A stretch of DNA of 64,000 nucleotides from Telopea speciosissima (taxonomy: Eukaryota > Streptophyta > Magnoliopsida > Proteales > Proteaceae): positions 51,875,878 through 51,939,877 of the forward strand of contig NC_057926.1 in assembly GCF_018873765.1 (NCBI RefSeq), in the 5' to 3' direction. Under the pieces are notes generated by a model, which was not told the DNA's origin, ran no database searches, and saw only the letters and a program-made list of their open reading frames with translations. Shown here one piece after another: positions 1-64,000 of this stretch. Made by a program: the position numbers and the translations under genes. Each line of letters begins with the position of its first letter. Position 1 is the first letter of the stretch.

Positions 1-646
1 CAGGTAACCAAATTCATTTAATCTGAACCGGATGATTGAACCATGTTAGATAACCACCTGACAAACCCTAGTTTGGTGTGTAAACCATCGGTTAAACCAA
101 AAAAAGAAAGGGGACCTACTCTTTCAAGGCTTCGCTAAAAACTCAATTTTTATCCTCTCAAATGCATTTTTAAAGTATATTGGCTAGTGCACGGCACTTG
201 AGAAGATGAAAATACCCTTCGTTGTTATCGTATGTAAAAAAAACTCATCTTCCAACCACAATGGGGTGAAATTACCGCCCCACCCCCATGAAAGACAGAA
301 ATCCCACCCCTAAGATACCAACGAACTCTCATTGGTTGTTGCACATATGTAGCCCCTCCAGTCCCCCATTATATGTGAGATTCGTTATATTTTTCAGGTT
401 ATTTCCAATGATGGATATAGGAGCGTGGAGCACAGAGTGTTGGCCAATCATCTTCTGCAACCACGCATCTCAATTGCTATTTTTTTCAATCCAAGTAAGA
501 GAGAGGACTTATATGGACCCCTTCCAGAGCTGATATCACAAGATAAACCAGCCCTTTATCGGCCATTTACGTTGTCAGAATTCTTAGGAAGGTTTTTCAC
601 AAGGGGGTTGGGCGACAAATCTTTGATAAGCCACTTTCAACTGTGA
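1..646 (+). CDS. 2-oxoglutarate/Fe(II) dioxygenase, ACC-oxidase-homolog type (copy A, 3' part only)
   Basis: Only the end of this gene is in the window. Bases 1-3 (CAG) look like the last codon of exon 1, because the following gtaacc and downstream text match the exon 1/intron junctions of copies C, D and F. The intron runs 4-397 and ends tttttcag. The last exon is 398-646 (82 codons plus TGA). It carries the distal iron ligand in SVEHRVLANH and the 2-oxoglutarate-binding Arg-x-Ser in QPRISI, then the family C-terminus with YGPLPELIS and a final QL. No stop or frameshift is seen in this exon. Family members are cytosolic oxygenases of specialised metabolism; the substrate cannot be read from the sequence. 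Whether the missing exon 1 is intact is unknown. Confidence 0.85.
147..215. repeat. Foldback remnant, CTCTCAAGTG family
   Basis: tttatcctctcaaatgc … gcacttgagaagatgaaaa within the intron of copy A. Confidence 0.5.
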
Positions 647-662
647 AAGAGGCATCTTTGAT

Positions 663-1333
663 AGTTGTTTTCTGTTTAAGTTGTTTTTTAGACCTGGTTG
701 AACTGGTGGTTCAGTTGGTCCAGTTTAATTTAGATATTTAATTTTTTTTTTCTTTTTATTTAAGTTTGGATTCACGATTTCTTAGACTTTATAAGAAGTT
801 ATGACAACCATAAATAAGATCAATTAACTTGCGTTCAACTTTAGAAAGAGAAGAGTTAGAGATGGGGGATTTAATTAGTTGTACCATAGAAGGACCTTGC
901 AGGTACTCCATTCACAAACCTCAATGCATTTTGTCTAAGTAATGTAGAAGAATGATACAGCAATTGAAAATCATTGAATATTAGATTGATTTAAAATTGT
1001 GATCCGTTAAATTTTACGTTCAAACTCAATTATATATCATTTGATAAAATTAATCAATAATGTTTTGATAAGTCACATGTCAAATTTGGTGATCAATCTC
1101 ACATATACGACAACTAGCATAAGTTTTATCGATTTTTTAACATCCTAATCCTCCATTAAGTTCATGTTAAATTCACTTATAAATTTCTTAGACCTCTTTA
1201 AGATCCATTCTAACTTTCTAGTCTGAAATGTTGGCAATCGTGATGTAGGCAATATAAACCTTGAAATTTACGCCCCAACTGAACCGCTGTGTCAATTATA
1301 AAGGCTACAATGGAATGAGTTCTAAGTATATTA

Positions 1334-1368
<35 letters not shown>

Positions 1369-1617
1369 CCTGTTCTAATCAAGGTTTTAAGTTTTTCATT
1401 TTTCTCTTTAAAGATATTGTTTTATATAGTTGAATCGTTTAAAAGTAAAAGTCAACCTCACTAAATAAAGGGCAATTTTGGTGAGGTAAATTTAATTGAT
1501 TGCTTTAAAATTCGAATTATTTAAAATTTCTACCAACTCCCCCAATTAATCATTAAGTAAATTAAAATGATTTTTCTCTTCATCTACCCACCTACAAAAT
1601 TATCTGCCACAAACATG
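663..1617. repeat. 3'-flank duplication unit, copy 1
   Basis: From gttgttttttagacctgg to gccacaaacatga, this flank of copy A recurs at 4083-5317 just upstream of copy B with small differences. It probably marks the unit in which the dioxygenase genes were duplicated. It includes a (TA)n tract at 1337-1367 missing from copy 2. Confidence 0.75.
1337..1367. repeat. (TA)n microsatellite
   Basis: Uninterrupted AT dinucleotides inside duplication copy 1. Confidence 0.9.
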
Positions 1618-2060
1618 ATAGTGTTGCCAATAGAGATTTCTTTGGCCGGTGGATGATCCGGACACCTGGCCCTTCCCTCCCCTGGGCAGGCAGCAATCAA
1701 TTGTGATGGTTTTGTTCGCGATGGGTAAGGCAACTATGGTGTTCTGGGCCGTGACGCATTTGGTCGTGTGTTGTTTGCCATCACTAGGCAACTATTGTGT
1801 TTTGGGCCATTCGTAGCAGACTACTTCGCTTGCTGAGACGTATAACAAACAGTTCACAAATTCAAATCATCAAGGATGATAAACCATTGGCATACCCTCA
1901 CGTATACTTTGCCAAGCAGCTAAGTCTTTACTATAACAACAAAGAACTATATTACTCTCTCTCTCTCTCTCCATTTTACAACTACAATTCAAATATCAGT
2001 TGTAAGATACAAGCAATCAATTCAAATCGCCTAAATTTCAAAAGATTAAAAGAGAGAAAG
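1618..2060. other. Intergenic, no gene recognised
   Basis: Only short frames without family features and a (CT)n run at about 1952-1971. Confidence 0.5.
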
Positions 2061-2067
2061 ACACAGC

Positions 2068-2440
2068 CAGCGCTAGTTTGCAGTGAGTGATATGCCCAAC
2101 CTTTTTCCTAACCTTCAATTAAGATCATTCGTTCCCTCCAATATCTCATTTTTTTTCCTCTTTTTGTCGTGTGGCTCCAGCTACTTTTTTCTAATAAGAT
2201 ACAATGGCACCTAGAAACCATATGATGAGCATTGTTCCAGTTTGTCATGTTTTGAATTCTTTGCCATATTAAGAAGTAACTAAGCTGAATCAACAAACCA
2301 GGAAACTTTTTGTATGAGACACAAAGAATAGTGAATACCTTCCTAGCTTGAACATTTTTCACTACAAAAGTATTTCTCTTCCAGCGAGTTTTACATGATG
2401 GTCTAGTAACCACTTACAAATTCATGACACTTGTGTTTGT
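2068..2440. repeat. Diverged copy of the duplicated unknown-gene fragment
   Basis: Shares ctccaatatctcattttttt, the taagatacaatggcac region and ttgctcttccagcgag-type text (here atttctcttccagcgag) with 53737-54290 and 59960-60570. Confidence 0.5.
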
Positions 2441-2899
2441 CATGAGAATTATGGGTGGCATTACCAACGTTCACATCATAAGTGAAAAAACGAACGTTCA
2501 CCAACGTTTCTATCTTAGATTCGTGACTGTACGTATAATCACTTCACATAACTGAACTCTTTATACCACCTCAAACACCCCCAAAATAAAAAAATAAAAA
2601 CTCGAGAAATAAGGTTTAACAAATCTCATCACTACATTGCATTCCTGATCAAGGAACAGCCTAGACGTACGGTGCTTGGCTCTTTGATAAGTCAATAAAG
2701 ATTTGTATTTCTGTGCTTAACCATACCACAGCGATGGAGAAGCTGTACATTAAATAGCATACAATGACTTGGTTGCTAAGAAGTCAAGAACCGCAAGATG
2801 GAAAGAGACCTATTCTAATAGGAAATAAATATAGGAGACTAATATATGTTTTTCTCAATCTAATAGTAATATAAGTATGTTTCCCATAAAAAAATATAT

Positions 2900-3310
2900 A
2901 TATATGCACATCTCAATCCTTAGTGTTAATCGACATGGGCTGATGGGCCAGAGCAGGCCGGTCCAACCCACGAGCATGGGAGAGAGCCGGCCACTTAAGT
3001 GGCTGACTTTCTCCCCTCACTTTCTTTTGGACGATTAATCCTAGAGGGAGTCTACAAGGGGAAGGGAGTTTTAGGGTTTTAGGTTTATAAATAGATAATC
3101 TCCCTAACCCTAAGACCATGCGATTATTCAACCAATTTTCAATTTCTCTATGCTCTCCAAGTGTTTGTGTTTTCTGTGGGATTCCATCTTTTTCCAGGGA
3201 TATGTGGTGTGGAATTCTCTGTGGAGATTTGTTCGTGTGCTCGTAACCATAAGCTTGACTTTTAATCCTTTTTCCGTAACATTTTCGTACATATTCACTA
3301 TTCAAGTATG
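2900..3310 (+). repeat. Possible solo LTR with TATA box
   Basis: A stretch with tataaatag at 3086-3094, a GC-richer start (catgggctgatgggccagag) and a T-rich leader looks like a retroelement promoter/LTR. Only one copy is present, so ends and identity are uncertain. A 130-codon minus-strand frame here has no family features. Confidence 0.3.
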
Positions 3311-3431
3311 ATCCAAACCCGAGTTTATTTGCATATGGTTTATGTGATCTAACGCTAAGTAAAATATTACATGTAATGTAAGGAAAGTAATATGAATTTG
3401 TGTGAATGAGAATGTAAATCCTACGAAAATT

Positions 3432-3583
3432 ATCTCCTCCAGTTCCCCCAATGCCTGTAATTAGGAGGGATGGACCCCACCTGGGCAGAGTGTTCGGGTA
3501 GGGGTAGGGTGGTCATTGTGCCCTCCTTATTACAGGCACTGGGGGAATTGGATCGGGCAGGGTATTGGAGGGGACAAAGATCC
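3432..3583. repeat. Foldback element with shared ends and core
   Basis: About 30-bp arms (tcccccaatgcctgtaatta / taattacaggcattggggga type) around aggggtagggtggtcattgt. Outer ends atctcctcc and ggaggggacaaagatcc. Confidence 0.85.
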
Positions 3584-3846
3584 TACCCTACATACTCAAC
3601 TCTATCTTTTTCCTGGGGGCTTTCTTCGCTCGTTCTTATGTATAGGGAAGAAGAACACTGCATGGTCATGTGCAGTCTATGCCTAGACACATGCCCCATC
3701 AAATGACCGTCTCATCCCCTGCAAATGAAAAATCCCCCCAATCCATTTCCCTACACTTTCCCTCATTGGTCCCACATTGGTGCAGGGCCTGTGATGGGAT
3801 AGTGTTCTTCTTCAATTCCCTTTATATATAAAAAAAATGGCTTACT

Positions 3847-3965
3847 CAGTGAACAAGGCTCTCGCGATTGCAGGGTCTGGGAGGGTCATAATATATGCAA
3901 CCTTACTCTTGCTATTTTCCCAGAAATTGTTTCCAGACTCGAAATCGTTACCACTTGATTACAAT
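3847..3965 (-). mobile_element. Au-type SINE, partial
   Basis: On the minus strand: ggtaacgatttcgagtctgg, then aaacaatttc…taaggttgc, then gaccctcccagaccctgcaa and gagagccttgt. This is the Au SINE body with a decayed B box (TTCGAGTC). Confidence 0.65.
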
Positions 3966-4082
3966 GGAGCAATCTTACCGTTGCATCAAGGCTTGCGCTA
4001 AAAAAAAAAAATATCAACTCCATCTTTCTCCTTAATTAAATGGATCAACTTACATATATTTTTGTAAGTATTTTATTAATCT

Positions 4083-5317
4083 ATTTGTTTTTGTTTAAGT
4101 TGTTTTTTAGACCTGATTGAATTAGTGGTTCAGTTGGTCTAGTTTAATTTAGATGTTTAGTTTTTGGGGCACTGTTCTTTGTGCCACAGCGCAAGCTACA
4201 CCCAAACACATGGGGGTGGGCTCAATGACCACAGAGAACATTCATCCTTATTTTTTTTACCTAAAGATCCTACAGCCTAGTTGTTTTTCCCCTCTTTTTT
4301 TTTTTTTTTTTTGGCTTTTCTGCAATTCAAGGGTTGATTGGCCATCAGGGCCGTACAAGGAGGCAAGGAGAAGACCCAAAAGGGATCAAATTTCAAATAT
4401 GATACCCATAGGCCGGGCTCCACTTCTTAGAAAGCAAGTAAATGTGGACTTCATGCCGTTAAGGAGACTTGAGTCACTGATCAAGCTCCGGACGCAGTTC
4501 TCCCAAGGGAATAGTGAACCACCAGGGGCAAGCCCTGGATCGGCTGCAACATAGATGCTCAGTAAAATCATAAGAAAGAAACAAATGTCAATTGATTTCA
4601 GCATCTTTTTTATTTTATAGAAAGTATTTATGGATTGCATTTTTGTTTATGTAATGTAGAAGAATGATGTAGCAATTTGAAAATCATTGAACATAAGAAT
4701 GATTTAAAATTGTTATCTGCTAAATTTTAAATTCAAACTCAATCATATATCAATTGGATAAATTAATCAATAATATTTTGATAAATCGCATGTCAAATTT
4801 GGTGATCAATCTCACATATACGATCCCTAGCATAAGTTTTCTCGATTTTTTAACACCCTCCTCCTCGAATAAGTTCATGTTCAATTCATTTTCAAAACTT
4901 CGTAGACCTCTTTAAAATCCATTCTGACTTCCTAGTATGAAATGTTGACAAACTTGATGTGGGCAATATAAACCATGAAATTTAAACCCCAATTGAACCA
5001 TTGTGTCAATTATGAAGGCTACAATAGAATGAATTCTAAGTATATTAGGTAGCATGTTCTAATCAGGGTTTTAAGTTTTTCATTTTTCTCTTTAAGTATC
5101 CTGTTTTATATGGTTCAATCGTTTAAAAATAAAAGCCAGCCTCACTAATTCATATTGAGGTAAACTAAAGGACAATTTTGGTGAAGTAAGTTTAATTGAT
5201 TGCTTTAAAATCTGAATTATTTAAATCTCTACCAACTCCCCAATTAACCATTAAGCAAATTAAAATGATTTTTCTCTCCATCTACCCTCCTACAAAATTA
5301 TTTGCCACAAACATGAG
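4083..5317. repeat. 3'-flank duplication unit, copy 2
   Basis: Second copy of the 663-1617 unit. It is interrupted at about 4160-4640 by extra DNA: a damaged foldback, a T-run at about 4295-4312, and a short minus-strand frame with a hydrophobic start, which I do not trust as a gene. A more diverged trace is at about 24190-24480 upstream of copy E. Confidence 0.75.
4168..4238. repeat. Foldback remnant, GTTCTCTGTGC family
   Basis: ctgttctttgtgcc … acacatgggggtgggctcaa … cagagaacat; most of the right half is deleted compared with 35008 and 39523. Confidence 0.6.
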
Positions 5318-6814
5318 CTCTAATATCAAAATGTTCAATTCATAGACACCAGGATTCGGTTGTTGCCCATCCTTTCAATCTATCTTGTGCATGCGGCAGT
5401 CGATGAGAACGCGCTAGCATCTGGAATTGGAATTTCCGTCTTTCATGGGGCAGTTATTTCGCTCCGGCTGTATCTCTGCGTGGCCTCCGCCGCCACCACA
5501 CACACAGAACATATTCATTTTATTAAAGTAGTTGGAGTTTTTGGACCCCCTGTGGTTGTTGAGCAGAGGATCTGTTAACACCTTCATGTTCGGTTCAACT
5601 CGAAAGTTTGGATTTCTCACTCCGTAACAGAATTGAGAGAAGAGAAAGTGAAGATTGACAGAGAGAACGAAAATGGAGAATGGAAGAGGAGAAGAAGAAG
5701 GCTACGATCGGACCAAGGAGGTGAAGCAATTCGACAATTCAAAAATCGGAGTAAAGGGACTCGTTGACTCTGGCATCACTTCTATCCCTCGCTTCTTCAT
5801 CCACCCACCCGATTCTCTCCCTTGCACCGCCACCGCTAACGCCACTGTCATCGCAGCTCCTCCTCCTGCATCTAATACCATCCCCACCGTAGATCTCTCC
5901 GGCTTTGATTCAGACCGTAGATCCATCATCGTCGACCAAATCCGAGATGCCTCCCGTACGCTAGGCTTCTTCCAGGTCATCAACCATGGCATCCCTTCCG
6001 AAGTTATCGACCGTACGATCGCCGGCATCAAAGCCTTCAACGAGCAACCGATAGAGATCAAAGCACTCCACTACAACCGTGAGATGGGACGCAGTGTATT
6101 ATTTTGCTCGAACTTCGATCTCTACAATTCGAAGGCTGCCAGTTGGAGGGATACGATTTCATTAAGTTGGGGCCCCGATCTTGATATCGGTGAAATCCCG
6201 TGAGATCTGTCGGAGTGAGATTGTGGAGTGGGACCGGCAGGTTCAACGGTTGGGAGAGACGTTGATGGAGATCTTGTCCGAAGGCTTAGGGGTGGAGGGT
6301 GGGATGTTAAAGGCGTTATGCTGTACACAGGGGAAGAGGATGGTGGCCCACTATTATCCGTTCTGTCCTCAACCAGATCTGACGCTTGGGATTGCGTCTC
6401 ACACAGATCCAGGTGCGCTGACTGTGTTGCTACAGGACCAGATTGGAGGATTGCAGATGAAACACGGGGAGCATTGGGTGGATGTTCAGCCCGTACGTGA
6501 TGCTCTCGTCATCAACATTGGGGATATCCTCCAGGTACTTTAATTCTTTTTACCTTATCCAAAAAACAAAAAAACAAAAACCTTAATTCTTTCAATCCGA
6601 AGTCTGAACCAGGTTGTTGAACCATGTATAGGGTTTTAGTTTTTGGTATCAGGAGTCAGGACTCGTATTGGTCACCATCGATATACCAATCTGTATCCGA
6701 TCGAAAATTTAGGGTTCAAGCTGAATATCTGATATCATATTAGTCAGGTATTAGTTTCTGACACAATTGATATCAATACAGAGCAACCAATACACCCGAT
6801 TTAGAATTTAGCAC

Positions 6815-6961
6815 GTCTGCAAGGAGCCCAATACGCCAAGGGTGCTACCAGCCGTTGAGCTATGCCGCACACATCCCTAGGCATGCGCCAAGATGTGTGC
6901 CGCACAACTCAACTGTTGGATGCTCCCTGGTAGCATCTTGGGCGCTGGGCTCCCTGGAGAC
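6815..6961. repeat. Foldback element, GTCTCCAGGGAGCCC family
   Basis: Ends gtctgcaaggagccca and tgggctccctggagac, with inner pair gccgcacacatcc / gatgtgtgccgcac. In the intron of copy B. Sister at 32280-32431. Confidence 0.75.
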
Positions 6962-7445
6962 AATCCTGATCCTCCTATTTAATACTGATTCCTAAAACCA
7001 TGATAACGTTAAACTGAAATGATCACCTAACAATCTCTAGTAGGAGTGCAAACCAGCAACTAAACAAGAATAATGTAAGTGGATGTCCTCGATAAACACT
7101 AGGGCCATTTGTTTGAAATTATGTCCTAATGAAAGACTTAATCAAGTAATAATCTCTAAGGAAAATTTTATTGTAACCAATGTTGGCAAAAAGAAAAATT
7201 ATAATCTTACTATTTTGCCCTTTTGGGATAGTATATTTTCTACTTTAGCGGAAAAAAAAAAAGAGAACACATTTTTTTTTCTCATTGAGGACAAGTCATG
7301 GTATGTCACATTAATAATGCATTAAATTATTTTCAGTTTTTAATTTTGTTTTATATTTATATAAAATAACTCTTGAAAATAAAACAAGAGGCAATTAAAA
7401 GAAGATTGCAACTTCTTAGTTCACCACTTTGGTGACACCAAGTTG

Positions 7446-7636
7446 GAAAAAAGAATATATCTACTACCTGGGCATGTTCAGTGCACTGCCCGTGTGCACA
7501 GACATATGGGCGTACAAAATGACCTTGCCACGCCCCAGGAATTTTCGTTTTTCCAAGGTTGTGGCGATCATTTCGCACAACCCTGTGTATGGGCACAAGG
7601 GCAGCGCCCCATGCACGCCTAGGTAGCATTCTTTCT
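7446..7636. repeat. Foldback-like element, GATCATTTYGCAC family
   Basis: gtgcacagacatatgggcgt, aaaatgaccttgccacgcc and ggcgatcatttcgcacaacc, gtatgggcacaagg. Sisters at 29607, 50824, 58681 and a trace at about 9050-9110. Confidence 0.6.
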
Positions 7637-8063
7637 CCCATCTTTTTTTAATAAAATGAAAAATTAACTACTCCAAAGTATTGATTGAAGAATTTCTCTC
7701 CAATAAAATTTTTATATAACATAGTTTAAATAATATCATGACATATATTAAATTAAAGGGAAAATCCTTTTGTAAGTTGTAACAAAAGTTGGTTAAAAAG
7801 AAGCTGTTAATTTACTTTTTTTTTACTCTTTTAGTACAACACTGTCCTTTTACCAATGAAAAATCCTATCATTTAACATTTGTATTTCAAAAATGTGTAA
7901 GACAATGATAATATTTGAGAATGATATATTGGTAAGCAAGTTACTTTGAAATATGTGAGTCAACCCTAAAAGATAGCAAAATATTAATCTAATGGGTGAG
8001 GGATTTCTGGTCCGCATTGATAGTGGTGATTGGTTAGCTTTTGGGGACATTTGTTCGGATTCA

Positions 8064-8238
8064 GATCCTCTACTGCTGAGCTAACCGGAAGGACGGTACT
8101 GGCAAGACACAGCAAGGCGGGGAATGACTACCTTACCCCTACCCGAGCGCCTTGCCAAAGCAGGGGTAAGGTGGTCATTCACCGCCTCACTGTGTCACGG
8201 CAGTACTGTACTGCCGGGCAGCTCGGCACTAGAGGATC
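8064..8238. repeat. Foldback element, GATCCTCTAC family
   Basis: Ends gatcctctactgctgagct and gctcggcactagaggatc. The core pairs ccttacccctacccgagcg with gcaggggtaaggtggtcatt. In the intron of copy B. Confidence 0.85.
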
Positions 8239-8793
8239 CAAATTGCATTTGGTCCTAGGGTCTCAAGTTTGAGGATAGTTTCAGACATTTATAAATAGGG
8301 GGTAATGATTGGTGGGTCGATCGCTCCTGTACAAAAAGATTTCATTTTTCTCCGGCTTTTCTCCTAATCTAATACCCCTTTAGTTATTTATGCCCTTCAC
8401 GATTTCCCTATGCCCATTCATGAATATGAATTCCTTCACTGTGGCTTAAGGAAAATTCGATCCATATATTTATGTGTTTAATGTGTGGGATTTAAATTTT
8501 GTTGTTTTTTGGAGAAAGATGTGTAGGATTTGTTATTTTTTCAGATTATTTCCAATGATATCTACAAAAGCGTGGAGCACCGAGTCTTGGCCAATCATCT
8601 TCACCAACCGCGCATCTCAATTGCTACTTTCTTCAATCCAAGCAAGAGACAGGACTTCTATGGACCCCTTCTGGAGCTAATATCACCAGAAAAACCAGCC
8701 ATTTACCGGCCATTTACATTGTCAGAATTCTTAACAAGTTTTTTCACAATGGAATTGGGTGACAAGTCTTTGATAAGCTACTATCAACTGTGA

Positions 8794-9290
8794 TAGACAA
8801 GGGACAAATAAAATGAAAACTTCAATATAGAACTATGAAAGCCTTTGTTGTTGAAAAATGTCTAATTGTAGTGGATTAGACCATTCTAGCCTGGCATTTG
8901 GCAGTCTACAATCAAATGTCCTAAAAATGAAAAAGAAGGATATACCTAACATTATGATTAGAAGGAAATTATATTGTTAGTTACAGAACACCTAGACGTA
9001 GATAAGATAGCTTTACGAACAAGCTAGCCTTCAAACTAGTATCATTCTTCTATGGGGATGTGGTAATCATTTTGCATGATTTTGTGTGTAGGCACATGAG
9101 TGGAAGATAGAATAATTTCTAATCCACCATATGAAGTAGCAAGTTGTAACAATACGAAACACGTAGTGATTTTCAATCTTAGAGAAATTATGGAGCGATA
9201 ACAAGAATTCAATTAAAGCAATCCATGAGACTGACTGAAGGTTCTCGGTATACATACCCAATGGTCCTAACATTCAGAAATGCGATCACC
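8794..9290. other. Intergenic between copies B and C, nothing recognised
   Basis: AT-rich 3' flank of B; a short frame at 9067-9273 (-) shows no family features. Confidence 0.5.
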
Positions 9291-9480
9291 TTTTTTTTTT
9301 TTTTTTTTTGTTTTGTGTTTTTTAATGAAAAAAAAAATTTATTAATAAAAACCTTTAGGGAGGCGGGTACTAAGAACGTCAAACATTAAAAGAAAGAAGA
9401 AAGAGTCGATTGCGTGAGAACCCTCGATTTAGGTGACGTTTCGTGATAGAAGAATAGCAACTTTTTTTGGGTGCAAAGAA
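9291..9480 (-). mobile_element. LINE 3' tail with poly(A)
   Basis: The minus strand reads acccgcctccctaaaggttt, then ttattaataaa and ends in long A runs (T-run from about 9291 on +). This looks like the 3' end of a plant L1. No coding part remains. Confidence 0.4.
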
Positions 9481-9661
9481 TAGCAACTTGAGCTGTCTAC
9501 TATCGCTTCATTATCGTGTGGGTCCTCTTTTTATAAGTTACGTGAGAAGGATACCCAGCAGGCCAGCATTCAAATCGACCTCTCTTTTTCCAAATCAATT
9601 TATAAAAAAAAAAAGATAAAGACCGGACACAAGGTGCTTAACTTAAGTTTGTCTCTCTACG

Positions 9662-9802
9662 ATCGGATTTTCATCCTTTCTAAAGCGTTGCATTGTCTAA
9701 TATACCTTTAAATGTATCGGACAACAGCCACTGCTAAATCCAACTTAATTCACAAATGAGATGCACTTTACAGGTGGATTAGGGCAGTGCATCACACTTT
9801 TT
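9662..9802. repeat. Foldback remnant, CTCTCAAGTG family
   Basis: cggattttcatcctttctaa … gcattgtctaatatacc … gattagggcagtgcatcaca; diverged from 47401 and 61141. Confidence 0.45.
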
Positions 9803-10029
9803 TTTTGATAAAGATTCCTCTCCGACTGCTATGAAAATGACAGAATACTTTTGCTACTACCCAGGTTGCAAGAATATTCCTGTTAGAAATGAAATAATTC
9901 ACATCTTCACAAATACCTTGCTAGTTTATTGTATTTTCCAAAATACATTTTTAGATTCTGTTTCTTTGGCTGTGTGGTAGCAGCAAAATTTCGTCCTGAA
10001 ATGGCCTCCAGCCGTCCCCGTTCTCTCTA

Positions 10030-10077
10030 CATATTTTATCCAAATAGTTGGACTTTTGGACCCTGTGGCTGTTGACC
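10030..10077 (+). promoter_or_regulatory. Conserved upstream block of copy C ending in a W-box
   Basis: A block starting catattttatcc and ending ctgttgacc lies about 85-130 bp before the ATG and is shared with copies D and E. TTGACC at 10072-10077 fits the WRKY W-box core. No experimental meaning is implied. Confidence 0.4.
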
Positions 10078-10161
10078 AGATGACTTTTAACACTTTCATG
10101 TTTGCTTTCTGACTGCGTAACATATTTGAGAGAAGAGGAAGAGAAGATTGAGAGAGCGAAA

Positions 10162-11650
10162 ATGAAGAATGGAAGCGGCGAAGAAGAAGGATACGATCGG
10201 GCCAAGGAGGTGAACCAATTCGACGATTCTAAGCTCGGTGTAAAGGGACTCGTCGACTCTGGCATCACTTCCATTCCTCGTTTCTTCATCCACCCACCCG
10301 ATTCTCTCACCGCCACCACCACTGCCATCGCAGCTCCTCCTCCTGCTAATCCCATCCCCATCATCGATCTCTCCGGATTTGATTCAGACCGTAGATCGAT
10401 CATCATCGACCAAATCCGAGACGCCTCCCGTTCGCTGGGCTTCTTTCAGGTCACTAACCATGGCATCCCCTCCGAGGTTCTCGACCGTACGATCACAGCC
10501 ATCAAAGCCTTCAACGAGCAGCCGACGGAGATCAAAGCGCTCCACTACAACCGCGAGATAGGACGCAGTGCATTATTTTCTTCCAACTTCGATCTCTACA
10601 GATCGAAGGCTGCCACTTGGAGGGATACGATTACAGTAACGTGGGCCCCGAATATTGACACCGGTGAAATCCCGGAGATCTGTCGGAGTGAGATTGTGGA
10701 GTGGGATAGGGAGGCGCAACGGTTGGGAGAGACGTTGATGGAGATCTTATCGGAAGGCTTAGGACTGGAGGGTGGGAGGTTAAAGGCGTTGAGCTGTACA
10801 GAAGGAAAGACTATGGTGGCCCACTACTATCCTTTCTGTCCCCAACCAGATCTGACGCTTGGGATTGCGTCTCATACAGATCCAGGAGTGCTGACCGTGT
10901 TGCTGCAGGACCAGATCGGAGGGTTGCAGGTGAAGCATGGGGAGCATTGGGTGGATGTTCAGCCCATACCTGGTGCTATCGTCATCAACATCGGAGAACT
11001 CCTTCAGGTATTTAAATTCTTTTAATCTGAACCGGATGGTTGAACCGTGTTAGACCAAAACAATCACCTAACAATTTCTGGTTTGGTGTTCCTACAATCA
11101 CTTTTGCAAATTACGGACAGTTGCTACCGCTGTTGTTGGCTTGAGGCTAGGGCAATAGAGACTATTTATGTGGTTTTTTTAGCGTCCTCAACTATATATT
11201 CAGAGGAAAATTTTCTTTCACCCACAAATCTAAGATCATTATTACTCTCTTGCTACAGTAAATCCTAAATGTCCTTCACCATTATCCTACATCCATCCAA
11301 GTGCAATGATTGTCATAAGTGAAGGAAATTCTTCGTTAAAAAAAACTCAGCCCATATATTTATTTATATGTTTGATATGTGGGGATTTGTTATATTTTCA
11401 GATTATATCTAACAATTTATACAAGAGTGGAGAGCACCGAGTGTTGGCCAATCATCTTCACCAACCACGCATCTCAATTGTTGTTTTCTTCAATCCAAGC
11501 AAGAGAGAGGACTTCTTTGGACCCCTTCCAGAGTTGATATCATCAGATACACCGGCCCTTTATCGATCTTTTACACTGTCAGAATTCTTAACAAGGTTTT
11601 TCACAACGGAGTTGGGAACCAAATCTTTGATAGGCTACTATCAATTGTAA
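10162..11650 (+). CDS. 2OG/Fe(II) dioxygenase, ACC-oxidase-homolog type (copy C, intact)
   Basis: Exon 1 is 10162-11007 and exon 2 is 11402-11650; the intron is 394 bp (CTTCAG|gtattt … tattttcag|ATTATA). The product is 364 aa. The start is the ATG giving MKNGSGEEEG; the open frame extends upstream but only the part from this Met is conserved in the array. DIOX_N covers about residues 64-165, with LGFFQVTNHGIP inside. The 2OG-FeII_Oxy domain covers about 210-310. Iron ligands are H238 and D240 (SHTD) and H294 (GEHR); the 2OG clamp is R305/S307. The YYPFCPQPDL motif precedes the HxD. S-G-E-H replaces S-V-E-H of the other copies, a mild change. The clade also holds specialised-metabolism hydroxylases such as GSL-OH and BX6 (family knowledge); the substrate is unknown. 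The short linker (TATTTAIAAPPPA) and short intron make it the most compact copy. Confidence 0.9.
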
Positions 11651-11859
11651 CAGATGAAGGACCAATATGATGAAGAGTACAATAAAACGCTAAACTCATA
11701 GTAGAACTATGAAAGCTATTGCTGTTGAGAAAGAAGGATATCTTAATCCTTGCTTGCAACCTTGTAAGGTAATTTTTTTCAAATCCGTAAAAGTAGCCAT
11801 ATGTAAATTTTATCATTATTACACAACATAGACGTGCATGGGCACAAAAATAAAATTAA

Positions 11860-13495
11860 GGATAATTTATACATACCACCCTTGAGGTTTGACAAAAGGA
11901 TAATTTTACTTCCCAGTTTTGAAAATTTCTGCGTACCCCCTTGAGGTTTGCAAACAATAACAAATAAGTCTATTCTGTCAATTCATGACCTACAGTGCTA
12001 CAAATAAGGGGTGAACTGACAAAGTTACCTTTGCAAAAAAAAAAAAAAAAAAACCTGCAACTCATCTTCCCCAATCAATTTGGGGAAGATGAGTTGCAGG
12101 TTTCAAAACCCTTTAAACCTTTAAGGAATTTAGGGTTTCAAATTGGGAAAAATCCTCAAATCAAAACCCTTTTACGTACCTGAGATACTCACTGCCATTG
12201 ATTCCTCCCTTGGCAACGCAGGCACACCAGCCCTGCTATCGACTTCCCCCGCCTTCTCGGTTGCAAAAACCCCCACCGCTACACAAGGTCTTCCAATTGG
12301 CTTGCAATTGATAGGCTGTCCATGGGCTGAAGCTTCAATCTTGAGTTTGGCTTCTGCAATGGAGGTACCACATCTTATTTGACTGAGATGATTTACGAGA
12401 TGCTGTTTGTGAAACATTTTGTAATTTAATGTTCCATCACTTCTTTCTTGCAATTGAAGAGCACACATTTAAGATACATCATGTCCTTCCATTTTCAGGA
12501 GCTATCTACAGATTCTAGGAAGCGGCCCTCAACCTTTTATGATATTCTGAAGGGGAATTAGAGCACTGTAGAACATTTCTGCACTGTGCCAGTTTCCTCT
12601 CTGGAAGGTTGTCTCACATAATCATCATAAGTTTGAAGAATCTAGTCATTCTCCATCGGAGTGTGAGCACAAAGGCTCTTGTATTTCACAAAGTTTGATA
12701 TTATAAATGCTTGGATGATCCATTCCTCAGTGTGCTATGAAATAATCTGTTTTCTGTTGAAAATTCTAGGATATGTCTTGCTATAGAAAGTCAATAATTG
12801 ATCCCTCTTTTGGGTTCTACAAGGTCGAGGCTTGGTGCAACAGGGGGAAGAGGGGCGCCTGGTCAGGGGATTAAGGGTGGACGATGGCGGCCAGTGGCAT
12901 AACAGGCTGCGGCACATCGGTACCTGTTTATCGCTGAAGAGGGCCCGAGCGCTACTGCTCCCACTGGGGCTTTGGTCTCGGTGGGCCAGGTGGAGGGTGT
13001 GGTTCGTGAGGAAGGGGTGCTTGCTGTGGGTGGTGGGGCTGCCCCCCTTCCCTTAGAAGATGGGGAGATTCCTTGAGTAGCGGTGGGAGATTTTGCAGCC
13101 GAGAAGGCGGGGAAAGTCGATAGCAGGGCTGGTGAGCCTGCGTTGCTGAGGAATCAATGGCAGTGAGTATCTCTGGTGCGCAAAAGGGTTTTGATTTGGG
13201 ATTTTTTCCCAATTTGAAACCCTAAATTCCTTAAGGGTTGAAAGGGTTTTGAAACCTGCAACTCATCTTCTCCAATCGATTTGGGGAAGATGAGTTGCAG
13301 GTTTTTTTTTTCTTTTATTGCAAGGGTAATTTTGTCAGTTCACCTCTTATTTTTAATACTATTTGTCATGAACTGACAAAATGGGCTTATTTGTTACTGT
13401 TTGCAAACCTCAGGGGGTACGCAGAATTTTTCAAAACTAATGGGTAAAATTATCTTTTCGTCAAACCTCAGGGGTGGTATGTGTAAATTAAATCC
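11860..13495 (+). mobile_element. Long-TIR element (Pack-MULE-like) carrying an amidase gene fragment
   Basis: The two ends are inverted copies over about 425 bp. The left arm starts ggataatttatacataccac; the right arm ends ggtatgtgtaaattaaatcc. Both contain …cttgaggtttg…, a nested palindrome with cctgcaactcatcttc (left 12054-12104), and gatactcactgccattgatt. Between the arms is a captured gene piece (12280-12561) and a GC-rich stretch (about 12830-13070) I do not recognise. No transposase is seen. Long TIRs plus captured spliced host sequence is the Pack-MULE pattern, but I could not find a clean 9-bp target duplication, so the superfamily is an inference. Confidence 0.7.
12280..12561 (+). 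pseudogene. Captured 3' end of an amidase-signature gene (FAAH/GatA-like)
   Basis: The frame reads GLPIGLQLIGCPWAEASILS up to SAMEE, with a donor at 12365 (GGAG|gtacca). An intron of 134 bp ends attttcag at 12498. The last exon, 12499-12561, reads ELSTDSRKRPSTFYDILKGN and then TAG. GLPIGLQLIG-PW and the closing FYDIL are hallmarks of the C-terminus of amidase-signature enzymes. The catalytic Ser-Ser-Lys region is absent, so no enzyme can be made. The fragment starts about where the left inverted arm ends, and intron retention argues for DNA-level capture rather than retroposition. Confidence 0.65.
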
Positions 13496-13546
13496 TTATT
13501 TAAACATTGACATGCAATATTTAATTTTTTATATTTTTTTTTGTAA

Positions 13547-13960
13547 AACTAGAAAAGATAAAATAAGGAATGAACAAATTAAAGCTAATTTAGGAGTGGC
13601 TACTATATATGGTAAATTGAGAGAAGGTTGTTTAAGGTGACATAAAATGTGCAACGAAGGCCTTAGAATATTTCAATACAGCTGTGTGATTTAATTCAAA
13701 TTGAAGCAGTTAAAAGAGTCAGGGTTATGCTTAAAATGACTTTAGGAGAAGTGATGAAAAAAGACATGTATAGCTTAGGATTATTAACAATAGATAGGTC
13801 TAATGCCTTAGACTCTCTTTTGCCTCACATTGTAAAGGGCATCATGGCGACTCTCTATTTCTTTCACTTCTAGCTGGGGTGGCGATTACCCTCTCTCTGC
13901 AACCATTACTGGAAGCGATGGGTTGTCTATTTTTGGCACCACAAGGGACTAGTTAGGTAG
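13547..13960 (+). mobile_element. RTE-type LINE 3' fragment
   Basis: The translation KTRKDKIRNEQIKANLGVAT, then YGKLREGCLRW, then after small frame breaks TLGEVMKKDMYSLGLLTIDR, matches the C-terminal part of plant RTE-like reverse transcriptase polyproteins. Stops and shifts show it is dead. It abuts the long-TIR element on the left. Confidence 0.6.
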
Positions 13961-15754
13961 TGATAAAATTTAAGAATAGAAATAGAGAAGATGACGAGAT
14001 AGTCTGAGTCGAACGAGCACGTTCTGTCCTTAAGACAGTAGTTGCACCCTAATTATTGCAACCTGGGTTGCAGCAAATCTGCCTCCCAAGATAAATCAAG
14101 CCTAACTAATTATTATTTTGCAGAGACAGTAATCATCTTGAAACTAAGAGAGAACGTTTTTGTTACTACCAAATGACTAAGTTGTTGGGCTATATATGGG
14201 TTTGCTCATGACTGTTCGGATGAGCTGCAACCATTTGCCCTTTGGTTCAGAACCAAACCATCACACCAAATCAACGGTGAGATCCGATCCATTACACTGG
14301 TTCATTGATCGACGATCCAAAAAAAATTAAGGCACCTCATTAAGAGGATACATAGTGCAAGGTGCGCCACATTGCGCTTGACGCACTTGCTTGGGCAGTT
14401 TCTGTCCTCACAAGTGTTCCATAGAATATTTTCTAAACATAACGTGTGATAGTAGAATACTAACACATACACGCCATATGAATTTCTTCTTCATAAAGTT
14501 CCACATCAATTGTTTGAAAATTCCAACAGGTAGTGTGACCTAGGGCCTATTCTAGCTTTTGACTTAGAAGCCAAACCAAACAATTAGACCATTCTCGCAT
14601 GCTGGAATTTCTATAATCTATTGAAGGTTTGTATTAGCATGTCACTATCAAGGGGAAAGGGATAACATTGTAGAAGATTTGGTTGACTAAAAATCAGTGC
14701 AAGTCCATATTGATCCACTACTTAAGATCCCAACAAACATTTGGCCCCAAAAATTTATAATCTTTTACAAAACTCAATACCAAATTGGCGAAATTCTTTC
14801 TCGATGAACAAATCTGCACGGTATATCAAAGTAATCAAATAGTACAAAGTTTTTACAAATGGAAGGTAATGTGGTAATTTTGATTATATTAATATAGTAT
14901 GGATGTAAACGGATCGAATTCGATCGGATAGTAGCATTATCATATTCATATCCAATTATATTCGGACAAATTTGAATAATATCCTATTAGTTTTCGGCTT
15001 TGGATAATATCCTATCCACTGACATCTTTAACGTTTTGTTAATTAGGATTATGATTGAAACTTGGGAGTTCAGTAACTACCTTTTCTTGGTCTTCGATTT
15101 TCTTATATTTTTTACATTTGATTTTAGCTTGTATTTATTTTAATTGATATGTGATACCATGTATCACAATGCATAAAACAATACATATATAAATCAATAG
15201 AAAATCTAGAAAAAGAATCACATTATCTTAACTTATAAAATTATATAAAAAAAACTTAATTGAATAGATGGACACAAAGATGTATTTTTGACATTTATCA
15301 CCGTAAAATTGCTAAACAAATCAGATAATAATTGATCGAATAAAGAATCATATTCGTATCCAATTAGTTTTCAGACGGATTCAAATTCTCCTTAATGGAT
15401 ACGAACGAGATATCCTTATAATATAGTACAAATGATTAAGATTGTTCAACTATCAAATTTAAAAAACCAAATTCAATCAATTTGAGATTGACCAAAAGAA
15501 AATATGACTTGCTCCCCACGGTGGGGTTTAATCCCACATCGAGTGGGTTGCATGTGTGAATTTGTATCTATTTGGCATTTGACAAAAAACAAAAAAAAAA
15601 AAAAAAAAGTTTTCTTTTTAGAAAGTTCTATTTTTTCATACATTTTTTAAGCTTTATTTTACACCATAACTGAACCAATCTCAACTGAAACTTGACATAT
15701 GAGAAGAGATTCTTGGGAGCAAATTAGAAATTTTTTTAAAAGAATAAATCTCTG
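13961..15754. other. Intergenic, AT-rich, no gene recognised
   Basis: The only noted signal is tttaatcccacatcgagtgg at about 15528-15547, a motif often seen near plant LTR ends. No convincing ORF or RNA was seen. Confidence 0.5.
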
Positions 15755-15802
15755 CATATTTTATCCAACTAGTTGGAATTTTCGATCCTATGGCTGTTGA
15801 CC
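15755..15802 (+). promoter_or_regulatory. Conserved upstream block of copy D ending in a W-box
   Basis: Same block as upstream of copy C (catattttatccaac … tggctgttgacc). The W-box core is at 15797-15802, about 118 bp before the ATG. Copy B has ttgagc at the matching place, so the core is lost there. Confidence 0.4.
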
Positions 15803-15919
15803 GGAAGACTTATAACATCTTCATGTTTGCTTCTTCAACTCCAAGCTTGGATTTCTCACTGCGTAAGTGCGTAACAGAATTGAGAGAAGAGGAAGTGGAG
15901 ATTGAGAGAGAGACTGAAA

Positions 15920-18900
15920 ATGGAGAATGGAAGAAGCGAAGAAGAAGAAGAAGGATACGATAGGGCCAAGGAGGTGAAGCAATTCGACGATTCTAAGATC
16001 GGTGTAAAGGGGCTCGTTGACTCTGGCATCACTTCAATTCCTCGCTTCTTCATCCACCCACCCGATTCTCTCCCCTGCACTGCCACCGCCACCGCCACCG
16101 CCACAGCCACCGCCGTCGCCGTCGCCGTCGCAGCTCCTCCTCCTCCTTCATCTTATGTCATCCCCACCGTCGATCTGTCCGGCTTTGATTCAGACCGTAG
16201 ATCGATCATCGACAACCAAATCCGAGACGCCTCCCGTACGGTGGGCTTCTTCCAGGTCACCAACCATGGTATCCCTTCCGAGGTTCTCGACCGTATGATC
16301 GTTGCTATCAAAGCCTTCAACGAGCAGCCGACGGAGAGCAAAGCGATCCACTACCATCGCCAGTTGGAACGCAACGTATCATTTACTTCCAATTCCGATC
16401 TCTACAGATCGAAGGCTGCTTGTTGGAGGGATACGATAACAGTAAGGTGGGGCCCGAATCTTGACATCAGTGAAATTCCGGAGATCTATCGAAGTGAGAT
16501 TGTGGAGTGGGGCCGGCATGTTCAACGGTTAGGAGAGACGTTGATGGAGATCTTGTCGGAAGGCTTGGGAGTGGAAGGAGGGAGGTTGAAGGAGTTGAGC
16601 TGTACGGTAGGGAAGATCATGAAGGGCCACTACTATCCGTTCTGTCCCCAACCAGATCTAACGGTTGGGATTGCGACTCACACGGATCCAGGAGTGCTGA
16701 CCGTGTTGCTGCAGGACCAGATCGGAGGGTTGCAGGTGAAGCATGGGGAGCATTGGGTGGATGTTCAGCCCGTACGTGATGCTCTCGTCATCAACATTGG
16801 GGATCTCCTCCAGGTAAACCTAATTCTTTCACTCTGAACCGGATGGTTGAATCGTGTTAGACTGAAATTATTGTTAGGGTTAGGGTTTTAAGCACAAGGT
16901 TGCTTAAAGCATTACACCCCGAGTATTTAGTTTGGAATACCTGCATCCGCCTCCAAGCTAGTATATGTAGGGAAACTAGGGTTTAGGTCGGATGGGCTAA
17001 TTACTAGATTGCCCTCACGACGCGGCATTAACACAAGTAGGATTATATTAGAACATATGAAGGGATATTACATAAATATCTTTACAATCTCCTCCTATGT
17101 TCTACAGATATCCATTACACATGTATATGAACCATTGTTCAATCAGTAATTGAATCAATATAAATTGAATATCAATAATCCAATAAATCAAATAAGAAAT
17201 AAGTAAACTTCAAGAAATAAAACTAGGGTTTTAGATCAAAACTAAACCCAACAATAAATCCGAAGTTCCACATGCAAGTGGCTAAACCAAAAGAAATAAT
17301 CAAAAGAAAAAGTCCTTGCAATCCATGTGACTTTACTCATCAAGTAAGTCATCTTCATCGAGATCGATTCAACCGTTCTCCTCCATCTTCGCCATTCTCT
17401 GTAATTTGTCAAATATGAATTTCATAAGATATTATGAATTCAATCATTTGCACAATAGTATCTAGTTCAACAATAAGAACTTAGTATATTTCATATATGG
17501 TGAAGGTAAATCAAAAACAATAAGCATCATCATCAAGTTTCTTTACAAGAACTCGATCCTATATAGTCTCTATCATAAGGACCATACCATGTTTCCATTT
17601 AGAATACTGTGTTCGTCATCTGAGTCATAGATTTATGTTGTATCATCAAATTTGGAATGGTACACCATACTATGAAAGACATGTCATCAAATTTGGAATG
17701 ACATAAAGACTAGCACAATATCATTGAAACATATCGGACATTTTCCATATTCCTCTCGTGGAATAACAAAATAAGGAGACTTCACATGAAAATTTGCTAC
17801 ACCATCAAATTTGGAATGGTTTCACAAACCCCCATACTTAGTAACCTAACTAAGTTATCGAAACATGTAAACTATCCCGAATGCTTACCAATGCTAGATG
17901 AGATTCGAATAATTCAAAACAATATTGGGTTAGGTTAAGACTGACTAAATGGTTTTTAACCTCATCTCCCCGTAGTTTTGAATGTTCGATCTTTGTTCAA
18001 TCCTTTTGTAAGGGCATCGCCGTATTATCCTTCGATCTCACATCAATCAAAGTGATAATCCCTTGTTCTGTTCTATAATTCAGCATGGTCCATTTCGCCC
18101 GATGTGTCTCCTCTTACCATTAAAGAGTGAGTTATTCACAATCGTCTTTGTTGCTTGATTATCACGAATATAGATATATAGTTTAACTTAAAACTCCTCA
18201 ATGGAATATCCATGATCGAGATCCTTTATCCACTACGCTTCATCTCCCACGAAGCTAGAGCATAAAGTTCGATTCCATAGATGACGAGCAATTCTAGTCT
18301 GTCTTTTGGATTTCCATGCTACGCCTACTCCTCCTAGTGTAAATACATAACCTTTGGTGGATCTGCTTGTCTCCCAAATCGAGCACCAAGATGCATCGAG
18401 AATATCCTTCCAAAGTTGGAGGATGTCGTTATAACATAAAATATAACCTTAAGTACCCTTAAGGTATCTCATCGACCGATAGGGCATCCCAATGCTCTTT
18501 TCCAGGATTACTAGTGAAACGACTCGCATGCCTACCGTAAAGGCTATGTCCGGCCTAGTGCAACTCATTGCATATATGAGACTACCAATCGGTTTAGAAT
18601 AATCTAAGCGATTCACGGTGTCTGTGTTAGGTTTCAACCGTTTGTTATAGTCATAGGTTGTCTCAATCGGTTTACAATAATGTATCCCCAACTAGAAAGT
18701 AGCTTCTCAATGTAATGAGTCGATTAAGGGTGATCCCTTGCTCACTTAGCTTACTCTCATTCCAAGAATGGTGTCTACCACACCAAGATCTTTCATGTCA
18801 AATTCTTTGCATAAGGTTTCTTTAATGTCACTCACTCTGAGAGAGATCGGAACCTAGAATCAACATGTCGTCTACATACAAGCAAATAATCGCGACCTTG

Positions 18901-21900
18901 TTTGACTCAAAAAAAATAAAGGCACTTATCCGAGTTGCTTGGTTTGAAAACCAAGGCTCTTTCTTGTCTTGTCAAACTTCTCATGCCACAATTTAGGTGC
19001 TTGTTTAAGACCATAGAGAGATTTGTTTAATTTACAAACTCTTTTTCGGAACCTTCCATGACAAACCCTTGAGGTTGGTTCATGTAGATTTCTTCTGTTA
19101 GGTCTCCATTAAGGAAAGTCGTTTTTACATCCATTTGATGCACAACATAGTGCTCAATAGATGCTATGGCAAGAAGAATCTTTATTGTTGCCAAATGGCG
19201 GACCGGGAGTAGATGTCAAAATAATCTATCCCTCTCACCTATTTATAGCCCTTAGCTACTAATCGTGCTTTATACTGGCTATAGACCCATCCGGATTAAG
19301 TTTCTTCTTTAGTACCCACTTACACCCTATTCTCTTAGCCCTCTAAGCGAGATCAACAAGGTGCCGGTCTCATTACGCATTAAAGAGCTCATTTCCTCAT
19401 CAATGGCTTCTTTCCATAACAGTGAGTCCCTAGATCTCATCGCTTCCTTATAGGTGGATGGATCAGCCTCTAAATGGTAGGTCACAAAATCCTCACCAAA
19501 ATTCTTGGGTACTCGATCTCTAGTAGATACTCTTCTAGATTCGATTCAAGGAGCATTGTGGGAGTAGTGTCGAAACAATTGGTTCGATTCCAAAGGTGAT
19601 TACGTAACCACTTGACCAAACCAGGCAAGGTCAGGCCTTTATTTCTAAGGAATTTATCCTCAAAGAATATAGCATCCCTAGATTCTATCATCACATTGGT
19701 TGATAGATCCAAAAGCGGATCTGCAGACGTTTGTCTTACGCACAACCTAGATATACACAAGTGTTTGTTCTAATTCCCACCTTAGGTCTCCTAGGGTCTT
19801 GTATCCTAACATAAGCTACATGCCCCAAACCTTAAGAGTGTCATAGCTACGGGATGATTATGCCATAGTTCATAAGGTGTAGAAGTCGGTTTTGAATGTG
19901 GTAGTCTATTTAGAATGTGATTTGCGAGTCAACACTTGCTTCTCCCCAATAGCAAGAGGGCATGCCACCGTTTGTCAATAACATGGAGTTTAACATCTCT
20001 ATTAACGTCCTGTTCTTTCTTTCACTATGCCATTTGATTGAGGTGAGTAAGGAGCAGATAGTTTCAAGGATTATGCCGAGAGGCACGGAATTTCTTGAAC
20101 TCGTCAATTTATATTCTCCTCCCTATCACTTCTAAATCTTTTAATTTTCAAGTTCAACGATTTTCTATCCTATTCTTGAAAATTTTAAAATTTTCAAATG
20201 CTTCATCTTTAGATTTGAACGGTATAAATGTCAATATCTAGAAAAATCGTCTATAAATGTTATCAAATACTTCCAGCCTCCTTTAGTTGTGTAGCTTTTA
20301 AAGTCACAAATGTCGAATGTATAAGTTCAAGAAGTTGAGTGCTCCTAGAAATCAACGATTTTCTAGTTATTTTAGTTTGAGCATACACTTCACATCATAA
20401 ATCTAATTGAAGTGTCTAATGGTAAATTATGAGTTTTAGCTACTTTGAGCATTTTTCTATAGTTCACATGTCCTAACCTACAATGTAGTATTTTGGGATC
20501 AAGTGAATTATGGTTAACCTGGTTTATTGTCTCATTAGCTAAACTCAACCTAAACATACCATTCAAATTATAAGCACATCCAAAATAAAAGGAGTTAACG
20601 AACAATGTTACTCTACCACTACTAAAAGTAATAGACATGCCAAGCATCAAGCAAAATTTCAATGAAAATTAAATTCTTTTCAAAACCAGGAAAGATTTTA
20701 ACATTTTTCAAAGTTAATATTTTATCGATGATAGAACCAGGTTCATTGTCTCTTGTTGAGCCACTTCCACGACATCTCCATTTGTAGTGTGATGAGTCTC
20801 GTTACTTGAACAACATCGATGAGCGAGTCCTTGCTATTGCAAACATGACAAGTCGCTCCGAGTCTAACCACCAATCGAAGATGTATGCCAACCCCTTACC
20901 CTTACCAATCATGGCAACAAAGTTAGTAGGCTCGAGTCTTGTCCACCGGCATGTGAACTTCCTACGTGGTGTGTCGGTGTTCCCTTTCTTAGGACCCCTA
21001 CACTCGGATGCATAGTGACCCCACTTTCCACAGTTGCGACACTTGCCCCTCTTTTTAAAATTAGTCTTTTTGACCTCCAACGTTGGGGTTCTTTCTTAGG
21101 TGGCTTGGACGCCTAGGATATTTCTTGGGTTGTGAAACCAAATTAGGATGCCTATTGTTGTTTCACCATCTCCAAGTTATTCTGCTCTGTTCTCATCTTC
21201 GATTCTAATGAACCGTTTGAGATCATCCAGTCCCACTTGTGTTTTCTTTTGTGCATCTCGGTTTTAAAAGAATGTCGGGTAGAGGTAACTTAAAGATAAT
21301 TGCACCTACTAAGAATGCATCAACAACATGGATGTTTTCTTGGTTCAATTTTGTTCTCAAGTTCTCAAAGTCACATTACTTGTGAAAGTATCTCCTTATC
21401 TTCTTGAAACTTGAAGTCCATAAACTTGTCAACCAAGTGAGTTTTTGATAGGTCCTCCTTCTTTTTGAATTGGGCTTCTAGGTTTTCCCAAATCTCTTTT
21501 GTAGACTCATATTTACTATAGGTCTCTGCAGGCCTATCGATGTGAGTTCAATAGGTAGTCTTTGCAAAAATCCTCATCACTTATCCATTGGGCTTGATTA
21601 GGTCCGTACAATCGAGAAAAAGTATTTACTACGATGTAGAAAATATTGAGGTACTTGAGTCCAAACTGAGTCTTCCTTTTCCAAGAACTGAACTCAGAGC
21701 CACTAAAACTTTCCAATTTGATAATCTCAATTGGAACAGCATGTTTGTTCATTGTTATGTGATTTGTTTATATGCCCAAGTAAAAAATTAAAATAAAAAT
21801 AAATACTTTAAGGAACAATCACACCTGATATGAAGGACCATGGATTTAAGCGGCGGAAGAAAAGATGATGGCGGTCTGGTGGCGTCAACACTCGTAACAT

Positions 21901-23306
21901 ACATGTTAATCTTGTCTTTGGTAGATATTGGCGAACCAATAAGATTTGATAACTCAAATCAAAAGTATCTTTTTTTTTTTTCTTCAAAACACCAAACCTT
22001 TCTGCCAACGTTCTATGATTGCCTTTTATATTTTATAATGGCAATCAAATCAAAGCATTGATTGCTTTGAGTTCTTTCTCTCTTTTTTTTTTTCAATAAA
22101 CAATCAAATCAAAGTATTGAGATTCAAAGGAGGCTTTGGTTGAAGCTTACGGACAAAATACAAAAAGCTCTCGGCCAGCAAAATTTCAGTAGACTTACGC
22201 ACGATCGTGACAACTTCTTTTGGTTTAAAATAATCAAAAAAACTTGATTAAAAACACGAGATGGCTTCAAAAGTCGCAATCGATTGGAGAGAAAAAAATC
22301 ACCAAGCCTTGATCTAAAAAACAATTAATCACACCAAAATCGATTAGAGAAAAATCACCGAAGTCGAATGTGAATTCGAAAATCCAAAGTGATCGCAGAG
22401 AAACGAAAAATAATAATGCTTTAAGATTGTTAGGGTTAGGGTTTTAAATACAAGGTTGCTTAAAGCATTACACCACTGAGTATCTAGTTTGGAATACCAT
22501 TTGTTGCCTCCGACTAGTATATGTAGAAAAACTAAAGTTTAGGTCGGATGGGCTAATTACTAGATTGCCCCTCACGGCTGGGCATTAACACAAGTAGGAT
22601 TATATTAAAACATATGAAGGGATATTACATAAATACCTTTAAATTATCACCTAACAACTTCTGGTTTTGATGTGCAAAACCAGCGGTTAAACCAGAAATA
22701 GGAACTACACTTCAACTCCTGATCTATTAATTAAAAAGTATACCCTAATGAAAGACTCAATCGGGTAAGAATCTTTAGTAAATAAAGAATATTGAGATCT
22801 GTAATTAGTCACGTGATTCTTGTTCCCAGAGTCGTAGAGTCCCATCCATGTTGATGCCTTTATACACGCTCTTATTAGCCTCTATGTTGGTTCAGGGCCC
22901 TACGCAATTAAGTAGCGCTCCCTTGTCCTTACAATAATGACCTGTCGAACATAGTGGTTCAAATGGACCTTGAACCGAGTGATTTGATCACATGGTTGAA
23001 TCATTAAAAGACCACGCATCTCAATTGGTGATATGTGAGATTTGTTATATTTTTCAGATTATTTCCAATGATGTATACAAAAGTGTAGAGCACCGAGTGT
23101 TGGCCAATCATCTTCACCAACCACGCATCTCAATTGGTGTTTTCTTCAATCCAAACAAAAGAGAGAACTTCTATGGACCCCTTCCAGAGCTTGTATCACC
23201 AGATGAACCAGCCCTTTACCGATCATTTACATTGTCAGAATACGCAACAAAGTATCTCACAACGGAGTTGGGCAGCAAATCTTTGATGAAATACTTTCAA
23301 CTGTGA
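15920..23306 (+). CDS. 2OG/Fe(II) dioxygenase, ACC-oxidase-homolog type (copy D, large TE-bearing intron)
   Basis: Exon 1 is 15920-16813 (298 codons, ends CTCCAG|gtaaac). Exon 2 is 23058-23306 (ttttcag|ATTATTTCC…CTGTGA). The intron is 6244 bp because a copia element sits in it antisense (16872-22642). The product would be 380 aa with every key residue: DIOX_N about 81-180, YYPFCPQP, H254 and D256 (THTD), H310 (VEHR), R321 and S323 (RIS). The start is the conserved MENGRSEEE ATG. The N-terminal linker (about residues 53-79) is stretched by an (ACCGCC)n-like tract coding alternating Thr/Ala then Val/Ala. The coding frame is clean in both exons, so the insertion need not have killed the gene. 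Gene finders may split this locus at the retroelement. Confidence 0.87.
16872..17086 (-). repeat. 3' LTR of the copia element
   Basis: 215 bp, TGTTAGGG…CTTTACA on the + strand, preceded by target duplication ATTAT. It pairs with 22428-22642. Confidence 0.9.
22428..22642 (-). repeat. 5' LTR of the copia element
   Basis: 215 bp, about 90% identical by eye to the left LTR. The last bases have lost a C (ctttaa instead of ctttaca). Followed by ATTAT. Confidence 0.9.
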
Positions 23307-24189
23307 CAAACAAAGGACCAATAGGATGAAAAATAGAATAAAATGCTTAACTCATTGTAGAACTATGAAAACTACCTCTTATTTTGATTTTTTTTTTTTA
23401 ATTTTCCTGGTACATCCTCTCTACTCCATTGCTTTTCCATTTATTCTTAAACTTCCATCATCATTGTTGAGTAAACATGTCTGGACATTTTTTCTTTTAA
23501 ATATTTAATATGTATTTGTGCATTAATAATTGACATTTAAGCATTTACAATGAGTACTCCTAATTTGGGGACTTTATTGCTAATTTGTGTTAGTTAAATA
23601 AACTTTCCAAGGTTCCCTACAAGTATCGATCATTTAGTAATTTTTGTGTGTGTCCATGCACGTCTATGTTTACCGCAATTCATTTGTTAGAATGAGTACG
23701 GCTAATTTCCTTTGTTTTTTTCGGGACTACATTATTTTTCTTTGTTGTGCCGCAAGTTGGAATGTTGTGACCAAGTAATAAGTCGTTACCAAACTCCAAA
23801 GAAGTGATGTGTGGTCTTGTGTGTGTGTTTGCGTCTCTTCTGATATATCCTAAATCCCTTTAGTGGGAAGAATTCACCTCTGAGGAAAATAGACTTAGAA
23901 ATTTTTTCTAGAAAAATCTGAATTAAGGCCCTAAAGTTCGTCCTTGGTGATCCATAGGCAATCTGTACTAGGTCTTCATCTCCACTTGACAAGAAACTTA
24001 CGATACCCCCTGCACGAGTAGACACGGCTTACTCATGTAAACTGTTTTTTGTCTCTTCTCTTTTTCTTGCTTTCTTGACATAGCTAGTATGTCAGGCTGG
24101 TTTGAAAGTTTGACAAAAATAATGTAAGCGAAAAATCCATATCTAAGCCCAATTGATATGTTAATTAATTATCAAGGATGAATGGAATG
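23307..24189. other. Intergenic between copies D and E, nothing recognised
   Basis: AT-rich. A 79-codon minus-strand frame at 23786-24025 has no recognisable domain. Confidence 0.5.
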
Positions 24190-24480
24190 CTTTCAATTAT
24201 AGGAATTTAGACTCTTCTTACCAAGGTTTTGAATTTTTTCTTTTTTTTCTTTTATAATTTTCTGATTTTTTATGATTCAATCGTTTAAAAATAAAGGTAA
24301 CTTTAATAATTCATATTGAGTCAAACAAAAGAAAAAATTTGGAGAGATAAGTTTGTTTGATTGTTTCAATATCTACATTATTTAAATCTGTACCAACTCT
24401 CACCACCTAAAAAAAATCCCCTTTGGCCCTCTCCCTCCAACACACCCCTGTAAAATAAAAAAGGAAATGTATCGGGAAGA
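24190..24480. repeat. Diverged third trace of the duplication unit
   Basis: The order of landmarks (aaggttttgaat…, ttcaatcgtttaaaaataaa, aattcatattgag, accaactctc) matches the ends of 663-1617 and 4083-5317. Confidence 0.5.
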
Positions 24481-24740
24481 TTCTTCCATTAACTCCATCA
24501 AACAACAAGGGGTGCAAGGGCTTTTACGTCATTTCAGATTGATAATTATGCACTTTTTTTTGTGTTGTTCTAGATATATCTTCTAAAAATCTACTAAACT
24601 AAAAAAACTTCCCCCAAAATTGAGAGAAGTTACAAGTAGAACCCATTTCCGATGGGATAATTTATGTTTCCAATTATGTAAATGAACCATGGTTTCGAAT
24701 ATTGGAATTGGATTAGGCAAATCGTCTGATTTTAATCGGA

Positions 24741-24884
24741 TCAGGTGAATTGCCAATGTACTGAATGCTTGGTCACAGGTTCAAGTCCTTGAAACAACCT
24801 CTTTGGAAACAGGGGTAAGACTACAGAGTTTTGACCATCCCCAGACCCTGCTAAACGCGAGACCCTTGTGCACTGGTTACAACC
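24741..24884 (+). mobile_element. Au-type SINE, partial
   Basis: B-box-like ggttcaagtcc, gaaacaacctcttt, caggggtaaga, gaccatccccagaccctgct and cttgtgcactgg follow in Au SINE order. It lies directly against the poly-T run of the neighbouring LINE fragment. Confidence 0.65.
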
Positions 24885-24891
24885 CAGGTTT

Positions 24892-25260
24892 TTTTTTTTT
24901 TTTTTTTTTTTTGATAATGGAAGTTTATTGACATTGAAACAATGTTCCACACTAATCAAAGTACAAGCTAGGGCAAAGAAATACAATTCGAAGAGGTGAA
25001 AAATCAAGAAAAATCCAATTGAGCATTGGTTCCAAAAGATGCTAAACAATCAACAATTGAGTTAGCTTCTCTAAGAGAATGAAGGTAAAAGATGTAGTAG
25101 ATGCAACAATCTTCAATGATGGAAGCGATCCTCCAAGGGGGTGCTTTCTTGGTATCCTTGAGCAGATTAACAATTAGCAAATAATCACTTTCAATGATCA
25201 AGTTTTTTAAGTCCATGCTGCAGCAATTACCAAGCGATCATAGGCTTTTTGCACGTCAAC
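24892..25260 (-). mobile_element. LINE-1-type 3' fragment with internal deletion and poly(A)
   Basis: On the minus strand a reverse-transcriptase motif (KVDVQKAYDRL, about 25255-25223) runs within a few codons into an RNase H-like end (NLIIESDYLLIVNLL … WRIASIIEDC … SLREANSIVDCLASFGTNA). The sequence between RT and RNase H is missing. The minus-strand 3' end is a run of A (T-run at about 24890-24912 on +), as expected for a retroposed LINE. Confidence 0.65.
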
Positions 25261-25468
25261 TTTGAATCAGAATCATGTACGCCCAATCTCAATTCCTGCC
25301 ATTTTAGAGCAGACGATCCAGGTAGGCTTTATAGACTCGAGGCAGAATCTAGCTGATTTTAACCGCTTTCGACCAATTTTGATCGATTTAAAATGGAATG
25401 GAATCGAATCCACTAGTGCCTACCAAACTCGACCTTTTTCCTCTGTTCCAGAAAAGATAAAAAATAAA

Positions 25469-25521
25469 CATATTTTTATCCAACTAGCTAGTACGAGTTT
25501 TGGACTCTCTGGCTGTTGACC
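25469..25521 (+). promoter_or_regulatory. Conserved upstream block of copy E ending in a W-box
   Basis: The same block survives upstream of pseudogene E (TTGACC at 25516-25521). In copy F the sequence jumps from ttttggacca to ctcgaatttt, so the W-box segment is deleted. Confidence 0.35.
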
Positions 25522-25627
25522 ACAAGAGAACTTTTAACACTTTCATTTTTGCTTAAACTCAGAAGTTTGGATTTCTCACAGCGTAACAGAATTGAGAGAA
25601 TAGGAAGAGAAGATTAATAGAGAGAAC

Positions 25628-27124
25628 ATGGAGAATGGAAGAGGCGACAAAGAAGAAGGATACGATAGGGCCCAGGAGGTGAAGCAATTCGACGATTCAA
25701 AAATCGGAGTAAAGGGACTCATCGACTATGGTATCACCTCCATCCCTCGCTTCTTCATCCACCCACCCGATTCTCTCCCCTGCACCGCCTGCGCCACCGC
25801 CGTCGCCGTCGCCGTCGCCGTCGCAGCTTCTCCACCTCCTCCTCCTGCAACTAATCCCATCCCCACTGTCGATCTTTCCGGCGTTGATTCAAACCGTAGA
25901 TCGATCATCGTCGACCAAATCCGAGAAGCGTCCCGTACGTTGGGCTTCTTCCAGGTCATCAACCATGGTATCCCCTCCGATGTTTTAGACCGTACGATCG
26001 CTGCTATCAAAGCCTTTAACGAGCAGCCAACGGAGATCAAAGCGATCCACTACAATCGCGAGTTGGAACGTAGCGTATCATTTTGTCCAAGCTTCGATCG
26101 CTACAGATCGAAGGCTGCCAGTTGGAGGGATTCGATAACAGTAAGGTGGGGCCCGAATTTTGAGATCGGTGAAATTCCGGAGATTTGTCGGAGTGAGATT
26201 GTGGAATGGGAAACGCAGGTCCAACGGTTGGGAGAGACGCTGATGGAGATCTTATCGGAAGGATTGGGAGTGGAGAGTGGGAGATTAAAGGCGTTGAGTT
26301 GTAGAGAAGGGAATATTATATTGGCAAACTACTATCCCTTCTGTCCACAAACAGATCTGACACTTGGATTTCAATCTCACACGGATGCACCAGCGATGAC
26401 CGTGTTGCTGCAGGACCAGATCGGAGGGTTGCAGGTGAAGAAGGGGGAACAATGGTTGGATGTTCTCCCATTACGTGATGCGCTTGTCATCAAGATAAAA
26501 ACCCCTCGTTCCTTTGTGAATGACAAAAATAGGATAATTGGTTCAATTTGGATCCTCTCTACTGTCAAGCTGCCCGGCAGACCCTGCTGCTGAGACGCAA
26601 CAAGACGATAAATGATACCGCCTTACCCCAACTTGGGTAAGACGCTCGGGCAGGGGTAAGGCGGTCATTCCCCATCTTGCTGTGTTTTGGCAGTAGAGTC
26701 CTATCGGACAGCTCAGCCGTAAAGGATCGTTAACTCTCACATATACATTCACCTGTTGGTACGAGTAGAGGAACCGAACCAAATGGAACAAGGGCAATTT
26801 CATCCTTCACCAAGGCTTACGGAAGGTTCATATATTAATATCTTTGATATATGGGAATTGTTTATCTTTTTCAGATTATTTCCAATGAAGGATACAAGAG
26901 TGTAGAGCACCGAGTCTTAGCCAATAATCTTCGCCAACCACGCATCTCAGTTAGTATTTTCTTTCGTCCAAAGTTTGAAAGAGGACTTCTATGGACCTCT
27001 TCCAGAACTGATATCACCAGATAAACCAGCCCTTTACAGGTCATTTACATTGTCAGAATTCTTAACAAGATTTCACGCAACAGATTTGGGTAATAAACCT
27101 TTGATAAATTACTTTCATCTGTGA
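25628..27124 (+). pseudogene. 2OG/Fe(II) dioxygenase copy E, deleted splice junction plus frameshift
   Basis: Exon 1 begins at the ATG at 25628 (MENGRGDKEE) and is open through DIOX_N, YYPFCPQT and the SHTD ligands. Homology to the sisters breaks at about 26495, after ALVI. The final codons (GDLLQ), the donor site and most of the intron are gone, replaced by about 300 bp of repeat DNA that includes a foldback element (26550-26728). Intron-like sequence resumes at about 26800, and exon 2 is recognisable at 26875-27124 after tttttcag. This exon is 250 rather than 249 nt: an extra base near TTTCGTCCAAAG shifts the frame downstream of the RISV motif. The open frame from exon 1 runs into the repeat and stops at 26593, lacking the distal histidine and the 2OG-binding Arg-x-Ser. 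Almost certainly non-functional. Confidence 0.85.
26550..26728. repeat. Foldback element, GATCCTCTAC family, in pseudogene E
   Basis: ggatcctctctactgtcaag to cagctcagccgtaaaggatc; core gcaggggtaaggcggtcatt. Flanked by GTT on both sides. A related uninterrupted sequence is at about 51183-51205 (gataggtggttgactctcac). Confidence 0.8.
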
Positions 27125-27155
27125 TAAGTAGTTGTTTTGTAAACAAATACTTGCA

Positions 27156-27450
27156 TTAATGTGTGTGAGTGAGGTGCTTTGATTCATGCTTTTGGTGCCA
27201 AGGCCGAGTGGTCGTGTACCAAAATGAGATGTTCAATGCAGCCATCTTAAAGAAGTCCATATCGGGATTAAAATCCTCTGCATCTGGCGGTGCACTGCAG
27301 TGTAACCCTGAGAGCTCGACACGTGAAAAAGCTTCATTCACCGGTGCGAGTTCAATAAGACTTGCTTTGAACTTCAACCTGGAAGTGGGTTTTTGAGAGC
27401 ACTGAGGTTCCCGATCCTACACACACTCTGTTCTCTGAACCGGCATTGTT
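27156..27450 (-). pseudogene. 11S-globulin-like N-terminal relic (second copy)
   Basis: The minus strand carries an RFREQS-CRI peptide followed by NLSALKNPLPG and a stop. This aligns at DNA level with the better copy at 31900-32106 (cctacac-cactctgttctc). The signal-peptide part is missing, replaced by the repeat that starts at 27461. A 73-codon frame further on has no clear match. Confidence 0.4.
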
Positions 27451-27460
27451 GTTGTTACTG

Positions 27461-27815
27461 ACTATACACTGGCATCAATCCAAAAGGTTTTCTTTAATAG
27501 CCTTTTCCTTACGGTTTACTCGAAAGTTTTAATCAAATTTGTTGTCTATGATGGACCGAAGGGTGACGATTTGTAGAAGTTCTTGCTTTCTAATAATTTT
27601 CAAGTAAACCATAAGGGACAGGTTATTATACGGGTCTACCTACAAACAAATATCGCCATATATCAATGATTTAATGATTCGATTTCATTGTATGAATTAA
27701 GAACATTTTATAGATGCATCATTTACTACTTGAAATATTATGAAAATTTAATGATATTTCAACAAAGTTCACATTATGCCTAAAAATATTAAAACTGACT
27801 TCTTTTAAAGCACAT
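27461..27815. repeat. Dispersed repeat, copy 1 (pair with 32731)
   Basis: Starts ctgactatacactggcatca. It contains an inner inverted pair (ctttaatagccttttcc / gacaggttattatac) and continues through tagatgcatcattta. Matches 32731-33105. Confidence 0.65.
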
Positions 27816-27825
27816 TGGTATTCCC

Positions 27826-27888
27826 CGTCTTGTTGTGTCTTAGCAGCACGTTCTTGACGGACAACTCAGCAATAAAGAATCCAAATTA
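27826..27888. repeat. Half foldback, GATCCTCTAC family
   Basis: Right arm only: cgtcttgttgtgtcttagca … gacaactcagcaataaagaatcc. Confidence 0.55.
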
Positions 27889-28213
27889 CGATCAAACCCA
27901 GTAGGGCTCTTTCCTTATCGGCTTTTGGGCTAGCAAGAATTGTATATTCTTTTATAATAAAAAAAAGTATTGTATATTCTTGATTCTCTTACAACACTAC
28001 TAGCTTCATTATACTTTTGATTGGCAAGTTGAAACCTTTATTGAAGTGAATTCCTCTTTTTGTTAGCTGAGTTCAAGAGAAACCTTCTTCATCTCAAGGT
28101 GTATTAAGGACATTTTCCTAATTAGCTAATTAAGTCTGAAATCTCTAGTAGCTAGTAGCTAGTAGCTCGTATTCTTAGTTTGATGGAGCCTTTGCTTCAC
28201 TCATCTATTGATA

Positions 28214-28395
28214 GGATTCAAATTCTTTACTGCCAAATTGCCCCAACTGTCGTGCTGTGCAGATACAACAAGGCAAAAATGACTGCCTTACCCTCACTTG
28301 GGCAAGCCACTCTGACAGGGGTAAGGGAGTCATTGTGCGCGTTACTATATCTACCAGCACGGCACAGAAAGAGTAGCTCGACAATGGAGAATCCA
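28214..28395. repeat. Foldback element, GATCCTCTAC family, upstream of copy F
   Basis: ggattcaaattctttactgc … caatggagaatcc; core pair actgccttaccctcacttgg / gacaggggtaagggagtcat. Confidence 0.75.
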
Positions 28396-28673
28396 AATTA
28401 TCTATTGGCGTGTCAAAGAAAGTCAACGAAGAATGGGAATCCGAGATTGGAGTTTGTGTTACATGTACAAGGAAAGAGAGGTTTTTGAAGCTTTTGTAAC
28501 TGTTGGCCTTGCATGCATGTGCTTCCCCACAGACAACGCTGACCCTAAATAAATAAATAAATAAATAAGTAAATAATTTCTGGGTTGGAGTTTTGGACCA
28601 CTCGAATTTTGAAATTCTCACTGCGTAAGAGAATTTGAGAGAAAAAGGAAGAGAAGATTGAGATAGAGCGAAA

Positions 28674-30478
28674 ATGGAGAACGGAAGAGGTGAAGAACAA
28701 GAAGAAGAAGTATATGATCGAGCCAAGGAGGTGAAGCAATTCGACGATTCTAAACTCGGTGTAAAGGGACTTGTCGACTCTGGCATCACTTCCATCCCTC
28801 GTTTCTTCCTCCACCCACCTGACTCTCTCCCCTGCAATGCCACCGCCATCGCAGCTCCTCCTCTTCCTGAAACTAATCCAATCCCCACCGTCGATCTCTC
28901 CGGCGTTGATTCAGACCGTAGATCATTCATCGTCGACCAAATCCGAGAAGCCTCCCGTACGTTGGGCTTCTTCCAGGTCATAAACCATGGTATCCCTTCC
29001 GATGTTTTCGAACGTACGATCGCTGCTATCAAAGCCTTCAACGAGCAACCAACGGAGATTAAAGCGCTGCATTACACTCGCGAGATGGAGCGCAGAGTAT
29101 CATTTTGTTCAAACTTCGATCTCTACAGATCGAAGGCTGCCACTTGGAGGGATACGTTAATATTAAAGTGGCGCCCGAATTTTGACATCGATGAAATTCC
29201 GGAGATCTGTCGGAATGAGCTTGTGGAGTGGGACCGGCAGATCCAAGGGTTGGGAGAGACGTTGATGGAGATCTTGTCTGAAGGCTTGGGAGTGGAGAGT
29301 GGGAGATTGAAGGCGTTGATTTGTACGGAAGGGAAGACTATGTTGGCCAACTACTATCCTTTCTGTCCACAACCAGATCTGACGTTTGGATTTCAATCTC
29401 ACACTGATGCAGTAGCGATGACCGTGTTGCTGCAGGATCAGATCGGAGGGTTGCAGGTGAAGCATGGGGAGCATTGGGTGGATGTTCCGCCCGTACGTGA
29501 TGCTCTCGTCGTTAACGTCGGAGATATGCTCCAGGTAAATCTAATTCTTTTAATCTGAACCGGATGGTTGAACCGTGTTAGACCCAATACATTGGTTAAA
29601 AAGGCGAAAGGACCACTGCACTCCTTATCGGTGATCATTTCGCACGCCCTGTGTCAGGGCAAAGGGGCAGCATGCGCTACGCGATCAGCTGACATTCTCT
29701 TTTCCACTAAGTTTGTTACCAATATAATAATTATGATATCTTAATCATTGGTACTATTGATAGGATCATTATCGTCTCTTGTTCCCTGCCCGATAGAGTG
29801 GTCCAGTTCCACTCATAAGTGTCAGAAATGACAGTCTAACCTCCTGTCTGAACACACTGCCCGAGGGAGATTAAAACGTCATTTTCGTCTCCCTATGAGT
29901 GGAATTGGACCACTACAATAATTTGTAACCACAACAATTATATAGTTACTTATAGAAAAATATAAATATTTATATATTTTTTTGGGATTCGTAAATAAGA
30001 GGAAAATTTTCGTTCATCCATAGGGGAGGATTCACCCACTAATCTAAGGTCATCATTACTCTTCCAATACTATATGTTGAAGGTTGTAAATGTCCTTCAT
30101 TATTATCATATGGTTATCCAAGTTGAATGATGACCATTGATGAAGGAATTATTCCATCATTATGGCTTAAGGAAAACTCGATTCATATATTTATATGTTT
30201 GATAAGTGGGAATTGTTATCTTTTTTCAGATTATTTCCAATGAAGAATACAAGAGTGTGGAGCACCGAGTGTTAGCCAATAATCTTCGCCAACCACGCAT
30301 CTCAATTGGTGTTTTCTTCAATCCAAGCAAGAGAGAGGACTTCTATGGACCCCTTCCAGAGCTGATATCACCAGATAAACCAGCCCTTTACCGGTCATTT
30401 AAATTGTCAGAATTCTTAACAATGTTTCTCAGAACAGATTTTGGCAATAAACCTTTGATAAATTACTTTCATCTGTGA
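28674..30478 (+). CDS. 2OG/Fe(II) dioxygenase, ACC-oxidase-homolog type (copy F, intact)
   Basis: Exon 1 is 28674-29534 (287 codons, CTCCAG|gtaaat) and exon 2 is 30230-30478 (ttttttcag|ATTATTTCC); the intron is 695 bp. The product is 369 aa. DIOX_N spans about 69-170 and 2OG-FeII_Oxy about 215-315. Ligands are H243 and D245 (SHTD) and H299 (VEHR); the clamp is R310/S312. E and F form a subgroup: both have GFQSHTDA before the ligand region where A-D have the GIA type, ANYYPFCPQ instead of the AHYYP or GHYYP of B-D, and ANNLRQPRIS in exon 2. Substrate-pocket differences around the HxD are therefore likely. Upstream, the conserved W-box block of C, D and E has been deleted, so regulation may differ. 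It is the last copy of the array. Confidence 0.9.
29607..29702. repeat. Foldback remnant, GATCATTTYGCAC family
   Basis: ggtgatcatttcgcacgccc, gtgtcagggcaaaggggcag; in the intron of copy F. Confidence 0.5.
29798..29916. repeat. Foldback element, arms GTGGTCCAGTTCCACTC
   Basis: gtggtccagttccactcata pairs with tatgagtggaattggaccac. The centre has ctgcccgagggagattaaaa and cgtcattttcgtctcc. In the intron of copy F. Confidence 0.8.
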
Positions 30479-31202
30479 TTAATTCATAGTAGAATTATGA
30501 AAGCTATTTTTGTTGTAAGTGAGGTGGTATTGAACCACCTCAAATAAAATTTCTCTGTGATGAAACTGATCAGTTGTTTTGTACACAAAGACTTGCTTAT
30601 TGAATCATTGAAGCAGAATGGTTGGTTGTCAACTTGTGCATAAATTGGCAATAAGAGGTTGAGTTTCTCCCATTTTCTTGTAAGAGTGTCAACCGGTTCG
30701 GTTTCAATATGGTTTTTATTCGATGTCATAAATGGTTTCTTATTCGATTCGGTTTCATAAACCATTTCTTATATATAATATATCAGATACATATATAATA
30801 TATATATTGAGATGCATAATTTATAGTTTTATACATGTTTAAAAATATTTGGTATGGTTTGATTTCGATTCCAAATTGACACACTTGATTAAGGATAAAG
30901 AATCTTTGTAGCTGCTTTACTTAGAGGAGGAAAATGACAATCTTGAAGTCCAAAACAAGGTATGGCATGGCTGCTGATCCAGATGAAGGCACTGCTTGAT
31001 CGATCGTCTCCAAGGTGCCCTCTGTAATTATGGCAAAAAGAAGCTAATAAGTAAAACACAAGTTCCTTTAATATTAAGCAGTAAGTATAGTATTTATATA
31101 AGAGACTTAAAATACCTCTTATTTCACTTTTTTCTTAGTAAATCCCCTCAACTTCATTGCTGTTCCATTTATTCTTAAATATCCATCATCCATATTTGTG
31201 TG
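30479..31202. other. 3' flank of copy F, nothing recognised
   Basis: AT-rich, contains a (TA)-rich patch at about 30770-30810. Confidence 0.5.
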
Positions 31203-31380
31203 TAGAGGGCGGACCTCAGCGCAACAGTAAAGTTGCTCCATCGCGACTTACTGGTAGTGGGTTCGAGTTGGAAACAGTTTCTCTGTGAAGCTTGAAGCAT
31301 GGATCAGGTTGTGTAAATTATGATCCTCTCTAGACTTTGCAATGGCTAGAGCCTCGTGCATTTGGTACGCCCTTTTTATC
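31203..31380 (+). mobile_element. Au-type SINE, nearly complete
   Basis: cagcgcaacagtaaagttgc (A-box region), ggttcgagttgg (B box, from 31260), gaaacagtttctctg, ctagactttgcaatggctag and gcctcgtgcatttggtacgc give the full Au SINE order. Confidence 0.75.
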
Positions 31381-31696
31381 CGTCATCATTGTTGACTGTG
31401 CATGCACAGGCCCTTTTTTCGCTTTTAGATATTGAATATGTATTCCTACCAACAGCTACCTAATGCAGTTGGTGAGCTGTCATGTGCTTGTGTCAAGTTC
31501 GAATCTCCTTGCTGGTACCTTTCCCCCTCTCTATTCCCTCCCATCCTATAAAAAGTAAGCTATATATAAAAAGCTCCCAATTCCTCCCAAAAAAAAAAAA
31601 AAAAAAAAAAAATGTATTCCTATATTAATTTATAGAAATTTAAGCACTATAAGGAGCAGTGCTAATTTCTTTTTCTTTTTTTCTTTTGGGGGTGGG

Positions 31697-31810
31697 GGAT
31701 CTTTGTCCCCTCCAGTGCCCTGCCCGGCCAGTTTCTCCAGTGTCTCTGTAATAAAGGGGTACAATCACCACCCTACCCCTACCCAAACACTCTGCCCGTA
31801 TGGGATCCGG
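31697..31810. repeat. Half foldback with reversed core
   Basis: tgtcccctccagtgccctgc end and ccaccctacccctacccaaa core in reverse orientation; no partner arm seen. Confidence 0.45.
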
Positions 31811-31869
31811 ATCCACCCCAGGGTGCTACTTTATTGCTAATTTCTGTTACTTTAATGTATTTGCCAAGG

Positions 31870-32106
31870 TTCTCTAGCTACCACTATCATTTAACTTTTT
31901 CATGTCCAACCTGCAAGTGGGATTGAGAGGATCGAGGTCTCGATCCTACACTCACTCTGTTCTCTGAACCGACGTTGTTGTTCTTGTTGCTGCTGCTGCT
32001 TTTGCTGATGTTGGCCTCGGCATGATTGCTGCTCAATCTGAATCACGGAGCCATGAAACAAGACAAGTAAGCAAAAAATAGTAGAAATCAAAGAAGAGTT
32101 AGCCAT
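31870..32106 (-). pseudogene. 11S globulin (legumin) first-exon fragment
   Basis: From the minus-strand ATG at 32106: a signal peptide (MANSSLISTIFCLLVLFHGS), a Gln-rich stretch and REQSECRIE, the conserved start of the mature acidic chain of 11S seed storage proteins (Cys for the interchain disulfide). One base appears lost after CRIE. In the shifted frame the sequence goes on DLDPLNPTCRLDMKKLN, close to the family's L-N-A-L-x-P-T-R-R, and then stops. The cupin domains are absent. Isolated, with no neighbouring exons found. Confidence 0.6.
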
Positions 32107-32279
32107 GTTGTGGTGATACTAGTAGTAGTAGCCTAAGAAGTTAAATCTGTAAAATTGAATATTTGAGAGTGAGAAACAAGAAAGTGAATGAAAACATCTA
32201 GAAGGCAACTATTTTCCACCCCTTTTAGGAGGTTAAATCTTCAGGAGTCAATTAGTCTCAAAGGTAACAGTTCAGGATT

Positions 32280-32431
32280 GTCTCCAGGGAGCCCAGCGCC
32301 CAAAATGTGTTTAAGGGGTATCTAGTGGTTGAGCTGTGCCACACACATCTCGGTGCATGCCTAGGAATGTGTGTGGCAAATACAGCCTAACGGCTGACAG
32401 CACCTAGGGCGTGCTGAACTCCCCGGAGACA
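32280..32431. repeat. Foldback element, GTCTCCAGGGAGCCC family
   Basis: gtctccagggagcccagcgc … gctgaactccccggagacaa, inner gtgccacacacatc / gtgtgtggcaaatac. Confidence 0.75.
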
Positions 32432-32730
32432 AACTAAATTCCAAAATAACTTACCCAATGACCAGTCCCCTTTCTTCATTGAAAGATGAACCTGATCAGA
32501 TCCTCTTTGGGTTTCACAACCCTTTCCTGGAAAAGCCCAACACATCACAGCCCACTATATGTTGTTGGTGTAGCTTAGGAAATTCCATCTGGATAAGTAC
32601 TTGTCTGGCAAAGTCTAGAAGTTGGGTTTTCAGTCGATGTTATGGATTGATTTAGCATCTATCTCCTTTTTGAGACATGGATTACAGAATCCTGAAAGAT
32701 AATTGGAAGGTCATCTTTATTCACTAGACG

Positions 32731-33105
32731 GAAATCCCTGACTATACACTGCCATCAATCCAGAAGGCTTTCAAGTGCTTTTCGACGTGTATAATAGCCT
32801 TCCCAATATGATTTACTTGAAAATTACAGACCAAAACTGTCGTCTACGACAACGGCCAAAGGATGATAATTTGAACAAGTTCATGCTTTCAAATAATTTT
32901 CAAGTAAATCGTAAAGGAAAGGCTATTGTATGTATCTACCAAGACACAAATATGGCCATATATCACTGACTTAACGATTTGATTTCATTGTTTGAGTTAA
33001 CAACATATTATAGATGCATCATCAAATACTCTGAAAATTTAATAATATTTCAACTAACTTCACACTATGCCTAAATACATTGAATCTGACGTCTTTTTTT
33101 AGGTT
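32731..33105. repeat. Dispersed repeat, copy 2
   Basis: ctgactatacactgccatca start; inner hairpin around tataatagccttcccaatat and ggaaaggctattgtatgta; same tail as copy 1. A short inverted fragment is at about 36245-36330. Confidence 0.65.
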
Positions 33106-33194
33106 ATCAGTATCATTGAAAACTTTAATTTTATATGTTTTTAATTAGTAGTTGCCAAGTAGTATCAATATTATATATTTAATTTAGGAAGAAA

Positions 33195-33371
33195 GAATAC
33201 TATTCGGTCATGCGATAGGCATGGCGATCAAACCTAGACACATAACCGTCTTAGTGCATCTGAATATGAATGCCTCACCCTCATGTACAGATAGAAATTC
33301 CTAATGCCCAAGACGATTATGTGTACAAACGCGGTTGCCACAACTAGCTAGCACACGACCGAGTAGTATTC
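33195..33371. repeat. Foldback element, arms GAATACTATTCGGTC
   Basis: gaatactattcggtc and gaccgagtagtattc ends, inner pair acacataaccgtctta / aagacgattatgtgt. Confidence 0.8.
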
Positions 33372-33714
33372 TATTCCTTTATATTTTATTAGAATAGTGA
33401 AAGATTTTCTTATTGATTTTATAATTATTTATTAATTATTATGTTGATTAAATAATATTTAAATATTCAATTCGATTATGTAGCAAACCCTTCTCCTTCT
33501 TTAATGCGTGTCCTTCAATGAAAACCTCTTGAAGCACATGGTTCCAAATATAAAACCTTATGAGGAGCATGGTTCCCAATATAACGCAAGCTGTAAGTTC
33601 AGCGCCCGTTATGGAGAAACTTTTTGACATATGGGTTTAGAGTGTTGGAGCTTTCTTGGCCATACCTTCAATGCTCCCCCTTAAACAACACATGGTGGTG
33701 GGAATCGAGACCGG

Positions 33715-33834
33715 TTCCTCTCCAATGACATTTAACCATCATAGTCGATCTCCCACTATTCATGGGATGTGGGGACCACACCTCATGGATGATGGGAGAT
33801 CGACTCTAGTGGTTAAATGTCATTGGAGAGGATC
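33715..33834. repeat. Foldback element, arms TCCTCTCCAATGACATTTAAC
   Basis: tcctctccaatgacatttaa and ttaaatgtcattggagagga, with inner gtcgatctccca / tgggagatcgac. Confidence 0.85.
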
Positions 33835-33890
33835 TGAATTTGTGGGATCAAATCCTAGATCTTGAATAATTATCACCTCCAATTTGTGGG

Positions 33891-34020
33891 CACCTCCAAT
33901 TCCTCTAATAGGAGGAGTGGACCCCACCTTGAGCAATGTTTTCGGGCAGGGGTAGGATGATCATTTTCGCCCCCATGTGAGGAATTGGAGGAATTGAAGG
34001 GGGCAATGAATTGGAGGGGA
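33891..34020. repeat. Foldback element with shared ends and core
   Basis: cacctccaattcctctaata arm, core caggggtaggatgatcattt, right arm gaggaattggagga followed by ttggaggggacaatgattcc. Confidence 0.75.
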
Positions 34021-34036
34021 CAATGATTCCCTAGAT

Positions 34037-34135
34037 CTCCAGCGCCACCCCTCTAACGCACATATGATAGTTGGCAATGCATTGGGATGCATGCCAGGTG
34101 CGCCTAACCGTTGGATGTGCACTAGAGACGATCCG
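34037..34135. repeat. Foldback remnant
   Basis: gatctccagcgccacccctc … ttggatgtgcactagagacg; related to 35936-36046 in inverse orientation. Confidence 0.45.
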
Positions 34136-34244
34136 GGTTTCTACGAGAAAGATAGAAGCTTGGTTTTGCATCTTAATAGAAACAAATACTTAAAATGATG
34201 CAGAAAATAATGAAATCGCACACACAATACACACAAAGATTTAC

Positions 34245-34520
34245 GTGATTTGGCAAGATTATCTTAGTCTGAACATTTTATTGGAAGCAAAATGGATTAG
34301 GAAGACTTTCAAAGGAGACTCAATAGGATGTATAGCCAAGCTAACGTTCAATGCTATAGTTGCCCACATTTGGAAGGAGATAAATTTCAGGTTATTTTAT
34401 AACAAGACGAAGACATTGACTTGCATCATAAAGGTTATCGAAATGGATGTCAAGTACAAGTGTAGAGCTGTTGTTTCTAAGGGTAGGAAGTCCCCTATGT
34501 TGTTCTTCCAATCTTGATTG
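34245..34520 (+). mobile_element. LINE ORF2 C-terminal relic
   Basis: WIRKTFKGDSIGCIAKLTF then NAIVAHIWKEINFRLF resembles the end of L1 ORF2 (…IWRERNxRLF). One open frame of about 90 codons; no RT core. Confidence 0.5.
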
Positions 34521-34629
34521 AAATGCGTATGCCCCGAAGATTTGATCCCACTGGTTGTTCCTTGGCTTTGGGTGCTTTTGGTTTGGTCTTTGTGAGCCAT
34601 TCCGACCTTGTGGTCCTAGGAGTTTTCTT

Positions 34630-35365
34630 AGTTTTGGATAAGGGTGAAACAGGGACGGGTTTGTAAAACCTTAGCCCAACCCTGAGTCCTCTTAACTCTA
34701 CTCAAACCCAACCCGGCCCCAGGTCAGGCGAAGATATCACATTCCGGACCCAACCTTGCCAGGCTCAACCCAGCCCAGTCCAACCCTGATTGACCCTAAT
34801 TTTTGCTAGGGCCTGGTTGGCCCTGATTGACTAGTTTCATGTGATTGGGTATTGGTTTATTTCATACTCAATTAACCATTAGACTTTTCTTTAGGTTAAA
34901 AAACTTGGCCTAATCTTAAAATTTTAAATACTTTTTGTTCAACCGATATTGTTTTTTTTTTTTTTTTTGGTAAACAATAGATAATTAGATAATAAACAAA
35001 AGGGAGAATGTTCTCTGTGCCGGGGGCGCATGCTATGCCTAGACACATGGGGGTGGGCGCAATGACCACTCTGCCCCCCAGAGTGGCAAGCCCATGTGTC
35101 TAGGCGCTGCCTGCACTGCGGCACAGAGAACATGAATCCTAAACAAAAATTGCAAAATGTAATCAATAAATTGTAAAGCATAACCTAACATAGGGCCAGG
35201 CCTGGCCGGGGTTAGCCTGAGGCTTCAACCCTGGCCCAGTCCAACCATGACCCGGGCCTGAAAATTTCAACCCTAACCTGCCCTCAAGGTTGAAAAATTC
35301 AGCCCAAGCCTTGTTCGGGCTCAAGACGGGCTCGGGCCGACAGGGCCAAACTTACACCCCTAGTC
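34630..35365. repeat. GGGTTGGGC-rich dispersed repeat with nested insertions
   Basis: Skewed text (cccaaccctgag…, cctggcccagtcc, ggctcgggccgacagg) ends cttacacccctag. It recurs at 36985 (ataggggtgcaagtttgg) and 37700-37895. hAT-like ends are possible. A T-run and a foldback (35008-35133) are nested inside. Confidence 0.45.
35008..35133. repeat. Foldback element, ATGTTCTCTGTGC family
   Basis: Perfect 13-bp ends atgttctctgtgc / gcacagagaacat. Inner cctagacacatgggggtggg / cccatgtgtctagg. Core gcaatgaccactctgccccc. Confidence 0.9.
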
Positions 35366-35935
35366 TTGGGGGCCTTTTCTTTGAGACTTAGATTGGCTGG
35401 CTTTGACTTGTAATTTTTTTTTCTTTCTTTTTCATAAATTGATATTACCTATCAAAAACCAAGATTGTTTAGATCCACTGTGAGATGAGATCTACTTCAT
35501 TATCAATGGAGAATAGGCTTACAACTGTTCATCCTCACAACTCTCTCAAATTGATTACAGACAAAGAAACATTGCAATAAATCTATAGTGAAACCATATA
35601 CATATAAATTATCAAAATACCTATGTAGCCCCAAAAAAATTTTCCTCAGGCCCTACGACCTCTTAATAGTTTTTTGAAATTAACCCACAAATACAAGCGA
35701 CAGAATACAAAACATCACACCCCAACACTTTTCGTGTTCCCTTAATGACTAGCAGTAGAATAATCTCTGTTGTGGTGAAAACAGTAGAAATGTAGACTCT
35801 ACCATTGGCATTGTTGAAAGATGGGCAGAGAAAAAGTGAGGAAACATTGGAAGAATCAAAGGATTCAGTATGGAATACATGTATTTTAAAGGTATGTAAG
35901 TTTATATTCTTGAGTATACCATCATGGGACCCGCC

Positions 35936-36046
35936 AGATCCTCTCCAACACGCATTCAACAGTTGGGCGCACCCGACACGCATCCCAGTGCACTGCCAGC
36001 TAGATGCGCACTAGAGGGGGTGGCGCGCTGGAGATCTCGGATCTGA
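35936..36046. repeat. Foldback remnant
   Basis: gatcctctccaacacgcatt … agatgcgcactagagggggt … gctggagatc. Confidence 0.5.
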
Positions 36047-36223
36047 TTCCCACCACCATTTGTTGTTTAAAGGGGGAGCACCCAGACATCAAAACATTTC
36101 TCCATAATGGGCGTTGGACTTACAGCTTGCATTATATTGGGGACCATGCTCAATGTGTTTATTAGGTATAGTGTGAACTTTTAGTTGAATTATTATATTA
36201 AATTTTCATACTATTTGATGTTG

Positions 36224-36254
<31 letters not shown>

Positions 36255-36984
36255 AAAAATGATGCATCTATAAAATGTTCTTATTAACTCATACAATGAA
36301 ATCAAATCATAAAATCACTGATAGTATGTTCATATTTGTGTGGAATGTGAATTGTGAGTTCTCTTCTACTCGGTATCAACATGGAGATCGAAGCATTCCC
36401 CAAGCTTGACAATTAATCCTATGACCACCCTTCATTCTGTGAAATACAAGAGACAACACCAGAACGATGGAGCAAATTTCTGGAGATTTGTGGTGGTTGA
36501 TGTTTTGCATCAAGTTGATGATGGGTCCATTGGATTACCAAGCGAAGAAGGGTCGTCATGAACATCAATGGGAGAGCATTCTCGGTTTGATAACGATTGA
36601 TCTGATCCCAACGAATCTCAGATGTTGAACATTTTAATTCAAACTGGTTATGGCAATGATGTCTCAGTACCCCGCCTTTCCCCTCTCTCTCTCTCTCTCC
36701 AACCAGTCACTCACTACATTCCCCTCCCCCACCCTGTCCCCCTCCTCGCTAATGTTCAACGGTTGAGATTCGATGGGGTTAGGTTGATGCCTTGATGGTT
36801 ATCAATCAAATAATGCACTGCATCCCCCGCCCCACCCTACCCTCTCTCTTTGTCTCGCATTCTCTGCATTCCCTTCCCCCACCTCTCTCCCCAACTTTAT
36901 GGTAAAGTGGGGATTCTCTCCCCACGTGGTAACCACTCCACCCCATCTCCTACCATCTATGGGGTGTGGTCCACACACCCCTTG

Positions 36985-37260
36985 GAGAGTGTGAGATAGG
37001 GGTGCAAGTTTGGTCTTGTTGAACCCACCCTGAGCCCGAACAAGGCCTAGGCTAAAGATTTTTGACCTTGAAATCAAAGCTAGAAATTTTTGACTTTGAG
37101 TTAGGATCGGGTTGGACCTGGGCTAAAGATTTTTGGCCTTGAGATTAGGGTTAGAAATTCTTGATTCTAACTTAGGGTTGGGCCGGACCAGGTCGGACCG
37201 GACTAGGGTTGAGGCATTGGGCTCAGTCCAACCTAGCCCTGATTTTAAAAACATTGCGAT
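36985..37260. repeat. GGGTTGGGC-rich dispersed repeat, copy 2
   Basis: Starts taggggtgcaagtttggtc and carries two near-direct copies of aaagatttttg-ccttgaga. Related to 34630-35365. Confidence 0.4.
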
Positions 37261-37699
37261 GGAAAATATGTTTTTTTTTTTTCTTCCTGTTCTGTTTGTG
37301 TTTCTTTGATAGTTATGCTACCCAGCGTCCCTCATTCAAAAAATATTGTTAATTCGCAAAAAAATTTGCTCAAGTCACCCACCACAATCGATACAAATGG
37401 GGCCAGCAAGGACATCAATGCGGAGCTTCACTTTGTGTAGATTTTCTTTTGAGATTGGTGTCACCATGCGCAATTTGGAGTTCAGGAAGAAGTCAGGGTC
37501 CAGTTAAACCATGGCTACCCTCTGATCTCAATGCGTCCTTAACCCCCCATTTTTCTAGTACTTTCCCTTGGTTAAAGTTTGGAGTCTGCTTGGTGGTTTT
37601 GTTTCTCTGACCCTATATAAACACCGCTCATGAATAGAATCCAACTATAAATATAGAGATGATGAAAGGGAGATCAAATTACACCATTGCAATAGTCTT

Positions 37700-37895
37700 T
37701 AGGTCTTGAGTAAGGGTCAATCAGGTCGGGCTTGGGCTGGGCTTGACCCATCAAGGTCAGGGTTTTTAGACCTTGAGTCAAGGTCAGGGCGGGCTGGGAT
37801 AAGGTAGGAGTATTCAGGGTTGGATTGGGATTTTAAAAAGCCTGGCCCAACCCAACCCTAAACACTAGGGCTGTAACAGGGTTGGGTGGGGTGGT
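37700..37895. repeat. GGGTTGGGC-rich dispersed repeat, copy 3
   Basis: gggcttgggctgggcttgac … ctagggctgtaacagggttg; same base skew and end motif. Confidence 0.4.
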
Positions 37896-38724
37896 TACAA
37901 TTTGGGGAGAGGATCTGGATCCCCTATGGTCATTTTATTCCTATCTTTCCATATATAATTAATCAAAGAATGGAAAAGATTCTTTCAGTGTCTCAGATCC
38001 GACAAGTGCATGATAATTATCGTCGAAGTGAAGTCCAATACTGTAGAGGAAATTAAGTGAAGTACACCATATACAAAGTATGGAAAGATGTCTATAAATT
38101 CCCTGCCAGGACCTACCCCACACCCTCGATATATACTATATAATATCCATGCCTTTCTTCCTACCTTTTTTTCGCACGTTTTGGAATACTTGAACGATCG
38201 ATTATTTTTTTGTTTTTGGGTCCTATCCTCCCATTCATTAGAAAGGCCTCCATTGAGTCTCTGCACCTATTCCATTTTCTTGCTTTTTTGAACCCTTCTT
38301 TGTTTTCTGAAAATAGAATTTGGCTCAGGATTGCCACTTTTACTTCTAGAGTTTCTTTGAATTTGAAAATTTTCAGGACTCCGACCAAAAGTTAATCGAT
38401 AGATCCAAGATGTACTCCTTTTCTCTATTATTTGGATTTGATTTTGATAATAAATCGACAAACACAGTCTTAGTAATTTTTTGAATGTTGGTCCTAGTAT
38501 CCATATTGGCCCAGTGATTGTTGTTTTCAAATTTTATTCTACCCAACAGAACTGCTCCTTACTCAAGTTCCCAATCAAACAAACACCTGCTGTATTACAT
38601 TACATTTTGACACACGATTCAATGACGTATCAATTCCATCTAGGAATGAATGGATAGAACTTAATTTGATAAATTTGATTGGAAAAATAATGACAAAAGA
38701 GTAAGTAGTACATGAATTATATAT

Positions 38725-38893
38725 GGGAAAAAGTTTTCTGTCCGGGAGTGTGGCCTACGCTCCCACTCCCATGAGTCTATCTCTCTCCTCCCCATGTGAA
38801 AAGACACCTCTACCCCCTTGTTTTAAGGAGGAGAGAGATAGACTCATGGGAGTACTGGCATAGGCCACACTCCCGTACAGAAAACTGCTTCCC
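38725..38893. repeat. Foldback element, GTTTTCTGTCCGGGAGTG family
   Basis: gggaaaaagttttctgtccg with cgtacagaaaactgcttccc; long inner arms gagtctatctctctcctcc / ggaggagagagatagactc. Confidence 0.9.
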
Positions 38894-38948
38894 ATTAGAT
38901 ATATACATGCTTATCCTTGTATACCTGGATTAAAATTAAAGGGAAAAA

Positions 38949-39100
38949 GACTGCTGCCAGCTCGCGTGGCCCCTGCACCAGCTTGGGAGCCAATAGGAGC
39001 ATTGGCATCGGCATTTAACAGGGTCTGGCTCATAGGGGTGGGGTGGTCATTTTCACCCTCCATGTGTCTGGGTGCAGGGACCACATGACCAGGCAGTGAT
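38949..39100. repeat. Foldback element with shared core
   Basis: gactgctgccagctcgcgtg … accaggcagtgatc, inner cccctgcacc / gggtgcaggga; core ggggtggtcattttcaccct. Confidence 0.65.
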
Positions 39101-39380
39101 CCTCCATCATAAATTAAATTACAGTCTCTTACCCTTAAGAATGTGGATTCAAGTCTTGAGAGCTGTATTGAAATGATTTAAGTCTAAACTAAACTGCAGT
39201 AACATAAAGGAAGAATCTAAGACCATACAATAGTGAAAATAAAGAATTGATTGGAGAAATACAAGAGTTTCCAAAATATTGAAAACTTTAATTGCTCATT
39301 CATTTGACAATTTTGCCTTGGTTTTTTATGTAGTTCTCCATGAGGGTTTTCTTCTGACACTCCCCTAAAATAAGAGGACG

Positions 39381-39463
39381 AAATTTTGCTGCTACACTCG
39401 TAGCAGGAATGTTCCTGCACATTCCTGCTACAACGCTGGCAGACAAGTGTAGCAGCAAAATTT
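39381..39463. repeat. Short near-perfect palindrome
   Basis: aaattttgctgctacact pairs with agtgtagcagcaaaattt; inner gtagcaggaatg / cattcctgctac. A half copy (gtagcagcaaaattt) is at about 9977-9991. Confidence 0.85.
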
Positions 39464-39522
39464 TTTCCATAACAAGATATTGGTGTTCTACGTTTAATTG
39501 CCCAAATGCGAATAATGGCCAA

Positions 39523-39648
39523 ATGTTCTCTGTGCAGGGGGCACAGGCTGCGCCCAGACACATGGGGGTGGGCGAAATGACCATCTTGCCCCCCTGAATG
39601 GCCGGCCCATGTGTCTGGGCGCAGGCTGCGCTACGGCACAGAGAACAT
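39523..39648. repeat. Foldback element, ATGTTCTCTGTGC family
   Basis: Same perfect 13-bp ends as 35008-35133, inner cccagacacatgggggtggg / cccatgtgtctggg, core gaaatgaccatcttgccccc. Confidence 0.9.
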
Positions 39649-39918
39649 CTGCCCATAAACAGTGCATGCTTCTTATAAAGAACAGAAATATCACACAAGG
39701 CCTTTCCAATGCATAAAACCCTGACTATTGAGCACATAGATAACTGTAACTGTAAACTAATAGTATTCTTCAAATGCAGAGGATGAAAATGAATTTAACA
39801 GCAACTCATATGATTAATCAGTTATGCATCAGGTGAAGTTAAGCAATCCCCTTCCTGGTACATTGTTTTCTAAATCACTTGTAATCTCACAAAGAGGAAG
39901 TCATTAGATCCGAATTCA

Positions 39919-41753
39919 TCATCGTTTTGTGCGCTTGGCTGAATTTTGAAGCTTGTCCATGAGTAAATGTGCTACTGATTTGTATCCTGCCTCCCGAGCT
40001 TTATCACATTCAAATTAAGAAACAACCATGATTCATTAGTGAGAGGCTAGATCATAAGACACAAACCACAAAAGAGAAGGTAGTGTGATAATCTGATTAG
40101 TATTCTGTCCTAACCTCTGAAAATGGCTATACCAGTGGGAACCATCTTTCTCTTCTTCATACAGAATGAACTGTCCACAGCATAACCAAAACAAAAAATG
40201 CTGTTACTCAGAAATCAGTTCAGAATTCAAGTTCCTAAATGGATTTTGCAGAAAACCAAGTGTTACCTATTACATATCCAATATGGGTTTATGCCTTTCT
40301 CCTCTATGCAATGTGGGCACATCCACTCCTTGTTCTCTCTTACCTCCTCCATTTCTAACACAGGTTATCAAAAAAATGAGACAGCAGATGATGATCAGAA
40401 ATACATTAATGTGAAGGCAATAACTCATCAATTGTCATGAAGTAACAGCTCATCTTATCCCACTTTTGGTTATTCCAAATAGGCCATACCTTCACCATAC
40501 CTAACCTTGAGACAGCCTCTACAAAGAACTCCATTACTAGAATGGCACACAGAGCAATCAGTTTTCCCTGCTAGGCAAATACTTGGAATGTTAGAAAGCA
40601 GTATTCAACTAAATCTAGAATGTAAATCAAAGAGTTATCCTTACACACCTAAGCATGGCTCATCCATATCAAGATCTCCACAACGCTTGCAGTCTTCTTC
40701 TCCACATAGTTTCTTCTGTCTGCTTTGATAAATTTCAGTATTTCAATAAGTAGCACAACTTTCTGTCTCTGAAATCAGAACACTCTGATGTCTACACAGT
40801 CACATTGAGCAAGTTACTACTCCAACAAACATAAAGTGGGCCTTCACAGCATCACCAGGGTATCATGTAAACTATCCAGGAGGGAAAAAGGGGGGGGGGG
40901 GGAGAGGGGAACTCTTCCTTTACTTTAGTTTCTAGATTAGATGTTTGATTCAGCCCAAAATGCAATTTGGGTCATGGCGAACCTGGCAAATAAGCTATTA
41001 AAAAGGAACTTGTTTAAAAGGGCAGCTTGAAGGGAAGGGAAGGGAAAAGGTGGAAAGAACCTGCAGAAATGGCAGCAAATCCCAAAGATGGGGTCATAGA
41101 CACTGCCCCTGTCCTTGCTGTGGCAACGCCGAGATAGAACATCTGGAGAGGGTCGCAGCTTTGTAGTGTCCACATTTAGCAGAGGCGCATTTGCTGGTCT
41201 CTTTGCTTCATCTTCTTCTTCTCCATAATTAAGAATCCTTCGATTCAACTTTGAAGTACAAAATACTTCTGGGGAAGCATCTAAAATGTCAAAATAGAAC
41301 CAAATGGACAAATTCTTTAAGAACTTTAAATGGTTCAAATATTAAATAAGAGATTGGGATGAAACCCTTACGAGATAGTACAGAATTTCCAGATTTTGCT
41401 CTTAGTCTTTCAGAATATCGCAAACAATGGGATTTAGATAATAGGTCTCCAGAGTTTCCCTTCAATCGATCAGAACGCCGTAGAGACGTGCATATGAAGA
41501 CTTTCTTACAGTATTTTCTAACGGGAGTCTTCTCAGATTTTGGAGGGGTAGCGATGGTTCGAAGTTCAGAGACTGTTTTTTCTAGTCCTAAAGACGCCAA
41601 TCGTGCCTATTAATTAACCAAAGAAACGAAATGGTTAGAGAAAATCTTATCAATCTCTGTGTGATCTCTTTGTTGAGAAATCTGTACCTGGTTCTCTGAG
41701 ATTCGGGCATTTCGGAGACTTTCGTAGTCACACGATGCTGCAAGTCTTCCCAT
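39919..41753 (-). CDS. zf-4CXXC_R1 domain protein, CDCA7-like (8 exons)
   Basis: Joining eight exons with GT-AG borders gives one open frame of 297 aa: 41753-41688, 41606-41372, 41280-41061, 40719-40649, 40567-40490, 40354-40267, 40170-40115, 39998-39919. The start is MGRLAASCDYESLRNARISE, a common opening of plant CDCA7-like proteins. Two RRSDRL/RYSERL motifs lie near residues 60-90. From about residue 162 comes the zinc-finger domain of the CDCA7/MAOA-repressor-R1 family: GICCHFC (C170, C173), KKLCGEEDCKRC, DCSVCHSSNGVLCRGC, VRYGEEMEEV, WMCPHC, YWICNSSFC, and a closing GIAIFRAREAGYKSVAHLL. In animals CDCA7 recruits the HELLS remodeler, and plant relatives are linked to DNA-methylation maintenance (family knowledge). 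Phases agree at all seven junctions. No frame over 135 codons exists, so a plain ORF scan misses it. Confidence 0.9.
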
Positions 41754-41799
41754 GGTTTCTTCAATGGCGAAATCAGAGGCAAGTCGGGCAACAGAGACT

Positions 41800-43626
41800 T
41801 AAGAAGTTACAGCCTTGAACAGAGTTCGCGAACTCCAATACCATTTTGGGTTTTCAACGGCTATCTATTTAACGGCTTTAACCGAGGCTCTTCAAACTAT
41901 ATTCGAAAAGTGACCGCCCGATGTGAATCTTGATTGAGGACTGTCCAAAACGAGTCAGACATTGGATTCATTGTTGATGCAGGCTCCACTCGCAATCAGG
42001 TGGGGCCTACTGAGACAGAACGATCATACTGATTGTGCCGTGACTTATAACCATTATATTGTTTAGGACAACTATAGCCCCTGTACCAATGTAGAGGGCA
42101 ATGAGAACGCACCAGAGGCATCAATATTGATGTAATTTTTTTTTATTTCATAAGGGTTACGATGATACTTTCACGTGTTCCTATGTCTCTAAACACATGA
42201 ACCACACGACCAGTTAATGCAGTTATTCCCTTATGATTATACTAACCGAAGATTGACTTGCTCAAATGGACAGCAACTAAAGCCGTATGGTATACGTACC
42301 CCTAGCCAGCATATCCATCCCTCTCCCTAAACAAAATTAAGCACAAGAAAAACTCATATATCTTCCCCAATATAATCATAAGAGTGCTAGCTTACGGTAT
42401 ACCAACTAGCATACCAAAACTTTCATGCTCAAGACTCCCTCGAATAGTTTCACGCACAAGACACCCACTCCCAGCATTCAAAACTTTTGTAATAATAATT
42501 GTGTAACTCACTTAAAAATTTTAGATATAATCTTTAGGGAAAAGGTTCACTAAGCTAACCATAGAGGATACACTAGCACCCTCTCTCTTTATCTCTCCTC
42601 TACTCACATAAAATGACATCTCGTGCCGATTTGGGATCAAAACTATTTCGTCAATCTTTATTGGTGTGCTCTCCTACGCGGCTTGCTCAGACAACCCTAT
42701 TCCTAATCTGATTTTTTTTTTTTTTCAAATTTAGGACATGAAAAAAAAATAAAGTACAATTAAGGAAATAAAATCACCACCCCAACACTATGGGGATGCT
42801 TTCCCAGACCCTCTCACTTCACAAGGCCTTAGGAATTGATATCGGATGACTAATACCGATCTGATATCTATCCAGATTGGCCCGTATTAGCAAAATTACC
42901 CCTATGTTTCTTAAAAAATCAATTTAAATTGTTTTTACATTTTATCCTCAGTGTGTACCTATCCATTGATCTGGGATCAATCTTGAATCGATATTGACCT
43001 CTGCCGATATTGATATCAATCGGCCGATCCAACCAATCCGATACTGATTCCTCAAACACGCTCCTCCCTGAGTATGTGGGATTATGGGCCTAACCCTGTT
43101 GATGAAACCATTTTCCACACCAGGATCGGTGTGGGAGATTTTTCTCGCATTGTCCACTTCAACATGAAAAATCCTCCCAAAATTCAATAATCAAATTTAG
43201 AATTATTTAAAATTCTATGTAATGTAATGATTACAAAAATTTTCTTTGATTTAATTTTATTTGGAGAAATATCATCCCCCAAGTATCCATAATATCAACC
43301 CAATAGCCAAGGAAGTGGTGGCGATGATGGTGGTGCTGGCGGAAGAAAAAGAAGAAGAAGAAGCATAAAGGAAGAAGAGGAAATGGGACAAGAAGATGCA
43401 AAAGGGAAAGTAGGGGAGGGCAAAATTGAAATAGAGTTTATTAAGGGTATTTTGGGATTTTAGAAATTTTGTACATGCCATGTCATCACTTAATGACGTT
43501 TTTTAACAGTTAGGGTACAGTAGATAGAATCTTGGGAAAGTAGAGGAGAGCATTATCATTATTCAAAACATAGGTATTGGATGGTTTACCTTCACTTGCG
43601 TTCCTTTTATTTCCCTTCCAAAATGC
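41800..43626. other. Intergenic, low-grade repeats only
   Basis: Includes repeat-like text with ccgatattgatatcaatcgg (about 42840-43060), related in style to about 6630-6790. No gene recognised. Confidence 0.5.
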
Positions 43627-44430
43627 CAATTGTCCAGTGACATGCAATTAAGGTCTTAACCCTTCTGCTTTGACATAGCAATGGTTAGTCCGCCCAACTA
43701 ATCAAATTTGAATAGTTGGTCCCACAGCTGCATTGTATCCATTTGTCTATCAAAGCCTCTTGGAGTTGAAATGGTAAGTTTTCACTCTTGGACGGCCATT
43801 AATCTGTCAGGGAATGAAACTAGCATCCGAAGCAAGTTAGAGGCAATTAATTTGGACGGTATGTTTGATTAGAAATGAATAAAAAATAAAAATATTTATG
43901 CTTTTTATTACTTGTTTGTCAATAAAAAGAAATGAAAAGTAAGAATATTTCATTTAAAAAAAAATTGATATCATTTTAGGAAGGATTGAGTTTTTGCACA
44001 CCCAGGGACCGAAAGATTCAGATGGTGTTCATAGAGTATGGGGGAACAATGAGGGTGTCATCAAGTTTGTAGTATCGGGAGTAGATCATTTATGAAGGTG
44101 AATCCTCGATAAGTACACTCACTTGAACGGACATCTTAGTTGCCAGCACCTGTCCATTTTGTTTTCATATATACCCTTCTTCATCCTTTAAATGGCAATA
44201 AATGGGACCTGTGTTGGCATGTAAGACATATGAGTTGTCTTGCTTAGGATACTACCCGTGATCTTGTTTGTGTACTCAGAACTACATTCTAAGGGGTGCT
44301 AAAATGATGAATAATCCTAAAGTACGGTTACTATCAAAGGATCCATTCTCAATATTCATGACCTCTTGGGGTGCGACAGTAATTTCGTGCAGCTGTATAT
44401 CTAGGCACAGGGGATGCACACCGCACGTGA
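43627..44430. repeat. Long repeat unit U1
   Basis: Runs from ccaattgtccagtgacatgc through atggttagtccgcccaacta, gtcagggaatgaaac and cttgtttgtgtactcag to tattcatgacctcttggggtg. The same order of blocks occurs in U2 (44431-45350), U3 (45355-45790, second half only) and U4 (51022-52050). No protein is evident. Confidence 0.75.
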
Positions 44431-45350
44431 CCAGGCATGCAATTAAGGTCTTAACCCTTCGGCTTTGACATAGCTGGCTGGATAAGCAATGGTTAGTCCG
44501 CCCAACTAATCAAATTTGAATAGTGAGTCCAAACCATATCTGCATTGTATCCACTTGTTTGTCACAGCCTCTTGGAGTAGAAATGGTAAGTTTCTCTCTA
44601 TTATGTAGTTCACCACCTGGCAAACAATGGCCATTGATCTGGCAGGGAATGAAACAAGCATCCGAAGCTGATTTAAGGCCTGTATGTTTGGCAGGAAAAG
44701 AATAGAAAAAATAAAAAGCTAAGAATATGTATGTTTCAATAAAAAGAAATGAAAAGTAAGAATTTTTTTTTAATTGATATCTTTTTAAGGACAATATTCT
44801 TTTTCTTAAATTGATATCATTTTAGGAAGGCCACTGAGTTTTCATACACCCACAGTCAAAGGAACCGAAGGATTCGAATGGTGTTCATAGAGTATAAGGG
44901 AACAATGAGGGAGTCATCGACTTCGTACTATAAGGGGTAGATCATTAATGAAGATGCATCCTCGGCAAGTACGCTCACTTCAACGGACTTCTTAGTTGTG
45001 AACACCTCTCCCTTTTGCTTCCATATATACCCTTCTTCACTCTTTAAATGGCAATGGCAATAAGTGGGATATGAGTTGGCATGTAGATGTACGAGCTAGC
45101 TATTTTGTTGAGAATAATAAGCATGGCATGGTCTTGTTTGTGTACTCAAACTAGGACCTTTATCGCCCCCAGTACTACTGGGGGTGATGTGCACATCGTG
45201 CGGTGCAGCACCCTCAGTAGTACTGGGGGCGATAATTTCCCCTCAGACTATGCTTGCTATCAGAGGATCCCTTCTCAATATTCATGACCTTTGGGGTGAA
45301 GGAAAACTCTATGGAATGTTAAAATTTTCTTGATATCGGAGGACTCCGTT
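44431..45350. repeat. Long repeat unit U2 with foldback insert
   Basis: Directly follows U1. It differs mainly by the palindrome at 45161-45234, which U1, U3 and U4 lack. Confidence 0.75.
45161..45234. repeat. Short palindrome inserted in repeat unit U2
   Basis: tatcgcccccagtactactg pairs with cagtagtactgggggcgata; absent at the matching place in U1, U3 and U4. Confidence 0.85.
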
Positions 45351-45354
45351 CTTT

Positions 45355-45790
45355 TTTTAAATTGATATCATTTTAAGAAGGACCAAGTTTTCGCATACCC
45401 ACAGTCAAAGTAACTGAAGGATTTAGATGATGTCCATAGAGAATAAAGGAACAATGAGGGTGTTATCAACTTTGTACTATAGGGGGTAGATCATTAACGA
45501 AGATGAATCCTTGGCAAGTACGCTCACTTGGACAGACGGGACAGACACCTTAATTGTCAACACCTCTCCCTTTTGCTTCCATATATACCCTTCTTCACTC
45601 TTTAAATGATAATAAGTGGGAAATGAGTTGGCACGTAAACGTACTAGCTGTCTTGCTGAGGATACTATGCGTGGTCTTGTTTGTGTACTCAGACTATATG
45701 CTCTGAGGGGTGCTAAAATGATGAGTAAATCGTAAACTCCAATTGCTCAAAGGATCCATTGTGGTGTAGAAAACTCTCTCGAATATTAAA
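45355..45790. repeat. Long repeat unit U3, second half
   Basis: aaattgatatcattttaaga to aaactctctcgaatattaaa. Ends just before the 3' side of the ZF-HD gene. Confidence 0.7.
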
Positions 45791-46067
45791 ATCTTCTTAT
45801 TTTTTATTTTCTTACAAATTTTCTTTCTAAAATTGAAAATTTTTACAAGAAAGTATATTTTGATTTTTTTTTAATGTATTTCTTACCAAACAAACACAGA
45901 ATAAAGGAGTTGATTGACCTCATATTATACCATAAGGAGTAAAATAATACGAGAGAGAGAGAGAGGAACAAGTTACTCAAATTGAAACACAAATGAAACA
46001 CTACACAGTCCAGAACTCCAGATGCAAACATAGAAATTAAACATTTAAAAAAAAAAAAATAAACCCA

Positions 46068-47225
46068 TCAATTTTGGGACTCAGGAGAGGAAGCATTATC
46101 TTCGTCATTGTAAGTTTCATCAGGTTCAGGTGGTTCAGCAGGAGGCATGGATGAGGAAGCAATGTCCTGGTTCTCCACATCAGCCGGTCCAGGAGGAGCC
46201 AGGGAAGTGGAAGCAACCATAGAGGAATTATTATTATTATTATTATTATTATTCTTATGGTTATTCATCCAAATCTTGAAAGTGTTCCTTGGAACCCTAA
46301 TCTCATCGCAGAATCGATCAATCTCACTACTTCTCTCCTTAACCATTTTCCATCCCAAATCTTCAGCAAAACCACGCATTCTCTCTTTCTGAACATCGTT
46401 GAACCTCACCCTTGTCTTCTTCATCCAATCATATACCGGGAACTCCTCCCCTGGTGGAATCATTGCCAGTGGCTCCACGTCATACACCACCGGCTTAGGG
46501 ACTGCCCGTAAAGCCATCACTATTCTTAACGGCCTCCTACTCTCATCCTCCTCTTGCCTCCGTCGCCGCTTTCTTTCTTCCGTTGCCTCCTCTGCCTGTA
46601 CTGGAGGCATTTCTGCCTGCAATGGAGGCACCACTGGCTGCTTCCCTCGGCGCTTTCTTTCTTCTGATCGCACCTCTGGCTGCACTGGAGGCTCCAGTGG
46701 CTGCTTCCCTCGTCGCTTTCTTTCATCCGATCTCACCTCTGGCTGCACCGGAGCCACCACTGGCTGCTTCCCTCGTCGTTTTCTTTCATCCGATGGCACC
46801 TCTGGCTGCACTGGAGGCACCTCTGACTGTACCGGAGGCCCCTCTGGCAGCACTGGAGGCACCATTGGCTGCTTCCCTCGTCGCTTTCTTTCATCCGACC
46901 TCACATTTGGCTGCACCGGAGACACCACTGGTTGCGCTGGAGACACCACTGGCTGCACCGGAGGTATAACTGGCAGCGCCGGAGACACCACTGGCTGCGC
47001 CGATGCCGGCTCTTCTATCCGTTCTGAGGAACAAATGAAGAGAGTTCTCTTGTGAAAATTTCGGTGGCAGCCGCAAACCGAGCAAAGTAGTGAGTCCGGT
47101 GTGTCGTTTATTGGCCAGAATTCGCAGCAGCCGTCTGTTACAATTTTGCCGGAAGAGATCTTGTGATTCTTCATGCACTCACCGTAGTAAAACATCTCCA
47201 TGGTGGAGTTCTTTCCACCTTCCAT
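46068..47225 (-). CDS. Zinc-finger homeodomain (ZF-HD) transcription factor, intronless
   Basis: 385 aa from the ATG at 47225 to the stop at 46068. The ZF-HD dimerisation domain is at residues 12-60 (YYGECMKNHK, DGCCEFWP, C48-x2-C51-x-C53-H54, H58), the arrangement that binds zinc and mediates ZHD pairing. The homeodomain is at about 271-324 (RVRFNDVQKERMRGFAEDLG … RNTFKIWMNNHK). Nuclear DNA binding is expected. Between the domains (about 75-235) is a Pro/Val/Gln-rich region with five basic cassettes, ERKRRGKQP or a close variant, separated by PPVQPEV-type spacers; I know of no such array in typical ZHD proteins. A poly-Asn run follows the homeodomain, coded by an (ATT)n tract at 46227-46253. 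No intron, as usual for ZHDs. A 218-codon + strand frame here is only its shadow. Confidence 0.93.
   Translation of the reverse strand: MEGGKNSTMEMFYYGECMKNHKISSGKIVTDGCCEFWPINDTPDSLLCSVCGCHRNFHKRTLFICSSERIEEPASAQPVVSPALPVIPPVQPVVSPAQPVVSPVQPNVRSDERKRRGKQPMVPPVLPEGPPVQSEVPPVQPEVPSDERKRRGKQPVVAPVQPEVRSDERKRRGKQPLEPPVQPEVRSEERKRRGKQPVVPPLQAEMPPVQAEEATEERKRRRRQEEDESRRPLRIVMALRAVPKPVVYDVEPLAMIPPGEEFPVYDWMKKTRVRFNDVQKERMRGFAEDLGWKMVKERSSEIDRFCDEIRVPRNTFKIWMNNHKNNNNNNNNNSSMVASTSLAPPGPADVENQDIASSSMPPAEPPEPDETYNDEDNASSPESQN
46227..46253. repeat. (TTA)n tract coding the poly-Asn run
   Basis: Nearly pure trinucleotide repeat within the ZF-HD coding region; its length is likely polymorphic. Confidence 0.85.
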
Positions 47226-47317
47226 TCCTCACTCTCTTAAAGCTTCACAATCTTGTCTTAGATAAATGTAATAGGTAAACCTTGAGTTTCTGCGTTACTG
47301 AGTGAACAGAACAGCTT

Positions 47318-47325
47318 CTTTTATA
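47318..47325 (-). promoter_or_regulatory. TATA box of the ZF-HD gene
   Basis: TATAAAAG on the minus strand, about 95 bp before the ATG, at a plausible distance for a plant core promoter. Confidence 0.5.
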
Positions 47326-47400
47326 AGAAGGTGGTGTTACTTCTCAGGCTTAAGCTAGCCGTTACTCTAAAAACGTGTTTTTGGTGAGTCACTTGGAATT

Positions 47401-47554
47401 TTTGTCCTCTCAAGTGTGGTGCACTGCAAAAGTCCATTGGATTGTCGTCGAAAACATGTTTTTGGATTTTAGAGGTGAACAAATGTACTGCCCATCGTCG
47501 GATGCACTTTAAGGTGCATTAGGTAGTGTACCGCACTTGAGAAGATAAAGATCC
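47401..47554. repeat. Foldback element, CTCTCAAGTG family, upstream of the ZF-HD gene
   Basis: tttgtcctctcaagtgtggt with taccgcacttgagaagataa and a following agatcc. Confidence 0.75.
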
Positions 47555-47810
47555 AGTGATTCTTCGTATTTGTAGTTAATCAATAATATTTACCATATTT
47601 AGGGTACATTTATATTTAGGGTTTTTAACCCTAATTTGGAATGTGAAATAATACGGTGTATCATAGACTTCCATTATAATATTTTGATCGGATTGATCGA
47701 TCGATCGTAACTCTCAAACACCATTCGATCGTATTATGATATTCCAATTATATTAAGGTTGCATGCATACGAATAGAATCAGATTAAAAAGTCTACTAAT
47801 TGCAATTAAG

Positions 47811-48385
47811 TGTCGTAATTGCAAACATCAATCGATCAAGTCTCTCCGACAACATTCGATTGCTCTGCAATATTCTTACATGTCGTAATTGCAAATGTCA
47901 ATCGATCAAGGCTCTCTGACAACATGTGATTGTTCAACGATATTCTTATATGTCACAATTGCAAATGTCAATCACCCAAGGCTCTCTGACAACATCTGAT
48001 TGTTCCACGATATTCTTATATGTCGTAGCTGTAAATGTCAATCAATCAAGACTCTCTGACAACATCTGATTGCCCTAAGGATTTCTTATATGTCATAATT
48101 GCAAATGTCAATCGATTAAGGCTTTCTAACAACATGCAATTACTTCGTGATATCCCAAGGCTCTCTGACAACATCTGAATGCTCTGCAATTTTCTTATAT
48201 GTCGGAGTTGCAAATGTCAATCGATCAAGGCTCTCTGACAACATCTGATTGCTTTGAAATATTCTTATATGTCATGATTACTAATGTCAATCGATCAAGG
48301 CTCTCTGACAATATCCGATTGCTCTGCAATATTCTTATATGTCATAGGTACAAATGTTAATCGATCAAGGATCTCTGACAATATA
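47811..48385. repeat. 70-bp minisatellite
   Basis: About eight imperfect tandem copies of a 70-bp unit starting tgtcgtaattgcaaatgtca and containing atcgatcaaggctctctgac. One unit is a longer hybrid (about 48091-48200). It ends about 90 bp before the LTR at 48473. Confidence 0.9.
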
Positions 48386-48472
48386 GGTTCTCTAATTGTT
48401 GCATTAAATCTCTTAATTATGAATCAATATAGGTTCTCTGATGCCATCCGATTGCTTTATGTTAGGTGCAAA

Positions 48473-49650
48473 TGTGGTAGAGGCACCCAAATTGGTAGTT
48501 ATCAGCTTATGTAATTAGGTGTAGTATAGAAAGTTATCCGATAATGGGAAAATGGGTTTAGTTATTAGAAGTGGATAGTTATTAGAAGTTATCTTAACCG
48601 TGTTGTGTAATTTTTAAATAGTTTAAAAATAATAAATGAAGAAGACTTTTGAATCCCTAAATTATCGCTAAAAGAGAAAAGAGATGAGGTAGGTTTCCTC
48701 ACCGATGCCAAGATGCAAGGCTTCGTCTGTAAAACCAAAACCCTTATTTTCTCTTCTATATTTTCTATCTTAGCTCCTCCGATAATTTATTTATTTCTTT
48801 CTTTTTCTCTCATTCCTCTCTTGTGCACGTATCATCTGGTATCAGATCCGAGGGATGGATCAATGGGTGGAAAAGTTGGAACCAGAGGTGAGTATGCTCA
48901 AGGAAAGATGACAACAAATCTTAACGAAATTGGAAGGACAACCACATCTTCTCTCAAGGCTCAACAAGCTATTTGAGAGGCTGAGTCCACGTCACCAACC
49001 CACACGAACCTCTACTTTACAATAGAGTTACACTCCTAAGCTAGTCAAGCTTGACTTTTCCCGCTACAATAGCAACGATAATACCACCAATTGAAAGTGT
49101 AAGGCAGAGATGACCAACAAGTACAAGGCAAACTTCCAACGACGCAAAATAAACAAGAGATTCTCCATCCTAAACCACAAGAAGTGTTGGATCGGAAAAT
49201 TCCCAAACGCAAAGAATAGATGTTACATTTATCCATTGGCAAGAAATGTAACCAGATGAAGCAAATTTGGAATTATTCCACCAAGATCTGGGATCCGGGT
49301 TATTTTAATTTTTATTGTAACTTGGATGCTCTGAAAATTCAATTCTTAAATGGCCTTGAGGACAAGACCAAATTTAAGAGGGATGGATTGTTCCATGCAC
49401 TTGTGGTAGAGGACCACCTATTGGTAGTTATCAACTTATGCAATTAGGTGTAGTATGGGAAATTATCCGATAATGGGAAAGTAAGTTTAATTATTAGAAG
49501 TTATCTTAACCGTGGTGTGTAATCTTTAAAAAGTTTACAAACTATTAATGAAGAAGACTTTTGAATCCCTAAATTATCTCTAAAAGATATGAGGTAGGCT
49601 TCCTCACCCAAGCCAAGACGCAAGGTTTCATCTCTAAAGCCAAAACCACT
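48473..49650 (+). mobile_element. Ty3/gypsy-type deletion derivative
   Basis: The 5' LTR is 48473-48834 (TGTGGTAGAGG…GTATCA). After a 2-bp gap comes tggtatcagatcc (from 48837), a match to the initiator-tRNA-Met primer-binding site. A gag start follows (atggatcaatgggtggaaaa, MDQWVEKLEPEVSML in a broken frame) and a KLVKLDFSRYN-like piece at about 49040, typical of gypsy gag. A second copy of the LTR start lies at 49402 and is readable to about 49650. Nearly all of gag-pol is missing, so the element cannot move itself. Confidence 0.75.
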
Positions 49651-50823
49651 ATGCCTAAGGAAATTTAACGCTTCACCATTTGCCACATGGCAGAACATGG
49701 ATTAGCCATGTGATAGAAGACCAGGCAAGCATCACTTTGGTACTATTTCACTTTAAAATGAGTAGGGGAAGTAATTAAATTAAAAAAAGATGTAATTTTT
49801 TTTTTTATTATCTTAGATTCAACTCCATTTGATGGCATTTTGGTAACATTCTAAAACTTTGAATTAGAGTTTGAGTCACTATCCTTGCTTACTTTGGACA
49901 AAAAGTTGGTCATTGAGATGTATGTGGGGTCCTCTATCATATGACTAACCCATGTCTTGCCAAATGACAAACAGTGAATCATCATACTTCACCACGAATT
50001 GTGTTGACGTCTCGAAGGACCTTTCTTATTTGGATAATAACATATATATTACTAAAGGGAAAGACTTATAAAAGCAATATGCCTTGATGTGCTTATCAAG
50101 GTGTTGTCCCAAATATGTATCAAATGGTAGATCTTATGGGATCCAAATTTGGCCCGGACAAAGTTTGTCAAATGGCGAAATAGAGGTTTGAAAAAAATCA
50201 AGACTATAAAAGAGTCATTACAAGAAGAGAGAGCAAGGCCAATACATGAATGGGTAGAGTACTATTGTAAGCGTGCATGGACATGCAAGTGTGAATACAC
50301 AAGGTGGGTATTTGATTGAATTAGATAAAAAAAAATTAACATATGACTAATAAAAGTCATATATACCACTATACCAGCTATGCAATAGTCAAAATTGTCA
50401 CCTTATCATTACATTTTCAAATCCCAATTCCATGCATAATTCATATAACGTCCAACGAAGAAGTTATGAGACATCTACAAGTTAGAAATCTTGTTTCTAC
50501 TTTTATAGTTTATCGACTCACTTCATATCTCATATCATGAGTGGTCTCTAGCCTCTACTCCTCCTTTTCCAAATCCGAAGAAGTTCTCCTATGTATGTTA
50601 CTAAATGGGTGGGTTTTTTTTGTTAAATTATAGTTAAAATTTAACACATGACTAATACAAGTTATATATACCACAATACTATTTATCCAATAGTTAGAAT
50701 TGTCACATCATCATTTCATGTGACACAATGAGATGATCTGCCTTAACAAGCTTTTCAAGGCCGGGCAGTTCAAATGAAATATTCATTACTAAACTAGTTT
50801 AGAAATTACAACTTCACTCGCCA
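49651..50823. other. Intergenic, nothing firm
   Basis: Two related segments around cacatgactaatacaagtta (about 50340-50410 and 50640-50720) repeat each other. No coding signal. Confidence 0.45.
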
Positions 50824-50945
50824 TGTGAAATGACTGCCACGCCTTCATGAATTTTCACTTTTCCATGGAGTGTTGCAGTCATTTGGTGCAGTCCTGTGTC
50901 TGAGCACAAGGACCACACACCACACGTGATCAGGTAGTGTTATTT
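50824..50945. repeat. Foldback-like element, GATCATTTYGCAC family
   Basis: gtgaaatgactgccacgcct … gtgttgcagtcatttggtgc … gtgtctgagcacaagg. Confidence 0.55.
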
Positions 50946-51021
50946 CTCCTTTTTTCTTAAATATGATTAAGAGACAGAAAAGGAAAAGTACATGGTGCTC
51001 CATTCTGTAAGTATCCCTGCT

Positions 51022-52050
51022 AAAATGCCAGTTGTCTAATGGCATGCAAGTACGATCTTAACCCTTCTGCTTTGTAGAATGGATCATCTGCACGTATCAA
51101 TAGGTGAACGTACATCTCAAAGTCAATCATATCTTAATTTTGTTTCCATAAAAACCCCTCCTCCCCTTGTAAATGACAAAAATAAGATAGGTGGTTGACT
51201 CTCACATGTACGTTCACCTGTTGATACATACAGCAGATTCAACAACGGAACCGAACTCTCTGCTCTGGCATAGCTGGCCAGATAAGCAATGGTTAGTCCG
51301 TCCAACTAATAAAATTTGAATAGTGGGTCTCATATCTGCATTGTATCCAATTGTCTGTCACAACCTCTTGGAGTTTTTTTTTCCGATCGAAACGGCCTCT
51401 TGGAGTTGAAATGTCAAGTTTTTCTCTATTATATAGTTCACCACCTGGCAAACAATGACCATAAATCTGGCAGGGAATGAAACAAGCATATGAAGCTGGA
51501 AAAGAATAAAAAAATAAATAAGAATATTTATGTTTTTAATTAATTGTTTTTTTCAATAAAAAAAATGAAAAGTAAGAATATATATATTTTTAAATTGATA
51601 TTATTTTAGGAATGATTGAGTTTTCGCATACCCACAGTACGTGGTCAAGGAACCAAAGGGTTCGGATAGTGTACATAGAGTATAGGGGACCAATGAGGGT
51701 GTCATCAACTTTGTACTATATGGGGTAGTTCATTAATGAAGATGAATCCTCGGCAAGTACGCTCACTTGAACGGATATCTTATTCTTTGGTGTCAACACT
51801 TGTCCCGTTTGCTTCCATTTATACCCATCTTCACCCTTTTTAAGTGAAAATAAGTGGGACATGTGTTGGCACACAGACATACGAGCTGTCTTGCTAAGGA
51901 TATTAAGCATTGTCTTATTCGTGTATTCTGAGTATGCTTTGAGGGGTGTTAAAATGATGAGTAATCCTAAACTCCGATTACTATCGGTGGATCAATTCTC
52001 AACATTCATGACCCTTGGGGTATAAGAAACTCTCTCGAATAATTTTATTT
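51022..52050. repeat. Long repeat unit U4
   Basis: Fourth copy, 6 kb away. It carries an insertion at about 51080-51260 similar to the filler in pseudogene E (cataaaaacccctcctcc … gttcacctgttgatac). Confidence 0.7.
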
Positions 52051-52265
52051 TATTTATTTATTTATTTTTTGATAATCACAAATAAGAAAAAATGTATTTT
52101 AATTTTTATTTATTTATTTCTTACCAAACACACACGTACTAAAGGAATTGACTAATAGACCATGAATGCCAAAAGGGGTGAGCAGGTTCATTCACCATTA
52201 TCATTTGAGAGAGAGAGAGATAGAGAGAGTTGGTTCTGAGCATGTGGCATAGGGAGCAAAGGATA

Positions 52266-52446
52266 CAGATCCTCTACGTCGCGCTGCCTGTAGCAGCCTG
52301 AGCGGCGAAGACTGAGCCGCACGTGCAAAGATCGTCTTACCCGTGCCCAAACACCTTGCCCGAGCAGGGGTAAGGCGATCATTACACGCGCGGCCCAGTC
52401 TGTGCCGTACAGACCGCTACGGGCAGCTGCGCCATAGAGGACCTGT
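52266..52446. repeat. Foldback element, GATCCTCTAC family
   Basis: cagatcctctacgtcgcgct with gccatagaggacctg; core cgagcaggggtaaggcgatc. Confidence 0.8.
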
Positions 52447-53649
52447 GTTGAGTAAGCACATCAATAAGGAGTGAATGATTTCGTAAATAGGGGCAAAGAG
52501 GTCATTTTAGGTGAAGAAGAGGTTGATAGAGAAAGGGTGCTAACACATATCCTCCAGTAACGGCTCAAAAGATCCTTTTTCCTTAAAAGGTGTCATTTTG
52601 CATTCCCTCCATGTATGTAATTGTAAACTCACTTGCTGAATATCTAATGTATGAAAGACCCTTATTAAATGAATAAAAACTCTAATCAAAATCTAAGAAA
52701 TACGTATATCACTTGGAAATCTATTACAAAAGAGATCGATCCATCCACTTCAGATGACCACACCCCTGCTAGGCAGCTTGTGGAATGGCTCTCTAGCAGC
52801 CCTTTTTGGATATATAATCCCCAACAATTTCAACTGTGGGTCGACTGCACAGCGATGGGCCAGATTTTTGCACAGCAATGGCCAGGAGCCGGGAATGTTT
52901 ACTAGTAGTGGTTGCAAGGGCTGCCTGCTCCTGCAAAGCTGATAGGCAGCGGTTTCACATTGTTGTGTCCTTATGGGTTCTTCTAAGACCTGATTCTTGT
53001 GAAATATAAAAATAAATAAAGAAATAATCAGAAACTCTCTTACAGTTTAGCTCAAAAAAGATTTTCATTAATGATTTTTTTATAAATGAATCATAAACAA
53101 AAATAAAATGTACATTTTCATTGGATCAAGATTCTCTCCACTATTCCCAATATCAATCCCCATTTTAACTTTTCTCACATTAAAGTTTTCATGATTTGCA
53201 GAAGTGCAAACCCTCACATTCTTGGTTTCAAATTCCTTGGACTCACAAGTGTTGAAACCTTCCTCATTCAATCCAACATTAATATTATGTGAGTATTGTG
53301 TTTTAGCAGCCAACACCTAAAATTGTTGCATGGTAGACACTGATGATATGCATCAGTTAACCTAGGGCTATTGTCAATGTGGAAAGAATCATCTGATGAC
53401 ATGGAAATTTCTCACCTGGTTGTTCAAAAGGAAAAAAAAAAATCCATTGGTGAATTTGGGAGATTCTGATTTTCTTGCAAACTATTCTAGGAAAACATGT
53501 TCTCGTCCAAACCAATCATTAAGTGGGGCGGCTTGCCTCGACTTTCCATTCCTTTGCTTTAACCTTTGATCCGTAATTGTAGATCTTTAGGAATTAAATT
53601 CCAACTTCTGATTTACATCAGCAAATAGATTGCCTGTAGAAGTAAAAGA
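52447..53649. other. Intergenic, nothing recognised
   Basis: Short frames only (52669-52905 +, 53080-53316 -), without domain features. Confidence 0.45.
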
Positions 53650-54305
53650 ATATTGTTTTGGTTGGAATAATGAAATTTGTGTGGCTCCTAAATTTTTTTT
53701 CCAGCAATCGAGTCAAAATGGAAACGGTATAGGAATAGGGTTCTCAACGCAAGGAATCTGTTGTGAACATTTAATAAAAATTCAAGAAGAAGAGTTTGAT
53801 CCAATTTCATTAGTTTACTCCAATATCTCATTTTCTTCTATTGTATGGATCGAGTAATTTTTTTTCTAAGTAAGATATGATGGCATTGTTTTAATTTTTT
53901 TTTTATTTATCAATCTTACGATGTACTTATATTGAATCAAGTGAATACAGCCTTCCTTCCTTGTATCTTTCCACTGTAAAGGTATTGCTCTTCCAGCGAG
54001 GTTTACATGACAGTCCAATAACCACTAACACATACTCCAAAAATAAAACGAGGATCCGGTGTCTTTGTCATCAGAATTATGTGTCCCAATAAAATAAAAA
54101 GTATTTTTGTTTATAATCAATAGGAAAATTTCTTTGACTCCCTCCCTTAGACTTATATTCTATTTACTCAAGCTCTCCTATTTAAACTTTTGCATCTGAT
54201 TCCCCCCAAAAGCAAACTCTTACCTCTTTTTCTCCCATGTTAATTTAAAATACCAAAATTACCCCTTCATGATTGAATTGTGTCATTTATTTTTTATTTT
54301 TTTTA

Positions 54306-54467
54306 GGGAAGCAAATTTTTGTATGGGAGTGTGGTCTACGCCAACACTCCCATGTGTCTATCTCTCTCCTTAAAACAAGGGGGGCAGATGTGTCTTTTCA
54401 CATGGAGAGAGATAGACTCATGGGAGTGCTGGTGTAGGTCACACTTCCGGACAGAGAACTTTTTCCC
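54306..54467. repeat. Foldback element, GTTTTCTGTCCGGGAGTG family, flanked by TTTTTTTTA
   Basis: Sister of 38725-38893. It sits between two copies of TTTTTTTTA (54297-54305 and 54469-54477), the second shared with the neighbouring long-TIR element. Confidence 0.85.
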
Positions 54468-54477
54468 TTTTTTTTTA

Positions 54478-55662
54478 AGGAAAATTTCTTAGATCCACTA
54501 GATAAGAAAATAAATTACTAGATAAGTAGGTTTAAAATTGTTTTACATTTAGTAGTTTTGATTTTGAAAATATTTACTTAATCCCCATAGTTAGTTATTA
54601 TTTATGGTTTCAAAAAAGAAACAAGAATAAACTTCCTAAAATACCCTAACATCTCTTGTTCTCTCTCCAGTTTTTTTTTCTTTCTTGTTTTTTACATTTT
54701 TATTCAATTCTTTTATTTTTAATCACATTTGATGGGACCCACCACAACCTCCTTTCTCCTCAGAAGGCCGCACCATCCCCGCCGTTGCAATCCTGCAACA
54801 TCACCTAGCTCCCTCTCCCTTTCCTGCTCTCACTCTCCCCTCCCCTGCAACCCCCCCCCCCCCAACCACTATGCTCTCATGACAAGATGAAATTTGGTAA
54901 TCTTAAATCATATTCCATTCGTTTTATAAAAATGTACAGAGACACCTTCATTTCTTTATACAGTCAAAGATTTAGTTTCTTTGTGATTTTGTCTTTCAAT
55001 CATTCCAATTCAAATATTTTTTATCACGTTTGGATGGATTTTGAAATTCTGAAGAAATCATAGAATACAGTTCCCTTATCTCTGAGAATCCACACAAAAC
55101 CACATACTCCGTGACTTACTAATCACCCTCGTGAATCTGCTCAAGAAACCAAGAAATTTCAAAATCACTGGCAGAATTCACCAAAATTGTGACGTTCAAC
55201 CACCCAATTCTATATATGGATCATAACCCAAGTCTGAATTCCATCAAACCGGACTACAAAATATGATTAAAAAATGGAGAGAGATGATGAGATCACAGTG
55301 AGGTAGGGTTGTAAGGTATGGGAGAGTAAGAGTGGGAGAGGGAGAGGGAGGGGAGTTAGAAGTTGGGGTTAAATTGCAGGGTTGTAGCAGCGAGGATGGT
55401 GTGGCCTTGAGGAGAAAGAAGAAGGAGGAGGTGGTGAGTCCCACAAAATATAATTAAAAATGAAAATAAAAATGGAAAGAAGATGAGATACTAGGGTATT
55501 TTAGGAAGTTTAAATTTTATGTTTTCTTGAACCATAAGAAATAACTAACTTTGGGGATTAAGTAAATATTTTCAAAATCAAAACTACTAAATGTAAAACA
55601 ATTTTTAAACTTACTTATCTTGTAATTAATTTTCTTATCTAGTGGATCTAAGAAATTTCCCC
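54478..55662. mobile_element. Long-TIR element with 9-bp target duplication (MULE-like)
   Basis: Ends are inverted copies starting (A/G)GG(A/G)AAATTTCTTAG and extending at least 185 bp (…gatccactagataag…, tttacatttagtagtttt…), with looser similarity towards the centre. It is flanked by TTTTTTTTA (54469-54477 and 55663-55671). The paralogous empty site at about 60561-60569 has a single TTTTTTTTA followed by ttaacag. No transposase frame. Confidence 0.75.
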
Positions 55663-56460
55663 TTTTTTTTATTAACAGAGGTGGGAACTAAGCCATTTAG
55701 GAAAGAAAAAAAAAGCGATTTGCATATTGAAGTTGAAGATGATTCCTCTGTTGACTATAAAGAAACACCTACGAATAAGAAGAAGAATGATGCACGTATT
55801 GCTGCACTGGTCGAGTTTTTTGTGGACCGGAAGATCACATTTGTTGGATTGGGGATTAAAGGGAATGCGGCAAAGGTTTGTGGAACTAGAAACTTTGGCA
55901 ATCGATGCATAAGATTTTCTGGTATGTACAATAGTCCCACAACGGTCCTATCCCACCCTTTGATGGCTGACATCTTCGTCGGCCCACTACGGATCAGGTA
56001 GTCCTTTCTAGGTGGCTCCACCCTGCTCCAGTACCCTTTCCCGGCGGCAGGTAGTCCTTTCCTAGTGCCTCCTACTCTGGCACCAGGTCGCCCCTCCCAA
56101 GTAGCCAACCACAAAGGACGGGTCAATGAAAACACCAATTGATACGATTGGAAGAACTCACCCTCATAAACTGGTCCACAAGGGGAGAGAGCCCAATATT
56201 ATATATGCCTACATCCAATCCCTTATGGGACCGATGTGGGACTATTGTACATAACAGATGCCTAATTGGGTCTAACATAGCGACTAGGAGGCTAGTGTGT
56301 TGAAAGATGAGCAAATTGGATATGCCGCCGTCCATTGTTCTCTTGCAGTAGCTATGGGAAGAAAACTCCAGAAAATATAGAGTTTTATCCCTGCAATCTA
56401 GTCGAAATGGGAACGGTGTAGGAATAGGGTTCTCAACAGGAACATCCTGTGGAAGGTATG

Positions 56461-56563
56461 GAATGTTCATGTACGTGAGCGTACGTGAACGACTTAGATG
56501 GAATCCAATCTGTGGGAATGTTTCATTTGAACGACTCTGAGTTGTTCACGTACATGAACATTC
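56461..56563. repeat. Short palindrome, arms GAATGTTCATGTACGTGA
   Basis: gaatgttcatgta and tacatgaacattc are perfect 13-bp ends; arms continue imperfectly inwards (gtacgtgaacgactta / gagttgttcac). Confidence 0.75.
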
Positions 56564-56746
56564 ACCCCCTCACGTACGTTCATGCGGTGACCCCTTTACT
56601 AATATTCCAGAATTTTCACTGAATGGGGAGGGAGAGGTGTGAGTGGAAAGGTTTTGAAACTCAAAATGGGTGTATTTTTAGGTCTGGATCCGTCGCTTCG
56701 AGAGGATCGATCTTCAAGAGGTTAATGGGCTGAATTTTTATTACCT

Positions 56747-56910
56747 GCGGTTCCCCTGCCCGGTACGGTTCCCTCGTGCCTCTAATAAAAGGGGGGTGGA
56801 CTCCACCCGAGCAGTGTGTTCGGTCAAGGGGTGGAATGATCATTTCAGTCCTCCTATGAGAGGAACCGCACAACTGTACCAATCAGTGAACCTCAGGGGA
56901 TAAATGAATT
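56747..56910. repeat. Foldback element with shared ends and core
   Basis: tgcggttcccctgcccggta and cctatgagaggaaccgcac; core gtggaatgatcatttcagtc. Confidence 0.65.
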
Positions 56911-57945
56911 TTTACCCCGTGTCTTCTAATGAGGCCCGCACTGCAACTCACTGGAAGATTAGTAAGTTAGAGAGGATTTTGATCCAATTTCATTAGTTTA
57001 CTCCAATATCTCACTTTCTTATATTGTATGACTCGAATAATTTTTTTCTAAGATATGATGCTACAATGGTACCTTGAAACCATCCCAACATTGTTTCAGT
57101 GTATGGTGACATTACCAATATTCAGCGAATAAAAATTAATAGTTATTTTCTTAACTGCCAATTCCATGGTTTTAATGTACGGTACCTATACCTCAAATCA
57201 TGGCCAATTCTCAACCCCTTTATTTTTTTTTTGTCAAAATCTGATCCTTCCAGATCATCCGAATCCCACCCCAAATAAAGTAAAAAGAAAAAGTTTTTTT
57301 TTTTATTTAAATCAATCAATTTAAGGGTTAGATTTAGGTATGCTGTCAGGAATTTGGTTTCAATAGTTTGTATATACATGGTCGGTCTAAACTCGGACCG
57401 ATAAGGTGTTCAGTCTATAACAATCAAATCGAGAATTGATAGCTATTGGCCCATTATTCATTTCTTTTAACGATTTTTTTTATTGGTCTAGTATCGGTTT
57501 TTCATATATAAAAAAGTGTAAACAAATAATAGTTTTTACGGATTTAGTGTTTTTTTTATCGTTTTTTTTTTTAATTTCGGTCAGTCCACTCAATATTGAT
57601 TTTTTATCGGTTCGAAAAACACCAAAGCAATTAGAAGTTTGGTTGGTCAGTTGTGATCTAATTGGTTCAACCGGGTCAGTCTGATTCTTTGTAGAACTGG
57701 TCTATATATTAACCCCTTTAACCCCAATATCAGTAGTTTTTTTTTACAAGATTTTAAGCTTAGACGAAATTTTCATTCTTCGATTAAATTTCTTTTCTTC
57801 TCGCGTAATCCTTGTCTCTCACTCTCTCCTCGATCACGACGAACCCTTTTTTATCCTTCTCTGCTAACTAACATAACTAAAACGTACCTCGCTTCTCTCC
57901 ACATCCTCAGCTTCTGCAAAAGCTTAAACCCCCATATCCATATAT

Positions 57946-58016
57946 CTACTCTCATAGGGGGCAGAAATGACTACCCTACCCCCTGCCCGGGTGGGATCCA
58001 CGCCCCCCTAATAGAT
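57946..58016. repeat. Half foldback with reversed core
   Basis: cagaaatgactaccctaccc then ctgcccgggtgggatccacg, the reverse of the 60710/62484 core. Confidence 0.5.
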
Positions 58017-58370
58017 GTAATGAAAAAAACAGAGAGGCAGGCAAATGGAGACGATAATTTTCCCTCTCTGCGATCTCATTCTCCTTCTTCTTCTTATGCT
58101 TAATTAATAAACTTAAAAGACGGTTCCGTAGCAGTTGGGATTGGAATCGGCCTTCAAGAAAATCAAGAATCGCTCCATATATTAAAAAACAAAAAATTTC
58201 TAGGGTTTCAGGTTTGAATAGGCTGTATTGGATCGGTCGGAATCAGGATCGACAACGACGGAGCGATTCCCAGCATGACCTAACTTCATTCTACCTTTCT
58301 CCATCTGTTCTCATATATTTTGATGTTTCCAGTGATATATATCTACCAGTGTAGCTCTAGCATCAAGAGA

Positions 58371-58544
58371 GGATACGGATCTTCTACGGCGTGGGCTGCC
58401 CGTCTTGCCGTGCTGCACATACACAAGGCGGCGCATATTGATCGCCTTACCCCGGCCCGAGCGAGGGTAAGGTGGTCATTGTGCATGGCTATGTGTTTGC
58501 GCAACACAGGCAGGACAAGGCAGTGCACCGTAGAAGATTTGTGT
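58371..58544. repeat. Foldback element, GATCCTCTAC family
   Basis: ggatacggatcttctacggc with gcaccgtagaagatttgtg; core gagggtaaggtggtcattgt. Confidence 0.8.
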
Positions 58545-58680
58545 TGGTCGAGAGAGGAAATGTTTGAAGTTATCGGATACCCACTTGATTTGTTGGAAGA
58601 AAGATCACTACTATGGTTATTTCCAATGGGTACTTATTTACATCAGTATTTTTTTTTTTATTATGTTTTTGGGCAAAAGA

Positions 58681-58800
58681 AACGTTACCCGTGCATGAAA
58701 TGACCAATGCAGTCCTTTCCGCCTTTCCAAGGGTGCGTTGATCATTTTGCACGCTGCTGTGCCTGAACGGAGGTACACGCCACGATGATGCGACACCAGT
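58681..58800. repeat. Foldback-like element, GATCATTTYGCAC family
   Basis: gcatgaaatgaccaatgcag … ggtgcgttgatcattttgca … gtgcctgaacggag. Confidence 0.5.
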
Positions 58801-58879
58801 TAACGTTCTTTCTCCCTATATTTATTATCTTTTCTGTATATCTACATTGTGTCAGAAGAAATCATGCAATTCACTAATA

Positions 58880-59225
58880 ATTAAATTCTTTTTGGTGTGA
58901 AAGATCTTCATGCAGAAATATGGCAACCAGCTGATATAGAGTTCTTCTCCGGCATGCAGAATACTTCATGCTGTCAAGAGGTACATGTTTGGCTTGATTC
59001 TCACAAAACTCAATTCTAACAATATTTGTTAATGATCTGATAGTTTTTTTTTTTTTCTTTTGTTTTTGCAGCTCTTTTTTGCAGCTCTTGGCCATGGAAA
59101 CAATTGATGAAGCTATGAATATTGATTATCATTATGTTGATCCAGAACTTTTTTCTTTTTTGGTAAAGATGTTGATCCAGAACTTGCTAAAGACATTTAC
59201 AAGCACGGGAAAGAATATGAAGTAC
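58880..59225 (+). pseudogene. Exon-like remnants of an unrecognised gene
   Basis: One frame reads DLHAEIWQPADIEFFSGMQN before a gtacatg. After ttttgcag another reads METIDEAMNIDYHYVDPEL, with a later AKDIYKHGKEYE before gtacgt. The text gttgatccagaactt occurs twice around a T-rich insert, which breaks the second frame. Family unknown. Confidence 0.3.
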
Positions 59226-59469
59226 GTACTATTTAATTATTTATTTATCTTCCAATGGTTATAATTTTATTAATTAATACTTTTCATTTATTTATATATT
59301 TTTATTTGACAATACATTACCCAATATGGAGAGCGGTTTGAAAGAATATAAACATTGATGTGCGAGAAGTACTGATTGATTGGATCGTGGTGGTAGGCGA
59401 CATCAGCCAACCTTATATATCTACTATCTAGTAGTTAATATTGTTGTTTCAATCTATTAAAATGCAATT

Positions 59470-59620
59470 TGGATCCTATAGGGCCAAACAGCCAGCCGAG
59501 TGATCATTGTGCGGCCTCATACGGGCAGGGCATGGAACCCCTTCGGGCGGGGCGGTTATTTCGCCCTTGCCTATGGGAGGCCGCACAATGGCTGCTTGAT
59601 GCCCAGTTGTAAGGGATCAG
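59470..59620. repeat. Foldback element with shared core
   Basis: ggatcctatagggccaaaca … gatcattgtgcggcctc pairs with gaggccgcacaatggctgct … gtaagggatc; inner ggcggttatttcgcccttgc. Confidence 0.7.
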
Positions 59621-59868
59621 AATCCATTACAATGCTTCTTAAACTAATTAACTTAATCCATTACAATGATTCTTAAACTAATTAACTTTCCTTCTTCACA
59701 TGCAGGCTTGTGAAATATGTAGTATCTCACTTGAGACCATCTATCTAACCATCAATTATGTTAATCGCAATATTTCCAACAATGCGTTACAGATAAATTA
59801 CAATTAATTAGAATTGTTACTTGATGATAGCAATGTAACTTACAGCTTTATATAGAAAATGATATTAA

Positions 59869-60700
59869 TTGGAATTGTTTTGTAAAACTCAATCCGCCTT
59901 CTTCTCAGATAGAAGTCATTTGGTTGATATGACACAACTAGTCTGCCTCCTAAATTTTTTCCCAAGGTTCTCAACGCAAAGAACATGTTGTGATCCCTTT
60001 GCAAAAATTCGAGAAGAAGAGCTTAATCCAATTTCATTAGTTTACTCCAATGTCGCACTTTCTTCTATTGTATGGCTCGAGTAATTTTTTTCTAAGTAAG
60101 ATATGATGGCACCTCGAAACGATATCAACAGTGTCTCTATATTGAGGTTTGTTTTTTTGTGTCATCGTAAGACTTTCTTATATTGAATCAAGTAAATATT
60201 TCCTTCCTTGTATCTTTTCACTATAAAGGTATTGCTCTTCCAACGAGGTTTACATGACAATCCAACAACCACTTATACTGTCAAAAAAAACGAGGATCTG
60301 GTGTCTTTGTCATCAAAATTATGTGTTGAAAACCCGCCCCATTAAATTAAAAAGAAAAAGTTTTTATTTTTTTATTTTTATAATCAATAGAAAAATTTCT
60401 CTGACTCCCCTAGAATTATATTCTATTTATTCAAACTCCCCTATTTAAACTTTTGCATCTGATTCCCCCCTCCAAAAGTAAACTTTACCTTTCTTTCTCC
60501 CCTGTTAATTTAAAATACCAAAATTATCCTCTCATGATTGAATTGTGTCATTTATTTTTTATTTTTTTTATTAACAGAAGTGGGACCTAAGCCATTTACG
60601 AAACAAAAAAAGAGCTTCAAGATAAGTTCCATGAGCGTTCAAGGGTATTCGAGAAATTTGGCACACTCGAGGTATCATCAATTATATCCACAAGTCTCAA
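59869..60700 (+). pseudogene. Duplicated fragment of an unrecognised gene, copy 2
   Basis: Same two blocks as 53650-56000: EEELNPISLVYSNVALSSIV-WLE with stop (60084), then tttattaacag|AAGTGGGACCTAAGCC at about 60570 with VGPKPFTKQKKS. After that the frame leaves the copy 1 sequence. The site of the two insertions in copy 1 is empty here. A shorter trace of the first block is at about 56970-57110. Confidence 0.4.
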
Positions 60701-60709
60701 CAGCAAGAA

Positions 60710-60885
60710 TTTTTATCCTCTCAATTAGATTGCCCGTACTTGACGTCAAGTACATCTAATAGAGGGAGGTGGACCCCACCTCGGGCAGTGTGTTTGGGCA
60801 GGGTGTAGGATAGTCATTTCTGCCTCCTCTGTTAGATGTACTTGACATCAAGTATGGGCAGTGTAATTGAGAGGATAAAGATCCC
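60710..60885. repeat. Foldback element, arms CTCTCAATTA…GTACATCTAATAGAGG
   Basis: ttttatcctctcaattagat / gtaattgagaggataaagat ends and gtacttgacgtcaagtacat / gtacttgacatcaagt inner arms. Core ggatagtcatttctgcctcc. Near-identical sister 1.8 kb away. Confidence 0.9.
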
Positions 60886-61140
60886 TCTACTTTGCAGCTC
60901 AAATGGAATGATGTAATTCGGCTAGACATCAGCCTCAGAAGGACTGGTTAGCTCTTCTGACAAATTCTTGTTCAGAGGCCGGATCTCGTGAGAGGAGTAG
61001 CTGGACAACCGGCAAGGACACTTTATTTCTTTTTCCCTGCACTCCCCCTACTTCCCAGCAGTCGGCGATGGAGAAGTGCAAGGAAGCATGGGATATATAG
61101 GGCGGTGGGGACTAGGATGGAGGGGAGAGTTGAGGGGATT

Positions 61141-61288
61141 TTCATCCTCTCAAGTGTGTGTACAGCAGAGTGCATCCGACAGTGCAATGCACTTGAGAAC
61201 ATGTACTTGGTCAAGTTCGGTGCATTGTCCACTGTCGGGTGCCCTTAAAAGATGCATTGGACAGTGCACCACACTTGAAATGATAATT
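61141..61288. repeat. Foldback element, CTCTCAAGTG family
   Basis: ttcatcctctcaagtgtgtg with caccacacttgaaatgataa; several inner gtgcattg…cagtgca pairs. Confidence 0.7.
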
Positions 61289-62036
61289 ATAGTATACGTA
61301 CCTCGCTTGTTTTAGTAGTAGTAGCTATTGCTTGATGAGGATGAGTTGGATACTCATACATGATCCAATTGGTTTTAGTCAAACGATAGATTACTTTGTG
61401 GTTGTTTCTTCTTCGCATAATAGACAAAAGTTGTCTTGAGACCAATTTTACTGGATTTGTAATCCAAGACAAGCTTTTCTCCACTAGTAACCTTCCACAT
61501 TGATTCATCTTTAGCTTGTGGACTTGCCCTAGACAATAATGACCCTTGCAACCTTTGTATTTAGGTAGTGCAAGATGAGTTCTTGATCTGTGGGATCAAA
61601 TACAAATCCAATAGGGATTCATGGGATATGATGATGGAGAAGGTAATTGGAACGAACAAAAGTACTGATTGAACCAAGAAAAGTTTTTGCGTTTGTGGCG
61701 GTGGGTCTATGAAGTGTGAGTCATTAGTGAAGTATCATGTAAACTAATGAAATTGTACATGAAATTTTGAGATATTGGAGTAATCTAATGAAATTGTATT
61801 TGAAATAAAAATTCTAGGACTTAGTGGGTTGATGCAGAAGAGTAATGGGATGAGATGCAGGGTGAACCGTGGAATAGCAGCATCCAGGGTGCAGTCTGGG
61901 CTTGATGAAGAAGCTCGATCGGAGGCTACAAGCTCGGGGTTTGATAGAAAGCAACACAGAGGATGGAGAGCAAATGAGAGTAGATGGAGATGGGGTTTAA
62001 GCTTTTGTAGAAACAACGATGTGGAGAGAAGAGAGG
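61289..62036. other. Intergenic, nothing recognised
   Basis: Frames of 73-97 codons without family features; the region ends at the (GTTTT)n tract. Confidence 0.45.
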
Positions 62037-62047
62037 TAACTGTTTTG

Positions 62048-62108
<61 letters not shown>

Positions 62109-62330
62109 GCCTGGAAAGCTAAACCTTTTAAATACGTAATTAGTGTCATCAGAGCATAATATAAACTTAACAATAGTAAAATTAGCAGTTGTGTCCGCTA
62201 ATTCAAGAACCAAAGGGAAGCAGTTCCAAGGAATATTACTATTGTTTGGATTAATTAAACTAAAGTGGATGTTTTTTGTAGTACACCACACTTCTTCTAG
62301 CAAATGTCCTGATCTTGAATTAAACTAAAG
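62037..62330 (-). mobile_element. Probable LINE 3' end with (AAAAC)n/poly(A) tail
   Basis: A (GTTTT)n array and a T-run (62037-62104) form the tail of a minus-strand unit. The preceding minus-strand frame (…IPWNCFPLVLELADTTAN…) resembles the RNase H/linker end of L1 elements. Weak identification. Confidence 0.4.
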
Positions 62331-62483
62331 AGAGCTAACTGTTAGTTAGCAGAGGGGAGAGAGAAAGATTACACGGGAAGAAATCTAATCTTAAACTCTT
62401 TTAGAGATAAACTCTCACGGAGGAGGTATTGCTTATAGTGTCTAGAGTTTAGATCCAAGCCTATCCACATCTAATTGGACGAA

Positions 62484-62670
62484 TTTTTATCCTCTCAATT
62501 ACACTGCCCGTACATGATGTTAAGTACATCTAATAGAGAGAGGTAGACCCCACATGGACCCCACCTTGGCCAGTGTGTTTGGGTAGGGGGTAGGATATTC
62601 ATTTCTGCCTCCTCTGTTAGATGTACTTGAAGTCAAACACGGGCAGTGTAATTGCGAGGATAAAGATCCC
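62484..62670. repeat. Foldback element, sister of 60710-60885
   Basis: tttttatcctctcaattaca … cagtgtaattgcgaggataa then agatccc. Inner arms slightly decayed (gtacatgatgttaagtaca). A short internal duplication of gaccccac is unique to this copy. Confidence 0.9.
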
Positions 62671-63513
62671 TAGTTGGACCCCTCACCTTAAGGAATGAAC
62701 AATGGATCCTCAAATCCATGAAAAACAATGAAATAATTGAATCCTTTTTTTTTGGTAGAAATAACCAAATCCATTGGATCCACTGTGAAATGGGAAATTT
62801 GGGCAAAGTAAAGTAAAACCATATAAATTCTATAGGAAAGGGAAGGCTACTACGCTGCATGGTGCCTATACCTAGATATAGGAGCGCACAAATAGAATGT
62901 TAATCGATCGTGTGGTTTCTACGCTCAGACACAAGAGTGCACAAAAAGACCGCTCAGCCTCCACTGAAATCGAAAAATCTCATTTAAACCAATGCTTTTG
63001 TGTACACTCTCATTGGCCCCTACGCTGGTGTAGGAGTTACATGACCAATTAGCATTCTCTTGCCTTCACTTTAAATACACATAATTGATTGAGGTACATA
63101 TTTTTGTTTGGATTACTATTACAAGTTTAGGGTTGTGTTAGTGTCATTTGTTTCAATAGTTTAGGTTAATTCTGGATGATTCTACCCAATTCCGATTAAT
63201 TCCATAGGGAGAAATATATGAACCAACGGATTAGGGTCTTACCTTAAAAGGTCGCTAAAGCTGGAAGAGTAAAATATATGATTGTCTCTCTATCTATCTT
63301 GGTAATCTTGAATATTTCAATGTTTTTTTTTTTCTTTCAAGTGGCAATTTTTGTTTTTTAGGGGATGATGAAATGCAGATATTCAACAAGTGCAAAGAAT
63401 ATCCAGTCCCAATATGGAAGACGAAACGGAAATGGTGGGGGAGTAAAAGAGGAAATAACAGGCAAAACCCAAAAACATGAAAATAGGCTTAGCTCAAATT
63501 AAAGAGAGGATTT
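62671..63513. other. Intergenic, nothing firm
   Basis: Possible further foldback remnant at about 62840-63060 (gctacgctcagacacaagag / ctctcattggcccctacgct). No gene. Confidence 0.4.
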
Positions 63514-63733
63514 AGGTATAAGGGTATTATGGTAATATCCATTTATATGTTTTAATATAATTCTACTTGTATTATGGCTCAGGCTGTGAGGGGCAATCTA
63601 GTAATTAGTCATTCTAATCTAAACCCTAATTTCTCTATAAATACTAGTTGGAGGCAACAGATGGGTATTCCAAACTTGATACACAGGGTGTAATGTTTTA
63701 AGCAACTAATGCTTTAAACCCTAAACTCTAACA
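63514..63733 (+). repeat. LTR related to the copia element, opposite orientation, near window end
   Basis: The stretch from ggtattatggtaatatcc to ccctaaactctaaca aligns with the reverse complement of the 215-bp LTRs at 16872 and 22428. Shared blocks include aggcaatctagtaattag, tattccaaact and gtgtaatg-tttaagcaac. It is either a solo LTR or the 5' LTR of an element continuing past the window. The sequence after it shows no clear copia gag. Confidence 0.75.
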
Positions 63734-63912
63734 CTAGGCATCGGACAAAGATCTAAAGATAAATCTCATGCTATGCATCAAAAGTTTAAGTTGTGGTCAA
63801 ATTGGTCGACGATCCACTTCCACTCACTATCTAAGGATCCAATGCTCCTAGGATAAAGTCAACACCGATTGCTAACATGGGATCAAATCCAAGTCGCAAA
63901 TTTTGTTGAAAA

Positions 63913-64000
63913 AGATCCTGTCAATCAGGGCAGCATGCAGCCATGTGTAGCGCCTGAGATGAGGCGATTGACCACCTTACCCTAGTCGCATGGGTGACCG
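63913..64000. repeat. Foldback element, GATCCTCTAC family, cut by window end
   Basis: gatcctgtcaatcagggcag … ggcgattgaccaccttaccc; left half only. Confidence 0.6.

Follow-up and report, generated by a model that had tools for sequence, protein, structure and literature searches.

Palindromic elements in Telopea speciosissima that look like a diverged family of MULE-type MITEs

Foldback elements in the window

We analysed a stretch of 64,000 nt of Telopea speciosissima NC_057926.1, here called the window; element coordinates are window positions, and genome counts refer to the 823-Mb genome. At a score of at least 40 we identified 29 inverted-repeat pairs, a few of them AT repeats, against 0–1 in each of 10 dinucleotide shuffles, and at a score of at least 44 there were 24 pairs against none in all 10 shuffles. 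The foldbacks are thus real and above chance. An earlier note had counted about 38 palindromic elements, which is of the right order but slightly high, since a stricter filter on length and low complexity leaves 28.

All six elements that it had named (3432, 8064, 33891, 56747, 60710 and 62484) are present. We assigned 8064 to family B and the other five to family A (Table 1). A profile seeded from these five A elements recovers each at an E value of 5e-42 or better, by construction because they are its seed, and also matches 31691-31809 (6e-20), 29759-29913 (5e-17) and 57949-58062 (1e-15). Further copies of the 8064 family lie at 52258, 26546, 28214 and 58371. Arm type e is known here from a single copy, both arms of which carry GTAGGTTCCTCTCATAGG.

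Table 1. Foldback elements of the window, with strand and distinguishing features.
Element	Position	Strand	Remarks
A-type, arm subfamily a (named 60710)	60707..60884	+	no flank duplication found
A-type, subfamily a (named 62484)	62481..62669	+	flank duplication CTAATTGGAC/CTAGTTGGAC
A-type, c-like arms (named 3432)	3425..3583	+	outer arm bases kept on the right, missing on the left
A-type, arm type d (named 33891)	33863..34029	+	exact flank duplication CCTAGATCT
A-type, subfamily b (named 56747)	56732..56908, right boundary approximate	+	inner arms: left c-like, right e-like
A-type	31690..31809	-	right arm c-like; left part unrecognisable
A-type, palindromic core	29760..29930, boundaries approximate	-	left side AAAATGAC, right side GTCATTT
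A-type	57949..58062	-	right end not recognised
B-type, palindromic core (named 8064)	8056..8244	-	flank duplication GACCAAATG/GAACAAATG
B-type	52258..52453	-	no flank duplication found
B-type	26546..26734	+	no flank duplication found
B-type	28215..28400	-	by eye, loop runs opposite to that of most other B copies
B-type	58371..58547	-	
C-type	47386..47562	+	same tips TTTTTGTCCTCTC / GATAAAGATCC, other interior, without core; no flank duplication found
F-type	35002..35139	+	arms with CTAGACACATGG, core AATGACCACTCTGCCCC; exact flank duplication TAAACAAAA
F-type	39515..39656	+	no flank duplication found
F-like	7455..7640	+	arms near part of the B arms (best B arm: z 6.5 and 4.8)
E-type	38954..39096	+	core AGGGGTGGGGTGGTCATTT; CACCCAGACACATGG in one arm, on the opposite strand
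D-type foldback, own similarity cluster without core motif	38725..38893	+	flank repeat ATTATATAT/ATTAGATAT
D-type foldback, cluster of 38725..38893	54305..54468	+	9-base flank match is a T run and proves nothing

Tips and target duplications

The 16-nt end GAGAGGATAAAGATCC has 567 exact occurrences in the genome (293+274), against none (0+0) for the reversed control. Within the window the exact end is found at 60869 only, and the other named elements carry variants; the tip words TTATCCTCTC, ATCCTCTC and GAGAGGAT occur there 4, 9 and 8 times, against 0.03, 1.8 and 1.4 expected. GRATYTTTATCCTCTC or a close variant stands at both ends, directly inside the duplications described below. Comparison of one copy per family gave 11 of 16 matching tip positions for A/B, 12 for B/F and 10 each for A/F and F/D, while A/D (6/16) and B/D (7/16) were not beyond chance. 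Arm types a, b and c and the core-less family C all have this exact end at their borders, so that the proposal of shared outer ends, fixed on several different interiors, is upheld. The core scored above every shuffle in 62 of 90 sampled end occurrences. Among the remaining 28, one was too short to judge, several were of C type, and others were truncated or had no partner tip. The 60710 element has 40 scored genome copies of 90-100% identity, itself included, with 1975 candidates at first look.

Among the 62 A and B entries, 32 carry a flank repeat that scores at least 6, where swapped flanks predict 1.0. With lengths of 8-11 bp tried, these comprise 20 repeats of 9 bp, five of 8 bp, four of 10 bp and three of 11 bp. 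Likewise, at least 8 of 9 flank bases match in 38 of 100 tip pairs, 35 of which span 100-190 bp; the duplicated pairs cover type C as well as types a and b, and one of them is a 38-bp element that consists of two tips. One pair, at locus L025, has an 8/9 duplication and spans 4.7 kb; we read it as the tips of two different elements joined together and did not count it as autonomous. Among 17 window elements, with 7-11 bp allowed, the best flank matches were of 9-10 bp in seven (one a T run) and of 7 bp in four (one imperfect); six, including 60710, have none, and some other matches were short or T runs.

MULEs (Mutator-like elements) create target site duplications of about 9 bp and have terminal inverted repeats that start with G. 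The elements studied here have both, with a duplication mode of 9 bp and G-starting tips. The 8-bp duplication of hAT MITEs was seen in only 5 of the 32 scored entries, which does not fit that assignment. Stowaway and Tourist MITEs duplicate TA or TAA; a 2-3-bp duplication of this kind is unlikely here, given that repeats of 8-11 bp lie far above the swapped-flank null. The elements are otherwise like MITEs in being short, in having terminal repeats and in their high copy number, and they are non-coding as judged by length only. Given that different arms, or two tips alone, lie behind the same tips and are flanked by duplications of about 9 bp, one MULE machinery probably moves all tip-bearing elements. 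The suggestion of one transposase acting on many structures thus holds as an inference, with the same end on a, b, c and C and duplications on a, b and C.

Core and arms

The plain core words are only weakly enriched in the window (GGTCATTT 5 against 1.6 expected, AAATGACC 4 against 1.4, GGGGTA 17 against 10.9, TACCCC 15 against 13.7). Alignment of the core gave stronger signals. Relative to shuffles, the mean z was 9.7 within A (26 pairs from different subfamilies), 10.8 within B (10 pairs) and 5.1 between A and B, where 80% of 40 pairs had p<=0.05. These values rule out a chance similarity of GC-rich text. The core is therefore common within A, within B and between the two, but not to all foldbacks, as family C is core-less. 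Similarity clustering places 39 of 43 motif-bearing foldbacks in a main cluster of 63 members, and the motif is present in just 4 of the 78 foldbacks outside it; one core in every foldback was rejected on this basis. The inner motif GGGGTARGGTGGTCATTT is better kept than the arms.

Arm similarity exceeded shuffles (p<=0.05) in 47% of A pairs from different subfamilies (n=79), 33% of B pairs (n=40) and 5% of A against B pairs (n=140); the pairs are not independent, and the mean aligned identity of 0.74-0.77 does not separate the groups. Arms had been described as unrelated, which is true between A and B and fails inside each. Among A-type arms of different arm types, with the core-adjacent inner arm included, z exceeded 2 in 90 of 112 pairs and did not in 22. 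Conservation along A elements is graded rather than block-like. On the left side the tips (0.50-0.59) are not clearly distinct from the arms (0.46-0.50), and the values for the right tips are biased by the choice of loci. Judged from these alignments, the arms within A and within B are diverged relatives, and most of the pattern can be explained without arm exchange. The A and B arms cannot be aligned to each other, so the description of the same core with different arms stands for that comparison, where common descent of the arms is an assumption.

Origin of the family

We consider it likely that these elements form a large, diverged family of palindromic, non-autonomous MULE-type MITEs, in which the arms between tips and core mostly diverged and were not swapped as cassettes. 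The tips would be recognised in trans by a single MULE transposase or a small set of close relatives, so that any tip-bounded interior could be mobile. The A elements may descend from a palindromic ancestor in which transposase binding held the tips and some constraint held GGGGTARGGTGGTCATTT, with the arms between diverging faster. Such divergence would make old subfamilies look like different arms set in a fixed frame and around a fixed core. Each subfamily may have been amplified from a palindromic founder, its copies inheriting both arms and then decaying arm by arm. On this reading A and B/F would represent older splits within one layout, and C has only the tips in common. Rare recombination between subfamily founders could have occurred but is not needed.

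An unlikely account is that GGGGTARGGTGGTCATTT is a working internal signal of a clade of MULE MITEs, for example a second site for the transposase or a host factor, kept across families whose arms are no longer recognisably alike, and that new subfamilies come from rare recombination of half-elements that re-founds a palindrome. Also unlikely is modular exchange, by which recombination or template switching would swap arms or half-elements while frame and core stay fixed, and so make new subfamilies. The core common to A and B with arms that are not would fit such exchange, as would the palindromic B-like core combined with A tips or arms in 3 of 79 A-type elements (window 29751, L025:7271, L016:9836). 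In subfamily b, c arms are the closest match of the left inner arm (27/31, 27/33), and e arms that of the right inner arm (28/32, 27/31). This suggests that b may be a mosaic of two arm lineages and hints at rare mosaicism; the reading is no more than suggestive because b's own two arms also agree at 27/31 in a gapped alignment (z about 9). A stronger claim was dropped for the same reason and because a count of 19 of 19 copies is circular, b being defined by the same classification; type e, moreover, comes from one copy here. Arms that were freely exchangeable inside a family, as the earlier note had proposed, are not supported by the 90 alignable between-type pairs, by the graded conservation or by the fact that within subfamilies a copy's own arms are no more alike than foreign ones.

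This last observation also bears on the improbable alternative of arm correction within copies, in which hairpin-templated repair or replication would keep the two arms alike during free drift. The two arms of an element do resemble each other (mean z 7.4, n=11), and two-sided hairpin changes between subfamilies occur in 29 of 83 B pairs (0 of 500 shuffles as high) and 13 of 41 A pairs (11 of 500). Left-right identity within a copy, however, does not exceed that between copies in subfamily a (0.870 against 0.870, n=28, p 0.51) or b (0.771 against 0.775, n=15, p 0.61), and only 6 of 78 elements in A and 3 of 17 in B have their own other arm as the best match. Within-copy correction is therefore not seen, which argues against ongoing correction by template switching in copies. 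The excess of two-sided changes over shuffles, a point against the favoured reading, requires founders that stayed or became palindromic by some means, and correction could act in rare founders. Selection on an RNA hairpin, for example in small-RNA precursors, would keep the arms complementary while their sequence changes, and would fit the two-sided changes and a mild excess of G.T (176) over A.C (137) mismatches (147 other; orientation defined by the core), as expected from G.U tolerance on one strand; we regard it as very improbable, as the excess is small, the copies are related, and transposition alone explains the copy number and target duplications. A search of the window against Rfam at gathering thresholds gave no match to these elements, and its sole hit, a group I intron fragment, is not one of them.

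Relation to known systems

Plant MULE-derived MITEs are short, have GG-tipped terminal inverted repeats and duplications of about 9 bp, reach many copies and carry several interiors per tip. The present elements resemble them in length, GG tips, duplications, copy number and the variety of interiors behind one tip, and differ in having a conserved inner motif that is common to arm families no longer alignable (A and B). Family C, with tips and no core, resembles ordinary MITE families. Among the papers listed by word searches of the literature there was no report of this family, which is no proof of absence; the six element sequences gave 0 matches as text in papers, and a scan of viral contigs for the core and ends also gave 0.

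The layout had been thought to be without a described counterpart. Galileo, of the P superfamily in Drosophila, is a counter-example, as the same central region occurs there with terminal inverted repeats (TIRs) of three subfamilies (PMC3573991). Galileo likewise has foldback-like repeats in several subfamilies and includes chimeric copies, and its layout is paralleled here by the core common to A and B with arms at chance. It differs in its longer copies (two are given as about 1,640 bp), its 7-bp duplications and its twelve chimeric two-TIR copies without matching duplications (PMC3573991); in the present family, several b copies do carry them. Tm1 of root-knot nematodes, in another kingdom, is by its title a Mutator/Foldback family, which would combine features of both (PMC3169594).

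Deep divergence of palindromic MITEs can thus mimic cassette exchange. The 567 exact ends, the several arm types and the one two-tip element form a well-populated natural series in which to ask what part a MULE MITE requires for mobility, and the inner motif, if functional, would add a second, unexpected signal to such elements. Overall, the family looks like diverged MULE-type MITEs rather than a new class of modular element.

Foldback families

The window corresponds to positions 51875878-51939877 of contig C11. It has a GC content of 36-42% per 4-kb step and contains DIOX_N/2OG-oxygenase genes and one ZF-HD gene, which point to plant DNA; miniature elements lie between and near the oxygenase-kind reading frames. 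It contains 29 foldbacks with scores of at least 40, a few of them AT repeats, against 0-1 per dinucleotide shuffle (ten shuffles). All six elements named in the earlier note are present. Five (3432, 33891, 56747, 60710 and 62484) form family A, whose profile matches them at E 5e-42 or better by construction, as they are its seed; 8064 belongs to family B, with four further copies in the window.

Adding 28 loci from elsewhere in the genome (823 Mb, 1287 contigs) brought the sample to 288,128 bases, the window included. All 28 loci were picked by an exact right A tip, so right tips are biased, and other elements there are unbiased. Entries with both halves number 47 for A and 17 for B; L021 near 6660 and L016 near 9836, at least, appear in both lists. 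De novo detection recovered 141 foldbacks, including 34 singletons and one similarity cluster of 63, which takes in window copies of A, B, C (A-like tips without the core) and two other types, E and F. This cluster also contains 39 of the 43 foldbacks that carry the motif. We consider it probable that these elements represent diverged palindromic miniature elements of Mutator-like (MULE) type.

Features in the window and at further loci
Feature	Locus	Position	Strand	Remarks
DIOX_N/2OG-Fe(II) oxygenase-kind frame, clustered	window	5655-6543		domain match; scan stopped short of 6204-6543
Same	window	10102-11025		domain match
Same	window	15902-16837		domain match
Same	window	25628-26593		domain match
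Same	window	28674-29558		domain match
B copy	window	28215-28400		by eye, loop opposite in sense to most B, as if centre flipped
117-bp palindrome	window	33716-33832		84-86% complementary; A-like TCCTCTCCAAT tips; adjoins A element at 33863; marginal A-profile match only (E 3)
Group I intron match	window	38245-38373	-	Rfam, 59 bits; perhaps a piece of the plastid trnL intron transferred to the nuclear genome
C copy	window	47386-47562		A tips, no core
About 1.2-kb element	window	54482-55665		by eye, long inverted ends (GGAAAATTTCTTAGATCCACTAGATAAG... / ...CTTATCTAGTGGATCTAAGAAATTTCC); adjoins D-type foldback
B copy	L013	7394-7561		by eye, loop as at 28215
C copy	L016	5001		A tips, no core; inner tip echo GAGAGGATGAAC or close variant
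C copy	L025	4985		as L016
C copy	L028	4985		as L016
A arm type e	L025	7271		single copy in sample; arms alike, core palindromic
38-bp element	L062	23-60		two tips, almost nothing between; flank match 8/9

Shared tips and core

The tip word TTATCCTCTC occurs four times in the window (0.03 expected), and the end GAGAGGATAAAGATCC has 293+274 occurrences genome-wide (reversed control, 0). Cores align with a mean z of 9.7 within A (26 pairs from different subfamilies), 10.8 within B (10 pairs) and 5.1 between A and B (40 pairs, 80% reaching p<=0.05); short core words taken alone are only mildly enriched. Because cores align within and between the families, the core is homologous text, and the chance similarity of GC-rich sequence that the earlier note had considered is ruled out. 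These values and the tip counts bear out its claim that core and outer ends are common to A and B. Window tip pairs reach p<=0.05 against shuffles in 76% of A (n=67), 75% of B (n=40) and 24% of A-B comparisons (n=130).

We followed the exact end in 90 occurrences at 88 loci (drawn from the first 100 matches listed, every one of them on contig C1 or C2; the set includes one place twice and one locus with three ends). The core exceeded every shuffled score in 62 and fell short of this in 27, and one was too short; the core-less occurrences include family C; among these matches listed, 63 of 90 ends have a partner tip scoring at least 22. L042 has three exact right ends in a stretch of about 170 bp, which are tandem partial right-half copies.

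Arms and zone conservation

Arms described as unrelated proved so between A and B, not within either family. Window arm pairs reach p<=0.05 against shuffles in 47% of comparisons between A subfamilies (n=79), 33% within B (n=40) and 5%, the chance level, between A and B (n=140), the pairs being non-independent and the case relying on scores against shuffles, as mean aligned identity (0.74-0.78 throughout) does not separate the groups. Inner arms of eight A types (both arms each) have a mean z>2 in 90 of 112 between-type pairs, the types being represented by consensus or single copies with a core-adjacent stretch that raises likeness; most of the other 22 involve type h, the 29751 copy's right arm, or type a. 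Comparisons of A with B arms (20/47 A left arms vs 34 B arms) and of A with F arms do not exceed chance (z>2 in 5% and 6%), and those of B with F arms show a weak relationship (26% of 272 pairs).

After masking of the outer 20 nt and the central 64 nt in the 63 clustered foldbacks, the largest arm groups comprise 19 and 10 members at E 0.01 (127 links vs 1 for shuffled arms) and 30 at E 0.05 (138 vs 5). The groups form a continuum with real gaps.

Running pairwise identity was computed for 33 A entries, chosen by a simple filter that excludes subfamily a but let through one a copy and one B copy. Core values are 0.67-0.76 and those of the outermost flank 0.25-0.31; mid-arm and tip reach 0.49-0.56 and 0.67 on the right, and 0.46-0.50 and 0.50-0.59 on the left. 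The corresponding values for 17 B entries are 0.56-0.73 (core), 0.33-0.56 (arms), 0.52-0.63 (tips) and 0.28-0.36 (outermost flank). Zones grade into one another, and the left A tip barely exceeds the arm. The B motif belongs to the palindrome on both sides and is conserved nonetheless, so being palindromic does not by itself accelerate change; we infer that a functional constraint may keep the inner motif better conserved than the arms.

Founders and the proposed exchange of arms

Two-sided hairpin changes occur in 29 of 83 pairs in B (as high in 0/500 shuffles) and 13 of 41 in A (11/500), counted in 5 B and 6 A window sequences, two incomplete A copies omitted. The structures used were themselves predicted from these alignments, so relatedness can inflate the counts. 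Arms of one copy show no excess likeness over arms of different copies in subfamily a (0.870 v 0.870, n=28) or b (0.771 v 0.775, n=15), and just 6 of 78 A elements and 3 of 17 B elements have the opposite arm of the same copy as their closest match. Because within-copy arms are no more alike than between-copy arms, each copy would seem to take both arms from its founder, the arms then decaying separately. Palindromy would be set at the founder level.

The observation in the earlier note was real. Its proposal that arms are exchangeable between a fixed frame and a fixed core is unlikely: as within-family arms align, the pattern is mostly an effect of divergence. In subfamily b (19, 16 or 15 copies, depending on the filter), the left inner arm is closest to type c and the right to type e, but b's two arms match each other at 27/31 in a gapped alignment, so a mosaic of c and e arm lineages is suggestive only. 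Several b copies carry exact 9-bp duplications (L005, L021, L036, L052, L058); b thus moves as a unit. The weak left-A zone contrast and the thin duplications in the window itself slightly lower our confidence in divergence and make exchange slightly less unlikely.

Target duplications and known systems

The target duplications that the earlier note proposed to look for were found: among the 62 A and B entries for which both flanks were available, 32 have a duplication scoring at least 6, against an expectation of 1.0 when flanks are swapped. Of the 32, 20 measure 9 bp, and a few lie at odd offsets. Within the window, duplication is absent in 6 of 17 elements tested, including 60710. Among 100 inward-facing tip pairs, 38 have at least 8/9 bases duplicated (about 0.3 per 100 expected by hand calculation), 35 of which span 100-190 bp; they include subfamilies a and b, core-less C and the 38-bp element.

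Mutator-like elements feature 9-bp target duplications and GG tips, which the elements described here fit. Judging from the shared tips, a single transposase may serve all of them. MITE families with common tips and unrelated interiors are ordinary, and C compared with A is such a case. The earlier note knew of no described family with this layout, but one centre with different arms, as for A and B here, has a precedent: in Drosophila Galileo, the same central region occurs with the TIRs of three subfamilies (PMC3573991).
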